A model generated the notes under the pieces. It was not told the DNA's origin, made no database searches, and saw only the letters and a list, made by a program, of their open reading frames with translations. Shown piece by piece: positions 1 to 64,000 of a DNA stretch of 64,000 nucleotides. Each line of letters starts with the position of its first letter. Positions within the stretch are counted from its first letter, which is position 1. The stretch lies in the NCBI RefSeq assembly GCF_000497245.1, contig NZ_AWTC01000002.1:186001-250000 (forward strand). Direction: 5' to 3'. A program made the translations under genes and the position numbers. The stretch comes from Sporolactobacillus laevolacticus DSM 442 (GTDB lineage: Bacteria; Bacillota; Bacilli; Bacillales; Sporolactobacillaceae).

Positions 1-681
1 TGTAACTTCCGCTTTAACGTGGTTGTCTTGATAGATGCCGATACCCCAGCCCCTGCCCGTACCGGCGTAAGCTTTTGGAAAAGCTGCGGCTTGAACAGTT
101 ACCTTTTTGACCTGATTGTTACGGTCAATGGTTAGTTGAAAGCGATCACCAATCTTTTTTTGCTTGATCAAACGGTCCATATCTTCCATTGTTGTCACCT
201 TATGGTTATCCATTCCAATGATCAAATCGCCAACCTTCAACACTTTGGCATTAGGCATCGATCGCATAACGCCAATAATGAGCACACCTTCTTCAAGCAA
301 TTTCGGTTTTTTCCCTGCTGCTCTATAAGCAACATAAGCAGCCGACTGTTGAGCGCTGCTCATATAATTTTCCTGGCGCAGATTATAATCCTGTTCATTT
401 TCATCCGGCATTTTCACCTGATTTTCCTTAACCAGTGTTGTATACTTGTTGCCATCGTATTTCGCCAATAAATATTGGTAAATATTAGCCTGACCCAAAT
501 ATATGTACACAAGCCTGTACGCTCCATCAATCTGATAAGCATTCTTGACCTTAATCATCCCAGACATGGATTCCGCCTTGCCCGGACGCTGCACATAGTA
601 GGGTGTTTTGTAAAAGTTTAATGCAATCAATAGAATGGCGACAATAATAAGTGCCCATTTGATGAATTTTCGTTTCTGCAC
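1..681 (-). CDS. ylbL: YlbL-like PDZ/Lon-type membrane protease, 3' part missing
   Basis: Partial: the gene runs off the left edge, so only about 227 N-terminal residues are visible. They show a single N-terminal membrane segment (about residues 9-24, IKWALIIVAILLIALNF), an extracytoplasmic stretch, and a PDZ-like fold around residues 125-210 (GVLIIGVMRSMPNAKVLKVGD, then DLIIGMDNHKV). This is the architecture of the B. subtilis YlbL family, whose Lon-type Ser-Lys protease domain would lie outside the window. The start is a GTG preceded by AAGGGGTGA. Its place next to ylbJ and coaD matches B. subtilis. Family assignment is good; protease activity cannot be judged from this part. Confidence 0.8.
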   Translation of the reverse strand, partial: MQKRKFIKWALIIVAILLIALNFYKTPYYVQRPGKAESMSGMIKVKNAYQIDGAYRLVYIYLGQANIYQYLLAKYDGNKYTTLVKENQVKMPDENEQDYNLRQENYMSSAQQSAAYVAYRAAGKKPKLLEEGVLIIGVMRSMPNAKVLKVGDLIIGMDNHKVTTMEDMDRLIKQKKIGDRFQLTIDRNNQVKKVTVQAAAFPKAYAGTGRGWGIGIYQDNHVKAEVT

Positions 682-836
682 CTTGACTCACCCCTTATGC
701 TTGTTTCTCGCTGAAGACAGTCGATATAGAGAACATTTCATAATATTCGAAGATCGCAGTATAAGTTGCCGCACTTTTTTTACACCATTTTTGATTATAT
801 GTAATCGGCTATTTTTTATTTCAGACAACGGTTGGT

Positions 837-863
837 CTATATTCAGTCTCTACTCCGTATAGT
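837..863 (+). promoter_or_regulatory. Possible sigma-E-type promoter of ylbJ
   Basis: CTATATT (837-843), a 12-bp spacer and CGTATAGT (856-863) resemble the sporulation sigma-E pattern (KMATATT / CATACAMT) about 55 bp ahead of ylbJ. ylbJ is a sigma-E gene in B. subtilis, which is the main reason to propose it. The spacer is on the short side. Confidence 0.35.
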
Positions 864-918
864 GAAAGTAGTGGACAGGTCTTTTCAATTGTCCGAAAAA
901 TGCAGGTGAGGATAATAC

Positions 919-2121
919 ATGAATCGATCAAAAATTTTTACCTATTTTTTAGCGGCCGGGTCGGTCGCAACAGCATTTCTTATGGTGCGATATCCGAATG
1001 TTGCCATACAAGGCTCCATAACGGGATTGGATATTTGGTGGGATAAGGTTTTTCCTGCCTTGTTTCCCTTTTTTGTCCTTGCAGAGTTAATGATTGGCTT
1101 TGGTGTCGTAAATTTTGCAGGTATCCTTATGGAGCCGGTTATGCGGCCGATTTTTCGTCTGCCCGGTATCGGCGGTTTTGTTTTTATGATGGGCCTTGTT
1201 TCCGGTTTTCCAGCAGGGGCGCGGATAACTGCTCAACTCTACAAAGAAAAAAAGTTAAGTAAATCCGAAGCTGAGCGTCTCGCCAGTTTTACTAACTTCA
1301 GCAACCCGCTTTTTCTTTTTAGTGTTACCGCCGTAGAGTTTTTCGGACAGGCTTCACTTGGCATTCTGTTCGCACTTGCGCACTACATCGGTAATATTTG
1401 TGTTGGGCTGGTGATGCGCTTTTATGGTACACATGAAGATCAACAGAGATCGGCTTTTTCGCATCGCCTTTTAACCCATGCATTAGAAAACATGCATCAA
1501 GAACGAATCGCCCATAAAGTGCCTTTTGGGAAGAAATTAGGCGATGCTGTTATCGCATCCGTAAATACACTGCTGGCTATTGGCGGGTATATCGCATTAT
1601 TCTCCATGCTCTATCAATTACTGCTTCAAATTGGTGCGATCAGTTTATTAAGTGGCGGAATGAGCGCAGCACTGAAGGCAATTGGCTTTACACCCGAGCT
1701 TGGCAGTGCCGTAATTCCTGGACTTTTCGAGTTGACCATCGGTGATCATTCTGTGGCCGAGTCATCAGCACCTTTAATTGAACGTGTTATACTCGTCAGC
1801 GGACTTCTCGGCTTTTGCGGCTTTTCCATCCAGGCTCAAGCGATGAGCATTCTCTCGCAGGCTGGACTCAGTTCAAAACCGTTTCTCATTGGCCGTTTTC
1901 TTCAAATGTTTTTTTCTTCAATAGCCGCATTTTTTCTGTTTCACTTGTTTCAAATGAGCTCGCACTCGGTAACAGAAACCGCTTTTGCTGTAGGCAGCAC
2001 TTTCAAGCAACTCTCGCATCCAACATTAATCTATGGCCCTTGGATCACGTTTACTTCACTGATGCTCTTTATCTTGATCCTTCTGCGAAGAACAGGAAAA
2101 ACAAAAAAATCAATAAAGTAG
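919..2121 (+). CDS. ylbJ: Sporulation integral membrane protein YlbJ
   Basis: A 400-residue polytopic membrane protein with about eight hydrophobic segments and nucleoside-transporter-gate-like motifs (GLVSGFPAGARI near residue 93, NPLFLF near 132, GLFELTIGDHS near 274). Length and pattern match the YlbJ family (B. subtilis about 408 residues), needed for full spore heat resistance; what it transports is not known. ATG is preceded by CAGGTGAGG. It faces its neighbours in the opposite direction: its stop lies 5 bp from the convergent coaD stop, and ylbL diverges from it. Confidence 0.9.
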   Translation: MNRSKIFTYFLAAGSVATAFLMVRYPNVAIQGSITGLDIWWDKVFPALFPFFVLAELMIGFGVVNFAGILMEPVMRPIFRLPGIGGFVFMMGLVSGFPAGARITAQLYKEKKLSKSEAERLASFTNFSNPLFLFSVTAVEFFGQASLGILFALAHYIGNICVGLVMRFYGTHEDQQRSAFSHRLLTHALENMHQERIAHKVPFGKKLGDAVIASVNTLLAIGGYIALFSMLYQLLLQIGAISLLSGGMSAALKAIGFTPELGSAVIPGLFELTIGDHSVAESSAPLIERVILVSGLLGFCGFSIQAQAMSILSQAGLSSKPFLIGRFLQMFFSSIAAFFLFHLFQMSSHSVTETAFAVGSTFKQLSHPTLIYGPWITFTSLMLFILILLRRTGKTKKSIK

Positions 2122-2126
2122 ACGTA

Positions 2127-3189
<1,063 letters not shown>

Positions 3190-3347
3190 ATTGTCTTCCT
3201 CCTACCAGAGATAGTCTTCATCATTGTGCGCCACGGCTTTTGCTTAAGTCTACTTGGTGAAGCCAAATCACAAGGGCCACAAATCAAAACGAATACTCAT
3301 CTACGATTAAAAAATAGCTTGTCATGTATAGACTTCAAGTAACTCGT

Positions 3348-3353
3348 TAATAC
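3348..3353 (+). promoter_or_regulatory. Possible -10 box of the candidate sRNA
   Basis: TAATAC lies about 7 bp ahead of the first hairpin of the candidate RNA. The hexamer 17 bp upstream (TGTATA) is a poor -35, so this is only suggestive. Confidence 0.25.
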
Positions 3354-3359
3354 TAGCCT

Positions 3360-3500
3360 TTGGCAACATCCTTTGAGATGTTGGTCCAACCGCGGATGCT
3401 TACGTTTCCCCATAAGTTTTCCGCCGGTTTCTCCTCTCCCATTGTCTTGCATCGTTTGATGCGTAAAGACAGCCCGCAGTTTGCCTGCGGGTTTTTTCTT
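3360..3500 (+). ncRNA. Candidate structured small RNA ending in an intrinsic terminator (ylbH-leader position)
   Basis: About 140 nt without a convincing reading frame but with four consecutive foldable elements. They are CAACATC/GATGTTG (3364-3383), CCGCGGA/TCCGcCGG (3390-3427) enclosing CTTA/TAAG, and TGTCTTGCATC/GATGC-AAGACA (3443-3471). The fourth is a CCCGCAG/CTGCGGG terminator (3473-3491) followed by TTTTTTCTT. The T tract exists only on the + strand, so the RNA would run opposite to ylbG and rsmD. An unpaired CU-rich stretch (TTTCTCCTCTCCCATT, 3428-3443) and TTTCCCC in a loop could pair with ribosome binding sites. Rfam lists a ylbH leader motif at this genomic position in Bacilli; whether this is the same element I cannot verify. 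Confidence 0.55.
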
Positions 3501-3612
3501 ATTTTATCAGAAAATATTATTGGGAGCTTGTCCATTCAGTAGGAAACAAATAATTGAGTGTACTCAGCAAATAGTATGACATATGTCTTCAAGCCGTCAC
3601 TTTGCCAAACAG

Positions 3613-3885
3613 TTAGTTATAGACCTCATCTTTTTCTTCAAATTTCGACTTGCCTTTTTCATAGGTCGTCGGGATTTCTTGCAAATGCGAACGATCAACT
3701 GCCTTAACAAACTTTAATTTTGAAAGCTGGCTGATCATTCCTTCCGTTTGCTCATGATCACAATAGAGAATCGCATATTTCATTCGTTTGGATATGTAAT
3801 GAACATATCCGTAACGCCTAAGTACACGTAAATATTTTGTATTATACAGCCAAACAATAAGGCCGTCTCTTTTCTGTAAGTCCAC
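3613..3885 (-). CDS. ylbG: YlbG family protein (DUF2129)
   Basis: A small cytoplasmic protein recognised by the conserved block YGYVHYISKRMKYAILYCD (about residues 26-44), characteristic of YlbG (DUF2129). Function is unknown. I place the start at GTG 3885, which has GGGGTGG nine bases upstream and gives 90 residues, the length of the B. subtilis protein. An upstream in-frame ATG at 3912 lacks a ribosome binding site. It sits between ricF and rsmD as in B. subtilis. The C-terminal tail is acidic and lysine-rich, so probably disordered. Confidence 0.88.
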   Translation of the reverse strand: MDLQKRDGLIVWLYNTKYLRVLRRYGYVHYISKRMKYAILYCDHEQTEGMISQLSKLKFVKAVDRSHLQEIPTTYEKGKSKFEEKDEVYN

Positions 3886-4034
3886 CGGAACACACCACCC
3901 CTTTATTTCCATGCAACATTCTCTATCTGTTTGCCGAGATCGTCCGCCGGCCTTTAATACGATTAGACAAAATAAATGGTTAAGTACTATATGTTAACTG
4001 TTCGAAAAAAAATCGAGTCTGCAGTAAATTTTCT

Positions 4035-4478
4035 TTACCGTGTGTGGCAACTGCACTTTCCGCCGGAACCACAACCTGTGCCACATGATCGATCAAAGAA
4101 CGGATCACCGGTCGGCACTTTGATTGACTTTGAAACCGAGCGTGCAAGGATCAGGCTTAACTCCCCTAGCAAATCGCTCAGTGCCTTTTCATTTTGCTTA
4201 TAGTCGGCAATTAAAGGATTTGTGTCCAGCTCACGTTTGCTCTCCATCATTTCCTTGATGACCGGTTTATAGTCTGGATGATATCGTCCAAAGCGTTGCA
4301 CTTCGTCATATTTCTCTCTAACCTTTAAAAATCTCCCAATTAAGTGCTGCGTCTGTTCATCACGCTCAGCATTTTGCTTGCTAGCCATATAGGCAGCGTA
4401 CAATTCTGAATGAATCACCATTGAAGCAAGTTCATCAGCATCATCCAGAAGTGAGGCGTTTTCTAGTGTTCCAATCAT
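4035..4478 (-). CDS. ricF: RicF/YlbF, subunit of the Fe-S Ric (Y-) complex
   Basis: A 147-residue helical protein of the YlbF family. In B. subtilis RicA (YmcA), RicF (YlbF) and RicT (YaaT) form a complex carrying [4Fe-4S] clusters that supports RNase Y-dependent mRNA maturation and, through it, competence, sporulation and biofilm formation. The signature QRFGRYHPDY (about residues 62-71), VPTGDPFFD, and the C-terminal cysteine cluster (CGTGCGSGGKCSC, last 15 residues) are intact. The start MIGTLEN has a strong GGAGGTGA seven bases upstream; an in-frame extension upstream has no such site. Confidence 0.92.
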   Translation of the reverse strand: MIGTLENASLLDDADELASMVIHSELYAAYMASKQNAERDEQTQHLIGRFLKVREKYDEVQRFGRYHPDYKPVIKEMMESKRELDTNPLIADYKQNEKALSDLLGELSLILARSVSKSIKVPTGDPFFDRSCGTGCGSGGKCSCHTR

Positions 4479-4556
4479 CTCATCACCTCCAGTTCTATTA
4501 AAATATACAACAAATAGAGACAAAGCGCCATTAATCCGGCAAACAGGCGATCATAA

Positions 4557-4814
4557 TTATTTGGGTTGTTCTCCAGACTTTTGCTCGCTCATAGCCTGTG
4601 CCATCGCTACAAGCATCGACATCACGCTGGCACGTTGATGAAAACGATCCAGCCTTTGGCCAAACGTTCGGCCATAAAAAAGATCCGCGGCAGGCTTGAG
4701 TTGGTTCAAGTCCCCTGGGGATCGGCTTAACCTGCGGTACCATTCAGGATGCACACGCACAAACAGTTTTTCATCAGGACGTTGATCCAGATAATCTTGA
4801 ATGTCTCCCCTCAT
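4557..4814 (-). CDS. ylbE: YlbE-like protein
   Basis: A small protein (85 residues) with the YlbE-like core HPEWYRRLSRSP and FYGRTFGQRLDRF. Function is unknown. The ATG at 4814 aligns with the B. subtilis start and has GAAGGGA upstream. A TTG at 4823 would extend it by three residues and overlap the ylbD stop. Either way ylbD and ylbE are translationally close and probably cotranscribed. Confidence 0.82.
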   Translation of the reverse strand: MRGDIQDYLDQRPDEKLFVRVHPEWYRRLSRSPGDLNQLKPAADLFYGRTFGQRLDRFHQRASVMSMLVAMAQAMSEQKSGEQPK

Positions 4815-4819
4815 CTCTT

Positions 4820-5281
4820 TCAATCCCTTCGAAAGAAAAATGGATTCTGATTGCGTGAGTGCCCAGACATCTGTGAAGGTGATGTAGGATCGGCACCGTT
4901 TTGAGCACCTGTTTCATTTTGGCCGCTCTGTGAATTACTTTGGCGAAATTGCCCAACAAATGTCTGAATCCCCGTCAGTGCGCCGCTAATCGTGTCAAGT
5001 CTTTCTTGCCACTGCTTAGTGTCTATATTGTCTACCACTTTCAGGATTTTATTGAACGAAAAAGTCGAGCTTTTTTTCTCTTCATCTCTTTTATCGTCTT
5101 CTTTTGTTTTCTTGAGCCCGTATTTTCCCCAGATTTCGTGTGATTCGCCAAAGATCACCCAATCATCAAAAACATCGCTCCACTTTATGTTGTTTTCATG
5201 AACATGAGCAACAATTTCCGGATGATTGCGCAGAAATGTCTTGAACCTTTTAATAGCGGCATTGGTCTTCTCTTCTGCCAT
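4820..5281 (-). CDS. ylbD: YlbD-type spore coat protein
   Basis: 153 residues. The N-terminal block AAIKRFKTFLRNHPEIVAHV, followed by WSDVFDDWVIFGE and WGKYG, is the YlbD coat-protein family signature. The middle is lysine- and acid-rich, and the C-terminal third is Q/N/S/G-rich low-complexity sequence typical of coat proteins. The start MAEEKTN has AAGGAGTG at ideal spacing; the longer in-frame alternative (MERLGKE) has none. Upstream of ylbE, as in B. subtilis. Confidence 0.85.
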   Translation of the reverse strand: MAEEKTNAAIKRFKTFLRNHPEIVAHVHENNIKWSDVFDDWVIFGESHEIWGKYGLKKTKEDDKRDEEKKSSTFSFNKILKVVDNIDTKQWQERLDTISGALTGIQTFVGQFRQSNSQSGQNETGAQNGADPTSPSQMSGHSRNQNPFFFRRD

Positions 5282-5359
5282 TTGGACACACTCCTTTCCT
5301 AATCTTTCCACCTATGATTATCATAATCACCACAAGGAAAGACGTGCACCAAAATAATA

Positions 5360-5405
5360 AAATTTAATAAAAATGATCCCTGACCGATTCGCTTATTATC
5401 AGGGA
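5360..5405 (-). terminator. Terminator overlapping the ylbC 3' end
   Basis: On the minus strand TCCCTGA (5405-5399) pairs with TCAGGGA (5383-5377) and is followed by TCATTTTTATT. The first arm overlaps the last codons of ylbC. Confidence 0.55.
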
Positions 5406-6454
5406 CCCATCGGCCTCACAAAATCCTGCGTGTAATAGTTCTGATAAGAACCTACACCAAGTTCAGTAAAAGCAGAATTTAACAAGTTCTTCCGATGATC
5501 AACACTATTCAGCCATCCCAAGCTTACTGCGATTGCATCCGGATACTTCGCTGCGATATTTTCACCTGCAGTTTGAAACATAATATTTTCTCTTTCCAAC
5601 CGGGTTTTCAAGTCACCAGACCATTTGGAGTCATGGGAAAAATAATTCTTTGTCTCCATTTCTTTACTATGCTTGAACGCAGCCTGATAAGCTTCTTCAT
5701 TCCATTGCAGCATTTTTTTCTTGTATCTTGAGCGAAGTACATTACTGATATCAAAAATTTCCTGATCTTCCGCATGGTTTACTGCTGTCCATTCACTACT
5801 GGATAGGGCTTGCGATTCAGGCAAAGGCCCTTGATATGTCATTGAATAGGGATGCTGCTTTGCAAGCACTTCGGTCGTCATGTAACGAATACCGATCAGT
5901 CGATCTGAAATATGATCAAAATTAAGCTGAGCCCAATATTTACCAAATTTTATTAGTGGTCGAACCATCATATCTTCTTCATTTAATTCAAAATCAATTT
6001 TTGTGTTTTGAAAAGAAAAGGCCACTTCATCTGAAATCGGCACCTTTTCGTATATTTTCTGAGATTCGTCCCCAATGATAAATGGTGCGGTTTTCAATTT
6101 TTTTCCAAGTGCATAAATAGTAGTGACTCGGTTGGTCGAATCATCAATACCCACTTGCAGATATTTTTCACTGCCCCTACCGTAGATAAACCAGTTATAG
6201 CCATATTTAGTCGGATCGATCCGTTCCGGTTTGCCTAGATATTCTAAAATCTGTTTTTCGTTCTTACCCATCAATTTATGAATACCGCTATCCGGCACTT
6301 TGAATGCTGAATGGTAGGTATTTGACAGTTGATTTCGATTTCCTGACGGTTTCCCTTCATTGCCTGAAGGAAGACTGATAAGACTGATTAAGAATGTGCC
6401 GGCAAAAACAATCACCGCTATGGAAAAAATGATTATATTGGTTTTCCTCATCAT
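5399..6454 (-). CDS. ylbC: YlbC: secreted or membrane-anchored CAP-domain protein
   Basis: 351 residues: an N-terminal membrane segment or signal anchor (about residues 5-27), a CAP-associated N-terminal domain (GKNEKQILEYLGKPERID, about residues 65-190), and a C-terminal CAP/SCP domain (about 230-351). The CAP tetrad positions are filled: His in NYFSHDSKW, Glu in AGENIA and His in VDHRKNLLN. This matches the full YlbC architecture and length (B. subtilis about 346). The substrate is unknown. RBS AGGAGGAAAAG precedes ATGATG. Next upstream is a second, degenerate CAP protein. Confidence 0.9.
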   Translation of the reverse strand: MMRKTNIIIFSIAVIVFAGTFLISLISLPSGNEGKPSGNRNQLSNTYHSAFKVPDSGIHKLMGKNEKQILEYLGKPERIDPTKYGYNWFIYGRGSEKYLQVGIDDSTNRVTTIYALGKKLKTAPFIIGDESQKIYEKVPISDEVAFSFQNTKIDFELNEEDMMVRPLIKFGKYWAQLNFDHISDRLIGIRYMTTEVLAKQHPYSMTYQGPLPESQALSSSEWTAVNHAEDQEIFDISNVLRSRYKKKMLQWNEEAYQAAFKHSKEMETKNYFSHDSKWSGDLKTRLERENIMFQTAGENIAAKYPDAIAVSLGWLNSVDHRKNLLNSAFTELGVGSYQNYYTQDFVRPMGP

Positions 6455-6575
6455 CTTTTCCTCCTCCTGAATCTTGAAAACTCTCTTCCATTATATCAAC
6501 CCTGTCATATTGTGGATAGAATGACAACACGTTTCACACGATTTATTTGCCTGTTATTACTAACATAATCTTTGC

Positions 6576-7112
6576 TTAGCGAGAATTAGCATGCGCAACG
6601 AGTACTACCCATACACGCCCTTTTTTCCCTGATGCGTAGCCTGTTCCAATTTGCTGAAATGCAGGCAATCTAATTAATGAACTTGCACGCTTTGATTTAC
6701 GCCAAACGGTTTCCACCGATTCATTATTTTCAACAGTGTGTAAAGTAATCATTTGAATGTCGCTGCCATCAAACCCAAGCGTATTCAGCATACTATGAAC
6801 GTCTATCAATGCTGCCGCCTCACGTTTACCGGCAGCTATTTTTTCTGCCTCCAGCCGGCTAATACGGAACAAATTCCAGTCTGGACGAAGATTTTGCCTG
6901 TGCAGTTCGTGCCTTTGACCATTTATTACATCCAACAGATCTCTTTCAGGCTGATGCACTGGAGACAGCTGCCGTTCCGCTTGCTCATGACCATTTATTT
7001 GCGCCGATGCATTGTGCAGGATGCCTGCATAGATCATCATTCCAGTTGCCAAGACTAGTGTGAACGTAACAAATACATAACGATGTTTTTGAAACGAGAC
7101 TGGTAGTTTCAT
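6576..7112 (-). CDS. Secreted CAP-like protein lacking the catalytic tetrad
   Basis: 178 residues with an N-terminal hydrophobic segment (about residues 12-32, FVTFTLVLATGMMIYAGIL) and a region laid out like a CAP/SCP domain: RDLLDVINGQRHELHRQNLRPDWNL, then LEAEKIAAG, then VETVWRKSKRASSLIRLPAFQQIGTGYA, ending in VWVVLVAH. Where ordinary CAP domains have SHDS, GENI and HR, this protein has unrelated residues, so it is probably a non-catalytic binding variant. RBS AAGGAGG is clear. It stands directly upstream of ylbC. The CAP assignment is inferred from pattern, not from a search. Confidence 0.6.
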   Translation of the reverse strand: MKLPVSFQKHRYVFVTFTLVLATGMMIYAGILHNASAQINGHEQAERQLSPVHQPERDLLDVINGQRHELHRQNLRPDWNLFRISRLEAEKIAAGKREAAALIDVHSMLNTLGFDGSDIQMITLHTVENNESVETVWRKSKRASSLIRLPAFQQIGTGYASGKKGRVWVVLVAHANSR

Positions 7113-7233
7113 CGAATTCCTCCTTGAACATCCAGTCCCATTCTTGCCAATATTCCCTTTTAATAAACCCTGACAAACCTTGTGAAGTCTCAGTTCACCT
7201 TATTGCATCACTACTCCGGTATTCCCATATCTA

Positions 7234-7761
7234 TTATCCTTTCATTCTCGCACGGTCAGATAAATTTTCTTTTATCAATTTAGCCATATAAAAAGCGTTC
7301 TTCGGCAGATCATCTATGAATAATGCAGACTGTCGAATGCCCTCAACATGGTAATCGGATGTTCCAAACAAAAGAAGTGCGGCACGATTGTCGTCTGCAA
7401 TCGATGCTTCAAGCCGAAAAAAATGGTTGTCAGTCGCCCATTTTTCTGCCTCAACTAATAGTTTCCGCCCATAACCGTGTTCTCTCCATTCCTTCCGTAC
7501 AGCGATAATCACGTGAGCCAAACGATTCATTTTAATTGCGCTGTGCCCGATAATCGCAGCAAAACCAATATCTGTATTATCCTGTTCAGCAATAAAAAAA
7601 GCGGAGCGACATTGATCAGAATCCTTCAATACATTGGTTAACGTATTTAATCCTGCTTCACCTGGTTCAAAGATCAAATCGTCGGTCTCCGGTTCTATTT
7701 CAATATACAAATGATGTAATCGTTCGGCATTCTGTTCATTCATTCTCCTGATTTTCAGCAC
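7234..7761 (-). CDS. GNAT family N-acetyltransferase
   Basis: 175 residues with the GNAT fold order: beta1 LKIRRMNEQNAERL, beta4 HVIIAVRKEWREHGYGRKLLVEAEKWA carrying the acetyl-CoA pyrophosphate loop (R-x-x-G-x-G/A-like EHGYGR, about residues 94-99), then RLEASIADDNRAALLLF. It resembles the broad YjdJ/ribosomal-type GNAT group. The acceptor substrate cannot be predicted. Start GTG follows GGGGTG at good spacing; the internal ATG has its SD-like sequence too close. No obvious operon partner. Confidence 0.8.
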   Translation of the reverse strand: MLKIRRMNEQNAERLHHLYIEIEPETDDLIFEPGEAGLNTLTNVLKDSDQCRSAFFIAEQDNTDIGFAAIIGHSAIKMNRLAHVIIAVRKEWREHGYGRKLLVEAEKWATDNHFFRLEASIADDNRAALLLFGTSDYHVEGIRQSALFIDDLPKNAFYMAKLIKENLSDRARMKG

Positions 7762-7867
7762 CGACAGACACCCCTTCTAGAAAATCATCACTATAAGTAT
7801 ATGGTTTGTCCGTGAAAAAGATGTTAGAAGAGGACATTCTCTGTTATTAGATATCGTTGATCGATGC

Positions 7868-7992
7868 CAAATTCGCTCGCTTTCCGCGGGTGATCTGCGA
7901 GCCTCCTCGCTCGGGTACACCTCGTTGATGGGGTCTCGCCAGGCTCCCAATCAGCGGGTATCGTCCCGCAGAGACTCGCAAATTTCGTATCT
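7868..7992. repeat. GC-rich intergenic repeat of the Bacillaceae type
   Basis: This stretch sits in a 330-bp gap and is far richer in G+C than its surroundings. It carries CGCTTTCCGCGGG, TGCGAGCCTCCTCG, GGGGTCTCGCC and CCCGCAGAGACTCGC in the order I recall from a widespread intergenic repeat of Bacillaceae genomes. TCTGCGAG near the left and CTCGCA near the right are inverted. No other copy is seen in this window, so the family call rests on memory of the pattern. Confidence 0.5.
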
Positions 7993-8045
7993 CTAAGATA
8001 TGGACAGTAATCAACAGTGAAAATAATCAGAGTTTATTTAAATGT

Positions 8046-8075
8046 ACAAAAAAACCGGGAGGATAATCTTCCCGG
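8046..8075 (-). terminator. ctaB terminator
   Basis: Minus strand: CCGGGA/TCCCGG hairpin (8075-8055) followed by TTTTTTTG, 20 bp after the ctaB stop. Confidence 0.85.
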
Positions 8076-8094
8076 CTCACAGCTATTCGTCACA

Positions 8095-9024
8095 TTAATT
8101 GAAAAAAGTTGAGACGATCATAATGATGAACAGCAACGTCATATAGTTTAGTGAAAAAACAAACATCATTTTTGCCCATTTCATTGTATCTTTCGCTACC
8201 AGCCCATAGATTGCGATTCCTAGCCATGTAAATCCAAGTGCCAAAGCGCAAATCACATAAACCAAGCCTAGGAAGTAAAGAAGCAGGGATACAGGAACAA
8301 GCACAGACACATAGAAAATCATTTGCCGTTTGGTGATTTCAAATCCAGCGACCACAGGCAACATTGGAATACCCGCACGTCTGTATTCTTCTACCCGTTT
8401 CATCGCGAGCGCCAAAAAGTGCGGCGGCTGCCATAGAAACAATATAAGAAAGAGTACCCAAGGTATAGGCGAATTAAGTGACGGATCAATCGCTGCCCAT
8501 CCAATCAGTGGAGGAACGGCTCCTGCAACGCTTCCGATCACTGTATTCATTGAATGACTTCTCTTCAGCCACATTGTATAGACCAGTACATAAACGAGCA
8601 GGCCTAATAAGCCAAATGCCGCCGCAGTTACTGATGCTGCCAGCAGTGCAAGCAGACCGGTCACCGACAAGGTCAGCCCCATAATCAGCACTGTTTTCCC
8701 TCTCAATTTTCCTGTTGCCGATGGGCGTTCATGCGTCCGTTCCATTAATGGATCAATATCACGATCAATAAAATTATTTAACGAGCATCCACCGGCAATC
8801 ACAAGTGCCGTTCCGATCAGAACAAAAAGAACCGGTACCGCATCTGTCCAAAAATCTTCCTGTGTCATATATAAGGCAAGCCAAACCCCTGTGAATGCGG
8901 TCATCAAATTAGAATTCACAATACCAATTTTCACTGTTGTCAAAACATCTCTGACCAATCTGCTCCATGCTGAGGGGACATTTCCTGCTTCCATCGCCTG
9001 ATCATTCGGTCCGATTATTTTCAT
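8095..9024 (-). CDS. ctaB: Protoheme IX farnesyltransferase (heme O synthase)
   Basis: About 309 residues, polytopic (eight to nine membrane segments), UbiA-type prenyltransferase. It attaches a hydroxyethylfarnesyl group to heme B to give heme O. The first Asp-rich motif NNFIDRDIDPLMERTHERP (about residues 84-102) and AVPPLIGWAA are intact, and WQPPHFLALAMKR is the heme-O-synthase version of the second motif. I use ATG 9024; a TTG immediately before it is an alternative. It is divergent from ctaA, as in B. subtilis, but no cytochrome oxidase genes follow it. Confidence 0.95.
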   Translation of the reverse strand: MKIIGPNDQAMEAGNVPSAWSRLVRDVLTTVKIGIVNSNLMTAFTGVWLALYMTQEDFWTDAVPVLFVLIGTALVIAGGCSLNNFIDRDIDPLMERTHERPSATGKLRGKTVLIMGLTLSVTGLLALLAASVTAAAFGLLGLLVYVLVYTMWLKRSHSMNTVIGSVAGAVPPLIGWAAIDPSLNSPIPWVLFLILFLWQPPHFLALAMKRVEEYRRAGIPMLPVVAGFEITKRQMIFYVSVLVPVSLLLYFLGLVYVICALALGFTWLGIAIYGLVAKDTMKWAKMMFVFSLNYMTLLFIIMIVSTFFN

Positions 9025-9165
9025 CAATTGAAAAGCCTTCTTTCTCTATGTTACTTATGATTTCAATCTTCTTCTGGCTGACGCGCCAATTTTCACATGA
9101 TGAATCAGTGAAAGCTCAAAAACTGTACTAGATTTTTTCATCAAGCGCAAATTCTAACCCCTTTC

Positions 9166-9194
9166 ATTATATATGAAGGATTTCTTTTTGTCTT
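9166..9194 (-). promoter_or_regulatory. sigma-A promoter of ctaB
   Basis: Minus strand AAGACA (9194-9189), 17-bp spacer, TATAAT (9171-9166), about 140 bp ahead of the ctaB start. The transcript would carry a long leader. Confidence 0.6.
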
Positions 9195-9300
9195 ATGTTT
9201 TACACAATGATCTTTATCACATAATCAATGGCTTATATCGCTTTTTTGTGCCTGTTTTTTGCCCAAACTTATTTTTTTGTCACTGAATTGAGCGAATTAT

Positions 9301-9329
9301 TCTTGAATGGCTGATATTTCTGCTACAAT
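9301..9329 (+). promoter_or_regulatory. sigma-A promoter of ctaA with extended -10
   Basis: TCTTGA, 17-bp spacer, TACAAT (9324-9329) preceded by TGC, giving an extended -10. It lies about 57 bp upstream of the ctaA start. Confidence 0.6.
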
Positions 9330-9385
9330 AGTGAATGCATAACTGATCGAAATATCAGGTGTAATCTAGAAATCAGGTGATTCAT

Positions 9386-10309
9386 ATGAAAGATCGTATT
9401 TTAAAAATATTAAGCATCACCGGAATGCTTTCCGTACTCATTGTCGTCCTTATGGGAGCTCTTGTAACCAACACTGGTTCAGCATATGGCTGTGGCAATA
9501 ATTGGCCATTATGCAATGGACAAGTGATCCCGAATGCAACGGCCCACCAAACCTGGATTGAATTCAGCCATCGAGTTGTTTCAGGCATCGCATCCATACT
9601 CGTTGTCATTCAAGCCATTTGGTTATGGCGTCGTTTCAAAAAAGTCTGGGGCGGACGTTTTCTAATGATCTCTTCTGTCTTCTTTATCTTTCTGCAAGCA
9701 TTTCTCGGTATGGCCGCTGTGGTCTGGGGCCAATCTTCCGTTGTTCTCGCTCTCCACTTTGGCATCTCTCTGTTGTCGTTCGCCAGTATGCTTCTGTTGA
9801 CCTGCCTTGTGTTCGAGACGGGAACACCTCATCTAAATTTTTTCCACCTATCAGTGAACCGGGCAATGAAATGGAATTTTATCCTTTTAGGCATATTCTC
9901 ATATATTCTAATCTATTCCGGTGCTTTCGTTCGTCACACAGAGTCTAGTTTAGGCTGTACTGATTTTCCACTCTGCAATGGCCATCTGTTTCCCGAGCCG
10001 CTCATTAGTAAGGCTGGCGTGCAGTACCTGCATCGAGTACTCGCGCTCATTCTATTACTCTGGCTGATCGGAACATTGATCGTTTCCTTTAGGCGTTATC
10101 ATGATCAGCCGCAGCTCTATAACATACTTATTCTGTCCTTGATCTTTGTTTCACTCCAAGCCGTATCCGGAGTTTTTATCATCGTGACAAAGATGAACCT
10201 GCTGTTCCTGCTTCTGCATGCGTTATTCGTCACCGGATATTTTGGCTTACTAACTGTGCTGATCCTATTCGGATGGCGCCCTCAATCAAAGACGCCTGAA
10301 AAAGTGTAA
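9386..10309 (+). CDS. ctaA: Heme A synthase
   Basis: About 307 residues with eight membrane segments in two homologous halves. It oxidises the C8 methyl of heme O to a formyl group, yielding heme A for aa3-type oxidases. The cysteine pairs of both extracytoplasmic loops are visible (GCGNNWPLCNG about residue 35 and GCTDFPLCNG about residue 190), as are the conserved histidines in EFSHRVV, ALHFG, YLHRVLA and LLHALF. ATG 9386 has AGGTGA seven bases upstream; the earlier in-frame GTG is part of that ribosome binding site. Convergent with pycA. Confidence 0.95.
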   Translation: MKDRILKILSITGMLSVLIVVLMGALVTNTGSAYGCGNNWPLCNGQVIPNATAHQTWIEFSHRVVSGIASILVVIQAIWLWRRFKKVWGGRFLMISSVFFIFLQAFLGMAAVVWGQSSVVLALHFGISLLSFASMLLLTCLVFETGTPHLNFFHLSVNRAMKWNFILLGIFSYILIYSGAFVRHTESSLGCTDFPLCNGHLFPEPLISKAGVQYLHRVLALILLLWLIGTLIVSFRRYHDQPQLYNILILSLIFVSLQAVSGVFIIVTKMNLLFLLLHALFVTGYFGLLTVLILFGWRPQSKTPEKV

Positions 10310-10328
10310 GAATGAATAAATTGTTATA

Positions 10329-10380
10329 TATACAAAAAGAACCGAAGTGAAATGATCCTCACTTCGGTTCTTTTTGTATA
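10329..10380. terminator. Bidirectional terminator between ctaA and pycA
   Basis: Two perfect 22-bp inverted arms (10329-10350 and 10359-10380) around AATGATCC. The stem contains ACCGAAGTGA and is flanked by A and T tracts on both strands, so it can end both convergent transcripts. Confidence 0.92.
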
Positions 10381-10402
10381 TTTATTCAGTTACAATCATT
10401 GA

Positions 10403-13400
10403 TCAATTCAATTCAATCATGAGATCGGCAGTTTCAATCACATCGTTTTCGTTGACATAGACCTTCTTGACTGTCCCATCAATTGGAGACTGAACTGTAG
10501 TTTCCATTTTCATTGCTTCAGTTACAAGCAAGTGATCGCCTTTTTTCACGCGTTCGCCTGCGGAAACTAAAACTTTCACTACAGTTCCAGGCATCGAAGC
10601 GCCAATCTGATGAGGATTGTTTTTCTCAGCTTTCGTATGAGCCACTTCCGAAGCTTGAACATTCATATCTTTAATCGATACTTCACGTGGCTGACCGTTC
10701 AGCTCGTAATAAAGCGTCCGAGTTCCGTCCTTCTGCGGATGACCGATCGAAATCAGTTTTACAACAAGCATTTTCCCTTCTTCAATCGTCACGGAGACTT
10801 CCTCTCCAAGACGCAATCCATAAAAGAATGTCGGCGTTCCAAGAACAGTTGTCTCACCATAGGTATCGCAAAAATGCAGATAGTCCGTATACACTTTTGG
10901 ATAAAGCGCCGCAGATAGCACTTCATGGTATTTAAATTTACGTTCAAATTTTTCTTCCAGACGTGCCTGAATATCTGAGAAATTAACCGGCTCTAAATGT
11001 TTGCCCGGACGATCCAGGAGTGGCTGCTTGCCTTTTAGAACAATACTCTGCAATTCTTTCGGGAATCCTTGATAAGGCTGGCCAAGTTCGCCCATAAAAA
11101 AGTTTACGACAGAATCTGGGAAGTCAAGTGTTGCACCTTTTTCATAAATATTATCTTCAGTCAAATTATTCTGTACCATGTACAGTGTCATATCACCGAC
11201 CACTTTCGATGAAGGCGTAACCTTCACGATGTCTCCGAAAAGAAGATTTACTCGGCGGTACATGTCTTTAACCTCTTCAAAACGATCGCCAAGACCTACT
11301 GCTATTGCCTGTTGTCGCAAGTTGCTGTACTGACCGCCAGGCATTTCCAGTTTGTAAATCTCAGCATTAGATGTTTTCATCCCGCTTTCAAATGGGAAAT
11401 AGTATTGCCGAACCTTCTCCCAATAATGGCTCAGTGATTCAAGCGCATCAATATTAATATTCGGCCGACGATCATTTGCCCCCATAGCGTAGTACAGTGA
11501 GTTGACACTTGGCTGAGAAGTCATGCCGGCCATTGCTTCAACCGCAACATCCACAATGTCGACACCAGCCTCAATTGCGCGTACATAGGTGTAAATGCCG
11601 TTACCGCTTGTATCATGTGTATGAAGATGGATCGGCAGGGAAACCGTCTCTTTTAATTCAGATATCAGTTGGTATGCTGCTTCTGGTTTGAGCAAACCTG
11701 CCATATCCTTGATGCCGAGAATATGCGCGCCTGCAGCTTCCATATCCTTCGCCAATTTCTTATAGTAATCGAGATTGTATTTTGTTCGTGATCCATCCAG
11801 GATATCTCCCGTATAGCACATGGTAGCTTCTGCAATCTTTCCGCTTTCAATAACCGCTTCAAGCGATACCCTCATCCCTTCAAGCCAGTTCAGACTGTCG
11901 AAGACGCGGAAGACATCCACGCCATGTTTTGCAGCCTCTTTAACAAAGGCTTTAATCAGGTTATCTGGATAGTTTTTATAGCCAACTGCGTTTGAACCGC
12001 GCAGCAGCATCTGAATAAGTATATTCGGCATTTTTGCCCTAATCTTGCGCAATCTCTCCCATGGATCTTCTCTCAGGAAACGGTAGGAAGTGTCAAATGT
12101 TGCTCCACCCCAAGCTTCTTCCGAGAAGAGATTTGGCAACAGATGTGCTGTTTGGGCAGCGACGCGTACAATATCTTTCGTACGCATCCGTGTTGCGAGC
12201 AAGCTTTGATGTGCATCACGGAACGTTGTATCCGTCAGAAGCACTTGTTTCTGGGCTTTGATCCAATCAGCTACACCTTGGGCACCTTGTTGTTCTAAAA
12301 TCTGTTTCGTTCCTCCAGGGAACGGTTCAGAAAGCTTGATTTCCGGAACAGGCGGGACATCAAAAACGGGTTTCTTGTTTTTCTGGATGCCCGGATAACC
12401 ATTAATTGTGATATTTCCAATATAGGTCAGCATTTTGGTTCCGCGGTCAAGAATTTTATCAAAAACAAACAGTTCCGGTGTCGTGTCAATAAATGTCGTT
12501 GATACGTGGCCTTCAAGGAAATCCGGATGCTGAACCACATTAATCAGGAATGGAATGTTTGTCTTAATCCCTCTGATTCGGAATTCTTTAAGATTTCGCA
12601 GCATTTTTACCGCTGCACTCTTAAATGTACGCGCAGATGTCGACAGTTTAACAAGTAATGAATCATAGTAAGGCGTAATCACCGATCCGGTGAACGCGTT
12701 GCCGGCATCCAAGCGAACGCCGAACCCTCCGCCGCTTCGATAGGCGACAATTTTGCCGGTGTCAGGCATAAACTGGTTACTTGGGTCCTCTGTTGTCACA
12801 CGGCACTGAATCGCATACCCATACGTACGGATATCTTTCTGTTCCGGGATCAGGACAGGATCTTCGTGCAAGCCATAACCTTGGGCAATAAGAATTTGCG
12901 AGGAAACGATATCGATTCCTGTAATTAATTCCGTAATGGTGTGCTCAACCTGAACTCGCGGATTGACCTCGATAAAGTAAAATTCACCTGAAGGTGTGAC
13001 AAGAAATTCTACTGTACCGGCATTTAGGTAATTCACGCTCGTCATCAAACGAACAGCAGCATCACAAATATCATGGCGCAGTTTCTCACCAAGCCCTCTG
13101 CTTGGCGCAACCTCCACTACCTTCTGATGGCGGCGCTGAACAGAACAATCACGTTCATAGAGATGGACGGTTTCACCTGAATGATCCGCCATAATTTGCA
13201 CTTCAATATGACGTGGATGATCCAGGTATTTTTCAACATAGACGTCTTCCTTGCCAAAAGTCTGCTTCGCTTCAGAAGTCGCACGTGCGAATGCTTCATC
13301 GACGCCCTGAGCACTGCGAACAATACGCATGCCGCGGCCGCCTCCTCCAAGCACAGCCTTTATAATAATGGGATAGCCATGTGTCGCACCAAATGTTTTA

Positions 13401-13846
13401 ACTTCGTCAACAGAAGCAACTGAACTGCCGGAACCTGGAATGACCGGGATTTCTGCCTTAATAGCTGCTTCTCTCGCAGCTGCTTTGTCGCCAAATGTCT
13501 TAAGATGTTCCGATTTCGGACCAACAAAGATAATTCCCTCTTCCGCACAGCGTCGTGCAAAGTCCGCATTTTCAGAAAGGAAGCCATATCCAGGATGAAT
13601 GGCCTCGACATGATGGGCTTTTGCAACCTCAATAATACCCTCAATATCAAGATAAGCCTCAATTGGATTTTTCCCTTCGCCGACAAGGTAAGATTCGTCT
13701 GCTTTATAACGATGATAGGAGCTAATGTCTTCCTTGGAATAAATGGCCACCGTCCGGATGCCAAGTTCTGTACAGGCACGGCAAATTCTGATTGCAATTT
13801 CGCCACGGTTAGCGATCAGCAATCTTTTAATTTTTTGCTTTAACAT
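10403..13846 (-). CDS. pycA: Pyruvate carboxylase
   Basis: About 1147 residues, the full length of Gram-positive PycA. ATP- and biotin-dependent carboxylation of pyruvate to oxaloacetate, the main anaplerotic reaction. Domains: biotin carboxylase (residues 1-450, with the Gly-rich ATP loop IIKAVLGGGGRGMR and EVNPRVQVEHTITE), carboxyltransferase (about 530-800, LLTDTTFRDAHQS, HLHTHDTSG metal site), conserved C-terminal PC domain, and biotin carboxyl carrier domain with AMKMET (biotinyl-Lys) near residue 1110. Start MLKQKIK is chosen over an upstream ATG for its AAGGGA and to limit overlap; it still overlaps the ftsW end by 20 bp. Confidence 0.97.
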   Translation of the reverse strand: MLKQKIKRLLIANRGEIAIRICRACTELGIRTVAIYSKEDISSYHRYKADESYLVGEGKNPIEAYLDIEGIIEVAKAHHVEAIHPGYGFLSENADFARRCAEEGIIFVGPKSEHLKTFGDKAAAREAAIKAEIPVIPGSGSSVASVDEVKTFGATHGYPIIIKAVLGGGGRGMRIVRSAQGVDEAFARATSEAKQTFGKEDVYVEKYLDHPRHIEVQIMADHSGETVHLYERDCSVQRRHQKVVEVAPSRGLGEKLRHDICDAAVRLMTSVNYLNAGTVEFLVTPSGEFYFIEVNPRVQVEHTITELITGIDIVSSQILIAQGYGLHEDPVLIPEQKDIRTYGYAIQCRVTTEDPSNQFMPDTGKIVAYRSGGGFGVRLDAGNAFTGSVITPYYDSLLVKLSTSARTFKSAAVKMLRNLKEFRIRGIKTNIPFLINVVQHPDFLEGHVSTTFIDTTPELFVFDKILDRGTKMLTYIGNITINGYPGIQKNKKPVFDVPPVPEIKLSEPFPGGTKQILEQQGAQGVADWIKAQKQVLLTDTTFRDAHQSLLATRMRTKDIVRVAAQTAHLLPNLFSEEAWGGATFDTSYRFLREDPWERLRKIRAKMPNILIQMLLRGSNAVGYKNYPDNLIKAFVKEAAKHGVDVFRVFDSLNWLEGMRVSLEAVIESGKIAEATMCYTGDILDGSRTKYNLDYYKKLAKDMEAAGAHILGIKDMAGLLKPEAAYQLISELKETVSLPIHLHTHDTSGNGIYTYVRAIEAGVDIVDVAVEAMAGMTSQPSVNSLYYAMGANDRRPNINIDALESLSHYWEKVRQYYFPFESGMKTSNAEIYKLEMPGGQYSNLRQQAIAVGLGDRFEEVKDMYRRVNLLFGDIVKVTPSSKVVGDMTLYMVQNNLTEDNIYEKGATLDFPDSVVNFFMGELGQPYQGFPKELQSIVLKGKQPLLDRPGKHLEPVNFSDIQARLEEKFERKFKYHEVLSAALYPKVYTDYLHFCDTYGETTVLGTPTFFYGLRLGEEVSVTIEEGKMLVVKLISIGHPQKDGTRTLYYELNGQPREVSIKDMNVQASEVAHTKAEKNNPHQIGASMPGTVVKVLVSAGERVKKGDHLLVTEAMKMETTVQSPIDGTVKKVYVNENDVIETADLMIELN

Positions 13847-14993
13847 TCTCTCTCTTCCCTTCTTCATAGCTGTTTGACCTTTTCATATTAACAAATGCAG
13901 AAATATTCATTAACACACATATGGAAAAAATCATCATGATCAGCGACGAACCGCCGTAACTAACAAAGGGCAGGGTGACACCTGTGATTGGCAAGAGACC
14001 TGTCGCCGCGCCCAAATTAACAAAGGTCTGAATCGCCAGCATGCTGGAGATGCCAATCGCCAGCAAACTGCCGAAAACATCCTTGCAACGGATCGCCGTT
14101 ACAAATCCTCGAAAGACGAGAAAAGCCAAGCAAATAATGACAAACAAAACGCCCAGCAATCCCAATTCTTCTCCGATCACTGAGATAATAAAATCGGTTT
14201 GCGGTTCCGGCAAAAATCCTGTTTTTTCAATACTATGCCCCAACCCTCTTCCAGTAAGTCCTCCAGAAGCAATCGCAATATATGAATTGATCAACTGGCG
14301 TCCTGTCGTGTTTGCAACCGAAAAAGGATCATAGGCGGCAGTAAACCTTCCAAGCTGGTTGCTGCTCAAAAATTTATTATAAAAGAACAGCACGAATATC
14401 AGAGCAAAACCGCCTAAAAACACAAGATGTCTGGTCCTGAGCCCTGCGCAAAGCACCATCACTGTTGAAATCAAGATTAAAATCATCGCTGTCCCGAAGT
14501 CTGGCTGAACGGCGATTAAGCAGAAGAAAACCATGACAACAATTAACGGAGGCAGCACCGATGTTTTAAAATCAGATATAGAATTCTGTTTGTTGGAGAA
14601 AACCGACGCCAAATACAAGATCACCGATATTTTCACCAGCTCCGCAGGTTGGATATTGAATGAGCCAATGTGGAACCAAGACTGGGCATTGTTGACCGTG
14701 TTTCCTAACGCAAAGAGCAAAAAAAGCAAGCCCAGCGACAGAATGATAAAGGGTTTAACCAACTTTCGGTATGCCTGGTAAGGAAAAATCAAACCAAAAA
14801 TACCTACAGGAATTGCCAGGAAGAACCACATCAGCTGATGAACAAAAAAGTAGGCAGGCGGCTGGGGCGTCGCAAAAAATAGTCCCGCCCAAACTGATCC
14901 AGCGCTATAAACCATGATAAGTCCAAACCCGATTAACAGTAACATAACTACAAGCAAAGAATAATCATAATAATGTAACAGCTTTTTCAACAT
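13827..14993 (-). CDS. ftsW: FtsW-type septal peptidoglycan glycosyltransferase
   Basis: About 388 residues with ten membrane segments, SEDS family. With its class B PBP partner it polymerises glycan strands at the division site from lipid II. Diagnostic motifs: MVYSAGS at the start of the family region, WFHIGSFNIQPAELVKIS (about residues 104-121), AVQPDFGTAMIL (containing the catalytic-type Asp), GEELGLLG and LPFVSYGGSS. ATG 14993 follows AGGTGA. The ftsW-pycA adjacency, conserved in B. subtilis, is why I choose ftsW rather than rodA or spoVE. Confidence 0.92.
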   Translation of the reverse strand: MLKKLLHYYDYSLLVVMLLLIGFGLIMVYSAGSVWAGLFFATPQPPAYFFVHQLMWFFLAIPVGIFGLIFPYQAYRKLVKPFIILSLGLLFLLFALGNTVNNAQSWFHIGSFNIQPAELVKISVILYLASVFSNKQNSISDFKTSVLPPLIVVMVFFCLIAVQPDFGTAMILILISTVMVLCAGLRTRHLVFLGGFALIFVLFFYNKFLSSNQLGRFTAAYDPFSVANTTGRQLINSYIAIASGGLTGRGLGHSIEKTGFLPEPQTDFIISVIGEELGLLGVLFVIICLAFLVFRGFVTAIRCKDVFGSLLAIGISSMLAIQTFVNLGAATGLLPITGVTLPFVSYGGSSLIMMIFSICVLMNISAFVNMKRSNSYEEGKRENVKAKN

Positions 14994-15162
14994 GAGATTC
15001 ACCTATCTGATCCAAGATCAAAACGTCTCCGGATACTTCTATACATTGAATAGATACCGTATGAACCCCTGGTTGTTCATTCACATGAAGGCCAGAACTC
15101 AGTGGCTCTACATAAGTAAATCCGGCAACTCTTTTCACGTTCTTTTCGACAAAAAAGCCCAA
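14965..15162 (-). CDS. Possible small protein between ylaN and ftsW
   Basis: A 65-codon open frame (TTG start, no clear ribosome binding site) fills most of the 210-bp gap and overlaps the first 29 bp of ftsW. The predicted product is acidic and beta-rich (VAGFTYVEPLSSGLHV, SGDVLILDQIGE). Base composition is plausible for coding sequence, but there is no family I recognise. It may instead be untranslated leader of ftsW. Confidence 0.25.
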   Translation of the reverse strand: MGFFVEKNVKRVAGFTYVEPLSSGLHVNEQPGVHTVSIQCIEVSGDVLILDQIGESHVEKAVTLL

Positions 15163-15203
15163 ACCACACCCATGTGCAGGTTGTGAGTTTGAGCAATTAG
15201 GTT

Positions 15204-15485
15204 TTATTTCTGTGTCGATGCTTCGTGGAGAGCGGAAACCTGCCTCTCAAGTGAGCTGAGCAGCTCTCTCCCCTCATCAGCGCGCACAAGACCGAGGCGA
15301 ACCGCAAAGTCGATCTCACGGGATAAGCCGAACATTTGAGTATCCAATACTTCTTCGTACAGGGGGCACTGGGGCATCGTCAAATTTTCCATTTGCACCC
15401 CAATCAGCTTCAAAATCTTTTGCGCGTCGGCCTGCAACAATTCATAGGCTTTCTCTCGCTTACCTATCTTAATTTCGACTGACAA
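15204..15485 (-). CDS. ylaN: YlaN family protein (UPF0358)
   Basis: The block [19 protein letters not shown] continuing into [16 protein letters not shown] is nearly invariant in YlaN proteins. YlaN is essential under ordinary conditions in B. subtilis and has been linked to iron homeostasis through the regulator Fur. I take the start as TTG 15485, four bases behind GGGGGGAG, giving 93 residues, exactly the B. subtilis length; the in-frame extension upstream contains the ribosome binding site. It precedes ftsW, as in B. subtilis. Confidence 0.92.
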
Positions 15486-15638
15486 TCTGCTCCCCCCTTG
15501 TCTCAATTACTTGCCTAAATTTTATCTTACCCTCTGTTATGCTAAAATGCAAGATTAATCACAGTTGCCTTTATTAATTGGTACATGTCTTCCCAGCAGA
15601 CCGGATTTCATTTGAACTTCACCAATTAGGATAAAACC

Positions 15639-15647
15639 TGCTATACT
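15639..15647 (+). promoter_or_regulatory. Extended -10 promoter of ylaI
   Basis: TGC-TATACT, about 21 bp ahead of the ylaI start, with no good -35. The transcript would begin very close to the AAGGAGG ribosome binding site. Confidence 0.5.
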
Positions 15648-15667
15648 GTTCCCAAGGAGGTTTTTTC

Positions 15668-15877
15668 ATGCAAGTGAAATGTGCATTATGTGAAAAGATC
15701 TGTCAGCTGGATGACCAGTCTGTCATTGCCAAACGGCTGAAAAACCGGCCGATCCATACCTATCTATGTGATTCATGTAATAAAAGAATTAGCGAGCGAA
15801 CGAGAGCTCGTTGGGCTACCGGAAACTTTGCACTGCACCTGCCCTTAAACGGCAATAAGAAAACCAGCCGCTCTTAA
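15668..15877 (+). CDS. ylaI: YlaI family zinc-ribbon protein (DUF2197)
   Basis: 69 residues with two CxxC pairs (VKCALCEKIC and YLCDSCNKRI), forming a zinc ribbon, and the family core KRLKNRPIHTYLCDSC. Length equals the B. subtilis YlaI. Function unknown. AAGGAGG with an eight-base spacer supports the ATG. Transcribed alone, convergent with typA. Confidence 0.88.
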   Translation: MQVKCALCEKICQLDDQSVIAKRLKNRPIHTYLCDSCNKRISERTRARWATGNFALHLPLNGNKKTSRS

Positions 15878-15902
15878 GATTCATAACTGTATTTTCCCAT
15901 CC

Positions 15903-15946
15903 GAAAAAAAAACGTCTGTGCCAATAAGGCCGCAGACGTTTTTTAT
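15903..15946. terminator. Bidirectional terminator between ylaI and typA
   Basis: AACGTCTG (15911-15918) pairs with CAGACGTT (15933-15940); an A tract precedes it and a T tract follows, so it works for ylaI (+) and typA (-). Confidence 0.85.
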
Positions 15947-16006
15947 ATCTTGGAAAAAACAATCAACCATTAAATATTAAATTCTGGCTGCAATTGACGG
16001 TGAGCA

Positions 16007-17860
16007 TCAACCGTTGAACTTTGGTATTTTGCTTCCACGTCTTTCATAACGTTCACGCTCGCCTTTGTTCAGGATTTTCTTGCGCATCCGAACACTTTTC
16101 GGCGTAATTTCACAATACTCATCATCATTCAGATATGAAAGCGAATCTTCAAGAGACATCTTGCGTGCTTCTTTCAAAGTGACGGTTTGATCCTTATTTG
16201 AAGAGCGGACGTTAGAGGCGTGCTTTGCTCTCGTTACGTTAACCGTTAGGTCGTTCTCGCGGTTATGTTCTCCGACAATCATACCTTCATAGACACTTAC
16301 GCCAGGTCCGACAAACATTTCACCACGATCTTCAAGTGCGGCAAGTGAATAAGCAGTTGTCTGGCCTTGATCCATTGATACCAGCACACCATTCCTGCGT
16401 CCGCCGATTTCTTCCTTAATAAACGGAGCAAAATGATCAAATGTGTGGTTCAGGATACCATAACCGCGTGTGTCAGCCATAAATTGGCGATTGTAGCCAA
16501 TCAAACCGCGAGAAGGAATCATGAAAGTTAACCGGGTTTGTCCTGGTTGTTCCTGTCTCATATCTTTAAGTTCAGCTTTACGTTTACCCATAGATTCGAT
16601 AACCGCGCCAACGTATTCTTCCGGAACATCGATTTGTACCGCTTCATACGGTTCACACAATTTGCCGTCAACTTCTTTTGTTATAACGCTTGGTTTCGAT
16701 ACAGACAGTTCATAGCCTTCACGACGCATCGTTTCAATAAGAATTGATAGGTGAAGTTCTCCTCGTCCGGATACGATCCATGAATCATGTGAGATAGAGT
16801 CAGATTCAACCTTCAAGCTGACATCACGTTCCATTTCAGACATCAGACGATCTTCAATCTTTCTACTCGTGACATGATCGCCTTCCTGTCCCGCAAATGG
16901 GCTCGTATTCGGGAGGAAAGTCATCTTCAGGGTCGGTTCATCAATACGCAATGGAGCAAGCGGATCAACTTTGTCGACATCATTAATCGTATCACCGATA
17001 TCAATATCCGACACACCAGTGATCGCTATAATATCACCTGAGCAGGCTTCATCGATTTCTGTCCGTTTCAGTGCATGGTAGCCAAAAAGTTTGGTAATGC
17101 GGAACTTTTCAACGCTTTCTCCGCCGTTTTTAACCAAAACTGCTTCTTCGCCGACTTTGATTTTGCCGCGATAAATACGGCCAATACCGATACGTCCGAC
17201 ATAATCGTTATAATCAAGCATCGTTACTTGGAACTGCAAGCTTTCATCGCGATTGTCAACAGGAGCCGGAGCGTATTTCAGAATCATATCCAAAACAACG
17301 CTCATATCCTGATCAACATGTTCAGGATCCGTACCTGCAACACCATTCACAGCTGATGTGTACACAACAGGGAATTCTAGTTGATCTTCATCGGCACCAA
17401 GGTCGATAAACAGGTCAATAACTTCATCGACAACTTCAGCGGGCCTCGCCATTGGCTTGTCGATTTTATTTACAACAACAATTGGCTTCAGGTGTTCTTC
17501 CAAAGCTTTCTTCAACACAAACCGTGTTTGCGGCATGCATCCTTCATAAGCGTCAACGAGTAAAAGAACGCTGTCCACCATCTTCATGATTCGTTCTACT
17601 TCACCGCCAAAGTCAGCGTGTCCGGGCGTATCCACAATATTTATTGTATGGTCTTTGTAAGAAAGACTCGTGTTCTTTGCCAATATTGTAATGCCACGTT
17701 CCCGTTCAATTGCGTTTGAATCCATTGCACGTTCATTAATGTGTTGATTCTTGCGGAATGTTCCTGATTGCATCAATAGTTTGTCTACTAGGGTTGTTTT
17801 ACCGTGGTCGACGTGTGCAATAATGGCGATATTCCGCAGTTCTTCCCGAAATTTTGTCAT
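16007..17860 (-). CDS. typA: TypA/BipA ribosome-associated GTPase
   Basis: 617 residues. Translational GTPase with all G motifs: G1 [15 protein letters not shown] (about residues 15-29), G2 [10 protein letters not shown]3 [13 protein letters not shown]4 NKIDKP; then EF-G-like domains and the BipA-specific C-terminal region ([22 protein letters not shown]). It binds the ribosome and supports 50S assembly and growth in cold or stress. RBS GAGGAGAG. Divergent from the small membrane protein gene at 18054. Confidence 0.97.
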
Positions 17861-18053
17861 TTATTTTTTACTCTCCTCATTATATCCGATAGCTTCGCTA
17901 TAGTAAGCCGAAACATACACATGCAAATTATTCTCTCATAAGCAACCTCATGTTGTCAATTTTTTCTGCATGCTGCGAAATTTTTTTCCGTCTTTCTTCG
18001 TTTTCTTTGTGCTTTTTCCAACCGCGCTTTATGATGTTATAGGAGGTGTTCAT

Positions 18054-18236
18054 ATGTTTCGCGGATTAATTGTTTTGCTCATACTGCTTATCGCTGCCTT
18101 GCTCGTCGGTATTGTCGTAGGAATGATCTTTGTACTGCCGCTGCTGGCGTTGCTTTGTGCTTTTGGGGTAATTCTATTGATGTGGATCGGCTTCATGCTT
18201 AAAGCGCTACAGCAGAATAAGGAAACGCGTAAGTAA
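18054..18236 (+). CDS. Small membrane protein, YlaF-like (DUF5325 type)
   Basis: 60 residues, almost entirely two hydrophobic helices (GLIVLLILLIAALLVGIVVG and FVLPLLALLCAFGVILLMWI) with a short basic tail. AGGAGGTG seven bases ahead of ATG 18054 fixes the start; an open frame extends upstream without a ribosome binding site. The neighbour of typA in B. subtilis is ylaF, of similar size and hydrophobicity, so this is probably its counterpart. Function unknown. Confidence 0.6.
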   Translation: MFRGLIVLLILLIAALLVGIVVGMIFVLPLLALLCAFGVILLMWIGFMLKALQQNKETRK

Positions 18237-18253
18237 ATGGTGTATCAAAATGG

Positions 18254-19084
18254 TTACTGCGGCTCAGTAAGAAATTTGCCTTCAGCTACCTGTTCTTTGA
18301 TGTGTTGAATCATGTACTCATGTAGTCCGGGACGCGCGGCAAGGATGGAAGTCCGGCTAAGAATGTTGATCTGTTCTCCATCTGCTCTAGAGTAAAGACC
18401 TCCGACCTCATTCAGAAGGATCAATCCTGCACCGTAGTCCCATGGTGAAAGCCGCATCGTGAAGTAAGCATCAAGAAGTCCGGCCGCAACATATGCCAGT
18501 TCCAGAGAAGCCGCGCCATATGCGCGTGTGCCGCTGCTTTTTCTGACAATCTCTGTCATAATGTCTTGATCAATTCGCCGATTTGGTTTTAGCCAAGTTG
18601 TGCTCATATCGATTAGTGCATCCTCAATTTTTATTTCAGTAAGAGGGCTTAACTTTATATCATTTTGATAAGCGCCTTGGCCGGAAAGACAGTGAAAAAA
18701 TTCATCACCCATCACATCGTAGATGAATGCCGCTCTTCCTCGGCCGTTTTCATATACTCCGATTGAAATAGCGAAAAAGCGTTTCTGCATGACAAAATTA
18801 AGTGTGCCGTCAATCGGATCAAGAAGCCATAGAATTCCATTTGTGTCCGACGATCCGTCGCCATATCCTTCTTCTGAAATAATTTTGTGCTCAGGATATG
18901 TATCCCTGATCTTCCCAACTAAGAACTGTTCAATTGAACGATCCATATTCGTGACCAAATCGTTATGCGCACTTTTTTCGCTGATCTCAAGCGGATTGGA
19001 TAATGACGCGCGCAGATGATCGGCTGCTTTCCTAATCCAGCCGATTACTCTTTTTTCGAGAATTGCCCAGTCGTTAAACTCCAT
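18254..19084 (-). CDS. suhB: Inositol monophosphatase family protein (YktC/SuhB type)
   Basis: 276 residues. Mg2+-dependent phosphatase of the IMPase superfamily: Glu of EEGYG (about residue 70), WLLDPIDGTLNF (about 87-98, metal-binding Asp residues) and SPWDYGAG near residue 217 are intact. B. subtilis YktC has this activity on inositol-1-phosphate in vitro and lies beside yktB, as here. The physiological substrate is uncertain. Confidence 0.9.
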   Translation of the reverse strand: MEFNDWAILEKRVIGWIRKAADHLRASLSNPLEISEKSAHNDLVTNMDRSIEQFLVGKIRDTYPEHKIISEEGYGDGSSDTNGILWLLDPIDGTLNFVMQKRFFAISIGVYENGRGRAAFIYDVMGDEFFHCLSGQGAYQNDIKLSPLTEIKIEDALIDMSTTWLKPNRRIDQDIMTEIVRKSSGTRAYGAASLELAYVAAGLLDAYFTMRLSPWDYGAGLILLNEVGGLYSRADGEQINILSRTSILAARPGLHEYMIQHIKEQVAEGKFLTEPQ

Positions 19085-19179
19085 CTATATTCACTCCCGA
19101 TTCTGCATGTCTCAGACGCCTGCTCACATCAATTGCGATCGTTTCTCGTCTTCGTCTAAAATAATAGTACATCATTTAC

Positions 19180-19215
19180 AGACAAAAAGAAAAATCACCG
19201 CATTGAAACGGTGAT
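19180..19215 (-). terminator. Terminator after the small helical protein gene
   Basis: Minus strand ATCACCG/CGGTGAT hairpin (19215-19194) followed by TTTTTCTTTTTG. Confidence 0.75.
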
Positions 19216-19280
19216 CGTTGATAAGATTATTCCTATCATTTTTGGAACAGTACTTTAGATGCAATTCGATGATCATTCTT

Positions 19281-19469
19281 TTAAATTTCAAGAAGCAGCA
19301 TCTCCCGCCGCAGCTCCTCTAATTTCTGTTTACACAGTTTGATGGTTTTATAATCTTTCTTGATCAAGGCCTGATGCAAAACAGCAAGTTCAGTGTCAAT
19401 CTCCACTCGAACTTCAGGAATTCTCTTCTCCGCATCTTTCCTGCTCAGTGTTTGGCTTAACTGTTTCAT
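19281..19469 (-). CDS. Small helical protein of unknown function, YkzI-position
   Basis: 62 residues from ATG 19469, charged and strongly helical (KQLSQTLSRKDAEKRIPEVR, then LCKQKLEELRREMLLLEI), a likely short coiled coil. AAGGGATG lies 12 bases upstream, a wide spacing. Position between yktB and the yktC-type phosphatase matches B. subtilis ykzI, but I cannot confirm homology. It has its own terminator downstream. Confidence 0.55.
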   Translation of the reverse strand: MKQLSQTLSRKDAEKRIPEVRVEIDTELAVLHQALIKKDYKTIKLCKQKLEELRREMLLLEI

Positions 19470-19694
19470 AGCGAATGCCACATCCCTTCGTTTTTAGTTC
19501 AAAAAAGGGTTAATCGAACAGGAGTGTTTCTTAACTATCCGGTTTGTAAGTTATTGTTTCTTTAGTTTATGCTGAAGAATCGCGCTTATTGCCATAAAAA
19601 TTTGCTGTTTTTGAAAAGCTTCGAACCCAAATTTTACAGCAGAGCTGTGGTAGACTATGGTAAGCAAGTATCGCCTGCATAAGGAGTGTACAGA

Positions 19695-20342
19695 ATGTCA
19701 CTAAAAGGATTTACGAAACAGGATTTTGAACTTATGGAACTTCCAGGACTCGATACGAGAATGGCCGCGATCAAGCAAAGGATCCAGCCGAAATTCAAAG
19801 ATTTAGCCGAGTATCTGACTCCATTTCTAAGCGAACAGGTTGGAATGCCTTTTTATACGCATATTGCTCGTCACGCGCGCAGGACGGTGAATCCTCCTGA
19901 CAGTACCTGGTTCGCAATAGCACAGGATAAAAGAGGCTACAAAAAATATCCTCATTTTCAATTTGGCATATGGCCAACTCATCTCTTTTTCTGGCTTGCT
20001 ATCATTGAAGAATATTCGGATAAAAAGCAGTTTGGTGAAGCTCTGCTGACGCGCGTTCCGGAAATTTTGCAAAATACACCTGACCATTTTTCATGGTCTC
20101 CAGATCATATGAAAGATGAATACGTCGCTCATCACACGCTTGATGAAAAGCAACTTCAAAACATGTTTTCTCGTTTGAAAAATGTCCGAAAAGCCGAACT
20201 TATGTGTGGTGTCGTTATTTCAAAGGATGACCCGATTGCCGGACAGGGAGACAAATTGGCAATTTTTCTTAAAGAACAATCCACAAAACTGCTTCCTCTT
20301 TACAAACTTGCCAACCAAAGTACAGGAGTTTCCATATCCTGA
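19695..20342 (+). CDS. yktB: YktB family protein (UPF0637, DUF1054)
   Basis: 215 residues with the YktB pattern: LKGFTKQDFELMELPGLD at the N-terminus, HIARHARRTVNPP, and HFQFGIWPTHLFFWLAIIEE (about residues 90-109). Function unknown, though structures exist for the family. AAGGAGTG supports ATG 19695 over the in-frame GTG that overlaps that site. The 410 bp downstream hold the large modular repeat; yktA and speA, its B. subtilis neighbours, are absent. Confidence 0.88.
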   Translation: MSLKGFTKQDFELMELPGLDTRMAAIKQRIQPKFKDLAEYLTPFLSEQVGMPFYTHIARHARRTVNPPDSTWFAIAQDKRGYKKYPHFQFGIWPTHLFFWLAIIEEYSDKKQFGEALLTRVPEILQNTPDHFSWSPDHMKDEYVAHHTLDEKQLQNMFSRLKNVRKAELMCGVVISKDDPIAGQGDKLAIFLKEQSTKLLPLYKLANQSTGVSIS

Positions 20343-20380
20343 AAGATGGTAGATACTAAACGATTCACGCAAAAGAAGGT

Positions 20381-20693
20381 GTAAGAAGGATCTTCTGCTA
20401 GAAACGTGCACGTCCTGTGCACAACGCAGAAGTCACCGCATCCTGCGGAAGTTCTGTGTCAACTTGCTTTTCCGCTCCTCACGTATTAACAGGGGAACTT
20501 CAACTAATAACGCGTACGTCCTGTACGCAACGTTGAAGTCACTACATCCTGTAGAAGTACGCTCCGGGGCTCAAAGCTGCGTTTCCTTGACCTTCTTGCG
20601 ACGCCCAGGATGGGCTAGTGCAGGCGTTGCAACAGGATGTTGCGTTCTTAGCCTGTAAACCTATCCTTTGTCCTCCTTTCGAACAGACTCTAA
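20381..20693 (+). mobile_element. Modular hairpin repeat, copy A (three cassettes, left end diverged)
   Basis: Shares backbone with copies at 50518 and 58959: GTGTCAACTTG, CTCACGTATTA, TACGCTCC, AAGCTGCGTTTCCTTGACCTTC and the right end TTTGTCCTCCTTTCGAACAG. Cassette 1: CTTCTGC/GCAGAAG (20392-20432) enclosing GTGCAC-GTCCT-GTGCAC, then CCGCA-TCC-TGCGG (20436-20448). Cassette 2: CTTCAAC/GTTGAAG (20498-20538) enclosing GCGTAC-GTCCT-GTACGC, then CTACA-TCC-TGTAG. Cassette 3 (inverted): GCCC-AGGAT-GGGC (20603-20615) and CAGGC/GCCTG enclosing GCAACA-GGA-TGTTGC. It ends at the pdhD terminator. Confidence 0.85.
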
Positions 20694-20727
20694 AAGACCT
20701 GAGCAAGAAAATTTGCTCAGGTCTTTT
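20692..20727. terminator. pdhD terminator (bidirectional)
   Basis: 15-bp arms AAAAGACCTGAGCAA and TTGCTCAGGTCTTTT around GAAAAT, with T tracts on both strands, 28 bp after the pdhD stop. Confidence 0.88.
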
Positions 20728-20754
20728 TTCATTTAATTATTTATTTACATCTTA

Positions 20755-22164
20755 TTACTTGGCGATATGGATTGGCTTTCCCAGTACCACTTCCGCAGCT
20801 TCCATCGCAATCTCACCAAGCGTAGGGTGAGCGTGAATGGTCAAGGCAAGGTCTTCAACCGTCATTCCGGATTCAATCGCTAACCCGAATTCAGCAATCA
20901 TATCACTCGCGCTTGCCCCGACAATTTGCGCACCGAGCACCAACCCATCTGACGCGCGAGAAACAATCTTTAAAAATCCGTCAGGCTCACCAAGTGAAAG
21001 TGCGCGGCCGTTCGCTGCAAATGGGAACTGACCGGTTTTCACTTCATAGCCTTCTTTAACTGCTTCTTCTTCAGATAAACCGACAGATGCGATTTCAGGA
21101 TCAGAGAAAACAACCGCCGGCATCGCACGATAATCAATCTCCGATGCCTCACCGCTGATGGCTTCAGCAGCTACTTTTCCTTCATATGATGCTTTATGCG
21201 CAAGTGCAAGACCTGAGACGATATCGCCAATCGCATATATTTTATCCGATGTCGTTTTTCCTTGCTTGTCAACTTTTATCAGGCCACGTTCAGTGACTTC
21301 GACGCCTGCTAAATCTAGGCCAAGATCCTTTGTATTCGGGCGACGTCCTACCGTTACCATAACATAATCAGCGTCAAAAACTTGCGCTTTGCCTTTGACC
21401 TCTGCAGTAACCGCGACACCGCTGTCTGTCTCTTCTACACCCTTCGCAAGTGCGTTCGTATAGATTGTCACGCCCTTTGCTTTGAGTTTCTTCTTAACAG
21501 GAGCAATCAAACGCTTCTCAAAAGCAGGCAGAATGGAGGGCGTGCCTTCGAGAATCACAACTTCGGTGCCAAATCCCGCAAATGCTGAACTGAGTTCAAT
21601 GCCAATATAGCCGCCTCCAATAACGACCAGTTTCTTAGGAACTTCTTTCAGAGCGAGTGCACCCGTAGACGAGAGGACACGGTCACTCCATTTGAATCCT
21701 GGAATCTCAATTGGACTCGAACCGGTTGCGATGATGCAATGATTGAATTTGTAACGTGACGACTCATACCCATGATTGACACGTACAACATCAGTGTCTA
21801 CAAACAATGCTTCACCCTCGACAAGTTCGATGCCGTGTGCTTTGAAGAGTCCCTTAACACCGCCTGTCAGGCGGTCAACCACCTGGCTTTTCCACTCCTG
21901 AACTTTTAGAAAATCAACGGTTACATGTTCAGCTTTAATTCCATAAGCTTCGGAATGATCCATTTGTTCGTAACGGTGACTTGCTGAAATTAGAGCTTTC
22001 GACGGAATGCATCCGACATTCAGACAAACTCCTCCGACATGCTCTTTTTCAATGACGATAACACTTTGTCCGAGCTGTGCGGCGCGTATCGCTGCGACAT
22101 ATCCACCGGGCCCCGCTCCAATGACAACCGTATCCACTTCTGTGGTAAATTCCCCTACTACCAT
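20755..22164 (-). CDS. pdhD: Dihydrolipoyl dehydrogenase (E3 of pyruvate dehydrogenase)
   Basis: 469 residues. FAD-linked disulfide oxidoreductase that reoxidises dihydrolipoyl-E2 with NAD+. FAD loop [15 protein letters not shown] (about residues 14-28), redox cysteines in [18 protein letters not shown]-binding [16 protein letters not shown] and the C-terminal catalytic HAHPTLGE are all present. Last gene of pdhABCD; its start lies directly behind the pdhC stop. Confidence 0.97.
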
Positions 22165-22166
22165 CT

Positions 22167-23447
22167 CTACCCCTCCAAAATAAGGCGTTGCGGATCAAAT
22201 AACAACCTTTTTATTTTGTTCATTGCCCTTTGAGCTGTCGCGCCGTCAATCAGACGGTGATCAAAACTCATAGACAGAGCAAGCATAGGTGCGGCAACAA
22301 TCTGGCCATCACGAACGATGGCTTTTTCAGATATTCTTCCGACTCCGAGAATGGCGGATTCAGGTTGGTTAATTACTGGCGTAAACCATTGCCCGCCTTC
22401 CGAACCGATATTGGAAATTGTACACGTTCCGCCTCTCATATCCTCTGAGGTCAACTTTCCGGCACGCGCTTTTTCTGCAAACTGCTGGATGTCTTGAGCA
22501 ATCTCATACATCGATTTGCCTTCTGCATGCTTGATGACTGGAACAACCAGTCCGGCATCCGTATTCGTGGCAATGCCGATGTTATAATACTTTTTATAAA
22601 TAATTTCCTGATGCTCTTCATCAAGTGAGGCATTAATTATTGGATATTCCTTCAACGCGGCAACTAACGCCTTTACAATATATGGGAGATAGGTTAGTTT
22701 TACACCAATCTCCTGTGCTTCCTCTTTAAATAACTTTCGATGTGCAACCAATCTTGATACATCGACATCGTCCATCAATGTCACATGAGGAGCCGTCTGC
22801 TTTGAATGTGCAGTTGCCTTTGCAATCGCTCTCCGGATGCCGATAAATTTCTCTCTTGTTTCCAAGCCTTGAATTTCAGAAATTCCGTCACGATCTTCAT
22901 GAGACTCTTCTAATTCTGACGATTTTTCCGTCACTTGCTGCGCTTCTGTTTCAGCAGGCGCTGCAAGCATTCTGTCGATATCTTCCTTAAGCACTCGACC
23001 ATTACGTCCGGTACCTTTAACCAATTGAATATTGACAGCTTTATCTCTCGCATATTTCCGTACGGATGGCATAGCAATTACTAAATCACCGGTTTTCGCT
23101 CCGGATTGTTCTTTCACTTCAGCAGTTGATCCTTCCTTTTCATCTAGTTGATCAGCCGCCGCGAATTGAATATCTTCTTCTTGAGCAGTGTCCGCTTCAT
23201 TATCCGCGCCATCCGCCTGCAATGTGATAACTACAGTGCCGACCTCAACAATCTGGCCTTCATCGGCATTAAGTTCCAGTACCTTACCATTGACAGGCGA
23301 AGGAATCTCGACAACCGCTTTATCATTTTGAACCTCCGCTAAGGTATCATCTTCACGGATGGTGTCTCCTGGTTTCACAAACCATTTAAGTATTTCGCCT
23401 TCATGAATACCTTCACCGATATCCGGCAATTTAAACAAATAGGCCAA
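22167..23447 (-). CDS. pdhC: Dihydrolipoamide acetyltransferase (E2 of pyruvate dehydrogenase)
   Basis: 426 residues: one lipoyl domain (residues 1-80, lipoyl-Lys in [11 protein letters not shown]), an acidic linker, the peripheral subunit-binding domain (about 125-165, [20 protein letters not shown]), and the catalytic acetyltransferase domain with [14 protein letters not shown] (catalytic His) near the C-terminus. Transfers acetyl from lipoamide to CoA and forms the complex core. A 105-bp gap separates it from pdhB. Confidence 0.97.
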
Positions 23448-23552
23448 CGGCGTTCACTCTCCTTCACTTCCTTGGACATAACTTATTACGGTTACATTAA
23501 ACTATATCCGCGATTTTTTTTCGCAGACCAAGGAACCAATCATTATTCATGA

Positions 23553-25636
<2,084 letters not shown>

Positions 25637-25682
25637 TCAGTATGCATGTTTTCTTTCATTTTTAACAAAGAGACAAATGTCA

Positions 25683-25697
25683 CTAAAGCGCTTTCAG
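25683..25697. promoter_or_regulatory. Possible CcpA cre site in the pdhA leader
   Basis: CTAAAGCGCTTTCAG contains the palindrome AAAGCGCTTT and matches the cre consensus WTGNNARCGNWWWCAW except at the first TG. It lies between promoter and gene, a roadblock position. Confidence 0.4.
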
Positions 25698-25819
25698 TAA
25701 AAAGGTTTTTCCAAAAAATCAAGGATCCTGTCGGCTTCCTTCCATTTTCCATTCCAAACAACCGCGGAAGCCTAACCGATTAGAGCAGTTAAGTGAATAT
25801 AGCGCTTCACTAAACTCAG

Positions 25820-25847
25820 TTTATAATACCTCGTTCAATGAAGTCAA
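25820..25847 (-). promoter_or_regulatory. sigma-A promoter of pdhABCD
   Basis: Minus strand TTGACT (25847-25842), 16-bp spacer, TATAAA (25825-25820). The 190-nt leader also contains a GGCTTCC/GGAAGCC hairpin near 25734-25770; I see no known riboswitch in it. Confidence 0.65.
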
Positions 25848-25998
25848 ACTAAAGGCTTACACCTTGTCGATGGAAAGCAAGAACGTTTTAAACGGTTCAG
25901 TAAACATTCGATGATTTTAATGATACACTATAAGCAGAGATAATAATAAGTGACCAGACGTTCTGTTCACTTGAAAGGTTGAAGGAGTGGCTCTATTC

Positions 25999-26556
25999 AT
26001 GATTACGATGGAAGATATTATTAGGGAAGGTAATCCCATTCTTAGACAAGTTGCTAAAGATGTGCCGCTTCCGGCTTCCGATGAGGAAAAGGATACACTG
26101 AGAAAAATGCTGGAATTCCTTAAAAACAGCCAAAACGAAGAAATCGCGAAAAAGTATGGCTTGCGCGCAGGTATAGGCATCGCTGCGCCTCAAATCGCTA
26201 TGAGTAAACGAATGATCGCGTTGTATTTAGATGATGAGAATGGCAAGCATTATGAGTACATGCTGTTCAATCCAAAAATCATCAGCCATTCGGTTGAAAA
26301 TACGTATCTAGAAGGCGGCGAAGGATGCCTGTCAGTTGACAGAGATGTTCCCGGATTTGTACCTCGCCATGCCCGGGTTAAGGTAAAAGCATTTGATATC
26401 GACGGACACCCTGTAACATTGAGGTTGAAAGGCTATCCTGCCGTAGCGATTCAACATGAAATCGATCATTTGGACGGTATTCTATTTTATGACCATATAA
26501 ATAAAGATGATCCATTTAAAATACCTGATCACGTGGCTGAAGAAGATGTCTACTGA
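25999..26556 (+). CDS. def: Peptide deformylase
   Basis: 185 residues. Metal-dependent removal of N-formyl from nascent proteins. All three motifs are intact: GIGIAAPQ (about 59-66), EGCLSVD (Cys ligand) and QHEIDHLDG (two His ligands and catalytic Glu). Closest to the B. subtilis YkrB/DefB type, which also begins MITMENI. AAGGAG precedes ATG 25999. Transcribed away from the pdh operon; the ykyA gene found between def and pdhA in B. subtilis is missing. Confidence 0.95.
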
Positions 26557-26600
26557 TCAATAGAAAAGAGCCGCGGATCTGCGGCTCTTTTCTATTGATC
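26555..26600. terminator. Terminator after def (bidirectional)
   Basis: Perfect 20-bp arms (26555-26574 and 26581-26600) around GGATCT, containing AAAAGAGCCGC/GCGGCTCTTTT. The first arm starts at the def stop codon. Confidence 0.9.
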
Positions 26601-26611
26601 TAATTTTATTA

Positions 26612-26701
26612 CAGGCTGTTCGAAAAGGAGGACAAAAAGGAACAAGATTAACAGATGATCCTTCTTACTTTTTCCCAGACTTTGCAAACACCCTCTATTA
26701 C
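26612..26701 (+). mobile_element. Modular hairpin repeat, copy D (deletion derivative)
   Basis: About 90 bp keeping both ends of the family: CTGTTCGAAAAGGAGGACAAAAAGG on the left and GATCCTTCTTAC, TTTTTCCCAGACTTT, CACCCTCTATTA on the right, with the whole cassette-bearing centre missing. Its terminal TTA is the stop codon (TAA, minus strand) of the adjacent HAD gene. Confidence 0.75.
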
Positions 26702-27486
26702 AGTAAGCCTATTTGTTTGAGCCCATGATAAATACCATCTTGATGAACAGAAGTTGTTACTAAGTCGGCGGATTTTTTCGCAGCATCCACTGCGTTCCCC
26801 ATCGCAATTCCGGTACCAACATAGGAAAGCATTTCGACATCGTTATTCCCGTCTCCGAATGCACATGCATCTTCCGGCTTCAAATTCAGCTTATTCAACA
26901 ATTGTTTGATTCCTGCAGCCTTCGATCCATTGCCCGGGATTACATCGACACCGAATTCATGCCAACGCACATAACGAAAGACATCCAGGGGGTCCTGATT
27001 AAGAAAATCCGCGTCTTCATTTGCTGAATAGAAAAGTAAACCTTGATACACGTCGTAATTTTCATAAAAGTGAGGGTCACGATCCGGAAAAGACATCGGC
27101 AATTTTAAACTTGCAATACTTTCACGTGCTTTTTCAGAAGCATCACCATTCATTTTCATTTGTGCTTCATTAACTAAGGCTAGTGACCAGCCTAAATCTT
27201 CCGTACGCGAGATGAGCGCTTTCAAAACTGATCTTGACAATGGATTCTTATATACAGGAATGTCTTCATGGACAACGTAAGATCCATTGAAGCTGACAAA
27301 CGAGTGAATATCCAAGCGACGTCTTAGTTCTTGAAACATGTACGGAGAGCGGCCCGTTGCGATCGCGGTGATCACGCCTTTGCTCTGAAGCGTATGTATC
27401 GCCTCTGCAGTTGAATCCGGTACTGATTTATTCTGGTCGTAAAGCGTATCATCAATATCAAAAAACACTATTTTTGGTGCAGACAA
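26698..27486 (-). CDS. ykrA: Cof-type HAD phosphatase, YkrA-like
   Basis: 262 residues, HAD superfamily class IIB. Motif I FFDIDDTLYD (about residues 8-17, nucleophile and acid Asp), motif II IATGRS, the Lys of GNGSKAAG (motif III) and motif IV FGDGNNDVEML. Likely a sugar-phosphate or flavin-related phosphatase; substrate unknown. TTG start with AGGAGG nine bases upstream. Neighbour of def, matching the ykrA-ykrB order. Its stop codon falls inside repeat copy D. Confidence 0.87.
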   Translation of the reverse strand: MSAPKIVFFDIDDTLYDQNKSVPDSTAEAIHTLQSKGVITAIATGRSPYMFQELRRRLDIHSFVSFNGSYVVHEDIPVYKNPLSRSVLKALISRTEDLGWSLALVNEAQMKMNGDASEKARESIASLKLPMSFPDRDPHFYENYDVYQGLLFYSANEDADFLNQDPLDVFRYVRWHEFGVDVIPGNGSKAAGIKQLLNKLNLKPEDACAFGDGNNDVEMLSYVGTGIAMGNAVDAAKKSADLVTTSVHQDGIYHGLKQIGLL

Positions 27487-27754
27487 CTCATAATTCCTCC
27501 TTAAAAGTCATGTTGCAACCCCTATCTTGCAATAACATAATTCATTATACCAGTTTAATGCTTAAAGTTTGTTGTGCAAGTATGAATTTTTTCGGTTGGT
27601 TAAAGCTAACATTGACCATTGATTGTTGCGAAATGATATGGATTATTGATCAATTCTTCTGAATTAAGCATGAAACGGAGCTAGACAGTGAAAAAGCTCG
27701 GCATTTCATATATAATGAACTTTAGAATCAATTTTTTTGGAGGGAGCATGTATT

Positions 27755-27964
27755 ATGATTTATAAAGTATTGTATCAGGCATCAAAAGATGAGGTTCCGG
27801 TTCGCGAACAGACGGAAACGCTTTATCTTGAAGCCAGCGATGTGCGCGATGTGCGCAAAAAACTTGCAGACAAGCCATATAATGTTGAATTTATTCAGCC
27901 TTTGACCGGAAAATTTCTCGATTATGAAAAAAAGTCTGCCGAATTTAAATTGGAGAAGATATAA
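27755..27964 (+). CDS. rpoY: RNA polymerase epsilon subunit
   Basis: 69 residues, starting [20 protein letters not shown]; the Firmicute-specific small RNAP subunit (YkzG). AGGGAG precedes ATG 27755; a -10-like TATAAT is at 27711-27716. It sits immediately ahead of rnjA, the conserved arrangement, with only four bases between stop and the rnjA ATG. Confidence 0.94.
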
Positions 27965-27968
27965 ACAT

Positions 27969-29675
27969 ATGAAATTTGTTAAAAACCATCAAACTGCCGT
28001 ATTCGCCCTTGGCGGACTGGGCGAAATCGGCAAAAACACCTATGCTGTTCAGTTTCAGGATGAAATTATCGTTATCGATGCCGGTATTAAATTTCCTGAA
28101 GACGAGCTGCTGGGCATCGATTACGTTATCCCTGACTACAGCTATTTGGTGAAAAATGCTGATAAAATTAAAGGCTTGTTCATCACACACGGACATGAAG
28201 ATCATATCGGCGGCGTCCCTTATTTGCTTCGCGCAGTCAATATTCCGATTTATGCAGGCAAACTGGCTGCAGGATTGATTCGCAACAAACTCGATGAACA
28301 CAATCTTCTGAGGCAGACGGTTATTCATGAAATCACAGAAGACGATGTAATCAAGTTTCAGAAAACATCCGTCAGCTTCTTCAGAACAACCCACAGCATT
28401 CCTGATTCTTATGGTGTGGTCGTCAAAACACCACAGGGGAATATTGTTGAAACAGGGGACTTTAAATTTGACTTTACGCCGGTTGGCGGTCAGATAGCCA
28501 ATTTGACAAAGATGGCGGAAATTGGTAAAGAAGGCGTTCTCTGCCTCATGTCGGACAGCACAAACGCTGAGGTTCCCGGTTTCACAATGACCGAACGCGA
28601 AGTCGGCGATAATATCAAAGACATCTTCCGAAAAGTAAACGGCCGAATAATATTCGCCACATTCGCCTCAAATATTCATCGTCTTCAGCAAGTAGTGGAT
28701 GCTTCTGTTGAAACAAACCGCAAAATCGCCGTGTTTGGGCGGAGCATGGAAGCGGCTATTACCATCGGCGAGGAACTGGGCTATGTCAAAGCGCCTAAAG
28801 ACACGTTTATAGATCACCAACAGCTGAACCATCTTCCAGATCAGCAAGTAACGATTCTGTGTACCGGCAGCCAAGGCGAACCAATGGCGGCGTTGTCTCG
28901 AATCGCAAATGGCACTCACCGTCAGATTCAGATCCAGCCAGGCGACACAGTTATTTTCTCTTCTTCCCCGATACCAGGAAATAAGGTCAGCATAAATCGG
29001 ACAATTAACCAACTCTATAGAGCTGGTGCCGACGTCATCCATGGCAAACTAAGCAATATCCATACCTCAGGACACGGCGGACAAGAAGAAGAAAAACTGA
29101 TGCTTCGTTTACTCAAGCCGAAATTTTTTATGCCGATTCACGGTGAATACCGTATGCTGAAACAGCATGTCGAAACGGCACACGCTTGCGGCATCCCTTA
29201 TGACCATTCGTTTATCATGAACATCGGCGATGTGCTGGCACTTGATCAAAATTCAGCCACCGTTACCGGAAAAATTCCATCCGGCTCAGTATATATTGAT
29301 GGCAGCGGAATCGGTGATATTGGCAACATTGTGCTTCGTGACCGCAAGATTCTTTCCGAGGAAGGATTGGTCATTGTCGTTGTGAGCGCTGACATTGAAG
29401 CACACAAGATTTTGGCTGGTCCGGATATTATCTCACGTGGATTCGTCTACATGCGTGAATCCGGTGATCTTATTAACGAAGCTCAAAGCCTTCTCGCTTC
29501 CCGTCTTCAAGAAGTGATCCAGCGTGATAAATTGCAATGGTCCGAAATCAAAAGCGAAGTCACAGATATTTTGGCGCCATTCCTTTATGAGCGTACAAGG
29601 CGCAAACCAATGATTCTACCGATTATCATGGAAGTTGATGAAAAAGCAAGCAAGCAGGTAGAAAGCAACAAATAA
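27969..29675 (+). CDS. rnjA: Ribonuclease J1
   Basis: 568 residues. Metallo-beta-lactamase/beta-CASP RNase with 5'-3' exonuclease and endonuclease activity, central to mRNA turnover and 16S rRNA maturation. The metal-binding HGHEDHIGG (about residues 74-82), [10 protein letters not shown], beta-[17 protein letters not shown], and [10 protein letters not shown] with MPIHGEYRM are intact. The C-terminus is about 13 residues longer than B. subtilis RNase J1, ending in a lysine/glutamate-rich tail. Start [12 protein letters not shown] matches the B. subtilis N-terminus. Confidence 0.97.
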
Positions 29676-29699
29676 CTCTTACTCTCAATGAATAAATAA

Positions 29700-29741
29700 A
29701 GAGGCACAGCAAACAGTTTAATCTGTCCGCTGTGCCTTTTA
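29700..29741. terminator. Terminator between rnjA and the CydB-like gene
   Basis: GGCACAGC (29703-29710) pairs with GCTGTGCC (29729-29736), with an inner ACAG/CTGT pair, then TTTTAAATT. Confidence 0.8.
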
Positions 29742-29776
29742 AATTATTCAAATAAGATATTTTGAGCTCGATGTCA

Positions 29777-30799
29777 TCATTTATCATCCGTTTTTCGAAG
29801 TGTCTCGCTGCGCAGTACGGTACGCAATCGGATCGCTAAAAAAGCAGCTAGAGACGGCGGCGCGGCAACCAGAACAATAATTAAAAACCATCCTGATTGT
29901 GCCCAATCTGCCAAGTGCTGATCCATGACAATATCAGGATAAATTAAGTACGGAAAATGAGATAAGGTATATCCAATCAATGCAAAGAAATATTGCATCA
30001 TAACTAAAATAAAAAACGATTTGTATCTTTTTAGAAAAACAAGTGTAACAGCGCCAAGAAGGCAAACAAGTGATAACATGAAGAGCCATGAAGCGTCCAA
30101 GGTGCGCATAAAGTGTTCCGGATTCTGTTGTTCAAGTCCTAGAAAGACCATGCCGCTTGCCAATACCGTCGGCATGCTCCAAAAAAGCGCCACATTCCGA
30201 AAATGAGCGGTAAGCGCAGGATTCACGGAAACAGAGGCAAAATGAACAAGATACATGGCACTTATGTAAAAAATACTCACTACAGCGATAACCATTACAC
30301 ACCAAAAGTAGAAATTAGAAAACATGTGAAGGATAAAAAGATGAATATTCCCAGTTCCATCATCAGAAAACCCGCCTTCGCTGATGACTAGAACAATGCT
30401 GAGAACAGCCGGAATAAACACACCAATCACGCCGTTCCCTGCTAAGAAAATGCTTTTTGTCTTTTTCCCATTCGTAAGCAATTCAGCCAACGCATAAAAT
30501 GTACCCTTTGCTACCGTTAAAACAATAGCGAGAATCCCGCAAAACACAAGCGGCGTTTGAAAATTAAGGATAATTTCAGGTGATAGACTGAGCACTGCAG
30601 CAAAGAGCAGCACAAAACAAATATTCATCACTTCGGATAGCGGCGAAAGCCAACTCTGCAATGGTGCATAAAGGTGATCCCAGTGCCTGATCTGTTGCCC
30701 GTAAAAAAGATAAAATCCAGTACCGAAATCAATCGATGCTGCGATCATATAACTATATATAACGATCCAAAGAATGATCAAGGTCAATTGCTGCGCCAT
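29777..30799 (-). CDS. Orphan cytochrome bd oxidase subunit II-like membrane protein
   Basis: 340 residues, about eight to nine membrane segments, with the CydB family pattern: N-terminal IVIYSYMIAASIDFGTGFYLFY, LSPLSEVMNICFVLLFAAVL, CGILAIVLTVAKGTFYALAE, and the C-terminal LSHFPYLIYPDI near residue 283. Subunit II normally pairs with heme-binding CydA, but no cydA, cydC or cydD gene is in the window. It may pair with a distant subunit I or have another role. RBS is weak (GGAGAG). Confidence 0.75.
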   Translation of the reverse strand: MAQQLTLIILWIVIYSYMIAASIDFGTGFYLFYGQQIRHWDHLYAPLQSWLSPLSEVMNICFVLLFAAVLSLSPEIILNFQTPLVFCGILAIVLTVAKGTFYALAELLTNGKKTKSIFLAGNGVIGVFIPAVLSIVLVISEGGFSDDGTGNIHLFILHMFSNFYFWCVMVIAVVSIFYISAMYLVHFASVSVNPALTAHFRNVALFWSMPTVLASGMVFLGLEQQNPEHFMRTLDASWLFMLSLVCLLGAVTLVFLKRYKSFFILVMMQYFFALIGYTLSHFPYLIYPDIVMDQHLADWAQSGWFLIIVLVAAPPSLAAFLAIRLRTVLRSETLRKTDDK

Positions 30800-30987
30800 G
30801 ATCTGCTTCTCTCCAGTCCGCGAGGCAAAGTCTCTTTATAGAACCCGCCTCATTATTATACCAAAGTGCAGGCGAACTTCATTAACTTTACATCACATGT
30901 TTTTCGAAAGCCTGTATTGCATGTTAACGTTAATACAGCCCCTGATAAATGGACACGTATAATCGCTTCCAATCAACTTTAAAAATA

Positions 30988-31028
30988 GAAATAAAAAAAG
31001 AGGTGCAGCCGCGATAAGGTTGCATCTC
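30988..31028 (-). terminator. Terminator of the ABC exporter operon
   Basis: Minus strand GAGATGCAaCC/GGcTGCACCTC hairpin (31028-31000) followed by TTTTTTTATTTC. Confidence 0.85.
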
Positions 31029-31048
31029 TATAGTTTAATCCAAATCTA

Positions 31049-32860
31049 TTAGGAAATTTCATCAAGAGCATTATATTGGCTGAGCACCAGATCGAAATAT
31101 CTGCCTCGTAGCTCCATCAGCTGCTGGTGATTGCCCTGTTCCACAATTTCTCCCTCATTCAAAACCACAATATGATCTGCATCTCGGATTGTGGATAGCC
31201 TATGGGCGATAATGATGGATGTCCTCCCCTTTAATAATTGTTTTAGCGCGGTTTGGATAACTACTTCAGTTTCTGTATCAATGCTCGCTGTCGCTTCATC
31301 AAGAATAAGAATTTTCGGATCAGAGAGCAGCGCACGCGCAAAGGAAAGCAGCTGACGCTCACCTACCGAAAGGATATTTCCTCGTTCTTCGACTTCGGTA
31401 TGGTAGCCATCAGGCAATCCTTGTATAAAAGCATCTGCGCCAATCGCTCTCGCGGCATGCATGACCTCTTCATCCGAAGCATTTGGTTTCCCGAAACGGA
31501 TATTGTCCATGATCGTTCCAGAGAAGACATAGGTTTCCTGAATGACCGTGCCAACACTTGCGCGGAGTTCACGCAAATCAATGTCCCTTACATCAATTCC
31601 ATCAAATCGTACTTGGCCAGCAGTCGCGTCATAGAATCGACTGATTAAATTGGCAATCGTTGTTTTTCCCGAACCTGTGTGGCCGACCAGTGCCCATGTC
31701 TCGCCAGCAGGAATATGAAACGAGATGCCTTTAAGTGCTTTACGTGTCGCGTTATAACTAAATTCAACATCATCAAAGTCAATCGTGCCACGAACATTTT
31801 TCATACCGGCAGCATCTTTCTTATTTGGCACATTCGGTTGTTCATCAAGAAATTCAAAAATACGTTCAGACGAAGCCATTGCAACAAGCAGTTGATTGTA
31901 CACTTGCCCGAGACGTGAAATTGGTCCCCAAAACATGCCTAGATAGAACGCAAATGACACAAATGTGCCGATCTCAATTGATCCTTGATGAATAAGAAAC
32001 ACGCCGAACCAAATTAATATAGCAGAGCCAACAGCATTGGAAAGATCTACGAATGGACGGAACATTGCGTTTTTGCGTGTCGCCTCTTTCCACGCCAGAA
32101 AATTCTCTATATTGACTCCATTGAAATAGGCCCTGTTCTCCTCTTCCTGCGTAAAGGACTGGGTAACGCGAATTCCCTGAATGCTCTCGTTCAAATGAGA
32201 ATTCAGTTTTGACATTTTCATGCGTACTTTCTGCCATGCACGGCGAATGCTGCGCCGCAGTTTTGTTGAAATAAAGAACATGAGCGGAATGACAAGCAAC
32301 ACAGCGATCGCAAGCGGTGGGCTAAGTACAAACAAGATGACAAAAATGCCGATTAGCGTAGCGATATCCATAAGCGTATTGATAACACCGTTTGTGAACA
32401 GATCCTGCATCGAATTCACATCATTAATAATCCGGACAAGTATAGAACCGGCGGATCTCGAATCAAAGAAACGATGTGACAGATATTGAATATGGTTGAA
32501 TAAACTTTCTCTCAAATCATGAATGACATATTGCCCAAGCTCGTTCGTTGTTTTGATCCGATACCAGTTACTGGCGAATGATACGCAATACAGCACACCT
32601 GTGATACCAACAAGCCAATAAAGGAGTGTATAATTTTTATTGGCGATGGCACGGTCAAACGCGTAAACACCAATGATAATCGGAATGATCAGCCGCACAG
32701 CTGTAGTGATAACCATCGCAGCGATCGCTTTAGGAATCAGAGTTCTCACATAAGGCCCTAGATAGTTCAATAACCGCACCAACTGTTTCCAGTTAAACGG
32801 TTTTTCAATGACGCGATCCTCAGGATAGAAAAAGCGTTCTTTTGCTGCTCCACCAGCCAT
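31049..32860 (-). CDS. ABC exporter subunit with catalytic Walker B Glu (YknV/YheH-like)
   Basis: 603 residues: six-helix exporter domain (residues about 30-320) fused to an ATPase. Walker A GHTGSGKTT (about 396-404), signature LSVGERQLLSFARAL, Walker B LILDEATASID with the catalytic Glu, and switch IAHRLSTI. The signature differs from canonical LSGGQ. Its ATG overlaps the partner's stop (TAATG), so the pair is coupled and probably forms a heterodimeric exporter. Substrate unknown; homologues export drugs or lipids. Confidence 0.9.
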   Translation of the reverse strand: MAGGAAKERFFYPEDRVIEKPFNWKQLVRLLNYLGPYVRTLIPKAIAAMVITTAVRLIIPIIIGVYAFDRAIANKNYTLLYWLVGITGVLYCVSFASNWYRIKTTNELGQYVIHDLRESLFNHIQYLSHRFFDSRSAGSILVRIINDVNSMQDLFTNGVINTLMDIATLIGIFVILFVLSPPLAIAVLLVIPLMFFISTKLRRSIRRAWQKVRMKMSKLNSHLNESIQGIRVTQSFTQEEENRAYFNGVNIENFLAWKEATRKNAMFRPFVDLSNAVGSAILIWFGVFLIHQGSIEIGTFVSFAFYLGMFWGPISRLGQVYNQLLVAMASSERIFEFLDEQPNVPNKKDAAGMKNVRGTIDFDDVEFSYNATRKALKGISFHIPAGETWALVGHTGSGKTTIANLISRFYDATAGQVRFDGIDVRDIDLRELRASVGTVIQETYVFSGTIMDNIRFGKPNASDEEVMHAARAIGADAFIQGLPDGYHTEVEERGNILSVGERQLLSFARALLSDPKILILDEATASIDTETEVVIQTALKQLLKGRTSIIIAHRLSTIRDADHIVVLNEGEIVEQGNHQQLMELRGRYFDLVLSQYNALDEIS

Positions 32861-34629
32861 TACCGATTCCCCCCTCCATATATACTTTGCTGTTTCACAA
32901 GATCACGATCTTGATATTGAATATCATAAATGCGCCGATAGATACCGCCTTTAGCGACCAGCTCTTCATGAGTGCCTCTCTCCATAATTCTGCCATGCTC
33001 AAGCACAAGAATTTGATCGGCCATCTGCAGAGAAGAAATCCGGTGGGCAATAATAAATGTTGTCCTCCCCTTCATTAGTTCTCTGAACGCCTTTTGGATT
33101 AAACCTTCCGTACGCATGTCAACAGCACTCGTAGCATCGTCCAGAATAAGTATACTTGGATTGATCAGTAGTGCGCGGGCAATTGAGATTCGCTGTTTCT
33201 GCCCGCCTGAAAGACCCATGCCGCGTTCGCCGAGCACTGTATCATAGCCATTAGGCAGTTTTTTAATAAATTCATCTGCTTCCGCCCGTTTTGCTGCCTG
33301 AATCACCTCATCCATAGTTGCTTCAGGTCGGCCATAAGCGATGTTATCACGAATCGTTGAAGAAAACAGGAAATTCTCCTGAAGCACAAAACCAATATTT
33401 TTTCTGAGGGATTTCAAATCATATGATTTCACAGGACATCCATCGATCAGCACCTCACCACTTGTCGCGTCATAGAAACGGCCAATGAGTTGGGTAACGC
33501 TTGATTTCCCTGATCCTGTCGCCCCCATCAACCCAGTGACACTCCCAATTTCTGCTTCAAATGAGATATGTTCAAGCGCAGCCGTTTTTTCATTCGGATA
33601 GACAAGCGACACATCGTGAAAAGCGACACGGCCATCTAGACGTTCTTTTTTAAAGGCGTCTTGTGGCGACGCAAGATCGCTTTGCTCGTCAAGAATCTGC
33701 AACAAACGCTCGCCCGACGCTTTTGACTGTGAAAAGGTGTTGATCATGAATCCGAGGTTCATCAAAGGATCCATAATGTACCAGACAAGGCTGAAAAAAG
33801 CGACCAGCGCCCCCGGCGCGAGCCGCCCGTCCATAACAAAATAACCGCCAAGTGCCAGCAGGATAACGACACTGATGTCCCCGATCAACTCCATGAGCGG
33901 AAAATACTTTGCCCAGATATTAGCAGTCACCAAGTTTCTTGTCCTGTATGTGTCATTGCTTTCAGAGAAACGATTGATCTCAAAGTCCTCACGGCCAAGT
34001 GATTTAATCGTGTTCATGCCGCTAATATTTTCCTGAACACGAGTATTCATGCTGGCCAGCGAAAGGCGGATTTTTCGGAATGCAGGATGCACGCGTTTAT
34101 CAAAACGAAAAACACTGACACAAAGAAAAGGAGTCATTGCTAAGGTAACGAGGGCCAATTCCCAAGAGTAATAGAACATTAGCACAATGCTGAACCCAAC
34201 CAATACGACAAAATTGACTAGCTGAGTGAATCCGGCAGACAGAAAAAAACGGAAACCTTCAACATCAGCTGTCAGTCGAGACATCAGATCACCAGTTTTC
34301 GCATTGTCATAATAATGATATGGGAGATACTGCAATTTTTCGTACAGCGCTTTTCTCAGTCTGAATACCGAGCTGACGCCGAACATGTCTCCCCAATACT
34401 GGCTGTAGTAACTTGAAATGCCTTTTATCGCCATGATTACGACAAAACCAAGTGACAAAACCGGAACAAGTGATAGATTTTGATGAATCACTGCTTGGTC
34501 GATGGTCAGCTGCAAAATGATCGGATAGACGATGGTGATGCCGCTGGCCAAAATGAGAAATAAAATAGATCCGAACAAGTACTTCCTGTCTGGCCAATAA
34601 AACTGTTTCAACCTTTTAAAAATATCCAC
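32860..34629 (-). CDS. ABC exporter subunit with degenerate ATP site (YknU/YheI-like)
   Basis: 589 residues, six membrane helices then an ATPase: Walker A GATGSGKSS, signature LSGGQKQRISIARAL, Walker B LILDDATSAVD, switch IIAHRISS. The residue after the Walker B Asp is Asp instead of the catalytic Glu, as in the non-catalytic half of heterodimeric exporters such as BmrCD. The partner has the opposite combination (good Glu, altered signature), so one composite site is hydrolytic. GTG start behind GGGAGG with a long spacer. Confidence 0.9.
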   Translation of the reverse strand: MDIFKRLKQFYWPDRKYLFGSILFLILASGITIVYPIILQLTIDQAVIHQNLSLVPVLSLGFVVIMAIKGISSYYSQYWGDMFGVSSVFRLRKALYEKLQYLPYHYYDNAKTGDLMSRLTADVEGFRFFLSAGFTQLVNFVVLVGFSIVLMFYYSWELALVTLAMTPFLCVSVFRFDKRVHPAFRKIRLSLASMNTRVQENISGMNTIKSLGREDFEINRFSESNDTYRTRNLVTANIWAKYFPLMELIGDISVVILLALGGYFVMDGRLAPGALVAFFSLVWYIMDPLMNLGFMINTFSQSKASGERLLQILDEQSDLASPQDAFKKERLDGRVAFHDVSLVYPNEKTAALEHISFEAEIGSVTGLMGATGSGKSSVTQLIGRFYDATSGEVLIDGCPVKSYDLKSLRKNIGFVLQENFLFSSTIRDNIAYGRPEATMDEVIQAAKRAEADEFIKKLPNGYDTVLGERGMGLSGGQKQRISIARALLINPSILILDDATSAVDMRTEGLIQKAFRELMKGRTTFIIAHRISSLQMADQILVLEHGRIMERGTHEELVAKGGIYRRIYDIQYQDRDLVKQQSIYGGGNR

Positions 34630-34687
34630 TTTCTTGAACTACCTCCCCCTATTATTCCGCTTCCTAATTCATGAAACGGAATACTTT

Positions 34688-34705
34688 ATCTATTCTGCAA
34701 TAGAT
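34688..34705. promoter_or_regulatory. Possible operator of the ABC exporter operon
   Basis: ATCTATT-CTGC-AATAGAT, a perfect 7-bp dyad just downstream of the promoter -10. No adjacent regulator gene that would bind it is present. Confidence 0.4.
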
Positions 34706-34708
34706 ACC

Positions 34709-34736
34709 ATTCTAACAGAATGAGCGCAGACAACAA
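34709..34736 (-). promoter_or_regulatory. Promoter of the ABC exporter operon
   Basis: Minus strand TTGTTG (34736-34731), 16-bp spacer, TAGAAT (34714-34709) with upstream TGT (extended -10). Confidence 0.5.
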
Positions 34737-34884
34737 GCCATTCGCTCGATTAAAAGCGAAAATTCATTCTAATGTAAAAAAGATCGTTAGCCTTACAGCC
34801 CAAGAAGTGCATTGTATGGGTGCGAAAAACGTCTCACACATTTAATTCCAGAAACTTTAATCAACGTTTCTTGTAAATACAGAC

Positions 34885-34921
34885 AAAAAAAAGACAAAAA
34901 AACAGGACGACTAACGTCCCA
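34885..34921 (-). terminator. Peroxiredoxin gene terminator
   Basis: Minus strand GGACG-TTAGT-CGTCC (34919-34905) followed by TGTTTTTTTGTC. Confidence 0.75.
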
Positions 34922-34978
34922 TTTTTCTGTCGAACACGATGAACAATTTTGTTCTACTCTATTTCAGTTTACCGCAAA

Positions 34979-35527
34979 TCAAACGTGCAGTGTTTCATCG
35001 CCAGGATGCCAGTTAGCAGGACACAGTCCGCCTGACTGAAGTGCTTGAAGCACACGCAGTGTTTCGTCAACATCGCGGCCAATATTGTTGTCATTCACGA
35101 CTGAGTAACGAAGATCGCCTTCCGGGCTGATGATAAACAAGCCTCGAAGTGCAACGCCTTCTTCAGGAATCAGTACACCATATTTTTCTGCCACTTCTTG
35201 TGTATGGTCAGCTGCCAGTCTGAAATTGATCTTGCCAATTCCGCCTTCTCTTCTAGAGGTCTTCATCCATGCTTGGTGTGTATAAATCGTGTCGGTTGAA
35301 CATCCTATGATATCTGCTCCAAGGTCAACAAATTCGTCGTACCGATCGCTAAAAGCAGTAATTTCTGTCGGGCATACAAATGTGAAGTCCATTGGATAGA
35401 AGAAAAAGATCGTCCATTTGCCGGCTTTAATATTTTCCTCCAGATTTGCTTTGCTGAAAGAACCATCGGCATTCACACAATCAAGATCAAACAAAGGAGC
35501 CTTTGCACTAACAAGACGTTCTACCAT
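34979..35527 (-). CDS. ykuU: 2-Cys peroxiredoxin (AhpC/YkuU type)
   Basis: 182 residues. Thiol peroxidase of the typical 2-Cys class: peroxidatic Cys in FYPMDFTFVCPTEI (about residue 52) and resolving Cys in GGLCPANWHPGD near residue 170. Reduces H2O2 and organic peroxides. Position after dapH and the deacetylase gene matches B. subtilis ykuU, two genes apart from dapL there. A strong promoter and a 7-1-7 palindrome precede it, consistent with peroxide-responsive control. Confidence 0.92.
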   Translation of the reverse strand: MVERLVSAKAPLFDLDCVNADGSFSKANLEENIKAGKWTIFFFYPMDFTFVCPTEITAFSDRYDEFVDLGADIIGCSTDTIYTHQAWMKTSRREGGIGKINFRLAADHTQEVAEKYGVLIPEEGVALRGLFIISPEGDLRYSVVNDNNIGRDVDETLRVLQALQSGGLCPANWHPGDETLHV

Positions 35528-35591
35528 ATTTTAATAATACCTCCTGAAAAAATAAGCTTCTTTTCCTCACATCACATGAGGCTATGTCATT

Positions 35592-35620
35592 ATTATAGTA
35601 TCGGTTTATATTTAAGTCAA
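35592..35620 (-). promoter_or_regulatory. Strong sigma-A promoter of the peroxiredoxin gene
   Basis: Minus strand TTGACT (35620-35615), 17-bp spacer, consensus TATAAT (35597-35592). Confidence 0.8.
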
Positions 35621-35622
35621 TA

Positions 35623-35637
35623 TTAATTAATAATTAA
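35623..35637. promoter_or_regulatory. 7-1-7 inverted repeat upstream of the peroxiredoxin promoter (PerR/Fur-like)
   Basis: TTAATTA-A-TAATTAA abuts the -35 box. PerR, Fur and Zur boxes are 7-1-7 repeats; the PerR consensus TTATAATNATTATAA is similar but not identical. The region is very A+T-rich, so the palindrome could be fortuitous. Confidence 0.35.
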
Positions 35638-35762
35638 TTTAAAATAAATATTATCCTAGTTAATAAAAGAAATTATTAAAAATACATGAATAGTTTAATT
35701 ATCATTTAGAATAACAATTATCAAATGAATGATCCAGTTCAACTATATTTTTCTATACTTAA

Positions 35763-35897
35763 TCATAGCACTATACCCAACGTTCTCCCATTAATACGCT
35801 TGGAGACGGCAAAAAGCATGAACTCATCAAGTAACTCATCTCCTTTTAACCATAAGTTGTCCACTTCAAAGATAAAAATTCTGGCGGAACACATCAT
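35763..35897 (-). pseudogene. Possible remnant reading frame (44 codons)
   Basis: A short frame starting ATGATG with protein-like sequence (RIFIFEVDNLWLKGDELLDE) but no ribosome binding site. It sits in the 470-bp gap between the deacetylase and peroxiredoxin genes. It may be the residue of a decayed gene; I recognise no family. Confidence 0.2.
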
Positions 35898-35931
35898 ATT
35901 AGTTTTTCATTTTTTGGTATATCTATACAAT

Positions 35932-35976
35932 AAAAAAAGCTGGGACGAAAAATATATTTTCGTTCCAGCTTTTTTG
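35932..35976. terminator. Terminator after the N-acetyldiaminopimelate deacetylase gene
   Basis: AAAAAGCTGGgACGAAAA pairs with TTTTCGTtCCAGCTTTTT around ATATA; flanking A and T tracts allow action on both strands. Confidence 0.85.
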
Positions 35977-35995
35977 AATAGATGATTAAGTCTTC

Positions 35996-37105
35996 TCAGA
36001 CGCCTTCTCTGATATATGTGCTGACCACTTTTACGCCCTGTGCCAAAGCGGCTTCATCAGGCATAAAATCTGCGGAATGAAGGCTTGATGTTTTTCCTAC
36101 ACCAAGCCAGAACATAAAGCCCGGCAATTCTTTCAGAAAGTAGCCGAAGTCCTCACCAGTCATCGCGTCGTTGCAAATGATATAGGGAAATCCTTTCTTT
36201 TCGCAAAACTGAATGAATGGATCCACATTTTCTTTGCGATTGAACACTTGATAATAATTCGCACCATAATCAATTTGCCCTTTACATTGATAGGCAATCT
36301 CAATGGCTTTCACCTGACGTTCAATATCGTCCTTGATTAAGGCCATTGTCTCCTGGTTAAGCGTACGGATTGTACCTTCAACGCGAGCATGTTCCGCAAT
36401 AATATTCTGTTTTGTTCCGCCACTGATTTTGCCAATGGTCAAGACTGCAGAATTAAGCGGATCAACACGACGTGCAACGATCGTTTGAAGGCCAACAACG
36501 AAGTGGCTTGCAGCTACAATTGTGTCGTGCGTTAGGTGAGGATAAGCAGCATGTCCGCCTTTTCCAAAGAAATCAATGAAGAGTTCAGAAGTATTAGCAA
36601 ACAAAATGCCTTCCTTTGTAGCCACCGTTCCGACAGGAAAATCAGGGGAGACATGCAATCCGAAAATCAAATCAGGTTTCCATGATTGAAATTCGTCACT
36701 CGCCATCATTGGCAGCGCACCGCCTGGACCTTCCTCCGCTGGCTGGAAGATGAAAAGTGTATCCTCTTTCACAGGATTTTCAATGACATTCTCCAATGCG
36801 CCAAGAGCGATTGTCATATGAAAGTCATGGCCGCAGGCATGCATATTGCCTTCATACCTTGATTGAAATGAATATCCAGTTTTCTCTTTCACTGGCAGCG
36901 CATCAATATCTGTGCGAAAACCAATAAGTTTTGACGGATGCGTTCCCGACACTCTGACAAGCAAACCGGTTTTCCACTTTTTTACCTGTACGCGTTCTTG
37001 TGGCATCCTGCTGATTTGATCCAGCAAAAAAGCCTGCGTCTCCACTTCCTCAAATCCGACTTCAGGAATCTGATGCAGAGCGCGTCTGATTGCAACATAA
37101 TCCAT
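35996..37105 (-). CDS. N-acetyldiaminopimelate deacetylase (M20 family)
   Basis: 369 residues. M20 metallopeptidase fold: RRALHQIPEVGFEE at the N-terminus, metal-binding HACGHDFHM (about residues 91-99), QPAEEGPGG with the catalytic Glu, and MTGEDFGYF. In B. subtilis the orthologue YkuR removes the acetyl group from N-acetyl-LL-diaminopimelate in the lysine and peptidoglycan branch. The adjacent dapH makes the first acetylated intermediate, which supports this role over a general aminoacylase. Confidence 0.92.
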   Translation of the reverse strand: MDYVAIRRALHQIPEVGFEEVETQAFLLDQISRMPQERVQVKKWKTGLLVRVSGTHPSKLIGFRTDIDALPVKEKTGYSFQSRYEGNMHACGHDFHMTIALGALENVIENPVKEDTLFIFQPAEEGPGGALPMMASDEFQSWKPDLIFGLHVSPDFPVGTVATKEGILFANTSELFIDFFGKGGHAAYPHLTHDTIVAASHFVVGLQTIVARRVDPLNSAVLTIGKISGGTKQNIIAEHARVEGTIRTLNQETMALIKDDIERQVKAIEIAYQCKGQIDYGANYYQVFNRKENVDPFIQFCEKKGFPYIICNDAMTGEDFGYFLKELPGFMFWLGVGKTSSLHSADFMPDEAALAQGVKVVSTYIREGV

Positions 37106-37187
37106 GATTCGTCCACTTCCTGTTTGCGAGTTCTAGCCTGTATATAATTAAAGGAGATTCGATAAGTCCGTGAAAAATCGGACCTTA

Positions 37188-37898
37188 TTAAAGTTGACGC
37201 AATTCCTGCATGATTTCTGTTTTTGAACGTGTTTTTTCATCAATCGTTTTCAATACACGCGCCGGTGCACCGACAACTACTGTATATTCCGGAACATCTT
37301 TTGTTACAATTGCACCCGCTGCAACAACCGCACCTTTTCCAATATGCACGCCTTCAAGTACAACTGCGTTGGCTCCGACAAGCACATCATCTTCAACAAC
37401 AACCGGCTTAGCAGATGGTGGCTCAACAACGCCTGCAAGTACAGCTCCGGCACCAATATGACAGTTCTTGCCGACAGTCGCACGTCCGCCAAGAACAGCG
37501 TTCATATCAATCATTGTTCCTTCTCCAACAACTGCGCCAATATTGATAACCGCTCCCATCATGATGACAGCCTGTTTTCCAATCTCAACCTTTTCGCGAA
37601 TCAGTGCGCCTGGTTCGATACGCGCTTCAATGCCTTTAAGGTCAAGGAAGGGAACAGCTGAATTACGCGCGTTATTTTCGACTACATAGTCTTCAATCTT
37701 GTCCTTGTTTGCGATAAGGACCGGCTCAATGTCCTTCCAATCACCGAACAAAGTTCCTGCCCCGCCACTGATAAAAGCTCGAACATTGTCGCCAAATGAA
37801 AGAGGTGCTAAATCACCTTTTATGTAAACCTTTACCGGCGTTTTTTTCACACTATTTTGTAGAAAAGAAATAATCTCGTAAGCGTCCATCTGCTCCAT
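37188..37898 (-). CDS. dapH: Tetrahydrodipicolinate N-acetyltransferase
   Basis: 236 residues, the B. subtilis length. Left-handed beta-helix acyltransferase with hexapeptide repeats (about residues 88-215: [57 protein letters not shown]). Acetylates tetrahydrodipicolinate from acetyl-CoA in the acetylated diaminopimelate pathway. ATG 37898 has GGGAGG upstream; an extended frame does not. First gene of the dapH-deacetylase pair. Confidence 0.95.
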
Positions 37899-37943
37899 AC
37901 AAGTCCCTCCCAAAAGTCGTTTCACTTGTTATATTATCGAATT

Positions 37944-38813
37944 TCATGAGAAAAGTCTATGACGGACAAGGTCAACAAAGGCTCGCACCTGATTCAGCTG
38001 CAAGGTTTCTTTGTCATATAATAGCCAGTTTTCACGAACGATCGGAGCCCCTTGCCGGTCAAGCAATGGAATACGGTTCACGCGGTCTTTCTCTGTCAAA
38101 CTAATTGACGGAAGCACCGCATAACCAATACCATGGGTGACCATTTGCTTGCACGTTTCAATTTGATCAACCATAATTGTACGGACCGGAAGTCTTAAAT
38201 TTTGTGATCGCCACCAATCCTGAATAATCTGGTCATACGATGAATCACTTCGAAATTGAATATAAGGTCTTTCTTCTTTTCTCAATTCACTCAGAGACAT
38301 GATTTTGGAGTCAACAAAATTAAGCGGATCAGAAAATAGATGCAACTTTGCTCCGCCCCAATTTGGCGTACCGCGAACAATAGCTGCATGACATTCAGCA
38401 TGATACATCTGATCCAATATTCCGCTCGACCACCCTGTAGTAAGCGATATTTTCACAAGAGGATGATGCTCAACGAACGCCTTCAAGACATCAGGAAGCC
38501 AATATTGTCCGTTGACTGACGAAACCGCGAGCTTCAGCGATCCATAGATTTCAGATTCGTTGGCCTGAAGTTTCGCACGCGTTTCGGCAGCACGATCCAA
38601 AGTCTCCTTTGCAAATTCCGCGATAATCTCACCCTCGGCCGTTACTGTTACCCCGCGTTTAGATCGAACAAACAATTTGGTATTCCACTCACGCTCAAGG
38701 TATTGCAGCCTTTGACTAAGTGCAGGCTGGGAGATAAATAACTTTTCCGATGCTTTTCTCATATTACCTTCGTCTGATAAAACAGTAATTAATTCAAGGT
38801 CTGACAACTTCAT
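37944..38813 (-). CDS. ccpC: LysR-type regulator, CcpC-like
   Basis: 289 residues. N-terminal winged helix-turn-helix (ISQPALSQRLQYLEREW, about residues 27-43) and LysR effector domain. The C-terminal region has VDQIETCKQMVTHGIGYAVLPS, which I recall as nearly identical in B. subtilis CcpC (YkuM), the citrate-responsive repressor of citZ and citB. The gene order ccpC-dapH-deacetylase also matches. AGGGGG precedes ATG 38813; two codons upstream is an in-frame TTG. Confidence 0.87.
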   Translation of the reverse strand: MKLSDLELITVLSDEGNMRKASEKLFISQPALSQRLQYLEREWNTKLFVRSKRGVTVTAEGEIIAEFAKETLDRAAETRAKLQANESEIYGSLKLAVSSVNGQYWLPDVLKAFVEHHPLVKISLTTGWSSGILDQMYHAECHAAIVRGTPNWGGAKLHLFSDPLNFVDSKIMSLSELRKEERPYIQFRSDSSYDQIIQDWWRSQNLRLPVRTIMVDQIETCKQMVTHGIGYAVLPSISLTEKDRVNRIPLLDRQGAPIVRENWLLYDKETLQLNQVRAFVDLVRHRLFS

Positions 38814-38889
38814 TTGCAAGCCCCCTGATAATCATTGATCGATCTTAATAGTGCTTTGTTTGCAAACGTTCCCTATGACCTTCGTTTGG

Positions 38890-38917
38890 TAGACAAAAAA
38901 ATGAGACATGCTATAAT
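38890..38917 (+). promoter_or_regulatory. Promoter of the Spo0E-like gene
   Basis: TAGACA, 16-bp spacer, TATAAT (38912-38917) with upstream TGC (extended -10), about 43 bp from the start codon. Confidence 0.6.
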
Positions 38918-38959
38918 ATAAATAATATTAGTAGATTATCCAACGCCAGGAGGGACTTT

Positions 38960-39175
38960 GTGTTCATGTCTGAATTTCCAGAGGTACGTACATCCCAGGA
39001 AATTAGTTGCATCCATTCGGAAAGGATCGAACAAAAAAGACAAGAATTATTAAAAACAGCCAAACGACATGGACTGTTTGCTGAACAAACACTACGATGC
39101 AGCCAAGAACTCGATCTCATGATTATTGAAATTCAAGAAAAATATTCGCCAATGCGTGAAATCGCGCAGTTCTGA
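38960..39175 (+). CDS. Spo0E-like aspartyl-phosphate phosphatase
   Basis: 71 residues. Helical hairpin with the Spo0E-family SQELD motif in RCSQELDLMIIEIQ (about residues 47-60); family members dephosphorylate Spo0A~P (or other response regulators) and delay sporulation. GTG 38960 has AGGAGG six bases upstream; an ATG two codons later is possible. Monocistronic between its own promoter and terminator. Confidence 0.8.
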   Translation: MFMSEFPEVRTSQEISCIHSERIEQKRQELLKTAKRHGLFAEQTLRCSQELDLMIIEIQEKYSPMREIAQF

Positions 39176-39209
39176 AACAGTGATACACTTCATCTATCAA
39201 TAGATTCAA

Positions 39210-39240
39210 CCGGCCCCATGGCCGGCCTAAATCTTTTTTA
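39210..39240 (+). terminator. Terminator of the Spo0E-like gene
   Basis: CCGGCC-CCAT-GGCCGG (39210-39225), then CCTAAATCTTTTTT. Confidence 0.65.
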
Positions 39241-39313
39241 TTTCTTCTAACCCATCATTGTAACCGCTTCATATATCTCCCAACCTTATCCAATCCAAAT
39301 GATAAATCTATAG

Positions 39314-39338
39314 TAAAAAAGGCTCGCAGAGGCGAGCC
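39314..39338 (-). terminator. pit terminator
   Basis: Minus strand GGCTCGC-CTCT-GCGAGCC (39338-39321) followed by TTTTTTAC. Confidence 0.9.
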
Positions 39339-39340
39339 CA

Positions 39341-40348
39341 TTAAAGTACCCAGTTTAATATTCGATAAATGAATGCCGCAACAAGCGCAGTAGAAGGCAA
39401 AGTAATGACCCATGTAATAACAATGTTTAAAGCCATTCCCCAGTTAACGCCTTTAACACGTTCTGCAGATCCAACACCTAAAATAGAAGAGGTAATGACA
39501 TGCGTTGTGCTGACGGGAAAATGGATAAAAGTAAAGCCAAAAATAATTGTGGCTGAAGAAAGATCGGCTGCTGCCCCATTAATCGGCTGGATTTTCATAA
39601 TTTTACTTCCAACCGTATGAATAATTCTCCACCCGCCTAATGATGTGCCCATCGCCATTGCAATCCCTGCCGCAATACGCACCCACATCGGAATCTCAAC
39701 TTTTGTCAAGTAATTTGATGCCACTAACGCCATCGTTATGATCCCCATCGTTTTCTGTGCGTCATTCGTTCCATGAGCAAAGGACTGAAGCGCAGCTGTA
39801 AAGATTTGGAACAATCGAAAGCGCTGATTGGTCTTGACCAACGAAAAGTTACGAAACAGGAAGGTGAACAGTTTCATAACGATAAATCCTATGGTAATCG
39901 CAGCGATTGGCGAAATAATCAGAGCCTCAAAAATTTCTAGAAATCCTGTATAATTTAGTGCACCGAACCCAAGTGCCGAAATACCCGCACCTGCGAGCGA
40001 TCCGATAATTGCATGTGATGAACTGCTCGGAATGCCAAGGTACCATGTTGCAAGATTCCATAGAATAGCGCTGATCAGCGCAGCCATCACGATCATCAAT
40101 CCTGTTGTTTCATCTTTAATGGAAAAAGGATCAATGACTCCTTTGCTGATCGTCTGGGCGACACCTGTAAATGTAATCGCACCAAGAAAATTCATCGCTC
40201 CCGCGAGTATGATCGCCGCTCTAGGGCGAAGCGCACGTGTGGAAACAGATGTAGCGATCGTATTGGCTGTGTCATGAAAACCATTAATAAAGTCGAACGT
40301 GAACGCCAAAAATACGATCATCAACGTTAACGCAAACAAACTTTCCAT
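39341..40348 (-). CDS. pit: Low-affinity inorganic phosphate transporter (Pit family)
   Basis: 335 residues, about ten membrane segments in two inverted halves. Signature motifs FDFINGFHDTANTIATSVSTRAL (about residues 19-41) and SFAHGTNDAQKTMGII with FPVSTTHVITSSILGVG. Carries metal-phosphate complexes with protons. Encoded directly downstream of its usual DUF47 partner, 140 bp apart, as in B. subtilis ykaA-pit. Confidence 0.95.
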   Translation of the reverse strand: MESLFALTLMIVFLAFTFDFINGFHDTANTIATSVSTRALRPRAAIILAGAMNFLGAITFTGVAQTISKGVIDPFSIKDETTGLMIVMAALISAILWNLATWYLGIPSSSSHAIIGSLAGAGISALGFGALNYTGFLEIFEALIISPIAAITIGFIVMKLFTFLFRNFSLVKTNQRFRLFQIFTAALQSFAHGTNDAQKTMGIITMALVASNYLTKVEIPMWVRIAAGIAMAMGTSLGGWRIIHTVGSKIMKIQPINGAAADLSSATIIFGFTFIHFPVSTTHVITSSILGVGSAERVKGVNWGMALNIVITWVITLPSTALVAAFIYRILNWVL

Positions 40349-40491
40349 GATTATAAAACCCTTTCCGCATAAAAATGAGTGCGTTTTTTCTCAAAAACAT
40401 TTCCGTTTCGTTTCATCCCATTTCTGCATGAAACAAAATGAAAAGAATTGCCTATGTAATCCATTCCATTCATAGACAAATAACAATAAAG

Positions 40492-41112
40492 TCAGGCGTT
40501 TCTCATCATGATCGTTTCCAAAGTGTCGGCGACATCCTCGCAGCTGTCAGCAACACTTTCCAGCATTTCGTAAAGCTCTTTGTATTGTATAATTTTAATC
40601 GCGTCTTTTTCATTTTTAAACAAATTCGTAATGCACTTTACGAGAAGATCATCGCACTCTGTTTCATAATCATTAATCTTAATTACACTGTTTCGGATTC
40701 CCGAGATGTTTTTTTTGCTCATCAATGTAATTGCTTGAGCAATTTCTTTGGATGACTCATAAAGAAAGCCTACAAATTCAACCATGTATTCATCTGCATG
40801 CGAAATGCCGTAGATTTCAAGTCTATTTGACCACTCTTCAAAGCCATCCAGGACATCATCCATCTTCATTGCCAGTTCCAAAATATCCTCGCGCTGCAGC
40901 GGTGTGACGAATGTCTTGTTTAACGCAATAATGAGTTCATGAACATATGAATCACCCTTGCGTTCATATCCTTTCATTTTTTGTGAAAACTCGTGCAAGT
41001 CAGCTTCATTCTTTATTTTGCTTTCAACAAAGAATTTTGCAGCTTCCTCCAGATTCAGAGAAATAATTGAAAGCATATTCAAAAACTTGTCATTTTTCGA
41101 CAAAAAGTGCAC
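40492..41112 (-). CDS. ykaA: DUF47 family Pit-accessory protein (YkaA-like)
   Basis: About 207 residues, all helical, PhoU-like. Family blocks: MKGYERKGDSYVHELIIALNKTFVTPLQREDI (with the conserved Glu/Asp metal motifs) and YETECDDLLVKCI, YKELYEMLESVADSCEDVADTLE. Partner of Pit transporters, probably modulating phosphate uptake. Start set at GTG 41112, eight bases behind AGAGG. Confidence 0.92.
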   Translation of the reverse strand: MHFLSKNDKFLNMLSIISLNLEEAAKFFVESKIKNEADLHEFSQKMKGYERKGDSYVHELIIALNKTFVTPLQREDILELAMKMDDVLDGFEEWSNRLEIYGISHADEYMVEFVGFLYESSKEIAQAITLMSKKNISGIRNSVIKINDYETECDDLLVKCITNLFKNEKDAIKIIQYKELYEMLESVADSCEDVADTLETIMMRNA

Positions 41113-41371
41113 AAAGTCCACCTCTCCATCCTGAATTGAAAAATCTGTTTCTCAATAAAAGAAGACCCTAAAAATCCCATAAAATTCTGTGCCAGATTGC
41201 TTCCCCGTAAAAAAGCGCCCAAAAACCATTTTAACAGAACACAAAAGATTTACAATCTGTTTTCGATTTGTTAAAAAAAGCTTAACACATTTTTCGACTT
41301 CTTTCACTCAAATGTCATCACTTTCCAAACTGCTTTTTCAACAATCGAGAGACATTTTTTTTAAATCTTTA

Positions 41372-41401
41372 TTGAAAAATGACATTAGTGTCGTTTATAA
41401 T
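41372..41401 (+). promoter_or_regulatory. sigma-A promoter of the MFS-TetR operon
   Basis: TTGAAA (41372-41377), 18-bp spacer, consensus TATAAT (41396-41401). The whole spacer is one operator half. Confidence 0.8.
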
Positions 41402-41419
41402 AACGACATTGATGTCATT
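41378..41419. promoter_or_regulatory. Double palindromic TetR-type operator around the -10 box
   Basis: AATGACATTAGTGTCGTT (41378-41395) and AACGACATTGATGTCATT (41402-41419) are near-perfect mirror images around TATAAT. Each is itself a dyad of the form (T/C)GACA-n4-TGTC(A/G). The likely ligand is the TetR protein encoded downstream. Confidence 0.8.
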
Positions 41420-41440
41420 TTATTATTGGAGTTGATGATT

Positions 41441-42715
41441 ATGTCCACTGAATTTTGGAAGCTGCTCTCAGGCCGTACATTCAGTACGATTGGAAATTGC
41501 TTTTACAATGTTTCACTCATTTGGATTATTTATCACCTAACCGGCAACACTTTTTATACGGGACTAACCGGTTTTCTTGTTCTGATGCCGATGATGATGC
41601 AGTTTTTGGTCGGTCCACTCATTGAAAAATTCAACAAGAAAAAACTGTTGATTCTTACAGAAGCAGGACAAATCATTACGGTGGTCACGGCCTTTTCCTT
41701 ATATAATACGGCCTGGCACAACGTCTGGGCACTCATCTTCCTAACACCGATCGTTGCGATTCTATCGATGTTTAGCAACCCCGCTGAGATGACGCTTATT
41801 CCGATTTTTGTTAATGAGGAAAAGTATTCAGCAGCTAATTCACTGATGAACGTGACCTATCAAACGCTTTCAATTATTTCAACAAGTGTCGTCGGTGTGC
41901 TGCTTGGTTTTCTTAATCCACTGACTCTTTACATTTTTTCAGCAGTGTTCAATCTGTGCGGGGCAATTTGTTTTTTTACGATTCATCTAAAATCAGGAGA
42001 AAATGTGAAGGAAGGTCTTCCAGAGAAAACAGGTCTTCTATATGAATTAAGGATCTACCGACAATCATTAATTAAAGGGTTGAATATTGTTCGAAGCTCA
42101 TTTATTTCGAGTTTTATACCCGCAACCATTATCGCGAATCTTGTCTTGGGTATGCTAAATGCTGTCCTTCCCGCCTATGCCTCCGATAGAGGCGGCAGCC
42201 AATGGTATGGATTCTATCAATCTGCAGAAACCATTGGTATATTAGTTGGATCAGCACTTGCACCAGCACTAAAAAATATACCTTTAGGCAAATTGACAAT
42301 TAACTGCTTCTTCTTCAGCAGCGTCGCATGGATCTATTCATATTTCACGGCAAATAACACCCTTTCTCTAATTTTATATGCTGCGAGTTTGGTCGCCATT
42401 GGCGTGACGAATATTTTATTTGTTTCCGCAATGCAGAAGGCAGTACCACAAGAACATCTTGCACAAATTTATACGATTCTGATTAGTTTCGGGGGTTGTG
42501 CTATGCCCCTGGGTTCACTTTCCGGTGGTCAAATCGCCCATCTCTTTGGTAATACGCCGATTTTTCTCAGTGTTGGGGTAGCCTTTTTGTTTGTTTCCAT
42601 TTGCTGGCTTTCATCGAAGATTCTGCGGCAAATGCCTGCAGCAGAACACGTAGGCAGCGGCAACTATACGATCTATTCCGAGAAGCAAGGTGAGTCCTTT
42701 TCCCAGCATGATTAG
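41441..42715 (+). CDS. MFS transporter (multidrug-efflux-like)
   Basis: 424 residues with about 12 membrane segments; starts MSTEFWKLLSGRTFSTIGNCFYNVSL, typical of the MFS_3/DHA3 group of exporters. Loop 2-3 contains GPLIEKFNKKKLL, a variant of the G-x-L-a-D-r-x-G-r motif. GGAG lies nine bases before ATG 41441. Followed 46 bp later by a TetR gene and preceded by a matching operator pair, so substrate-inducible efflux is likely. Substrate unknown. Confidence 0.85.
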   Translation: MSTEFWKLLSGRTFSTIGNCFYNVSLIWIIYHLTGNTFYTGLTGFLVLMPMMMQFLVGPLIEKFNKKKLLILTEAGQIITVVTAFSLYNTAWHNVWALIFLTPIVAILSMFSNPAEMTLIPIFVNEEKYSAANSLMNVTYQTLSIISTSVVGVLLGFLNPLTLYIFSAVFNLCGAICFFTIHLKSGENVKEGLPEKTGLLYELRIYRQSLIKGLNIVRSSFISSFIPATIIANLVLGMLNAVLPAYASDRGGSQWYGFYQSAETIGILVGSALAPALKNIPLGKLTINCFFFSSVAWIYSYFTANNTLSLILYAASLVAIGVTNILFVSAMQKAVPQEHLAQIYTILISFGGCAMPLGSLSGGQIAHLFGNTPIFLSVGVAFLFVSICWLSSKILRQMPAAEHVGSGNYTIYSEKQGESFSQHD

Positions 42716-42761
42716 AAGATTTCCCCATCCTAATGTATACTGAATTTGCGGGGTGAAAAAA

Positions 42762-43367
42762 TTGCCTAAAGTATCAGAAGAACACTTCTTACAGAAAAGA
42801 TTGCATATATTAGAGGCTGCAAAAGCGGTTTTTTGCCGAAAAGGATTTGAACCGACTACGATGCAGGATGTTGTAGAGGCGTCCGGGATGAGCCGAGGAG
42901 GTGTCTACCGCTATTTTTCCAGCACTGAAGAAATGATCCGTGCGCTTTTAGAGAAAAATAATAAAGAATTTATTAAATACATTAATGAACTTATTGATGA
43001 GCACGATAAAATGTGGGATGCTCTGGAAGATTACCTACAAAACTTGGAGTCAGAAGCCTCTGATCCATTCTCTATTGTTGTCTATGAATATTTTGTGACC
43101 GGATGGCGGACAGAGGAACGAAGGAACTATCTAGCCAGACGTTACGAAAATGGAAAAGCGATTTTTCTTCGTTTGTTTGAGGAAGGAGTAAGGCGCGGTG
43201 AATTTTCCCCAAAACAGCCGCTTGAAGCGATCAACAGTTTTTTCATCAATGTAAACGATGGAATCTCAATGGAAGCTACTTTGCTTGATGAAAAGACAGT
43301 TCGTGTTGCCGAACAAATCAAAGCCCTGAAAATGTATTTAAAACAGGCACTTGGCCTTACCAAATAA
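42762..43367 (+). CDS. TetR family repressor of the MFS exporter
   Basis: About 201 residues. N-terminal TetR helix-turn-helix: ILEAAKAVFCRKGFEPTTMQDVVEASGMSRGGVYRYFSSTEEMI read in order (residues about 17-60). The C-terminal ligand domain is divergent. I prefer TTG 42762, six bases behind GGGGTG, over the GTG at 42753 that is part of that site. Same operon as the MFS gene; probably autoregulatory through the operator at 41378-41419. Confidence 0.88.
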   Translation: MPKVSEEHFLQKRLHILEAAKAVFCRKGFEPTTMQDVVEASGMSRGGVYRYFSSTEEMIRALLEKNNKEFIKYINELIDEHDKMWDALEDYLQNLESEASDPFSIVVYEYFVTGWRTEERRNYLARRYENGKAIFLRLFEEGVRRGEFSPKQPLEAINSFFINVNDGISMEATLLDEKTVRVAEQIKALKMYLKQALGLTK

Positions 43368-43392
43368 AGAACTGATCCTATATTTCAGTGAA

Positions 43393-43441
43393 AAAAAGTG
43401 ACATTTTGTCAATGTACACAAGACAAAACGCCACTTTTTTA
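43393..43441. terminator. Bidirectional terminator between tetR and yfkAB
   Basis: AAAAAAGTGaCATTTTGTC pairs with GACAAAACGcCACTTTTTT; A and T tracts on both sides. Confidence 0.8.
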
Positions 43442-43464
43442 TATTGCTTGAATTTACGTACCCT

Positions 43465-44610
43465 TTAATGTATTTCTGCCGATCTGGAAATAAGCGATTT
43501 TCGTTTTGAAAAATCTACATCTTTGTAATACGTATTTTTAACAAGCACGTTAGGGCCGAGACACTTAACCGCAGGGCAGTGACAGTTCAAGGATTTTGCT
43601 AGCGGCGTGTCAAGCCAGTGCTGATACGCATCCTCAAGTGTTGTTGTTTGAATATTACCCAGACCTGGAGCATCACCAAAATCTGTGACGATGATACTTC
43701 CATCAAAGATATTAACGTTTAGGCGTGAACGTCCGTCCGGATCGTTGCGCACGGTAACATTTTTCTCACTATAGAGACGTTCAAGCAATGCAAGATCCTG
43801 TTCATTTTTATTGCACGGATAGAATGGCAAGGTACCAAATAGCATCCAGACATCCGGATTTCGGCTGTCAAGCAGCCGATGTATGCCTGAGCGAATCTCA
43901 TCCAATGAAGCAAACTGCAGACTGCTTGCAAAATCGCTTGGATACATCGGATGCACTTCATGGCGCCTGCACCCCATTTCCACCACTTGTTCATGGATAC
44001 GTTCCAGATGAGGCAATGTCCGTTTATTAATCATCGTTTCCGCAGAAACAAGAACTCCTCGTGCGGACAGTTCCCGAGCATTTTCAATCATTCTGTTGAA
44101 AAACAATTCCTGTGCTGCGATTTTCGGCTTTTTCTCCATCACTGCAAATCCGATATCTGAATAATCCTGAAAGCTCCCGTAATTAAAGGAGATGTGAAGT
44201 ACATCCAAGTAAGGAATAATCAGTTCGTATCGCGCAAGATCGAGCGTCAAATTAGAATTAATCTGTGTTCTGAGGCCACGTTCATGTGCATATTTTAAGA
44301 TGGGCACCACATAATCTTTCACTGACTTAATGGACAGCATTGGCTCACCGCCGGTAATGCTTAAGGCGTGAAGATCTTTTGCCTCATCAAGACGTTTGAA
44401 AATCAGATCCAACGGAAGAGCATCAGGATCGCGTTGCTGTAAAGTATAACCGACCGCGCAATGCTCACACCTCATGTTGCATAACGTCGTTGTGGTAAAT
44501 TCTACATTTGTCAGTTTCAAATGTCCGTAGTACTCCATATCAAAATAGGCTTCCCACGGATCATTGTCAGGACTGATCGGCTCTGTCCTTAAACGTTCAA
44601 TTGTCGTCAT
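43465..44610 (-). CDS. yfkAB: Radical SAM protein YfkAB
   Basis: 381 residues. Radical SAM cluster motif CNMRCEHC (about residues 44-51, CxxxCxxC), SITGGEPML for SAM binding, and the family's second motif CHCPAVKC (CxCxxxxC, about residue 350) that defines the YfkAB group. Substrate not known. RBS TAGGAG. Monocistronic by appearance, convergent with tetR. Confidence 0.9.
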   Translation of the reverse strand: MTTIERLRTEPISPDNDPWEAYFDMEYYGHLKLTNVEFTTTTLCNMRCEHCAVGYTLQQRDPDALPLDLIFKRLDEAKDLHALSITGGEPMLSIKSVKDYVVPILKYAHERGLRTQINSNLTLDLARYELIIPYLDVLHISFNYGSFQDYSDIGFAVMEKKPKIAAQELFFNRMIENARELSARGVLVSAETMINKRTLPHLERIHEQVVEMGCRRHEVHPMYPSDFASSLQFASLDEIRSGIHRLLDSRNPDVWMLFGTLPFYPCNKNEQDLALLERLYSEKNVTVRNDPDGRSRLNVNIFDGSIIVTDFGDAPGLGNIQTTTLEDAYQHWLDTPLAKSLNCHCPAVKCLGPNVLVKNTYYKDVDFSKRKSLISRSAEIH

Positions 44611-44723
44611 GAAACTCCTAACCTTTCAATATGAATTTACAATACTCATACTATACCATATTGGAAGAGGAATTCACGAGTTTGTCACACATTTAGAAAC
44701 CTGGTGATAACGCAATCGCTTAC

Positions 44724-44990
44724 TTAAGCGGACTGTACACCGGATAAATGCTTTGTGATATATTCCTTTGTTTCGTTAATACCGCTGCCTTCAATTACAA
44801 TCAGGCATTCATCGTCATGAGAAAATAATATAAAGGAAAGAAGCTCCGACAAGCGGTGAACCTTATACGCTTCATTTTTTCCATACACGTAAATATTCTG
44901 ATTCCATTGAGCACAATATCCATAAAAGTCAATGAACTTATTAAGTTTTAGTTTCGTTGGGTTGAATTTGAAAGAAACGATGTTTCGCAT
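44724..44990 (-). CDS. HPr-like protein without phosphorylation sites
   Basis: 88 residues, the length of HPr, with an HPr-like alternation of strands and helices: KFIDFYGYCAQWNQNIYVYG, KVHRLSELLSFILFS, CLIVIEGSGINETKEYITKHL. Where HPr has GLHARPA (phospho-His15) this protein has TKLKLNK, and the Ser46 region reads HRLSELL. It therefore could not act as a phosphocarrier. AAAGGAAGTG supports ATG 44990 over longer in-frame starts. The HPr relation is inferred from pattern and size. Confidence 0.5.
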   Translation of the reverse strand: MRNIVSFKFNPTKLKLNKFIDFYGYCAQWNQNIYVYGKNEAYKVHRLSELLSFILFSHDDECLIVIEGSGINETKEYITKHLSGVQSA

Positions 44991-45274
44991 CGCAGCAGGC
45001 ACTTCCTTTCGCATAATTAAGATACCTATATTGTCACACATTTCCGGCAAATTCTGAACGGGGTTTTTTTGTCGACTGAACACTAGTTTAGAAGAAGTAT
45101 TTCGTAAAAAATTCATTGACAATTATGGTTCACAATTTCACATAAAAACAAGCAATTTGTCTGTTTACTAATAAATTTATACTGCAGAATCCAAGAAAAT
45201 GTCGTATCAAAAAAACCGGACCTCATCTTTCAATGAACCCCGCCTCACATGTTCATTTTCCATCTGAACTACCT

Positions 45275-45334
45275 TCAGTAGAATAGACCAACAATAACAA
45301 GGAGAATAAACATCACAACGATGAGAATAAACAT
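45275..45334 (-). CDS. 19-residue hydrophobic peptide, YjcZ-like
   Basis: Sequence MFILIVVMFILLVIVGLFY, a single membrane-spanning stretch, with a near-consensus ribosome binding site (AGAGGAGG) seven bases before ATG. It resembles the hydrophobic core of YjcZ-family sporulation microproteins (ALIVVLFILLIIVG), but without their Gly/Phe-rich N-terminus. The strong ribosome binding site and family-like sequence make it a credible gene despite its length. Confidence 0.7.
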   Translation of the reverse strand: MFILIVVMFILLVIVGLFY

Positions 45335-45484
45335 ACTGCATCCTCCTCTATTTTTCTATAGCTTATGCGGTCAAGTCCCCTATTGGCTCAGCGTTCGCAC
45401 ATTTTTCGACAGAAAACTGTTAATATTTTTTAATGGGGGATTTTTTGTGAAGCAACAATAAATCAGTGTGGCGTGTCAGGAATT

Positions 45485-45770
45485 AGGTTCGGTGGACTTG
45501 GAATTGGGATCGCTTATTTTTTATTGGGTTCGGAAGTATTCTGATTCGGTTCGCTGTGTTGGTTTGGTTCGCTCTAACTCATATGGGGTTGGTGAATTGA
45601 GGATTGGGATCGCTTATTTTTCATTGGATTCAGAAATAATCTAATTTGGTTCACTTATGTTGGTTGGGTTCACTCAATCTCTAGTTGGGTTCGGAGGATT
45701 GGGGATTGGGATCGCTTATTCTTTATTGGGTTCGGAAATATTCTGATTCGGTTCACTTGTGTTGATTGGT
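45485..45770. repeat. Tandem repeat, about 101-bp unit, nearly three copies
   Basis: ATTGGGATCGCTTATT recurs at 45503, 45604 and 45706 (spacing 101 and 102 bp), followed each time by related TTGGGTTCGGAA, TCTGATTCGGTTC and TTGGTTNGGTTC segments. Within the unit GGTTCG and TTGG recur, suggesting growth from a shorter repeat. The strand is strongly G/T-biased. All frames contain stops, so it is not coding. Confidence 0.85.
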
Positions 45771-45793
45771 CGGGGGCCGTAGCAGTGCTGAAG

Positions 45794-45913
45794 TTAGCGA
45801 GTAAACGCAAGGGTATTAATTGTTTCTTTAAGATCAATAGGCATCATTCCTTTTTCACTGATTAAATACGTTTTCTCCATAAGCATCATTTTTTCCTGCA
45901 AAAGTTTTGACAT
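45794..45913 (-). CDS. Possible 39-residue protein or gene fragment
   Basis: Open frame MSKLLQEKMMLMEKTYLISE... ending TLAFTR, with plausible codon use but no ribosome binding site, just downstream of the bceB terminator. It looks like the N-terminal end of something larger that was interrupted by the tandem repeat. No family recognised with confidence. Confidence 0.3.
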   Translation of the reverse strand: MSKLLQEKMMLMEKTYLISEKGMMPIDLKETINTLAFTR

Positions 45914-45925
45914 ATTTTTACCACG

Positions 45926-45957
45926 TCAAAAAAGGCGGCCTCAAAAGAGGTCGCCTT
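45926..45957 (-). terminator. bceB terminator
   Basis: Minus strand AAGGCGaCCTC-TTTT-GAGGcCGCCTT followed by TTTTGACG, 17 bp after the bceB stop. Confidence 0.88.
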
Positions 45958-45973
45958 AATGAATAATCATTTA

Positions 45974-47923
45974 TTAAGAGGCTACCATTTTTGTATAAGC
46001 ACGAACGGTGAACAAGTAGTAGATGGAGTAAATCAACGCATAGATCCCCATACAGATGACAACGGGTAAAGTAAGATTTGTTACAATCATGTGCGATAGG
46101 GCAACTAATGCAATTGCACTATGGGCGATACCGATAATAAGTGGCAGAGCAAAAATAAAGCCTACCTGTTTAGCAACCGTTCCTCTAATCTCTAAGCGTG
46201 TCAAACCAACTTTTTTGAGAATGGCATATTGCGATTTTTCCTGTGCCCCTTCATTTAACTGTTTAAAATAAATGATGCTGCCTGTTGCCAGTAGAAACAC
46301 AATTCCAAGGAATGCACCAAGAAACATGATTAATCCATAGGCTGATAAGAACAGATGGTAGTTTGAATAGAAACTCACAAATTTTGATCCTTCATCGTCA
46401 TTCGTAAATCGAGCCATTGATTGTGATAACATTTTGGTGAGTGACCCGGAACTTTCTTGATCCGATACATCCACCTGAGTCATTATTTGTGTACCGTTTT
46501 TTTCTTGTATACGATGATAGAGATCCTCGCCGACCACAATGATTTCACTGGTGGAACTGTTCGTTAATTGAATTTTTTGCGCATCAATGTAATGAATCGT
46601 CGCTAATTTCCCTTTAACGTTTTTCCTTTCACTACTTAAAGTGACATCTTTTCCTTTATACATCTTTTTAGTATCTTTATCCATATATACTGAGAACATC
46701 ATCGCGTTATTGCCTGTGAGGTGTACTAATTTATTATTGCTTGAATACTGCGCGAGCTCATTGAATACACGATCTGAGATGACCATCATCTCAACTGAAT
46801 GACCGGAAAAGTTCAACATTGGCGCCTGCACATTCATTACCGGAACACTTTTTTGGCTTGTAATTTTGTGTTTGCCATCTTCCTTAATTTTTTCCTTGAA
46901 AAGACGATCTGCTTTCGCTTGTACCTCTGACGGGACAACGTATTCATAGCTATGTGGATTGTTCTGTCTTGTCCACTCGCCCACTTTATAATACAAACTA
47001 TAGCTTGTGCCTACGGAAACCAGTGTCACCGCGCTCATCGTCGCAATCACAGTTAGAATTCGCGCGTTTCCTGCTATTCGATAGAATAGTTGTGAAATAC
47101 CAATAATGTTAGTCCCTTGATAATAGAAGCTTTTTCGCTTCTTCATGCTTTTTATAAAATAAACGGTCAGTGAACGAAATAATAAGAAGGTTCCCGTGAT
47201 CACACAAAGCAAGATAAGGAGCGCTCCTCCAAGAAGTCCTAATCGATGCCACACCACAGAATTTAGTTCTTGAAGCGCAACCCAATATCCAGTGCCAATA
47301 AGTAAAACGGCACACAAAGATTGAATCCTAGATACTTTAGGCGTGCGGTCCCCTTTTTTCTCATCATGGAATAAATCGACGAGTTGAAAGCGGTAGATTA
47401 ACCTGTATCCATAGAGTGACGTTAAAAGAATTACAATTAGGAACACCACTACTGTTTCAACGATCGCTTGAGTAGAAATAGAAAAATGAACCGTAACGGC
47501 GACTCCCATTAATTTCATTAGAATCATAATAAAGAATTTGGAAAGCAACATTCCAATAAAAATGCCTACTGCGAGTGACATCGCACCCAAAATCAGATTC
47601 TCATAAAAGAGCATCCATCCAATTTGTTTCTTTCGCAGGCCCATCATTGCATAAAGACCAATTTCCTTCTTACGTCGTCTTGTGAAGAAACTATTGGAAT
47701 ACCAGATGAAAATGGCGACAAAGATGAGCAATATGATTGAAGCAGCTTGAAATGAAGCGTTAATTTTCACGGAGTCTGATGCAGCGGCCTGTGCCTCGCC
47801 GTTATACTGAATCGACACAAAGGTAAAGAAAATAAGCACACTGAAAATCATCGATCCAAAATAGAGAAAATATTGCAAGAAATTCCGGGCCATATTGCGG
47901 CGGGCCAATTTAAACAAGGTCAC
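45974..47923 (-). CDS. bceB: BceB-type ABC permease for antimicrobial-peptide resistance
   Basis: About 649 residues with the BceB topology: TM1 near residue 20, two FtsX-type permease domains and a large extracytoplasmic loop of about 200 residues (roughly 310-510) between TM7 and TM8. RRRKKEIGLYAMMGLRKKQI and QYAILKKVGLTRLEIRG are the paired FtsX motifs. Such permeases detect and detoxify cell-wall-active peptides such as bacitracin or lantibiotics. Start set at GTG 47923 behind GGGGGTG; it overlaps bceA by 14 bp. Confidence 0.93.
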   Translation of the reverse strand: MTLFKLARRNMARNFLQYFLYFGSMIFSVLIFFTFVSIQYNGEAQAAASDSVKINASFQAASIILLIFVAIFIWYSNSFFTRRRKKEIGLYAMMGLRKKQIGWMLFYENLILGAMSLAVGIFIGMLLSKFFIMILMKLMGVAVTVHFSISTQAIVETVVVFLIVILLTSLYGYRLIYRFQLVDLFHDEKKGDRTPKVSRIQSLCAVLLIGTGYWVALQELNSVVWHRLGLLGGALLILLCVITGTFLLFRSLTVYFIKSMKKRKSFYYQGTNIIGISQLFYRIAGNARILTVIATMSAVTLVSVGTSYSLYYKVGEWTRQNNPHSYEYVVPSEVQAKADRLFKEKIKEDGKHKITSQKSVPVMNVQAPMLNFSGHSVEMMVISDRVFNELAQYSSNNKLVHLTGNNAMMFSVYMDKDTKKMYKGKDVTLSSERKNVKGKLATIHYIDAQKIQLTNSSTSEIIVVGEDLYHRIQEKNGTQIMTQVDVSDQESSGSLTKMLSQSMARFTNDDEGSKFVSFYSNYHLFLSAYGLIMFLGAFLGIVFLLATGSIIYFKQLNEGAQEKSQYAILKKVGLTRLEIRGTVAKQVGFIFALPLIIGIAHSAIALVALSHMIVTNLTLPVVICMGIYALIYSIYYLFTVRAYTKMVAS

Positions 47924-48671
47924 TTGCCCCACCCCCTAAAGCAGAAAGTACATCAAGTATTTTCTGGAAATAGGCTTTTCGTGATAGATTACCGCGATCA
48001 AGCTGCGTAAAGATTTCTCCATCCTTAATAAATAAGATGCGATGGCAATAACTTGCTGAAAACGCATCATGGGTAACCATCAGCAAAGTAGCTGTCTCTT
48101 CTTCATTGAGGCGCGTCAACATTTGTAGCAGGGTGGTTGCTGATTTAGAATCTAATGCACCTGTAGGTTCATCAGCAAAAATGAGATCCGGATTAACAAT
48201 CACTGCGCGTGCTGCCGCTGTGCGCTGTTTTTGTCCGCCGGATACTTCATACGGATATTTTTTTAGTAATTCCTCCAATCCTAATGATTCCGCTGTTTCG
48301 CGAACCTTCCGATTAATTTCTTTCGTATTCATCTTTGCCAAGGCCAAAGGAAGTGCGATATTCTCTTCAATCGTCAGCGTATCTAACAAGTTATAGTCTT
48401 GAAAGATAAAACCGAGATGCTCTCTTCTGAAAATCGCTAAATCTTTCTCATTCATCTGAACAATATTCTTACCATTAATCTCAACCGTTCCCTCTGATGG
48501 ACGGTCAATGGTTGACATAATATTAAGTAACGTTGTTTTTCCAGAACCGGACGGACCCATGACACCAACAAATTCACCTTTTCCAATTGATAAGTCGATG
48601 TCTCGAATCGCGGTATAGGTTTGTCCTTTCCGTCCGTAAATTTTCTTTAAGCCCTTCGCAGATAGAATCAT
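47910..48671 (-). CDS. bceA: BceA-type ABC ATPase
   Basis: 253 residues: Walker A GPSGSGKTTL (about residues 39-48), Q-loop FIFQDYNLLD, signature VSGGQKQRTAAARA, Walker B LIFADEPTGALDS, switch MVTHDA. The MacB/LolD-type sequence and the overlap with bceB make it the ATPase of the Bce transporter. RBS AAAGGGG. About 100 bp separate it from the kinase gene upstream, where its own inducible promoter probably lies. Confidence 0.95.
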   Translation of the reverse strand: MILSAKGLKKIYGRKGQTYTAIRDIDLSIGKGEFVGVMGPSGSGKTTLLNIMSTIDRPSEGTVEINGKNIVQMNEKDLAIFRREHLGFIFQDYNLLDTLTIEENIALPLALAKMNTKEINRKVRETAESLGLEELLKKYPYEVSGGQKQRTAAARAVIVNPDLIFADEPTGALDSKSATTLLQMLTRLNEEETATLLMVTHDAFSASYCHRILFIKDGEIFTQLDRGNLSRKAYFQKILDVLSALGGGASDLV

Positions 48672-48779
48672 AAATTTGAACCCCTTTACTTTTTCATCAT
48701 TACAAGCCTATTGTAAAAGAGAAAGAGAAGAGGTTCCCTCGATTAAACTTACAGTTTTCCCTTCAATCTTACATTCTTG

Positions 48780-49823
48780 TCACTTTGAGGACTCTCGTCC
48801 GATTTCGGTGTAATCAACATGATCTGGAAATTCAAGTATTACCGTTGTTCCCACAGCTTGGACCGATGTTAACGAAAGCCTATGACCAAGCTTCTTAGCT
48901 AAAATATCCGCAAGATATAGACCAATGCCTGTTGCATGTTTCTTTTCTCTGCCTATTGACCCGGTAAAACCTTTTTCAAAAACACGCCGGAGATCTTCAG
49001 GTGCTATCCCGCATCCGTTATCCTTGATGGTCAATAAACTGCTCGTTGCTTTTCTTTCTCCCGTGATGGTCAAAATTCCGTGAACATCCATATATTTCAA
49101 TGCGTTGGACATAATCTGGTCAATGATGAATAGCAACCATTTTTTATCCGTCAATACCTGAATCTGCAAATCACTAATGTCAACTTTAATTTTCTTTGCG
49201 ATGAACAGCTTGGCATTTTTCTTCAGCAGCTGTCCAATAATCGGCTGTAGCATATATTCACTGATTAGGTAATCATTCGAAAAACCTTCAGTTCTTGAAT
49301 AATACAGTGCACGCTCCACATTCCGATCAATCTCATCCAGCTCATCTTCAAATTTATCAACCAACTGCGCTTTTGTCTTATCCGCACTTACCGCAATAAG
49401 CATTTTCCCCGCTGCAATAGGCGTTTTCACTTCATGGACCCAAGCAAGAACAAAGTCCTTATTTTCTTCAATATCGACCCGCAATCTATGAATCTGTTGA
49501 CGGTGATCCTCATCTATTTTCAGCAACAGGTGATGTATTACAGTCTGTTCATGTGTTTTTGCAACTGGAAGAGAGACCAGACGGTCATTCAATGAACGCT
49601 CCGTCGCATTTTTGAGTTCTGATAGATAACGTGATCGACGATAATAATCAATGAATAAAAACAGCATAAAAAAAAAGAGCAACACCCCATGCAAATAAAG
49701 CAGATCAGTGAGTATTAATCGTAGCGAAGGGACTACGTTCAGGAATACCGTAATAAATCCTGCAGAGCCTAAGAAATAAATTAGCCAGACTTTTTGATCT
49801 GATAAATAATCGACGATTTTCAT
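48780..49823 (-). CDS. bceS: BceS-type intramembrane-sensing histidine kinase
   Basis: 347 residues. Two N-terminal membrane helices with almost no external loop (about residues 18-60), then DHp box WVHEVKTPIAAGKML (phospho-His) and an ATPase domain with N (IMSNALKY), G1 (IKDNGCGIAPEDL) and G2 (HATGIGLYLA). The missing sensor domain is typical of BceS, which reads the state of BceAB. The ATG overlaps the bceR stop (ATGA). Confidence 0.93.
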   Translation of the reverse strand: MKIVDYLSDQKVWLIYFLGSAGFITVFLNVVPSLRLILTDLLYLHGVLLFFFMLFLFIDYYRRSRYLSELKNATERSLNDRLVSLPVAKTHEQTVIHHLLLKIDEDHRQQIHRLRVDIEENKDFVLAWVHEVKTPIAAGKMLIAVSADKTKAQLVDKFEDELDEIDRNVERALYYSRTEGFSNDYLISEYMLQPIIGQLLKKNAKLFIAKKIKVDISDLQIQVLTDKKWLLFIIDQIMSNALKYMDVHGILTITGERKATSSLLTIKDNGCGIAPEDLRRVFEKGFTGSIGREKKHATGIGLYLADILAKKLGHRLSLTSVQAVGTTVILEFPDHVDYTEIGRESSK

Positions 49824-50494
49824 TGCAGCTGGTACCCTTGTCCTTTTTTTGTTTTGATCCACGTTTCCAATCCTAAAGCAGCAAGTTTTTTCCTCAATCG
49901 CACCATATTTACAGTGAGCGTATTGTCATCGATAAAACTTTCATCTTCCCATAACGCACGCATGATGTAATCCCGAGAAACGATTTCTCCAGCTTTTTTC
50001 ATCAATGTATACATAATTCTAAATTCATTTTTTGTTAATTCCGCTGTTTGGTCTTTGTAAACGAGTAGATTTTCAGTAATATGTAAAATTGCACCTTGAT
50101 ATTCGAGCACCTGCGGCCGACTCTCTATATAGGAATAGGCTCTCCGAAGCAACGCATTTACTTTTGCCATGAGCACATCTCTATTGATCGGCTTAGTAAT
50201 GAAGTCGTCTCCGCCCATATTCATCGCCATGATCTGGTCCATAGCTGTATCACGTGAGGAAATAAAGATAATTGGTACTTTGGAAAGTGCGCGTATCTTT
50301 TGGCACCAATAGAAGCCATCATATGAAGGAAGATTAATATCCAGCAGAATCAACTCAGGCTGGTAAGCGACAAACGTTTCGACGATTTGATCGAAATCAT
50401 TTACAGTCACGCTTTCAAATTTCCATTTCTCCAATGTCTCCGCAATCATTTCTCGCATTGTCGGATCATCTTCTACTATGAATACTTTAAACAA
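49820..50494 (-). CDS. bceR: BceR-type OmpR-family response regulator
   Basis: 224 residues: receiver with acidic pair EDD (residues 8-10), phospho-Asp in LILLDINLPSYDG (about 53), Thr/Ser and Lys109-type residues (FISS, FITKPIN), followed by an OmpR winged helix (LTKNEFRIMYTLMKKAGEIVSRDYIM). With bceS, bceA and bceB in one direction it forms a complete Bce module. Confidence 0.94.
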   Translation of the reverse strand: MFKVFIVEDDPTMREMIAETLEKWKFESVTVNDFDQIVETFVAYQPELILLDINLPSYDGFYWCQKIRALSKVPIIFISSRDTAMDQIMAMNMGGDDFITKPINRDVLMAKVNALLRRAYSYIESRPQVLEYQGAILHITENLLVYKDQTAELTKNEFRIMYTLMKKAGEIVSRDYIMRALWEDESFIDDNTLTVNMVRLRKKLAALGLETWIKTKKGQGYQLQ

Positions 50495-50517
50495 GACCTC
50501 TCCCTCCTTCCTTTATT

Positions 50518-50678
50518 GCGGATGTTCGAAAAGTCCGGGAAAAATTACCGGCGAATCTCTGTGTCAACTTGCTTTTCTGCTCCCTCACGTATTATTCGCA
50601 TACGCTCCGGTGCTCAAAGCTGCGTTTCCTTGACCTTCTTACTCCTTTTTGTCCTCCTTTTCGAACAGACTCTTATAG
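50518..50678 (+). mobile_element. Modular hairpin repeat, copy B (minimal backbone, no cassettes)
   Basis: About 160 bp: left end GATGTTCGAAAAGTCCGGG, then GTGTCAACTTGC, CTCACGTATTA, TACGCTCC, GCTGCGTTTCCTTGACCTTC, right end TTTTGTCCTCCTTTTCGAACAGACTCTTATAG read in order. It contains none of the hairpin cassettes of copies A and C, so it defines the backbone and the insertion points. Its terminal TTA is the stop codon (TAA) of the regulator gene at 50673. Confidence 0.88.
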
Positions 50679-51275
50679 CCAGCCTTTTTCTTTGGCCAAC
50701 ATCGCTGCTTCCTGTCTCGAATGGACATCCATCTTTTGAATGGATAAAGATAAGTAATTGCGTACGGTGCCACGGGATAAGTGAAGCTGCTCAGCAATCC
50801 GAGTTGTGTCTAAACCGTTCAAAGCCAAACGGAGCACATCCTGTTCTCTATCAGTGAGGGGATTCTCCTCCGAGAAATAGAATGATACCGCGAGTTCTGG
50901 ACTGATAAAACGTCCACCTTCGTTAATCGAACGCAAATGTGTAATCAATTCGTTGATTGGTTCATCTTTTAATATGTATCCAGCGACACCGGCTTTCATT
51001 GCGCGTTCGAGATAACCAGGACGGGCAAAAGTTGTCACAATGACAACTTTACACGGATTTTTAGCCTTTTTAAGTGCCTCAGCAAGGTCGAGCCCCGTCA
51101 TTTCTGGCATTTCAATATCCGCGATCAAAAGCTCCGGATGGTGTTTCCTGATTAATTCAAGCGCAGCCCTTCCATTCGCTGTTTGCCCCACAACCTCAAT
51201 ATCATGTTCCATTTCAAGCAGCTGGGCAAGAGCCCCGCGAAGCATTCCCTGATCCTCAGCAATAACTAGTTTCAT
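50673..51275 (-). CDS. NarL/LuxR-family response regulator (DesR-like)
   Basis: 200 residues. Receiver with DQ (residue 8) and phospho-Asp in LLIADIEMPEMTG (about 53), then a LuxR helix-turn-helix: LTDREQDVLRLALNGLDTTRIAEQLHLSRGTVRNYL in order near residues 135-170. AAGGAG precedes ATG 51275. It lies directly behind its kinase. The stop codon is supplied by the end of repeat copy B, so the last residue or two may derive from the insertion. Confidence 0.9.
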   Translation of the reverse strand: MKLVIAEDQGMLRGALAQLLEMEHDIEVVGQTANGRAALELIRKHHPELLIADIEMPEMTGLDLAEALKKAKNPCKVVIVTTFARPGYLERAMKAGVAGYILKDEPINELITHLRSINEGGRFISPELAVSFYFSEENPLTDREQDVLRLALNGLDTTRIAEQLHLSRGTVRNYLSLSIQKMDVHSRQEAAMLAKEKGWL

Positions 51276-51296
51276 ATATTCACATGCTCCTTTCAA

Positions 51297-52391
51297 TCAT
51301 GTTAGCGGCATTGAAAAAAGAAGCGTTGTTCCATTTGCATTACTTAATATATTGACGGTACCACCAACCAATTTCATTCGCTCGCGCATTGTGTGCATGC
51401 CGCTTCCAGCAGAAGGGACCTCACCTATACCGATCCCATCGTCTTTGACTTCGCAAATCAGCTGATGATGATCGAGTTTACTATTGATCAGGCAATGTTT
51501 TGCCGAACTGTGCCTCCCCACATTAGTGATTGCTTCTCGAACGGCGAGGGTTAGCATTGTTTCATCAGCAGTTTTGATTGGCGGCCATTTATCTGGAGAA
51601 CAGACCTTTACAGATATCCCTTTTGCCTCAAGAAAGGATTTCGCTTCGGTCAGTTCCTTTGGCAATGATGAATGATGCCTGATAGAAGAAACAATTTCTC
51701 GCGTCTGGCGGAGCGCAGTACGCGTAATTTTTTCTATTTCATCAATTTCTTTCTGTGCTTTGTCAACATCATTCACAATAAGTCTCGATGCCAGTTCACT
51801 TTTAAGAATAATCATGGTCAGTGTATGTCCTAATGTGTCATGTAGATCACGCGCGAAACGGTTGCGTTCCTTTTCTTTTACTAGAGCGACGATTTGTTCA
51901 TTAGCCTGATCCAGTTGATGGTGCAGGTTCTTAGACTTCTGATGCAGGAAAATAGCAATTGGAAAGCCGGCTTGCAAAAGCAAAAAGAAAAATTGGTAAT
52001 GCCGCGTAAATGCCAAAGGGTTCCCAGTAGTAACCAACGAAACGATCATATAAGCGGTGACAAGCCCCGAAACCCCGATGATCAAATGCAGTGCCCGCTC
52101 AATATAGCCAAAAAGAAGCACTATGCAAATGCCATAAAACATCATAGACGGGTCAATCATCACTGCGGGGACGACCAATACTGCGACCCCAAGTAAAAAG
52201 TGTAAAAGAAGGGACAGATACTCGACCCAATACATCTGTCGAAAGACATATAAGAGCACGAGACCGGCCACAGTTCCAATCACTTGATCTGAAAAATGGC
52301 TGGAAGTCCATACATTATAAAAATATTGAGAGAATGTGAGAAGTATCCATATATAGGGGTAAGGGCCCGTCGATCTCGGAAACAGCTTCAT
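51297..52391 (-). CDS. DesK-type sensor histidine kinase
   Basis: 364 residues: five to six N-terminal membrane helices (residues about 10-145), then HisKA_3 box FARDLHDTLGHTLTMI (phospho-His, about residue 190), and a HATPase domain with EAITNVGRHS and DDGIGIG. Multi-pass sensors of this class respond to membrane state or membrane-active compounds. GAAGGGAG precedes ATG 52391. Next to a cognate regulator and an ABC transporter, comparable to the B. subtilis lnrJKLMN (linearmycin) arrangement. Confidence 0.9.
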   Translation of the reverse strand: MKLFPRSTGPYPYIWILLTFSQYFYNVWTSSHFSDQVIGTVAGLVLLYVFRQMYWVEYLSLLLHFLLGVAVLVVPAVMIDPSMMFYGICIVLLFGYIERALHLIIGVSGLVTAYMIVSLVTTGNPLAFTRHYQFFFLLLQAGFPIAIFLHQKSKNLHHQLDQANEQIVALVKEKERNRFARDLHDTLGHTLTMIILKSELASRLIVNDVDKAQKEIDEIEKITRTALRQTREIVSSIRHHSSLPKELTEAKSFLEAKGISVKVCSPDKWPPIKTADETMLTLAVREAITNVGRHSSAKHCLINSKLDHHQLICEVKDDGIGIGEVPSAGSGMHTMRERMKLVGGTVNILSNANGTTLLFSMPLT

Positions 52392-52494
52392 TCCGGCACT
52401 CCCTTCCAATCCACACTCAATTTTCTTTTCTCTAGCATACCCGCAATCCGTTTCCCAGTAAATAGCCCATCATTGATGGGCAAGTTAACACATT

Positions 52495-53253
52495 TCACTG
52501 ATCAGCACTTATCTCTCTTCTTATGTCTATTAATTTATCCCACTCTTCAACAAGCGTTCTACAAAAAGAATCTTGTTGTTGTCTGCATGAGCGTATCCAC
52601 TCTTGTTCATCTCCGCTCACCACGATCTTCCCTTTAGATAATAGATGTACATGGTAATGAGCAATACCTTTTAAATCTTGGATATTGTGCGTGACGATAA
52701 CAATCGTACATTTGTTTTTCTCCTGCAATTTGCGTAACAATCCGGTGATTTGCTTTTCGGATGAGACATCAATTCCTGCTGTCGGTTCATCAAAAAGATA
52801 AAGAGACTTATCGAGCAGGCAATAAAGTAAAACCATGAACCAGCGCCGCTCCCCCGGTGACATTTTCCCATATTGAATTGTCCAGAGATACACAATTTTT
52901 TCCATTGATTGCGGATTTCCTTCCAACAGCGTTTTAAATAAATAGGGAGAAAGATCTCGCTTTCTATACTGACCGCTCACGCAAAGTATTAACTCTGCAA
53001 GCTCTTTACCTTTGATCGTACTTAGCAGTGGCACACCTTGAATATGATAAAGAATCTCATTTCGCGGAAAAGGATCTTCAATGCTACAATCGACTTCAAT
53101 TAATCCTGAAAGGATATCCAGGAGTGTTGTTTTTCCCTCACCATTCCTGCCAAGTAGAAAATGAATTTGTCCGGGAACTAAGTTAAGTGATAACTCGTTA
53201 AAAATCAGGCGGTCATTATCGGGATAACGAAAACTTAGATGACTCAGTTTCAT
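52495..53253 (-). CDS. ABC transporter ATPase
   Basis: 252 residues: Walker A LGRNGEGKTTL (about residues 35-45), signature MSPGERRWFM (a non-canonical LSGGQ replacement), Walker B LYLFDEPTAGID and switch IVTHNI. The signature change is unusual for exporters but Gly-Glu is kept. Ten bases separate it from the permease gene, so the two form one transporter. Confidence 0.88.
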   Translation of the reverse strand: MKLSHLSFRYPDNDRLIFNELSLNLVPGQIHFLLGRNGEGKTTLLDILSGLIEVDCSIEDPFPRNEILYHIQGVPLLSTIKGKELAELILCVSGQYRKRDLSPYLFKTLLEGNPQSMEKIVYLWTIQYGKMSPGERRWFMVLLYCLLDKSLYLFDEPTAGIDVSSEKQITGLLRKLQEKNKCTIVIVTHNIQDLKGIAHYHVHLLSKGKIVVSGDEQEWIRSCRQQQDSFCRTLVEEWDKLIDIRREISADQ

Positions 53254-53262
53254 TAGTACACC

Positions 53263-53985
53263 TCAATTCCGGAATATGGGTAATGTTTTTAGTTTTTTCA
53301 AGGAAAAAATGCCGACCAAGAAGTAAACAGTAGTCACAGTGGTGAGAAGAGCGATCTGAAGTAAAGTTGCAGTTGCTTCCCCTGTTACTAGTCGTGAGAC
53401 ACGATCAATATAATCAATTGGACTGACGAATACAAAAGCCATATTCGATTCGTTAATAGATAGAAAAATAAAAAAGAAAATCAATATATTCATTAGTGGA
53501 GTGACTGTCTCCGGCCTGATCCTCCACGCGGCAAAATTGAGAAATAGCGAAAACACAGGAAAACTGCAGATGAGAACAATGAGAAGTGATTGCCCAATCA
53601 AGCTGAAAAGTGGAAGCAAAAACAGTGCACTGCATAGAACATCCAAAAGCAAAACAGAGAATATTAGCAGAAGAAATTGAGCGATAAATTCGGCAAAGAT
53701 AATCGACCACGGACTGCCAGCAATAAAAAGAAACAACTTAATAAACTGTTCTTCTCTAAGAATAACTAGGGAAGGACCGCTTCCAGTTAATGCGTAGAGC
53801 ACCACCATATAACCTATCCAATAGAAAATAGTATTTATAATCGTATGCGTATCCGTCTTTTGCAGGATTTGCTCCCTCATGCTGTAGATTATTGATCCGA
53901 TCGGAACCCCGAGTGTAAAAATAAAATTGATCTTATAATACATTTTTGTGTGAATAAAATGTTTAACAAGGGGTATAGCATGCAT
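53263..53985 (-). CDS. ABC-2-like permease, six membrane segments
   Basis: 240 residues, very hydrophobic, with six predicted membrane helices (about residues 20-35, 52-70, 92-125, 133-152, 164-185, 210-232) and a short conserved-looking cytoplasmic LREEQFIKLFLF. No named family beyond ABC-2-type permeases. First gene of the permease-ATPase-kinase-regulator cluster. Confidence 0.75.
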   Translation of the reverse strand: MHAIPLVKHFIHTKMYYKINFIFTLGVPIGSIIYSMREQILQKTDTHTIINTIFYWIGYMVVLYALTGSGPSLVILREEQFIKLFLFIAGSPWSIIFAEFIAQFLLLIFSVLLLDVLCSALFLLPLFSLIGQSLLIVLICSFPVFSLFLNFAAWRIRPETVTPLMNILIFFFIFLSINESNMAFVFVSPIDYIDRVSRLVTGEATATLLQIALLTTVTTVYFLVGIFSLKKLKTLPIFRN

Positions 53986-54162
53986 AATGGTTCATCACTT
54001 CTTTCCATTCGACTCTATTCCATAATAGGGTAGCTGAATTGATTAGAAGCGAAAAGTCATTGGAGTCACCATATTCATGTGACAACTGTCATGCGCTCGA
54101 CAACATGCATCCTCCTCACTGCTCAATAGCCGTTCACTTTTAGAAGGTTGAAATAATGTAAC

Positions 54163-54194
54163 ACAAAAAAACACGAGCAGTTTAGCCCGTGTTT
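54163..54194 (-). terminator. cwlO-type gene terminator
   Basis: Minus strand AACACGgGC/GCtCGTGTT (54193-54170) followed by TTTTTGTG. Confidence 0.85.
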
Positions 54195-54224
54195 TGAGTA
54201 ATCTTTTATTTTGTTTAAAGTCAA

Positions 54225-55466
54225 TCAGTTAAGAATTCGTCGAACAACGCCACGGAAGTGCGATTTCCAGTAAGGGTTGTCCATGCTGACTACAGCAACC
54301 CCTGTACTGCTTTGTGATCCGATAAAGCGTCCGCCTCCAAGATAGATGCCAACATGTCCATTTGTTTTATATGTATCAAAGAATACGAGATCACCAGGTT
54401 GTGCGGAGCCGAAGCTGACGGCACTGCCTTGGCTAACCAAAGCGTCTGTGCTACGTCCTACACCAATTCCGTTTGCGGCGAATGCGGCGTGGACAAAACC
54501 TGAGCAGTCAAACTGTCCTGTAGATGGATTGGATGCCCCAAACACGTAGGTTGAACGTCCAATAAAACGATTGCCATACCCAAGGATACCTGATACTCCA
54601 CCAGTTGCGACTGACGCAGATAGCCCAACTGGCTGCGTCTGACCAAAATCACTAGTACCCGAATTATTGGAGCTGCTTGAGTTGCCTGAGTTGCTTGAAT
54701 CGTTCGAGTTGCTTGGATTATTATTTGAAGCGTCAGATGGGGAGAAAGAAACCGGCTTGATCGAAGCACGCTTGAGATCATCTGCGGCATTAGTCAAAGC
54801 AACTAACCGTTGTGAAACACTGTCTTGTTTAGTCTTTAGTGCATCTGCGGCTATTTTCTTCTTTTCTTGAAGTGCAACGACTTCAGATAACGTCTTCTTC
54901 AAATTTTCGAGACGAGCAACATTAGCTGCCTGTTTACTTTCGACACTTGCTTTCTTTTCTTTAACTGCCAGTTGGTCATTTTTTTGATCGGTAATGATTT
55001 TCTGATCCTGATTCGTAATTGTTGTCAATGCGAATGTACGGTCAATAAAATCGCCAAAGTTCTTAGAACCAAGTAACACGTCCAGATAATTTACTGATCC
55101 GCCGTTCTTGTAAATAGAAACCAAGCGATCATTTAGTATTGCCTTGCGCTTCTCAATACGCTGTTCGATATCCGAAACTTCTGCTTTCAAAGCGTTGATC
55201 TTATCATTTGTTTGATTGATCTCAGCCTGCCCGTCACTAATTTTGCCAGTCAATTGCAACTGTTTTTTATTCATGCTTGTCAGTTCGTCTTGGATAGCTT
55301 GTTGCTGTTGAGTTAGTTGTGCTTTCAACGACCTTTGGGCAGCTGTTTCTTTATTAAGATTGCTCAATGATGGTGATGCATATGTAACCGAAGGTGCTAC
55401 AGAAGTATATGTCAGTCCGAACGTCAGTGCCAGTGTCACGGTCGCGTTTTTCTTATTCATTTTCAT
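54225..55466 (-). CDS. CwlO-type D,L-endopeptidase (NlpC/P60)
   Basis: 413 residues: signal peptide (about residues 1-31), long coiled coil (about 40-235, PcsB/CwlO N-domain), an Asn/Ser-rich linker (about 245-275) and a C-terminal NlpC/P60 domain with catalytic Cys in FDCSGFVHAAF and His in NGHVGIYLGGGRFIG. Cuts the D-Glu to diaminopimelate bond of cell-wall peptides. Coiled coil plus P60 is the CwlO design, activated by FtsEX and essential with LytE for elongation in B. subtilis. GGGGAGGA is 12 bases before the chosen ATG. Confidence 0.88.
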   Translation of the reverse strand: MKMNKKNATVTLALTFGLTYTSVAPSVTYASPSLSNLNKETAAQRSLKAQLTQQQQAIQDELTSMNKKQLQLTGKISDGQAEINQTNDKINALKAEVSDIEQRIEKRKAILNDRLVSIYKNGGSVNYLDVLLGSKNFGDFIDRTFALTTITNQDQKIITDQKNDQLAVKEKKASVESKQAANVARLENLKKTLSEVVALQEKKKIAADALKTKQDSVSQRLVALTNAADDLKRASIKPVSFSPSDASNNNPSNSNDSSNSGNSSSSNNSGTSDFGQTQPVGLSASVATGGVSGILGYGNRFIGRSTYVFGASNPSTGQFDCSGFVHAAFAANGIGVGRSTDALVSQGSAVSFGSAQPGDLVFFDTYKTNGHVGIYLGGGRFIGSQSSTGVAVVSMDNPYWKSHFRGVVRRILN

Positions 55467-55571
55467 GATCGGCCTAGTTCCTCCCCAAAACAATCATTCT
55501 CTTTTTTTCACTGTTTTTCTATTTAACATTCTATAAGTAATCTACTAATTTTTATCTTTATCGACTTTTTA

Positions 55572-55577
55572 ATTATA
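55572..55577 (-). promoter_or_regulatory. -10 box of the cwlO-type gene (extended)
   Basis: Minus strand TGC-TATAAT, about 105 bp ahead of the start codon; the -35 is weak. Confidence 0.6.
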
Positions 55578-55675
55578 GCACCGTGCCTTTCGTAACTGAT
55601 ATTAAGCTTATATGTCTTATTGAAATATAAATGTAACATTAGCTCGATTTCACACGAATACCAACTTTTATCCTT

Positions 55676-55692
55676 TGTAATCATTTTGTAAT
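55676..55692 (+). promoter_or_regulatory. WalR-type box
   Basis: TGTAAT-CATTT-TGTAAT, an exact fit to the WalR (YycF) consensus TGTWAH-N5-TGTWAH. It lies in the gap between the cwlO-type gene (minus) and the CcdC-like gene (plus), about 100 bp upstream of the former's -10. cwlO is a known WalR target in B. subtilis. Confidence 0.65.
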
Positions 55693-55902
55693 TTAAATAA
55701 ATCTTTAAGTTAATTACTTAATTTCGTCAATGAAACAGCGGAATAGGACAATTCAAACGAGACATACACTAACAGAGTATTAGAAAGCTTGGCTTCGACA
55801 AGCGGCCAGTGTAGAAACTCCAGTATTGTATCCGACCACTTACATCATCCGCTGAGAACTGATGCTTTCCTTATAGTGAAAAAAATGAGCGAGGTGATTT
55901 CT

Positions 55903-56409
55903 ATGTTTCTAGTCATGGGTTCAGTCCTGCTGATTGCTGTTTTTATTAATCAGCTTAGAGAAAAACCTTTAACCGGCAAATTATATCGACAGCCTCTTGC
56001 TCTTTTAATATGTGCAGGCGTCGCGCTTTCCACCATGCCCGTCCTGCCATTCATTGATTGGTTCATGATGATCGCCACTCTCTGCTTCTCATTTGGATTA
56101 GGCTTGCTCCAAGGACGCTTCACCCCGCTGTTACATCGCGACGGCGCATGGTATCTAGCGGGTTCCATTATGTCGGTTCTCATCTGGTTTCTGTCGATCC
56201 CGATTCGTTTCTCATTAAAATTTATTTCAATTTATTATTTATCACTGACACCATCTTTGAATGGATCCTCTAGCTTCATTATTTATTTTATTTTTATCGC
56301 AGGATTTCTTCTTGGTCGTTACAGTATGCTCCTCTTCAGATATCCTTCGCTGCTTAAAAATGTGGGCAAAAATGAACAAAAATTGAAACGGCTCCGCGAA
56401 GTGCGTTGA
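55903..56409 (+). CDS. CcdC-like membrane protein (DUF1453 type)
   Basis: 168 residues with four to five membrane helices and the pattern GLLQGRFTPLLHRDGAWYLAGSIMSVLIWFLSIPIRFSLK read in order, resembling the CcdC/DUF1453 group (cytochrome c biogenesis-associated in name, function unproven). AGGTGA supports ATG 55903; an earlier in-frame ATG lacks a site. Monocistronic, with a terminator at 56442. Confidence 0.55.
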   Translation: MFLVMGSVLLIAVFINQLREKPLTGKLYRQPLALLICAGVALSTMPVLPFIDWFMMIATLCFSFGLGLLQGRFTPLLHRDGAWYLAGSIMSVLIWFLSIPIRFSLKFISIYYLSLTPSLNGSSSFIIYFIFIAGFLLGRYSMLLFRYPSLLKNVGKNEQKLKRLREVR

Positions 56410-56441
56410 GACTTGCAAATCGAACTGATAGAAAACCTCAT

Positions 56442-56474
56442 AAAAAGCAGCCGATATGGTCGCTTTTCTTTTTT
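56442..56474 (+). terminator. Terminator of the CcdC-like gene
   Basis: AAAAGC-aGCC-gatat-GG-tc-GCTTTT followed by CTTTTTTG. Confidence 0.65.
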
Positions 56475-56728
56475 GTTTTGCTAAAAGATGGATCATAATC
56501 AGTCATTCTAAATCAGGTAAAATATAATTCGTGAGATAGCGTTTTTAACAACAAAATATATTCCACTTCTTTCCTATAATATATGTGCAATTCTTTACAT
56601 AACAGGCAATTTGCCGTTTATTCGTAATCAGCTATTTTTTTAAAATGCATATCCGGCTTGACTTTTGAGTGAAAAGATATAGAATTATTGAAGGTTTTCG
56701 GATGTCTATTTTTTTACACAATTTTTAC

Positions 56729-56758
56729 ATGACGGTATCTAATCCATTATGATATAAT
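56729..56758 (+). promoter_or_regulatory. Promoter of the lipoteichoic acid synthase gene
   Basis: ATGACG (56729-56734), 18-bp spacer, TATAAT (56753-56758), about 90 bp ahead of the start. A second TATAAT occurs near 56575. The rest of the 430-bp gap shows nothing else I can name. Confidence 0.5.
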
Positions 56759-56846
56759 TTAGGTTTTTTATGTACACACTTGATTATGCAGAAATTAATA
56801 ACCTTATACGATCAATTTTCGTTTGATTCCAGGAGGTTGAACAAAC

Positions 56847-58832
56847 TTGAAGCACCTATTAACTGTGGGGCATCGTTTTCTTAACAAAAAATATGCGCTA
56901 TTTTTGCTCACAGTCGTCCTATTCTGGCTTAAGACCTACTTCGTTTATTTGACTCAATTCAGCCTCGGCGTAAATGACAAGATGCAGCAGTTCCTGCTGT
57001 TTGTCAACCCGCTGAGCTCTGCGCTTTTATTTCTTGGGATTGCCGTTATCTTTAAAGGACGATTGCAGCAGTCTTTACTGATTTTCATTAACTTCATCCT
57101 TTCATTCTGGCTATATGCAAATGTCGTTTACTACCGCTTTTTCAATGACTTCATTACCTTCTCGACAATGACCCAGTCAACAGGAAACGCCGGCGATTTA
57201 GGCGGCAGTGTCCTCTCACTCATGAAAGTTTACGACTTTTTATTCTTTGCTGATACATTGATCGTTTTTGGACTTGTCGTCTTTAAAGTTGTAAAACCGG
57301 TTGCTGAACGCTGGAACATTCGCACTATTTTTACGGTGTTTGTTTCTGCCATCATGATCTTCATTGTCAATCTAAGTTTGGCTGAGACTGATCGACCGGA
57401 ATTGCTTAGCCGAACTTTTGACCGAAATTATATTGTTAAGTATTTAGGCGCGTATAACTTCGCCATCTACGATACGATACAGAACGCTCGCTCCAACGCT
57501 CAGCGGGCGATGGCTGACAGCAGCGATATTAATGATATTCAGAACTTCACAAAGTCAAATTTTGCCGAACCTAACCCAAAATATTACGCCAAAGGCAAGG
57601 GCATGAACGTGATCTATATATCACTTGAATCCCTGCAGAGTTTTATTATTAACTATAAAATGCCTGATGGCACAGAGGTGACGCCATTTCTTAATAAACT
57701 GACGACAGGCGCCGATAATACCACTTACTTTAAAAATTTCTTCCATCAGACAGGATCTGGGAAGACATCCGATGCAGAATTTATGATGGAAAATTCACTT
57801 TTCCCGCTTTCTCAAGGTCCTGTATTTCAGATGAAGGGATTTAACACATATCAGGCAGCTCCAGCAATAATGAATCAACGCGGATATGAAACAGCTGCAT
57901 TTCATGGAAATGTTAAATCGTTCTGGAATCGCGACCAGATGTATAAGTCACTTGGTTATGAACGTTTCTTTGACTCAAAGTATTACGATATGAGTGCAGA
58001 AAACACAAAGAACTACGGAATGAAAGACAAGCCGTTCCTTAAAGAAACGATGCCTTACCTAACGAACTTAAAGCAACCGTTCTATAGCAAATTGATTCTG
58101 CTATCCAACCATTTTCCGTTTGGGATGGACAAAGAAGATACAACCTTTCAACCAGGTAATTTTGGCGACAACGTTGTGAACAACTATTTTCAATCAGCAA
58201 ATTATATGGATCAAGCGATTGAACAGTTCTTCTCAGATCTGAAGAAAGCCGGTCTTTTCGACAAAACAATTGTGATTATGTATGGCGATCACTACGGCCT
58301 CTCTGAGAATCATAATGACGCCATGGCTAAAGTTCTTGGCAAGGATCAAATCACGCCTTTTGATAATGCACAACTTCAACGAGTACCATTGTTCATTCAC
58401 ATTCCAAAAATTGCTGGTGGTACTGTTTCCACATATGGCGGTGAGGTAGATGTGCGCCCAACATTAATGAGTCTGCTGGGAATCAATACAAAAAACTACA
58501 TTCAATTCGGAACAGATTTATTCTCTAAGCAGCATCGGCAAATTATCCCGTTTCGTAACGGCGACTTAATCACGAACAAGTACTCCATTATTGGCGGCGT
58601 AGTGTATGACAATAGCACCGGTAACAAAACAGATGCATCGCTTGGAAAGCCTTACGAAGCTCTTGCAAAGAAAATGCTTGATTACTCTGATAAGGTTATC
58701 TATGGAGACTTGCTTCGTTTTTATCAACCCAAGGCCTTTGTTCCACCTGATATATCAAAGATCAATTACAATACAGATCAAAAGATTTTGCCAGATTCTA
58801 ATTATGGGAAAACGAGTAAGACGAGTAAGTAA
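56847..58832 (+). CDS. ltaS: Lipoteichoic acid synthase (LtaS family)
   Basis: 661 residues: five N-terminal membrane helices (residues about 15-190) and an extracellular sulfatase-like domain (about 225-620). VIYISLESLQSF holds the first metal-binding Glu, GKTSDAEFM the catalytic Thr, and YGDHYGLS the Asp-His metal ligands near residue 476. It polymerises glycerol phosphate from phosphatidylglycerol onto a glycolipid anchor. TTG start behind AGGAGG. Whether it is the housekeeping or a stress (YfnI/YqgS-like) paralogue cannot be told from one copy. Confidence 0.94.
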   Translation: MKHLLTVGHRFLNKKYALFLLTVVLFWLKTYFVYLTQFSLGVNDKMQQFLLFVNPLSSALLFLGIAVIFKGRLQQSLLIFINFILSFWLYANVVYYRFFNDFITFSTMTQSTGNAGDLGGSVLSLMKVYDFLFFADTLIVFGLVVFKVVKPVAERWNIRTIFTVFVSAIMIFIVNLSLAETDRPELLSRTFDRNYIVKYLGAYNFAIYDTIQNARSNAQRAMADSSDINDIQNFTKSNFAEPNPKYYAKGKGMNVIYISLESLQSFIINYKMPDGTEVTPFLNKLTTGADNTTYFKNFFHQTGSGKTSDAEFMMENSLFPLSQGPVFQMKGFNTYQAAPAIMNQRGYETAAFHGNVKSFWNRDQMYKSLGYERFFDSKYYDMSAENTKNYGMKDKPFLKETMPYLTNLKQPFYSKLILLSNHFPFGMDKEDTTFQPGNFGDNVVNNYFQSANYMDQAIEQFFSDLKKAGLFDKTIVIMYGDHYGLSENHNDAMAKVLGKDQITPFDNAQLQRVPLFIHIPKIAGGTVSTYGGEVDVRPTLMSLLGINTKNYIQFGTDLFSKQHRQIIPFRNGDLITNKYSIIGGVVYDNSTGNKTDASLGKPYEALAKKMLDYSDKVIYGDLLRFYQPKAFVPPDISKINYNTDQKILPDSNYGKTSKTSK

Positions 58833-58834
58833 AC

Positions 58835-58866
58835 GAAAAAAAGCCCTTCACGGGGCTTTTTTTCGT
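58835..58866 (+). terminator. ltaS terminator
   Basis: AAAGCCC-TTCACG-GGGCTTT with T tract TTTTTTTCG, immediately after the stop. Confidence 0.9.
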
Positions 58867-58958
58867 CTATAATTCCTTTGGGTTCTCTTGAATGATTGTA
58901 CTTATTTTTTTAAACCTATCAATGGTTGCATAATAGAGTGCAACTTGTCTATGATAGT

Positions 58959-59300
58959 TATAGAGTCTGTTCAAAAAGGAGGACAAAAAGGGCCGAGGTC
59001 AGGCAAACCACCACGTCCTGTGGCATGCCTGACACTAGCCCGTCCTGGGCGTCGAAGATCAAGGAAACGCAGTTTCGAGCACCAGAGCGTACTTTCACAG
59101 GATGTGATGACTTCGACGTTACTCACAGGACGTGAGTGTCATTAGTCGAAGATCTCCTCTAATACGTGAGGAGCGTAGAAACAAGTTGACACAGAACTTC
59201 CACAGGATGTGGTGACTTCTGCGTTGCGCACAGGACGTGCACGTTATTAGCAGAAGATCCTTCTCGTCTTTTCCCGGACTTTTTGAACATCCTCTTATAG
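58959..59300 (-). mobile_element. Modular hairpin repeat, copy C (complete, three cassettes)
   Basis: About 340 bp with both terminal inverted repeats (TATAGAGTCTGTTCAAAAAG and its counterpart CTTTTTGAACATCCTCTTATA). Cassette 3: GTCAGGCA/TGCCTGAC (58998-59033) around CCAC-GTCCT-GTGG, then GCCC-GTCCT-GGGC (59038-59050). Cassette 2: TCACA-GGA-TGTGA (59095-59107), CTTCGAC/GTCGAAG (59111-59151) around ACTCAC-AGGAC-GTGAGT. Cassette 1: CCACA-GGA-TGTGG (59200-59212), CTTCTGC/GCAGAAG (59216-59256) around GCGCAC-AGGAC-GTGCAC. The order mirrors copy A, on the other strand. Confidence 0.9.
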
Positions 59301-59317
59301 AAAGAGAGGTTATTTAT

Positions 59318-60010
59318 TTGCAGACAGTCAAACGCTTACTCGTGATCAGTGATATGCATGGCCAGATTGACGCATTTAATGCGCTACTGGAGAAAATAAA
59401 TTTTAATATGGAAGAAGATCTTCTTTTTTTATTAGGTGATTATGTAGATCGAGGACAAAATCCCAAAGCAGTCGTGCAAAAGGCACGCGAACTTGAAAGT
59501 AAAGGTGCCATCACGCTTAAAGGAAATCATGAGGATATGATGGAGAAAGCATTGATTGGCAAAAGTCTTCAGGCACTTTCCCATTGGGCTGCCAATGGTG
59601 GGGCACAAACCTTGTCGAGCTATGGCTTATCGATTGAAAACGTCTATAAAGAACTGAAGGAAGGATCATTAACCCTTCCGGATGAGCTTCAGGATGACTT
59701 GAATTGGATTCAACAATTAAATATGTATGTCGAAACAGAGCATTATTTTTTTGTTCATGCAGGTATTGATCCAGAGAAAAAAATTGACGAAACCGATCCA
59801 GAAACCTTTCTATGGATTCGTACACCATTCTTCGAGGGCTATCATGGTGAAAAAACCGTTATCTTTGGACATACACCAACCATGAATCTTCATGAATCAA
59901 GTGCCATATTTTTCGGAGACAACAATATCATTGGCATTGATGGCGGCTGCGTGTTCGGCGGACAATTAAACTGTCTAGAATTGCCTTCTAAAGCCACATA
60001 TAGCGTTTGA
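59318..60010 (+). CDS. Ser/Thr-type metallophosphatase (PrpE/ApaH-like)
   Basis: 230 residues. Calcineurin-like phosphoesterase of the PPP type: ISDMHGQIDAF (metal-binding Asp and His), GDYVDRGQNP, KGNHEDMM and FVHAGIDPEKK are all present. Could act as a protein phosphatase or on dinucleoside polyphosphates (PrpE and ApaH are relatives). TTG 59318 lies eight bases behind AGAGAGG. Its ribosome binding site begins only a few bases after the end of repeat copy C, so its promoter is probably within the repeat. Confidence 0.88.
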   Translation: MQTVKRLLVISDMHGQIDAFNALLEKINFNMEEDLLFLLGDYVDRGQNPKAVVQKARELESKGAITLKGNHEDMMEKALIGKSLQALSHWAANGGAQTLSSYGLSIENVYKELKEGSLTLPDELQDDLNWIQQLNMYVETEHYFFVHAGIDPEKKIDETDPETFLWIRTPFFEGYHGEKTVIFGHTPTMNLHESSAIFFGDNNIIGIDGGCVFGGQLNCLELPSKATYSV

Positions 60011-60029
60011 TATCTGGATATAAAATAAA

Positions 60030-60115
60030 AAAGGTTAAGAAGGCAATAAAAAAGCTCTCCGCACAGTTAGGGATTTATCCTGTGCGAAAAGCTCTTACAC
60101 CTTAACTCTTTTCAT
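60030..60115. terminator. Long hairpin between the phosphatase and ytxH genes
   Basis: CGCACAG (60060-60066) pairs with CTGTGCG (60080-60086), and GTTAAG near 60034 with CTTAAC near 60102. T-rich stretches follow on both strands, so it probably ends both convergent genes. Confidence 0.55.
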
Positions 60116-60349
60116 TCAGCTATAAGGTTCACTATCTTTATTTAACAAATTTGCGACTACTTGCTTGACCTTGTCCACGCCATTATCCACGCATTCTTTC
60201 ACAGAAAGATCTTTACGTATTTCTTCTCCTGATTTTGGCGCAAAAAGTAAAGCAACAAAAGCACCGACTACCCCGCCAATGATTCCGCCCACAACCAGTT
60301 CTTTGCCACTGATCCCGCTGCATGAACATTTTTTGTTATCTGCACCCAT
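60116..60349 (-). CDS. YtxH domain-containing protein
   Basis: 77 residues: a short Cys-rich start (KKCSCSG), one glycine-rich membrane segment (ELVVGGIIGGVVGAFVALLFAPKSGEE, about residues 17-43, holding the YtxH signature LLFAPKSGEE/R) and a helical tail (VDKVKQVVANLLN). Family members are general-stress-type membrane proteins. RBS GGGAGG. Convergent with the phosphatase gene. Confidence 0.85.
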   Translation of the reverse strand: MGADNKKCSCSGISGKELVVGGIIGGVVGAFVALLFAPKSGEEIRKDLSVKECVDNGVDKVKQVVANLLNKDSEPYS

Positions 60350-60526
60350 TGTTCAAGACCTCCCTTAATGGCTTACCTTAAAATTTTGTCGATTTAGTTA
60401 TTATGCAAACCAATTTTTTCTAATTTGCATTCACTAAATTTAGTATACCACGCAGCAAAACAACATCGTGTCATTTTCAGATTTATTCTGCACATTAAGG
60501 TCAATGTGATACATAAAAAATCACGT

Positions 60527-61777
60527 TCAAAATTGGATCAATGTGTATTTCTTTTTTCCGCGACGAACGATCGTGTACTCATCGTCAATACGGTCTTCAT
60601 CTGTCAAAATATCATTTAAATCAGTACGACGCGCCCCATTGACATAAATCGCGCCATTAGCAATATCTTCACGCGCTTGTCGTTTAGAGGATGCAACCCC
60701 AGCTTCAACGAGCAGCTCAAGCAACTTTTTCGACTCTTTTGATGGTGCATTAAATGTCGGTACATCCTTAAATCCCTGACGGATTTCCTCTCCACTTAAC
60801 TGTGCGACATCCCCACTGAATAATGCCTGTGAGATATGCTCTGCCTGTTTAAGCGCCTGTTCACCGTGCACGAGTATCGTCATTTCGCGGGCGAGTGTTT
60901 TTTGTGCCTTGCGTTCTTCTGGATGCTCCGCTACTTCTATTGCCAGAGCTTCAATTTCATCTTTGGTCAGGAATGTGAAATATTTCAAGAAATTCACGAC
61001 ATCATCATCTGATGCGTTGAACCAGAACTGGTACCATTCATAAGGTGTTGTTCTCTCCGGATCAAGCCAGATCGCCCCACCCATTGACTTGCCGAATTTC
61101 GTACCGTCACTTTTTGTAATCAGAGGGAAAGTCATTGCGAACGCTTGGTCTTCATGACCACGCTTGCGAATCAATTCCAAACCCGCTGTGATATTTCCCC
61201 ATTGGTCACTGCCGCCAACCTGCATCCGGCAATTATTCTTCTCATACAGATTCAGAAAATCGAAAGATTGCAGGAGCATGTAGGAAAATTCGGTGAACGA
61301 AATACCCGCTTCAAGCCGCGTTTGTACGGAATCTTTGGAAAGCATGTAATTAAGCGTAAAGTACTTGCCGACATCACGCAAAAACTCAATTGCAGTTAGT
61401 GAATTCAGCCATTCGGCATTATTTACAAAGGTCGCGTTTCCATTGTCAAATTGAAGGAAACGATCCAACTGTTGTTTGAGACTTTCTGCATAGTTGTCTA
61501 CAATATCCTTGGTATTCAGTTGACGTTCAGTTGATCGGCCGCTCGGGTCACCAATCATGCCCGTTCCGCCACCGACAACAGCAATTGGATGATGCCCTGC
61601 TTTTTGTAAGCGCATCATGATCACGATAACAAGCAAATTGCCAGCATGGAGGCTGTTTGCTGTCGGATCGAATCCACAGTAAAACGCCATTGGTTTTTTA
61701 AGCGCTTCCCGAAGCGCCTCTTCATCCGAAACCTGATTAATCAGGCCGCGGTATTTTAAATCATCAATAATATCCAT
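60527..61777 (-). CDS. tyrS: Tyrosyl-tRNA synthetase
   Basis: 416 residues. Class I synthetase: GFDPTANSLHAGN (HIGH-equivalent HAGN, about residues 41-44), tyrosine site YMLLQSFDF and VGGSDQWGNI, KFGKS (KMSKS equivalent) near residue 228, and a C-terminal S4-type RNA-binding domain (about 350-416, RQAREDIANGAIYVNG). GGAAGGTGTG precedes ATG. Its expression is set by the T-box leader immediately upstream. Confidence 0.97.
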   Translation of the reverse strand: MDIIDDLKYRGLINQVSDEEALREALKKPMAFYCGFDPTANSLHAGNLLVIVIMMRLQKAGHHPIAVVGGGTGMIGDPSGRSTERQLNTKDIVDNYAESLKQQLDRFLQFDNGNATFVNNAEWLNSLTAIEFLRDVGKYFTLNYMLSKDSVQTRLEAGISFTEFSYMLLQSFDFLNLYEKNNCRMQVGGSDQWGNITAGLELIRKRGHEDQAFAMTFPLITKSDGTKFGKSMGGAIWLDPERTTPYEWYQFWFNASDDDVVNFLKYFTFLTKDEIEALAIEVAEHPEERKAQKTLAREMTILVHGEQALKQAEHISQALFSGDVAQLSGEEIRQGFKDVPTFNAPSKESKKLLELLVEAGVASSKRQAREDIANGAIYVNGARRTDLNDILTDEDRIDDEYTIVRRGKKKYTLIQF

Positions 61778-61851
61778 TACTTAAACACACCTTCCAATCA
61801 ATTTTTCATTTTTGTCATGCTCAGGGGTACCAGTTTGATAACCTGGAAAAT

Positions 61852-62140
61852 AAAAAAGCGCCCCTAAAAAGGAGCGCTTATCGCACGGTACCATCCTTGT
61901 CGACTGCTTTTCATAGAGGTTGTTTGAAAAGTCACCTTTTCGAATAAACTCTTATAGAAACAGTCACTTAATTAAAGTTAACGGCTGCAGCCGTCTCCCG
62001 CTACTAATCGTTCACAGAAGATGCTCAGGGAGGTAATTCGCTGCGCCGTTAGCTGCAAGGCTCTCACCAACCGCCTGCTCTCTGAAAAGCAAATTCGACC
62101 GCTACTTAATCCCATCATCGCTTGTCGCTATATAGTGTAT
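61852..62140 (-). ncRNA. T-box leader of tyrS (tyrosine specific)
   Basis: In transcript order: Stem I with AGTA (S-turn side), CAGAGAGCAGG and CGGTTGGTGAGAGCC; GAAT followed by the specifier TAC (62035-62033), a Tyr codon; Stem III with AGTAGCGGGAGACGG; the T-box TGGTACCGTGCG (61893-61882); and the terminator AAGCGCTCC/GGGGCGCTT with T tract (61880-61852). Uncharged tRNA-Tyr would pair with specifier and T-box and stop termination. A 44-bp repeat relic sits between Stem III and the T-box. Confidence 0.9.
61914..61957 (-). mobile_element. Modular hairpin repeat, copy E (fused ends only)
   Basis: AGAGGTTGTTTGAAAAGTC joined to ACCTTTTCGAATAAACTCTTATAG: the two ends of the family with everything between deleted, leaving a near-palindrome inside the tyrS T-box leader. 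Confidence 0.65.
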
Positions 62141-62144
62141 TGCC

Positions 62145-62173
62145 ATTTTGCCACTTTTTTCAGTTTCTGTCAA
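62145..62173 (-). promoter_or_regulatory. Promoter of the tyrS T-box transcript
   Basis: Minus strand TTGACA (62173-62168, consensus), 17-bp spacer, CAAAAT (62150-62145). The -35 directly abuts the T tract of the clpE terminator. Confidence 0.7.
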
Positions 62174-62174
62174 A

Positions 62175-62215
62175 CAAAAAAAGCACCTGTGGCATTGCTA
62201 ACCACAAGCACTTTT
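62175..62215 (-). terminator. clpE terminator
   Basis: Minus strand AAAAGTGCTTGTGG (62215-62202) pairs with CCACAGGTGCTTTT (62192-62179), then TTTG. Confidence 0.85.
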
Positions 62216-62228
62216 CCTCCACATCATT

Positions 62229-64000
62229 TCATTCGGCAGTAACCATGATCGTCCCGTTGTTTTCATCAACCGTCATTTTTTTCGCCGTGCTGTGATCAAG
62301 AAGCAGATCAGAAATTTTATCTTCTACCTTTTCCTCAAGTACACGGCGCAGCGGGCGTGCGCCAAATTCAGGATTGTATCCCAGTTCAGCCAATTTCTTT
62401 TTCGCGGCATCAGTCACGCTCAATTCGATTCCCTGTTCGCCTGCAGCGGTGCTGATATCGTCAAGCATCAGATCAACTATAGAGAGCAGATCCTCTTTTC
62501 TCAGTGCGCTGAATTTGACAATCGAATCCAATCGGTTTAGGAATTCGGGCTGGAAGTATTCTTCAAGCTGTTTGATCATATCTTCACGGCTGCTCGTTGA
62601 TCCAAAGCCGACCGTAGCCGATCTGTTTTTGATCCCTGCATTACTCGTCATAATAATAACCGTATCCTTAAAGCTTACCGTACGTCCCTGACTGTCGGTT
62701 AGGCGACCGTCATCCAGAATCTGCAAGAACAGATGCATGACATCCGGATGTGCTTTTTCAATTTCGTCCAGCAAAATAATACTATACGGTTTGCGGCGTA
62801 CTTTTTCAGTTAGCTGGCCGGCTTCGTCATGGCCAACATAGCCAGGGGGCGCACCGATCAAACGAGACACCGAATGTTTCTCCATATATTCACTCATATC
62901 GAGGCGAATCATTGATTCACGGTCCCCAAACATTTCTTCGGCGAGCGTTTTAGCAAGTTCTGTCTTTCCAACACCTGTCGGCCCAACAAACAGGAATGAA
63001 CCAATTGGTCTGGTCGTTTTACGAAAGCCGGTGCGATTGCGTCGAATCGCCCGAGATACTTTTTCAACCGCTTCTTGCTGCCCAATAACTTTCGCATTCA
63101 GACGATCGGCCAGGTTGCGCATCTTATTCTGCTCGTCAGCCTGTAATTTTCGTACCGGAATGCCCGTACGTGTCTCAACAATTTGCTGAATCAATTCTGC
63201 ATCAACAACGGCTTCCTTGCCAGTCACCGGCATTTCAGAACCATTTGCTTTGATTTTCTCCAACTGTTCCAGCTGTTTCTGATAAGCATGTTCCTGATCT
63301 CGAAGCCGAGCAGCTGTCTCGAATTGCTCATTTTTTGTTGCTTCCGCTTTTGCCGCTGCAATCTCATCAATTTTCTTTTTTACGCTTTCAGTATCTACTG
63401 GCGTTAAATTCAAGTTAACTTTTGATCCGGATTCATCCATCAAATCAATAGCCTTATCCGGCAAGAAGCGGTCCTGAATATAGCGTGCGGAAAGCGCCAC
63501 ACAAGCTTGAATCGCTTCATCAGTATAACGGACATGGTGATATTTCTCATATTTTGATTGAATACCCTTCAAAATCTGAACCGCTTGTTCTTGTGTTGGC
63601 TCATTGACAATGATAGGCTGGAAACGACGCTCAAGCGCAGCGTCTTTTTCAATTTTGCGGTATTCATTTAATGTTGTAGCACCAATGATTTGCAATTCAC
63701 CACGCGCAAGCGCAGGTTTTAAAATGTTGCCTGCATCCATCGATCCGCCTTCTGCAGATCCTGCGCCGACAAGCAAATGCACCTCATCAATAAAGACAAT
63801 CACATTTTTCCGCTTCTCTAGTTCGGTCATCAGTTGTTTCATACGCTGTTCAAACTGCCCTCTGATGCCTGTGCCGGCGACAAGAGATGAAACATCGATT
63901 AGATAGATCTCTTTATTCGCAAGCTTCGCAGGTACTTTTCCCTCAATGATCTTTAGAGCGAGGCCTTCAGCTATTGCTGTTTTACCAACACCTGGTTCAC
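62229..64000 (-). CDS. clpE: ATP-dependent Clp protease ATP-binding subunit ClpE, 5' part missing
   Basis: Partial: about 590 C-terminal residues, open to the right edge. Hsp100 unfoldase with two AAA+ modules: first Walker [12 protein letters not shown] at the very edge, Walker [12 protein letters not shown] and [21 protein letters not shown]; a UVR-like linker ([17 protein letters not shown]); second module [26 protein letters not shown] and VGFG (the ClpP-binding loop). YTDEAI...[25 protein letters not shown] and the short linker fit ClpE rather than ClpC. The N-terminal zinc finger that would prove it lies outside. Confidence 0.85.

What the first reader, a model, noticed from the sequence alone, without database searches (positions are those of the whole stretch)
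20392..59256. Compensating stem changes with invariant GTCCT and TCC loops in the cassettes
Each cassette is a large hairpin followed by a small one. Large-hairpin outer stems are CTTCTGC/GCAGAAG, CTTCAAC/GTTGAAG and CTTCGAC/GTCGAAG. Inner stems are GTGCAC/GTGCAC, GCGTAC/GTACGC and ACTCAC/GTGAGT, always around GTCCT. Small hairpins are CCGCA/TGCGG, CTACA/TGTAG, TCACA/TGTGA and CCACA/TGTGG, always around TCC. Both sides of each stem change together while loops stay fixed. That is the mark of selection for structure, in RNA or in extruded DNA, or of copying by a hairpin-dependent process. On the opposite strand the loops read AGGAC and GGA.
Basis: seen in the sequence. Interest (0 to 1): 0.85.

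Follow-up and report, generated by a model that had tools for sequence, protein, structure and literature searches.

The report
Mobile paired hairpins inside transposon-like cassettes
The paired hairpins are copies of a known but unexplained RNA family of Bacillus relatives, here riding inside small transposon-like DNA elements; their two arms really do change together, but what they do is still open.

Summary
All six hairpin pairs in the window match Rfam RF01690 (Bacillaceae-1), one only just; the genome has at least 74 matches. On 101 units from many Bacillaceae, 15 of 17 pairs show two-sided changes; covariation score 0.596 against 0.156 shuffled. First, each cassette is a MITE-like element holding three units, the third inverted; an empty 155-base copy lies at 50518-50672. 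Second, copies of this element occur in all eight combinations of its three unit sites, with 5-base target duplications. Third, units also sit beside rRNA genes, UCCU-sense in the nine lineages found. The AGGAC/GGA loops on the other strand were proposed as CsrA sites in 2015. My tests of that conflict: csrA co-occurrence is weak, orientation to genes is random, and two related genomes, one with csrA, keep stems but lose GGA. Best reading: a mobile module selected as a hairpin while it spreads; CsrA binding possible, unproven. The family is known; the passages I read do not describe its carriage in MITEs.

The parts
20378..20690 (+). MITE-like cassette 1, left terminal repeat missing (left border approximate)
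   Evidence: right end GAACAGACTC at 20690 matches the family's right end; the left end lacks GAGGRTGTTC, and one search did not list this copy
20382..20449 (+). Bacillaceae-1 unit 1 of cassette 1
   Evidence: RF01690, 62.9 bits
20488..20555 (+). Bacillaceae-1 unit 2 of cassette 1
   Evidence: RF01690, 60.3 bits
20602..20667 (-). Bacillaceae-1 unit 3 of cassette 1, inverted
   Evidence: RF01690, 61.5 bits
50518..50672 (+). third copy of the MITE-like element in the window, no units
   Evidence: 155 bases, both terminal repeats, flanks match at 4 of 5 bases
58963..59294 (-). MITE-like cassette 2, complete
   Evidence: 332 bases, both terminal repeats; RNA fold z -5.96 on -, -5.30 on +
58958..58962 (.). 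5-base target duplication TTATA, left copy
   Evidence: matches 59295-59299 at 5 of 5
59295..59299 (.). 5-base target duplication TTATA, right copy
58988..59051 (+). Bacillaceae-1 unit 3 of cassette 2, inverted
   Evidence: RF01690, 35.8 bits, cut-off 35
59094..59161 (-). Bacillaceae-1 unit 2 of cassette 2
   Evidence: RF01690, 60.9 bits
59199..59266 (-). Bacillaceae-1 unit 1 of cassette 2
   Evidence: RF01690, 63.6 bits

Best explanation
The hairpin pairs are copies of the Bacillaceae-1 family (RF01690), which behaves as a small non-coding mobile hairpin module. In this genome the module rides in a MITE-like family of about 154 bases that has terminal inverted repeats and 5-base target duplications (shown). 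The element has three module sites, and every combination of filled and empty sites occurs (shown). Inferred: the element is moved by a transposase acting in trans, not identified here. Inferred: modules are gained, lost or exchanged as units, and the arms stay complementary because the module must form a hairpin, as RNA or single-stranded DNA, to be propagated or tolerated, not because each copy serves its neighbouring gene. Whether the conserved loop is read by CsrA on the AGGA strand stays open.
For: RF01690 in 6 of 6 window units and in 74 places of the genome (150 of 449 candidates scored, so a lower bound). 137 matches to the terminal repeat with up to 2 mismatches, against 4 for the reversed control pattern. 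Of 61 end-paired rows in 80 own-genome stretches, 18 have identical 5-base flanks and 14 match at 4 of 5, against 2.4 and 10.1 when flanks are shuffled among rows. Occupancy of those rows: none 35, 123 8, 12 7, 3 4, 23 3, 1 2, 2 1, 13 1 (by eye two 'none' rows are composites, one is a 121-base variant, and one '12' row, L038, is a nested array). Site 2 lies in the loop of a CGTAT/ATACG hairpin of the empty element. Paralogous rRNA spacers of genome G053 differ in which unit they hold and where: one site is filled in L267 and L269 and empty in L259, L262 and L265 (L271 is the same stretch as L262). Units show no orientation bias to tandem genes: 41 against 36 of 77 clusters, p 0.65.
Against: No transposase with these ends was found (none was searched for; a Y1 transposase gene is present, with no link shown). 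No orthologous empty chromosomal site was examined; the filled-empty comparisons are between paralogous copies, so recombination between elements could shuffle units without any mobility of the unit. The rRNA-linked units found are all in one orientation (9 of 9 lineages), which a pure DNA parasite would not show without selection on orientation. The large-loop core is kept in most units outside G052 and G090, which is more than a hairpin alone needs.
Confidence: 0.6

Rival explanations
1. The AGGA strand is a CsrA-binding RNA: two hairpins per unit present CAGGAYG loops that hold a CsrA dimer, so the dispersed copies titrate CsrA, as CsrB or RsmZ do in Gammaproteobacteria.
For: Proposed by Gardner and Eldai from motif matches on the reverse complement; the discoverers were unsure of the strand (PMC4333381, passages). 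The large-hairpin core CRTCCTG is CAGGAYG on the other strand (sequence). csrA is in this genome. RF01690 is in 145 of 285 csrA+ and 3 of 14 csrA- genomes (with filters that lose weak matches; p 0.052); in one genus in 2 of 3 csrA+ and 0 of 10 csrA- (p 0.038). A.C cells exceed G.T cells, 36 to 7, the direction expected if the AGGA strand is RNA.
Against: Each cassette has two units on one strand and one on the other. Orientation to genes is random. The rRNA-linked units found are all UCCU-sense. csrA-less G034 and G053 keep TCC in the large loop of the units read (2 of 2 and 6 of 6); csrA-less G052 has lost it in 10 of 10, but so have 6 of 7 units read in G090, which has csrA. The small loop has lost TCC in 32 of 109 distinct units. 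The unit lacks the R of the SELEX consensus RUACARGGAUGU, and 44 of 55 SELEX ligands had six-base loops (PMC7652899, passages). The A.C excess is mainly at helix ends; inside helices it is 7 to 5.
Confidence: 0.2
2. The UCCU strand is the functional RNA, originally in precursor rRNA (16S leader and 23S-5S spacer), and dispersed copies are offshoots.
For: In 9 of 9 lineages found with a unit next to rRNA genes the Rfam strand is the rRNA sense strand (Bacillus sp. FJAT-50079, Aquibacillus sediminis, Aquibacillus koreensis, Lysinibacillus telephonicus, Alkalihalobacillus sp. BA299, Salsuginibacillus kocurii, the genus of G301/G303/G305/G306, G053, G133). Three of six G303 leader copies show a T.G wobble on that strand.
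Against: Of 30 16S leaders taken without regard to units only one (L392, G133) holds a unit, and that one has a changed loop, so rRNA location is not general. The same orientation would follow if AGGA-sense hairpins in rRNA were harmful. The helix-end wobble excess points to the other strand.
Confidence: 0.1
3. REP-like element moved as single-stranded DNA by a Y1 (IS200/RAYT-type) transposase that needs the hairpin.
For: Hairpin dependence, dispersed copies in both orientations and no strand lean inside helices; one open and one broken Y1 transposase gene in the genome.
Against: The carrier element has terminal inverted repeats and 5-base target duplications, which IS200-type elements lack (recalled). 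Bacillus subtilis rings for RF01690 but not for Y1 in the control searches. No guide tetranucleotide was tested.
Confidence: 0.08
4. The paired changes are relatedness or chance, without constraint.
For: Inside this genome the changes reduce to a few sequence classes, and single-arm changes exist. The 101 units had been chosen to have at least 12 of 17 Watson-Crick pairs.
Against: On those units 0 of 500 shuffles reach the covariation score and no slid version comes near.
Confidence: 0.02

Closest known systems
Rfam RF01690 Bacillaceae-1 RNA
   Same: Both hairpins, the loop sequences and the order; all six window units score above the curated cut-off.
   Different: Rfam lists it as an sRNA gene; here it is a repeated module inside a MITE-like element, and its strand is unproven.
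CsrB/CsrC/RsmY/RsmZ CsrA-sequestering RNAs
   Same: GGA in hairpin loops in multiples; the core CAGGAYG also fits the CsrB repeat consensus (recalled).
   Different: Dispersed in both orientations, mixed strands within one cassette, no transcript shown, five-base loop without the R of the SELEX consensus.
TwoAYGGAY RNA (RF01731)
   Same: Two GGA-loop hairpins, also proposed as CsrA-binding (PMC4333381, passages).
   Different: Described from Clostridia, gut samples and Gammaproteobacteria; not compared by sequence here.
MITEs and modular repeats (bcr elements of Bacillus cereus, BOX of streptococci; recalled)
   Same: Short, non-coding, terminal inverted repeats and target duplication (MITE), optional internal modules (BOX).
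   Different: The modules here belong to a widespread structured RNA family that also occurs outside this carrier and in rRNA spacers.

Membership tests
RF01690 Bacillaceae-1 | Score above the curated gathering cut-off | tested here: met
   6 of 6 window units, 35.8 to 63.6 bits against 35
RF01690 Bacillaceae-1 | Two hairpins with covarying stems | tested here: met
   15 of 17 pairs with two-sided changes over 101 units
RF01690 Bacillaceae-1 | Expressed as an RNA | not testable with these tools
   no transcript data
MITE | Terminal inverted repeats in many copies | tested here: met
   137 matches, reversed control 4
MITE | Target site duplication | tested here: met
   18 of 61 rows identical over 5 bases, 2.4 expected
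MITE | Shares ends with an autonomous element in the genome | not tested
   no search for a transposase with these ends was made
CsrA-sequestering sRNA (CsrB/RsmZ type) | GGA in hairpin loops, several per RNA | tested here: met
   on the AGGA strand of a unit; small loops lack it in 32 of 109 relatives
CsrA-sequestering sRNA (CsrB/RsmZ type) | csrA in the same genome | tested here: inconclusive
   present here; 3 of 14 csrA-less genomes still carry RF01690
CsrA-sequestering sRNA (CsrB/RsmZ type) | All binding hairpins of an array on one strand | tested here: not met
   third unit inverted in both window cassettes; units elsewhere in both orientations
CsrA-sequestering sRNA (CsrB/RsmZ type) | Binds CsrA | not testable with these tools
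   needs gel shift or CLIP
REP/REPIN with RAYT | Y1 transposase in the genome | tested here: inconclusive
   a Y1 gene is present; no link to the units tested, and B. subtilis rings for RF01690 but not for Y1

The most novel reading that the evidence does not exclude
Bacillaceae-1 is not a classical sRNA but a nested mobile hairpin module that inserts at hairpin tips: in MITE-like elements, in other copies of itself (nested arms in L038, L045, L061) and in rRNA spacers. Its loop imitates CsrA sites on one strand, so that a selfish repeat also reshapes the CsrA network of Bacillaceae.
Probability: 0.25. Interest if true: 0.78.

Novelty: new member of a known kind. Interest (0 to 1): 0.45.

Why it matters
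RF01690 was published in 2010, and the only functional proposal that I found in my searches (CsrA-binding, PMC4333381) was called not yet validated by its authors. The present data turn it into testable alternatives: a mobile hairpin module, a CsrA decoy, or a precursor-rRNA element. Copies in rRNA operons with a known sense strand, a genus with patchy csrA and a genus with units that lost their loops give natural experiments. If the module inserts at hairpin tips, it would be an unusual case of structure-directed mobility.

Tried and rejected
GTCCT as an enriched word: not enriched in the window. Loop loss in csrA-less G052 as proof of CsrA recognition: rejected after units of sister genomes showed the same loss in G090, which has csrA. 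Those 40 control units score 48 to 61 bits, near or above the 33 to 55 bits of G052's units, so they are not strictly score-matched, and eight of them are rRNA-leader copies. In this genome alone the same count is 15 AGGA against 10 UCCU for cassette hits, 6 against 7 for the others. Intrinsic terminators as a wobble control: 58 hairpins with 13 G.T and 8 A.C in their outer four pairs, too weak to calibrate strand. Viral contigs: of 26 stretches only L379 and L382 hold real units, by eye. No match of cassette 2 in plasmid or phage records. 16S leaders of 30 genomes: one changed unit (L392), no AGGA-sense unit seen. The 23S-end matches in L160, L280 and L297 and the 16S match 6 kb from the unit in L189 were left out of the rRNA count as not adjacent; L363 and L364 were left out as chance matches.

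Full report
OBSERVATION. A scan of the window against Rfam 15 gives eight matches, six of them RF01690 Bacillaceae-1: 20382-20449 +, 20488-20555 +, 20602-20667 -, 58988-59051 +, 59094-59161 -, 59199-59266 -. Each cassette therefore holds three units, two in one direction and a third inverted. The whole genome (3.59 Mb, 32 contigs, draft) has 74 matches at E <= 0.001, 69 of them over the cut-off; 150 of 449 candidates were scored, so this is a lower bound. I fetched the surroundings of all 74. Some tandem copies in the draft are split by an N and may be assembly duplicates.

COVARIATION. I aligned 101 units, one per locus, out of 109 distinct units found in loci from genomes of the order and from named Bacillaceae contigs. 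Units had to fit the anchors TAA...C and AAC, to have NTCNT in both loops and at least 12 of 17 Watson-Crick pairs; the contigs were found by a pattern that fixes CRTCCTG and some stem letters, and loci from the Rfam searches are top-scoring ones. This choice favours paired units and kept large loops, but not two-sided change. 95.7% of cells pair, 15 of 17 pairs have two-sided changes, and the covariation score is 0.596 against a shuffled mean of 0.156 (0 of 500 reach it); slid structures give 0.029 to 0.087. This is not a tree-aware test. Inside this genome's cassettes, unit 1 (20 copies found) has one main outer stem and two main 5' inner arms, unit 2 (19 copies) two main outer stems; 11 of 507 cells are not Watson-Crick.

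WHAT THE CASSETTES ARE. The ends GAGGRTGTTCRAAAAGTCC and GAGTCTGTTCRAAAAGGAG occur as terminal inverted repeats: 71 forward and 66 reverse matches with up to 2 mismatches against 2 and 2 for the reversed control. Pairing the ends in 80 own-genome stretches (the window) gives 61 rows; by eye two are composites (L228 443 bases, L230 283 bases) and one is a 121-base variant. Elements without units are 153-155 bases (32 rows), and one lies in the window at 50518-50672. Elements with units fall into every combination of three sites: 123 8 rows, 12 7 (one, L038, is a nested array), 3 4, 23 3, 1 2, 2 1, 13 1. Flanks repeat over 5 bases: 18 rows identical and 14 with 4 of 5, against 2.4 and 10.1 when flanks are shuffled among rows. 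Cassette 2 (58963-59294) is flanked by TTATA on both sides; cassette 1 lacks its left repeat. In the empty element, site 2 is the loop of a CGTAT/ATACG hairpin, and its loop letters differ between copies. Site 3 compares as a clean insertion between GGGCCGAG and AAGATCAAGG (L046 against L060). Other units lie outside this element, among them two upstream of genes whose products begin MAGQIRLTPEELR, which look like WXG100 genes (L042, L047, family recalled), and some loci show nested arms, as if a unit had entered another unit (L038, L045, L061). A second kind of carrier surrounds several others.

rRNA. In G053, paralogous 23S-5S spacers differ: L267 and L269 hold a unit after CATTGGAA, where L259, L262 and L265 are empty, while these three hold units of two kinds next to 5S (L271 is the same stretch as L262; L267 and L269 also lack about 110 bases before the site). 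Among the loci fetched, units adjacent to rRNA genes were found in nine lineages (16S leader in Bacillus sp. FJAT-50079, Aquibacillus sediminis, Aquibacillus koreensis, Salsuginibacillus kocurii, genomes G301/G303/G305/G306 of one genus, and G133; 23S-5S spacer in Lysinibacillus telephonicus, Alkalihalobacillus sp. BA299 and G053), each time with the Rfam strand as rRNA sense (9 of 9, p 0.004). The division into lineages is mine; the two Aquibacillus units differ in sequence and are counted apart. Several were found by eye where the script's pattern missed them (L265, L333, L342, L392). The genus of G301-G306 is probably Halobacillus, since contig G300:C30 has the length of a Halobacillus campisalis contig. 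Of 30 16S leaders taken without regard to units only L392 (G133) has one, with a changed loop.

WHICH STRAND. Counting non-Watson-Crick cells on A1: A.C 36, G.T 7, others 38 of 1717 cells; by distinct helices A.C 23, G.T 7, p 0.005; without column 1, 18 to 6, p 0.023; away from columns 1, 2, 43 and 44, 7 to 5. A.C on the Rfam strand is G.U on the AGGA strand, so the ends of the helices lean to the AGGA strand and the interiors do not lean. Column 1 may not be a true pair (13 other mismatches). The Rfam model probably scores G.U on its own strand better, so sampling bias should run against this lean (inference). Orientation to tandem genes: 166 clusters, of which 26 at locus edges, 30 inside ORFs, 15 convergent, 14 divergent, 81 tandem; of 77 tandem clusters with one orientation 41 have the AGGA strand and 36 the Rfam strand as gene strand. 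Genes were taken as long non-overlapping ORFs, not annotations.

CsrA. Gardner and Eldai (PMC4333381, passages read) proposed in print that the reverse complement of Bacillaceae-1 binds CsrA. Tests here: csrA is in this genome. In 299 genomes of the order, RF01690 is in 145 of 285 with csrA and 3 of 14 without (p 0.052; related genomes are not independent, and the search filter loses weak matches). In the genus of G204, csrA is in 3 of 13, RF01690 in 2 of 13, both csrA+. The three csrA-less carriers: G034 (2 units read, large loops intact), G053 (6 units, large loops intact, 7% contamination), G052 (10 units, TCC lost in 10 of 10 large loops while most stem pairs stay). Forty units of the sister genomes with 48 to 61 bits: by my reading, TCC is kept in the large loop of 33 of 40; the seven without it are 4 of 4 from G090 and L308, L326, L329. 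Of three top-scoring G090 units, two also lack it. G090 has csrA, so loop loss is not explained by csrA loss. In the wider sample the small loop keeps TCC in 77 of 109 distinct units. SELEX ligands of CsrA have the consensus RUACARGGAUGU and mostly six-base loops (PMC7652899, passages); the unit reads CACAGGAYGTG, one base shorter.

KNOWN OR NEW. RF01690 comes from the 2010 comparative screen (PMC2864571, passages including a part of Table 1: RNA 'Y', cis-regulatory 'n'). BSGatlas counts 8 Bacillaceae-1 structures in B. subtilis that were in no earlier annotation resource (PMC8208703, one passage). Thirteen papers hold 'Bacillaceae-1' and five 'RF01690'; I read passages of four (PMC2864571, PMC8208703, PMC9029176, PMC4333381), none of which describes MITE carriage, modular occupancy or rRNA orientation; the others I did not open, and supplements were not read. 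Further searches listed no paper whose title or shown start of abstract does so.

VERDICT. Observation confirmed; interpretation partly supported. The hairpins are a known structured family, here carried as optional modules of a MITE-like element. The most likely account is a mobile hairpin module under selection as a hairpin, with CsrA recognition unproven and contradicted in part.

Noticed in passing
window 61867-62127 (-) and 3387-3502 (-): T-box leader (RF00230, 109 bits) and ylbH leader (RF00516, 64.3 bits).
   Followed up: no
L042 and L047 (G000 C4:14686, C5:128764): Diverged Bacillaceae-1 units upstream of two genes whose products begin MAGQIRLTPEELR (WXG100-like, recalled), UCCU strand as gene sense, with similar flanks; possible cis-acting leaders.
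   Followed up: partly
L035, L044, L048, L066 (also L034, L055 in part): A second kind of carrier around units (TATAAGTGTAAC ... GCCAAGTTT, with variation) different from the TGTTCAAAAAG element.
   Followed up: partly
L038, L045, L061: Nested arrays: several 5' arms in a row followed by several 3' arms with small hairpins, as if units had inserted into units.
   Followed up: partly
L260, L263, L266, L268, L270, L272-L276 (G052); L283, L292, L311, L322, L331, L332 (G090): Units of two related genomes whose stems are mostly kept but whose large loops have lost TCC, often reading RTCRT.
   Followed up: yes
empty copies of the element, e.g. window 50518-50672: The loop of the CGTAT/ATACG hairpin (site 2) varies among otherwise very similar empty copies; it may be an excision scar or simply unconstrained.
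   Followed up: no
L230 (G000 C16, 80492 to 80774): Two copies of the element side by side, one a 121-base variant.
   Followed up: no
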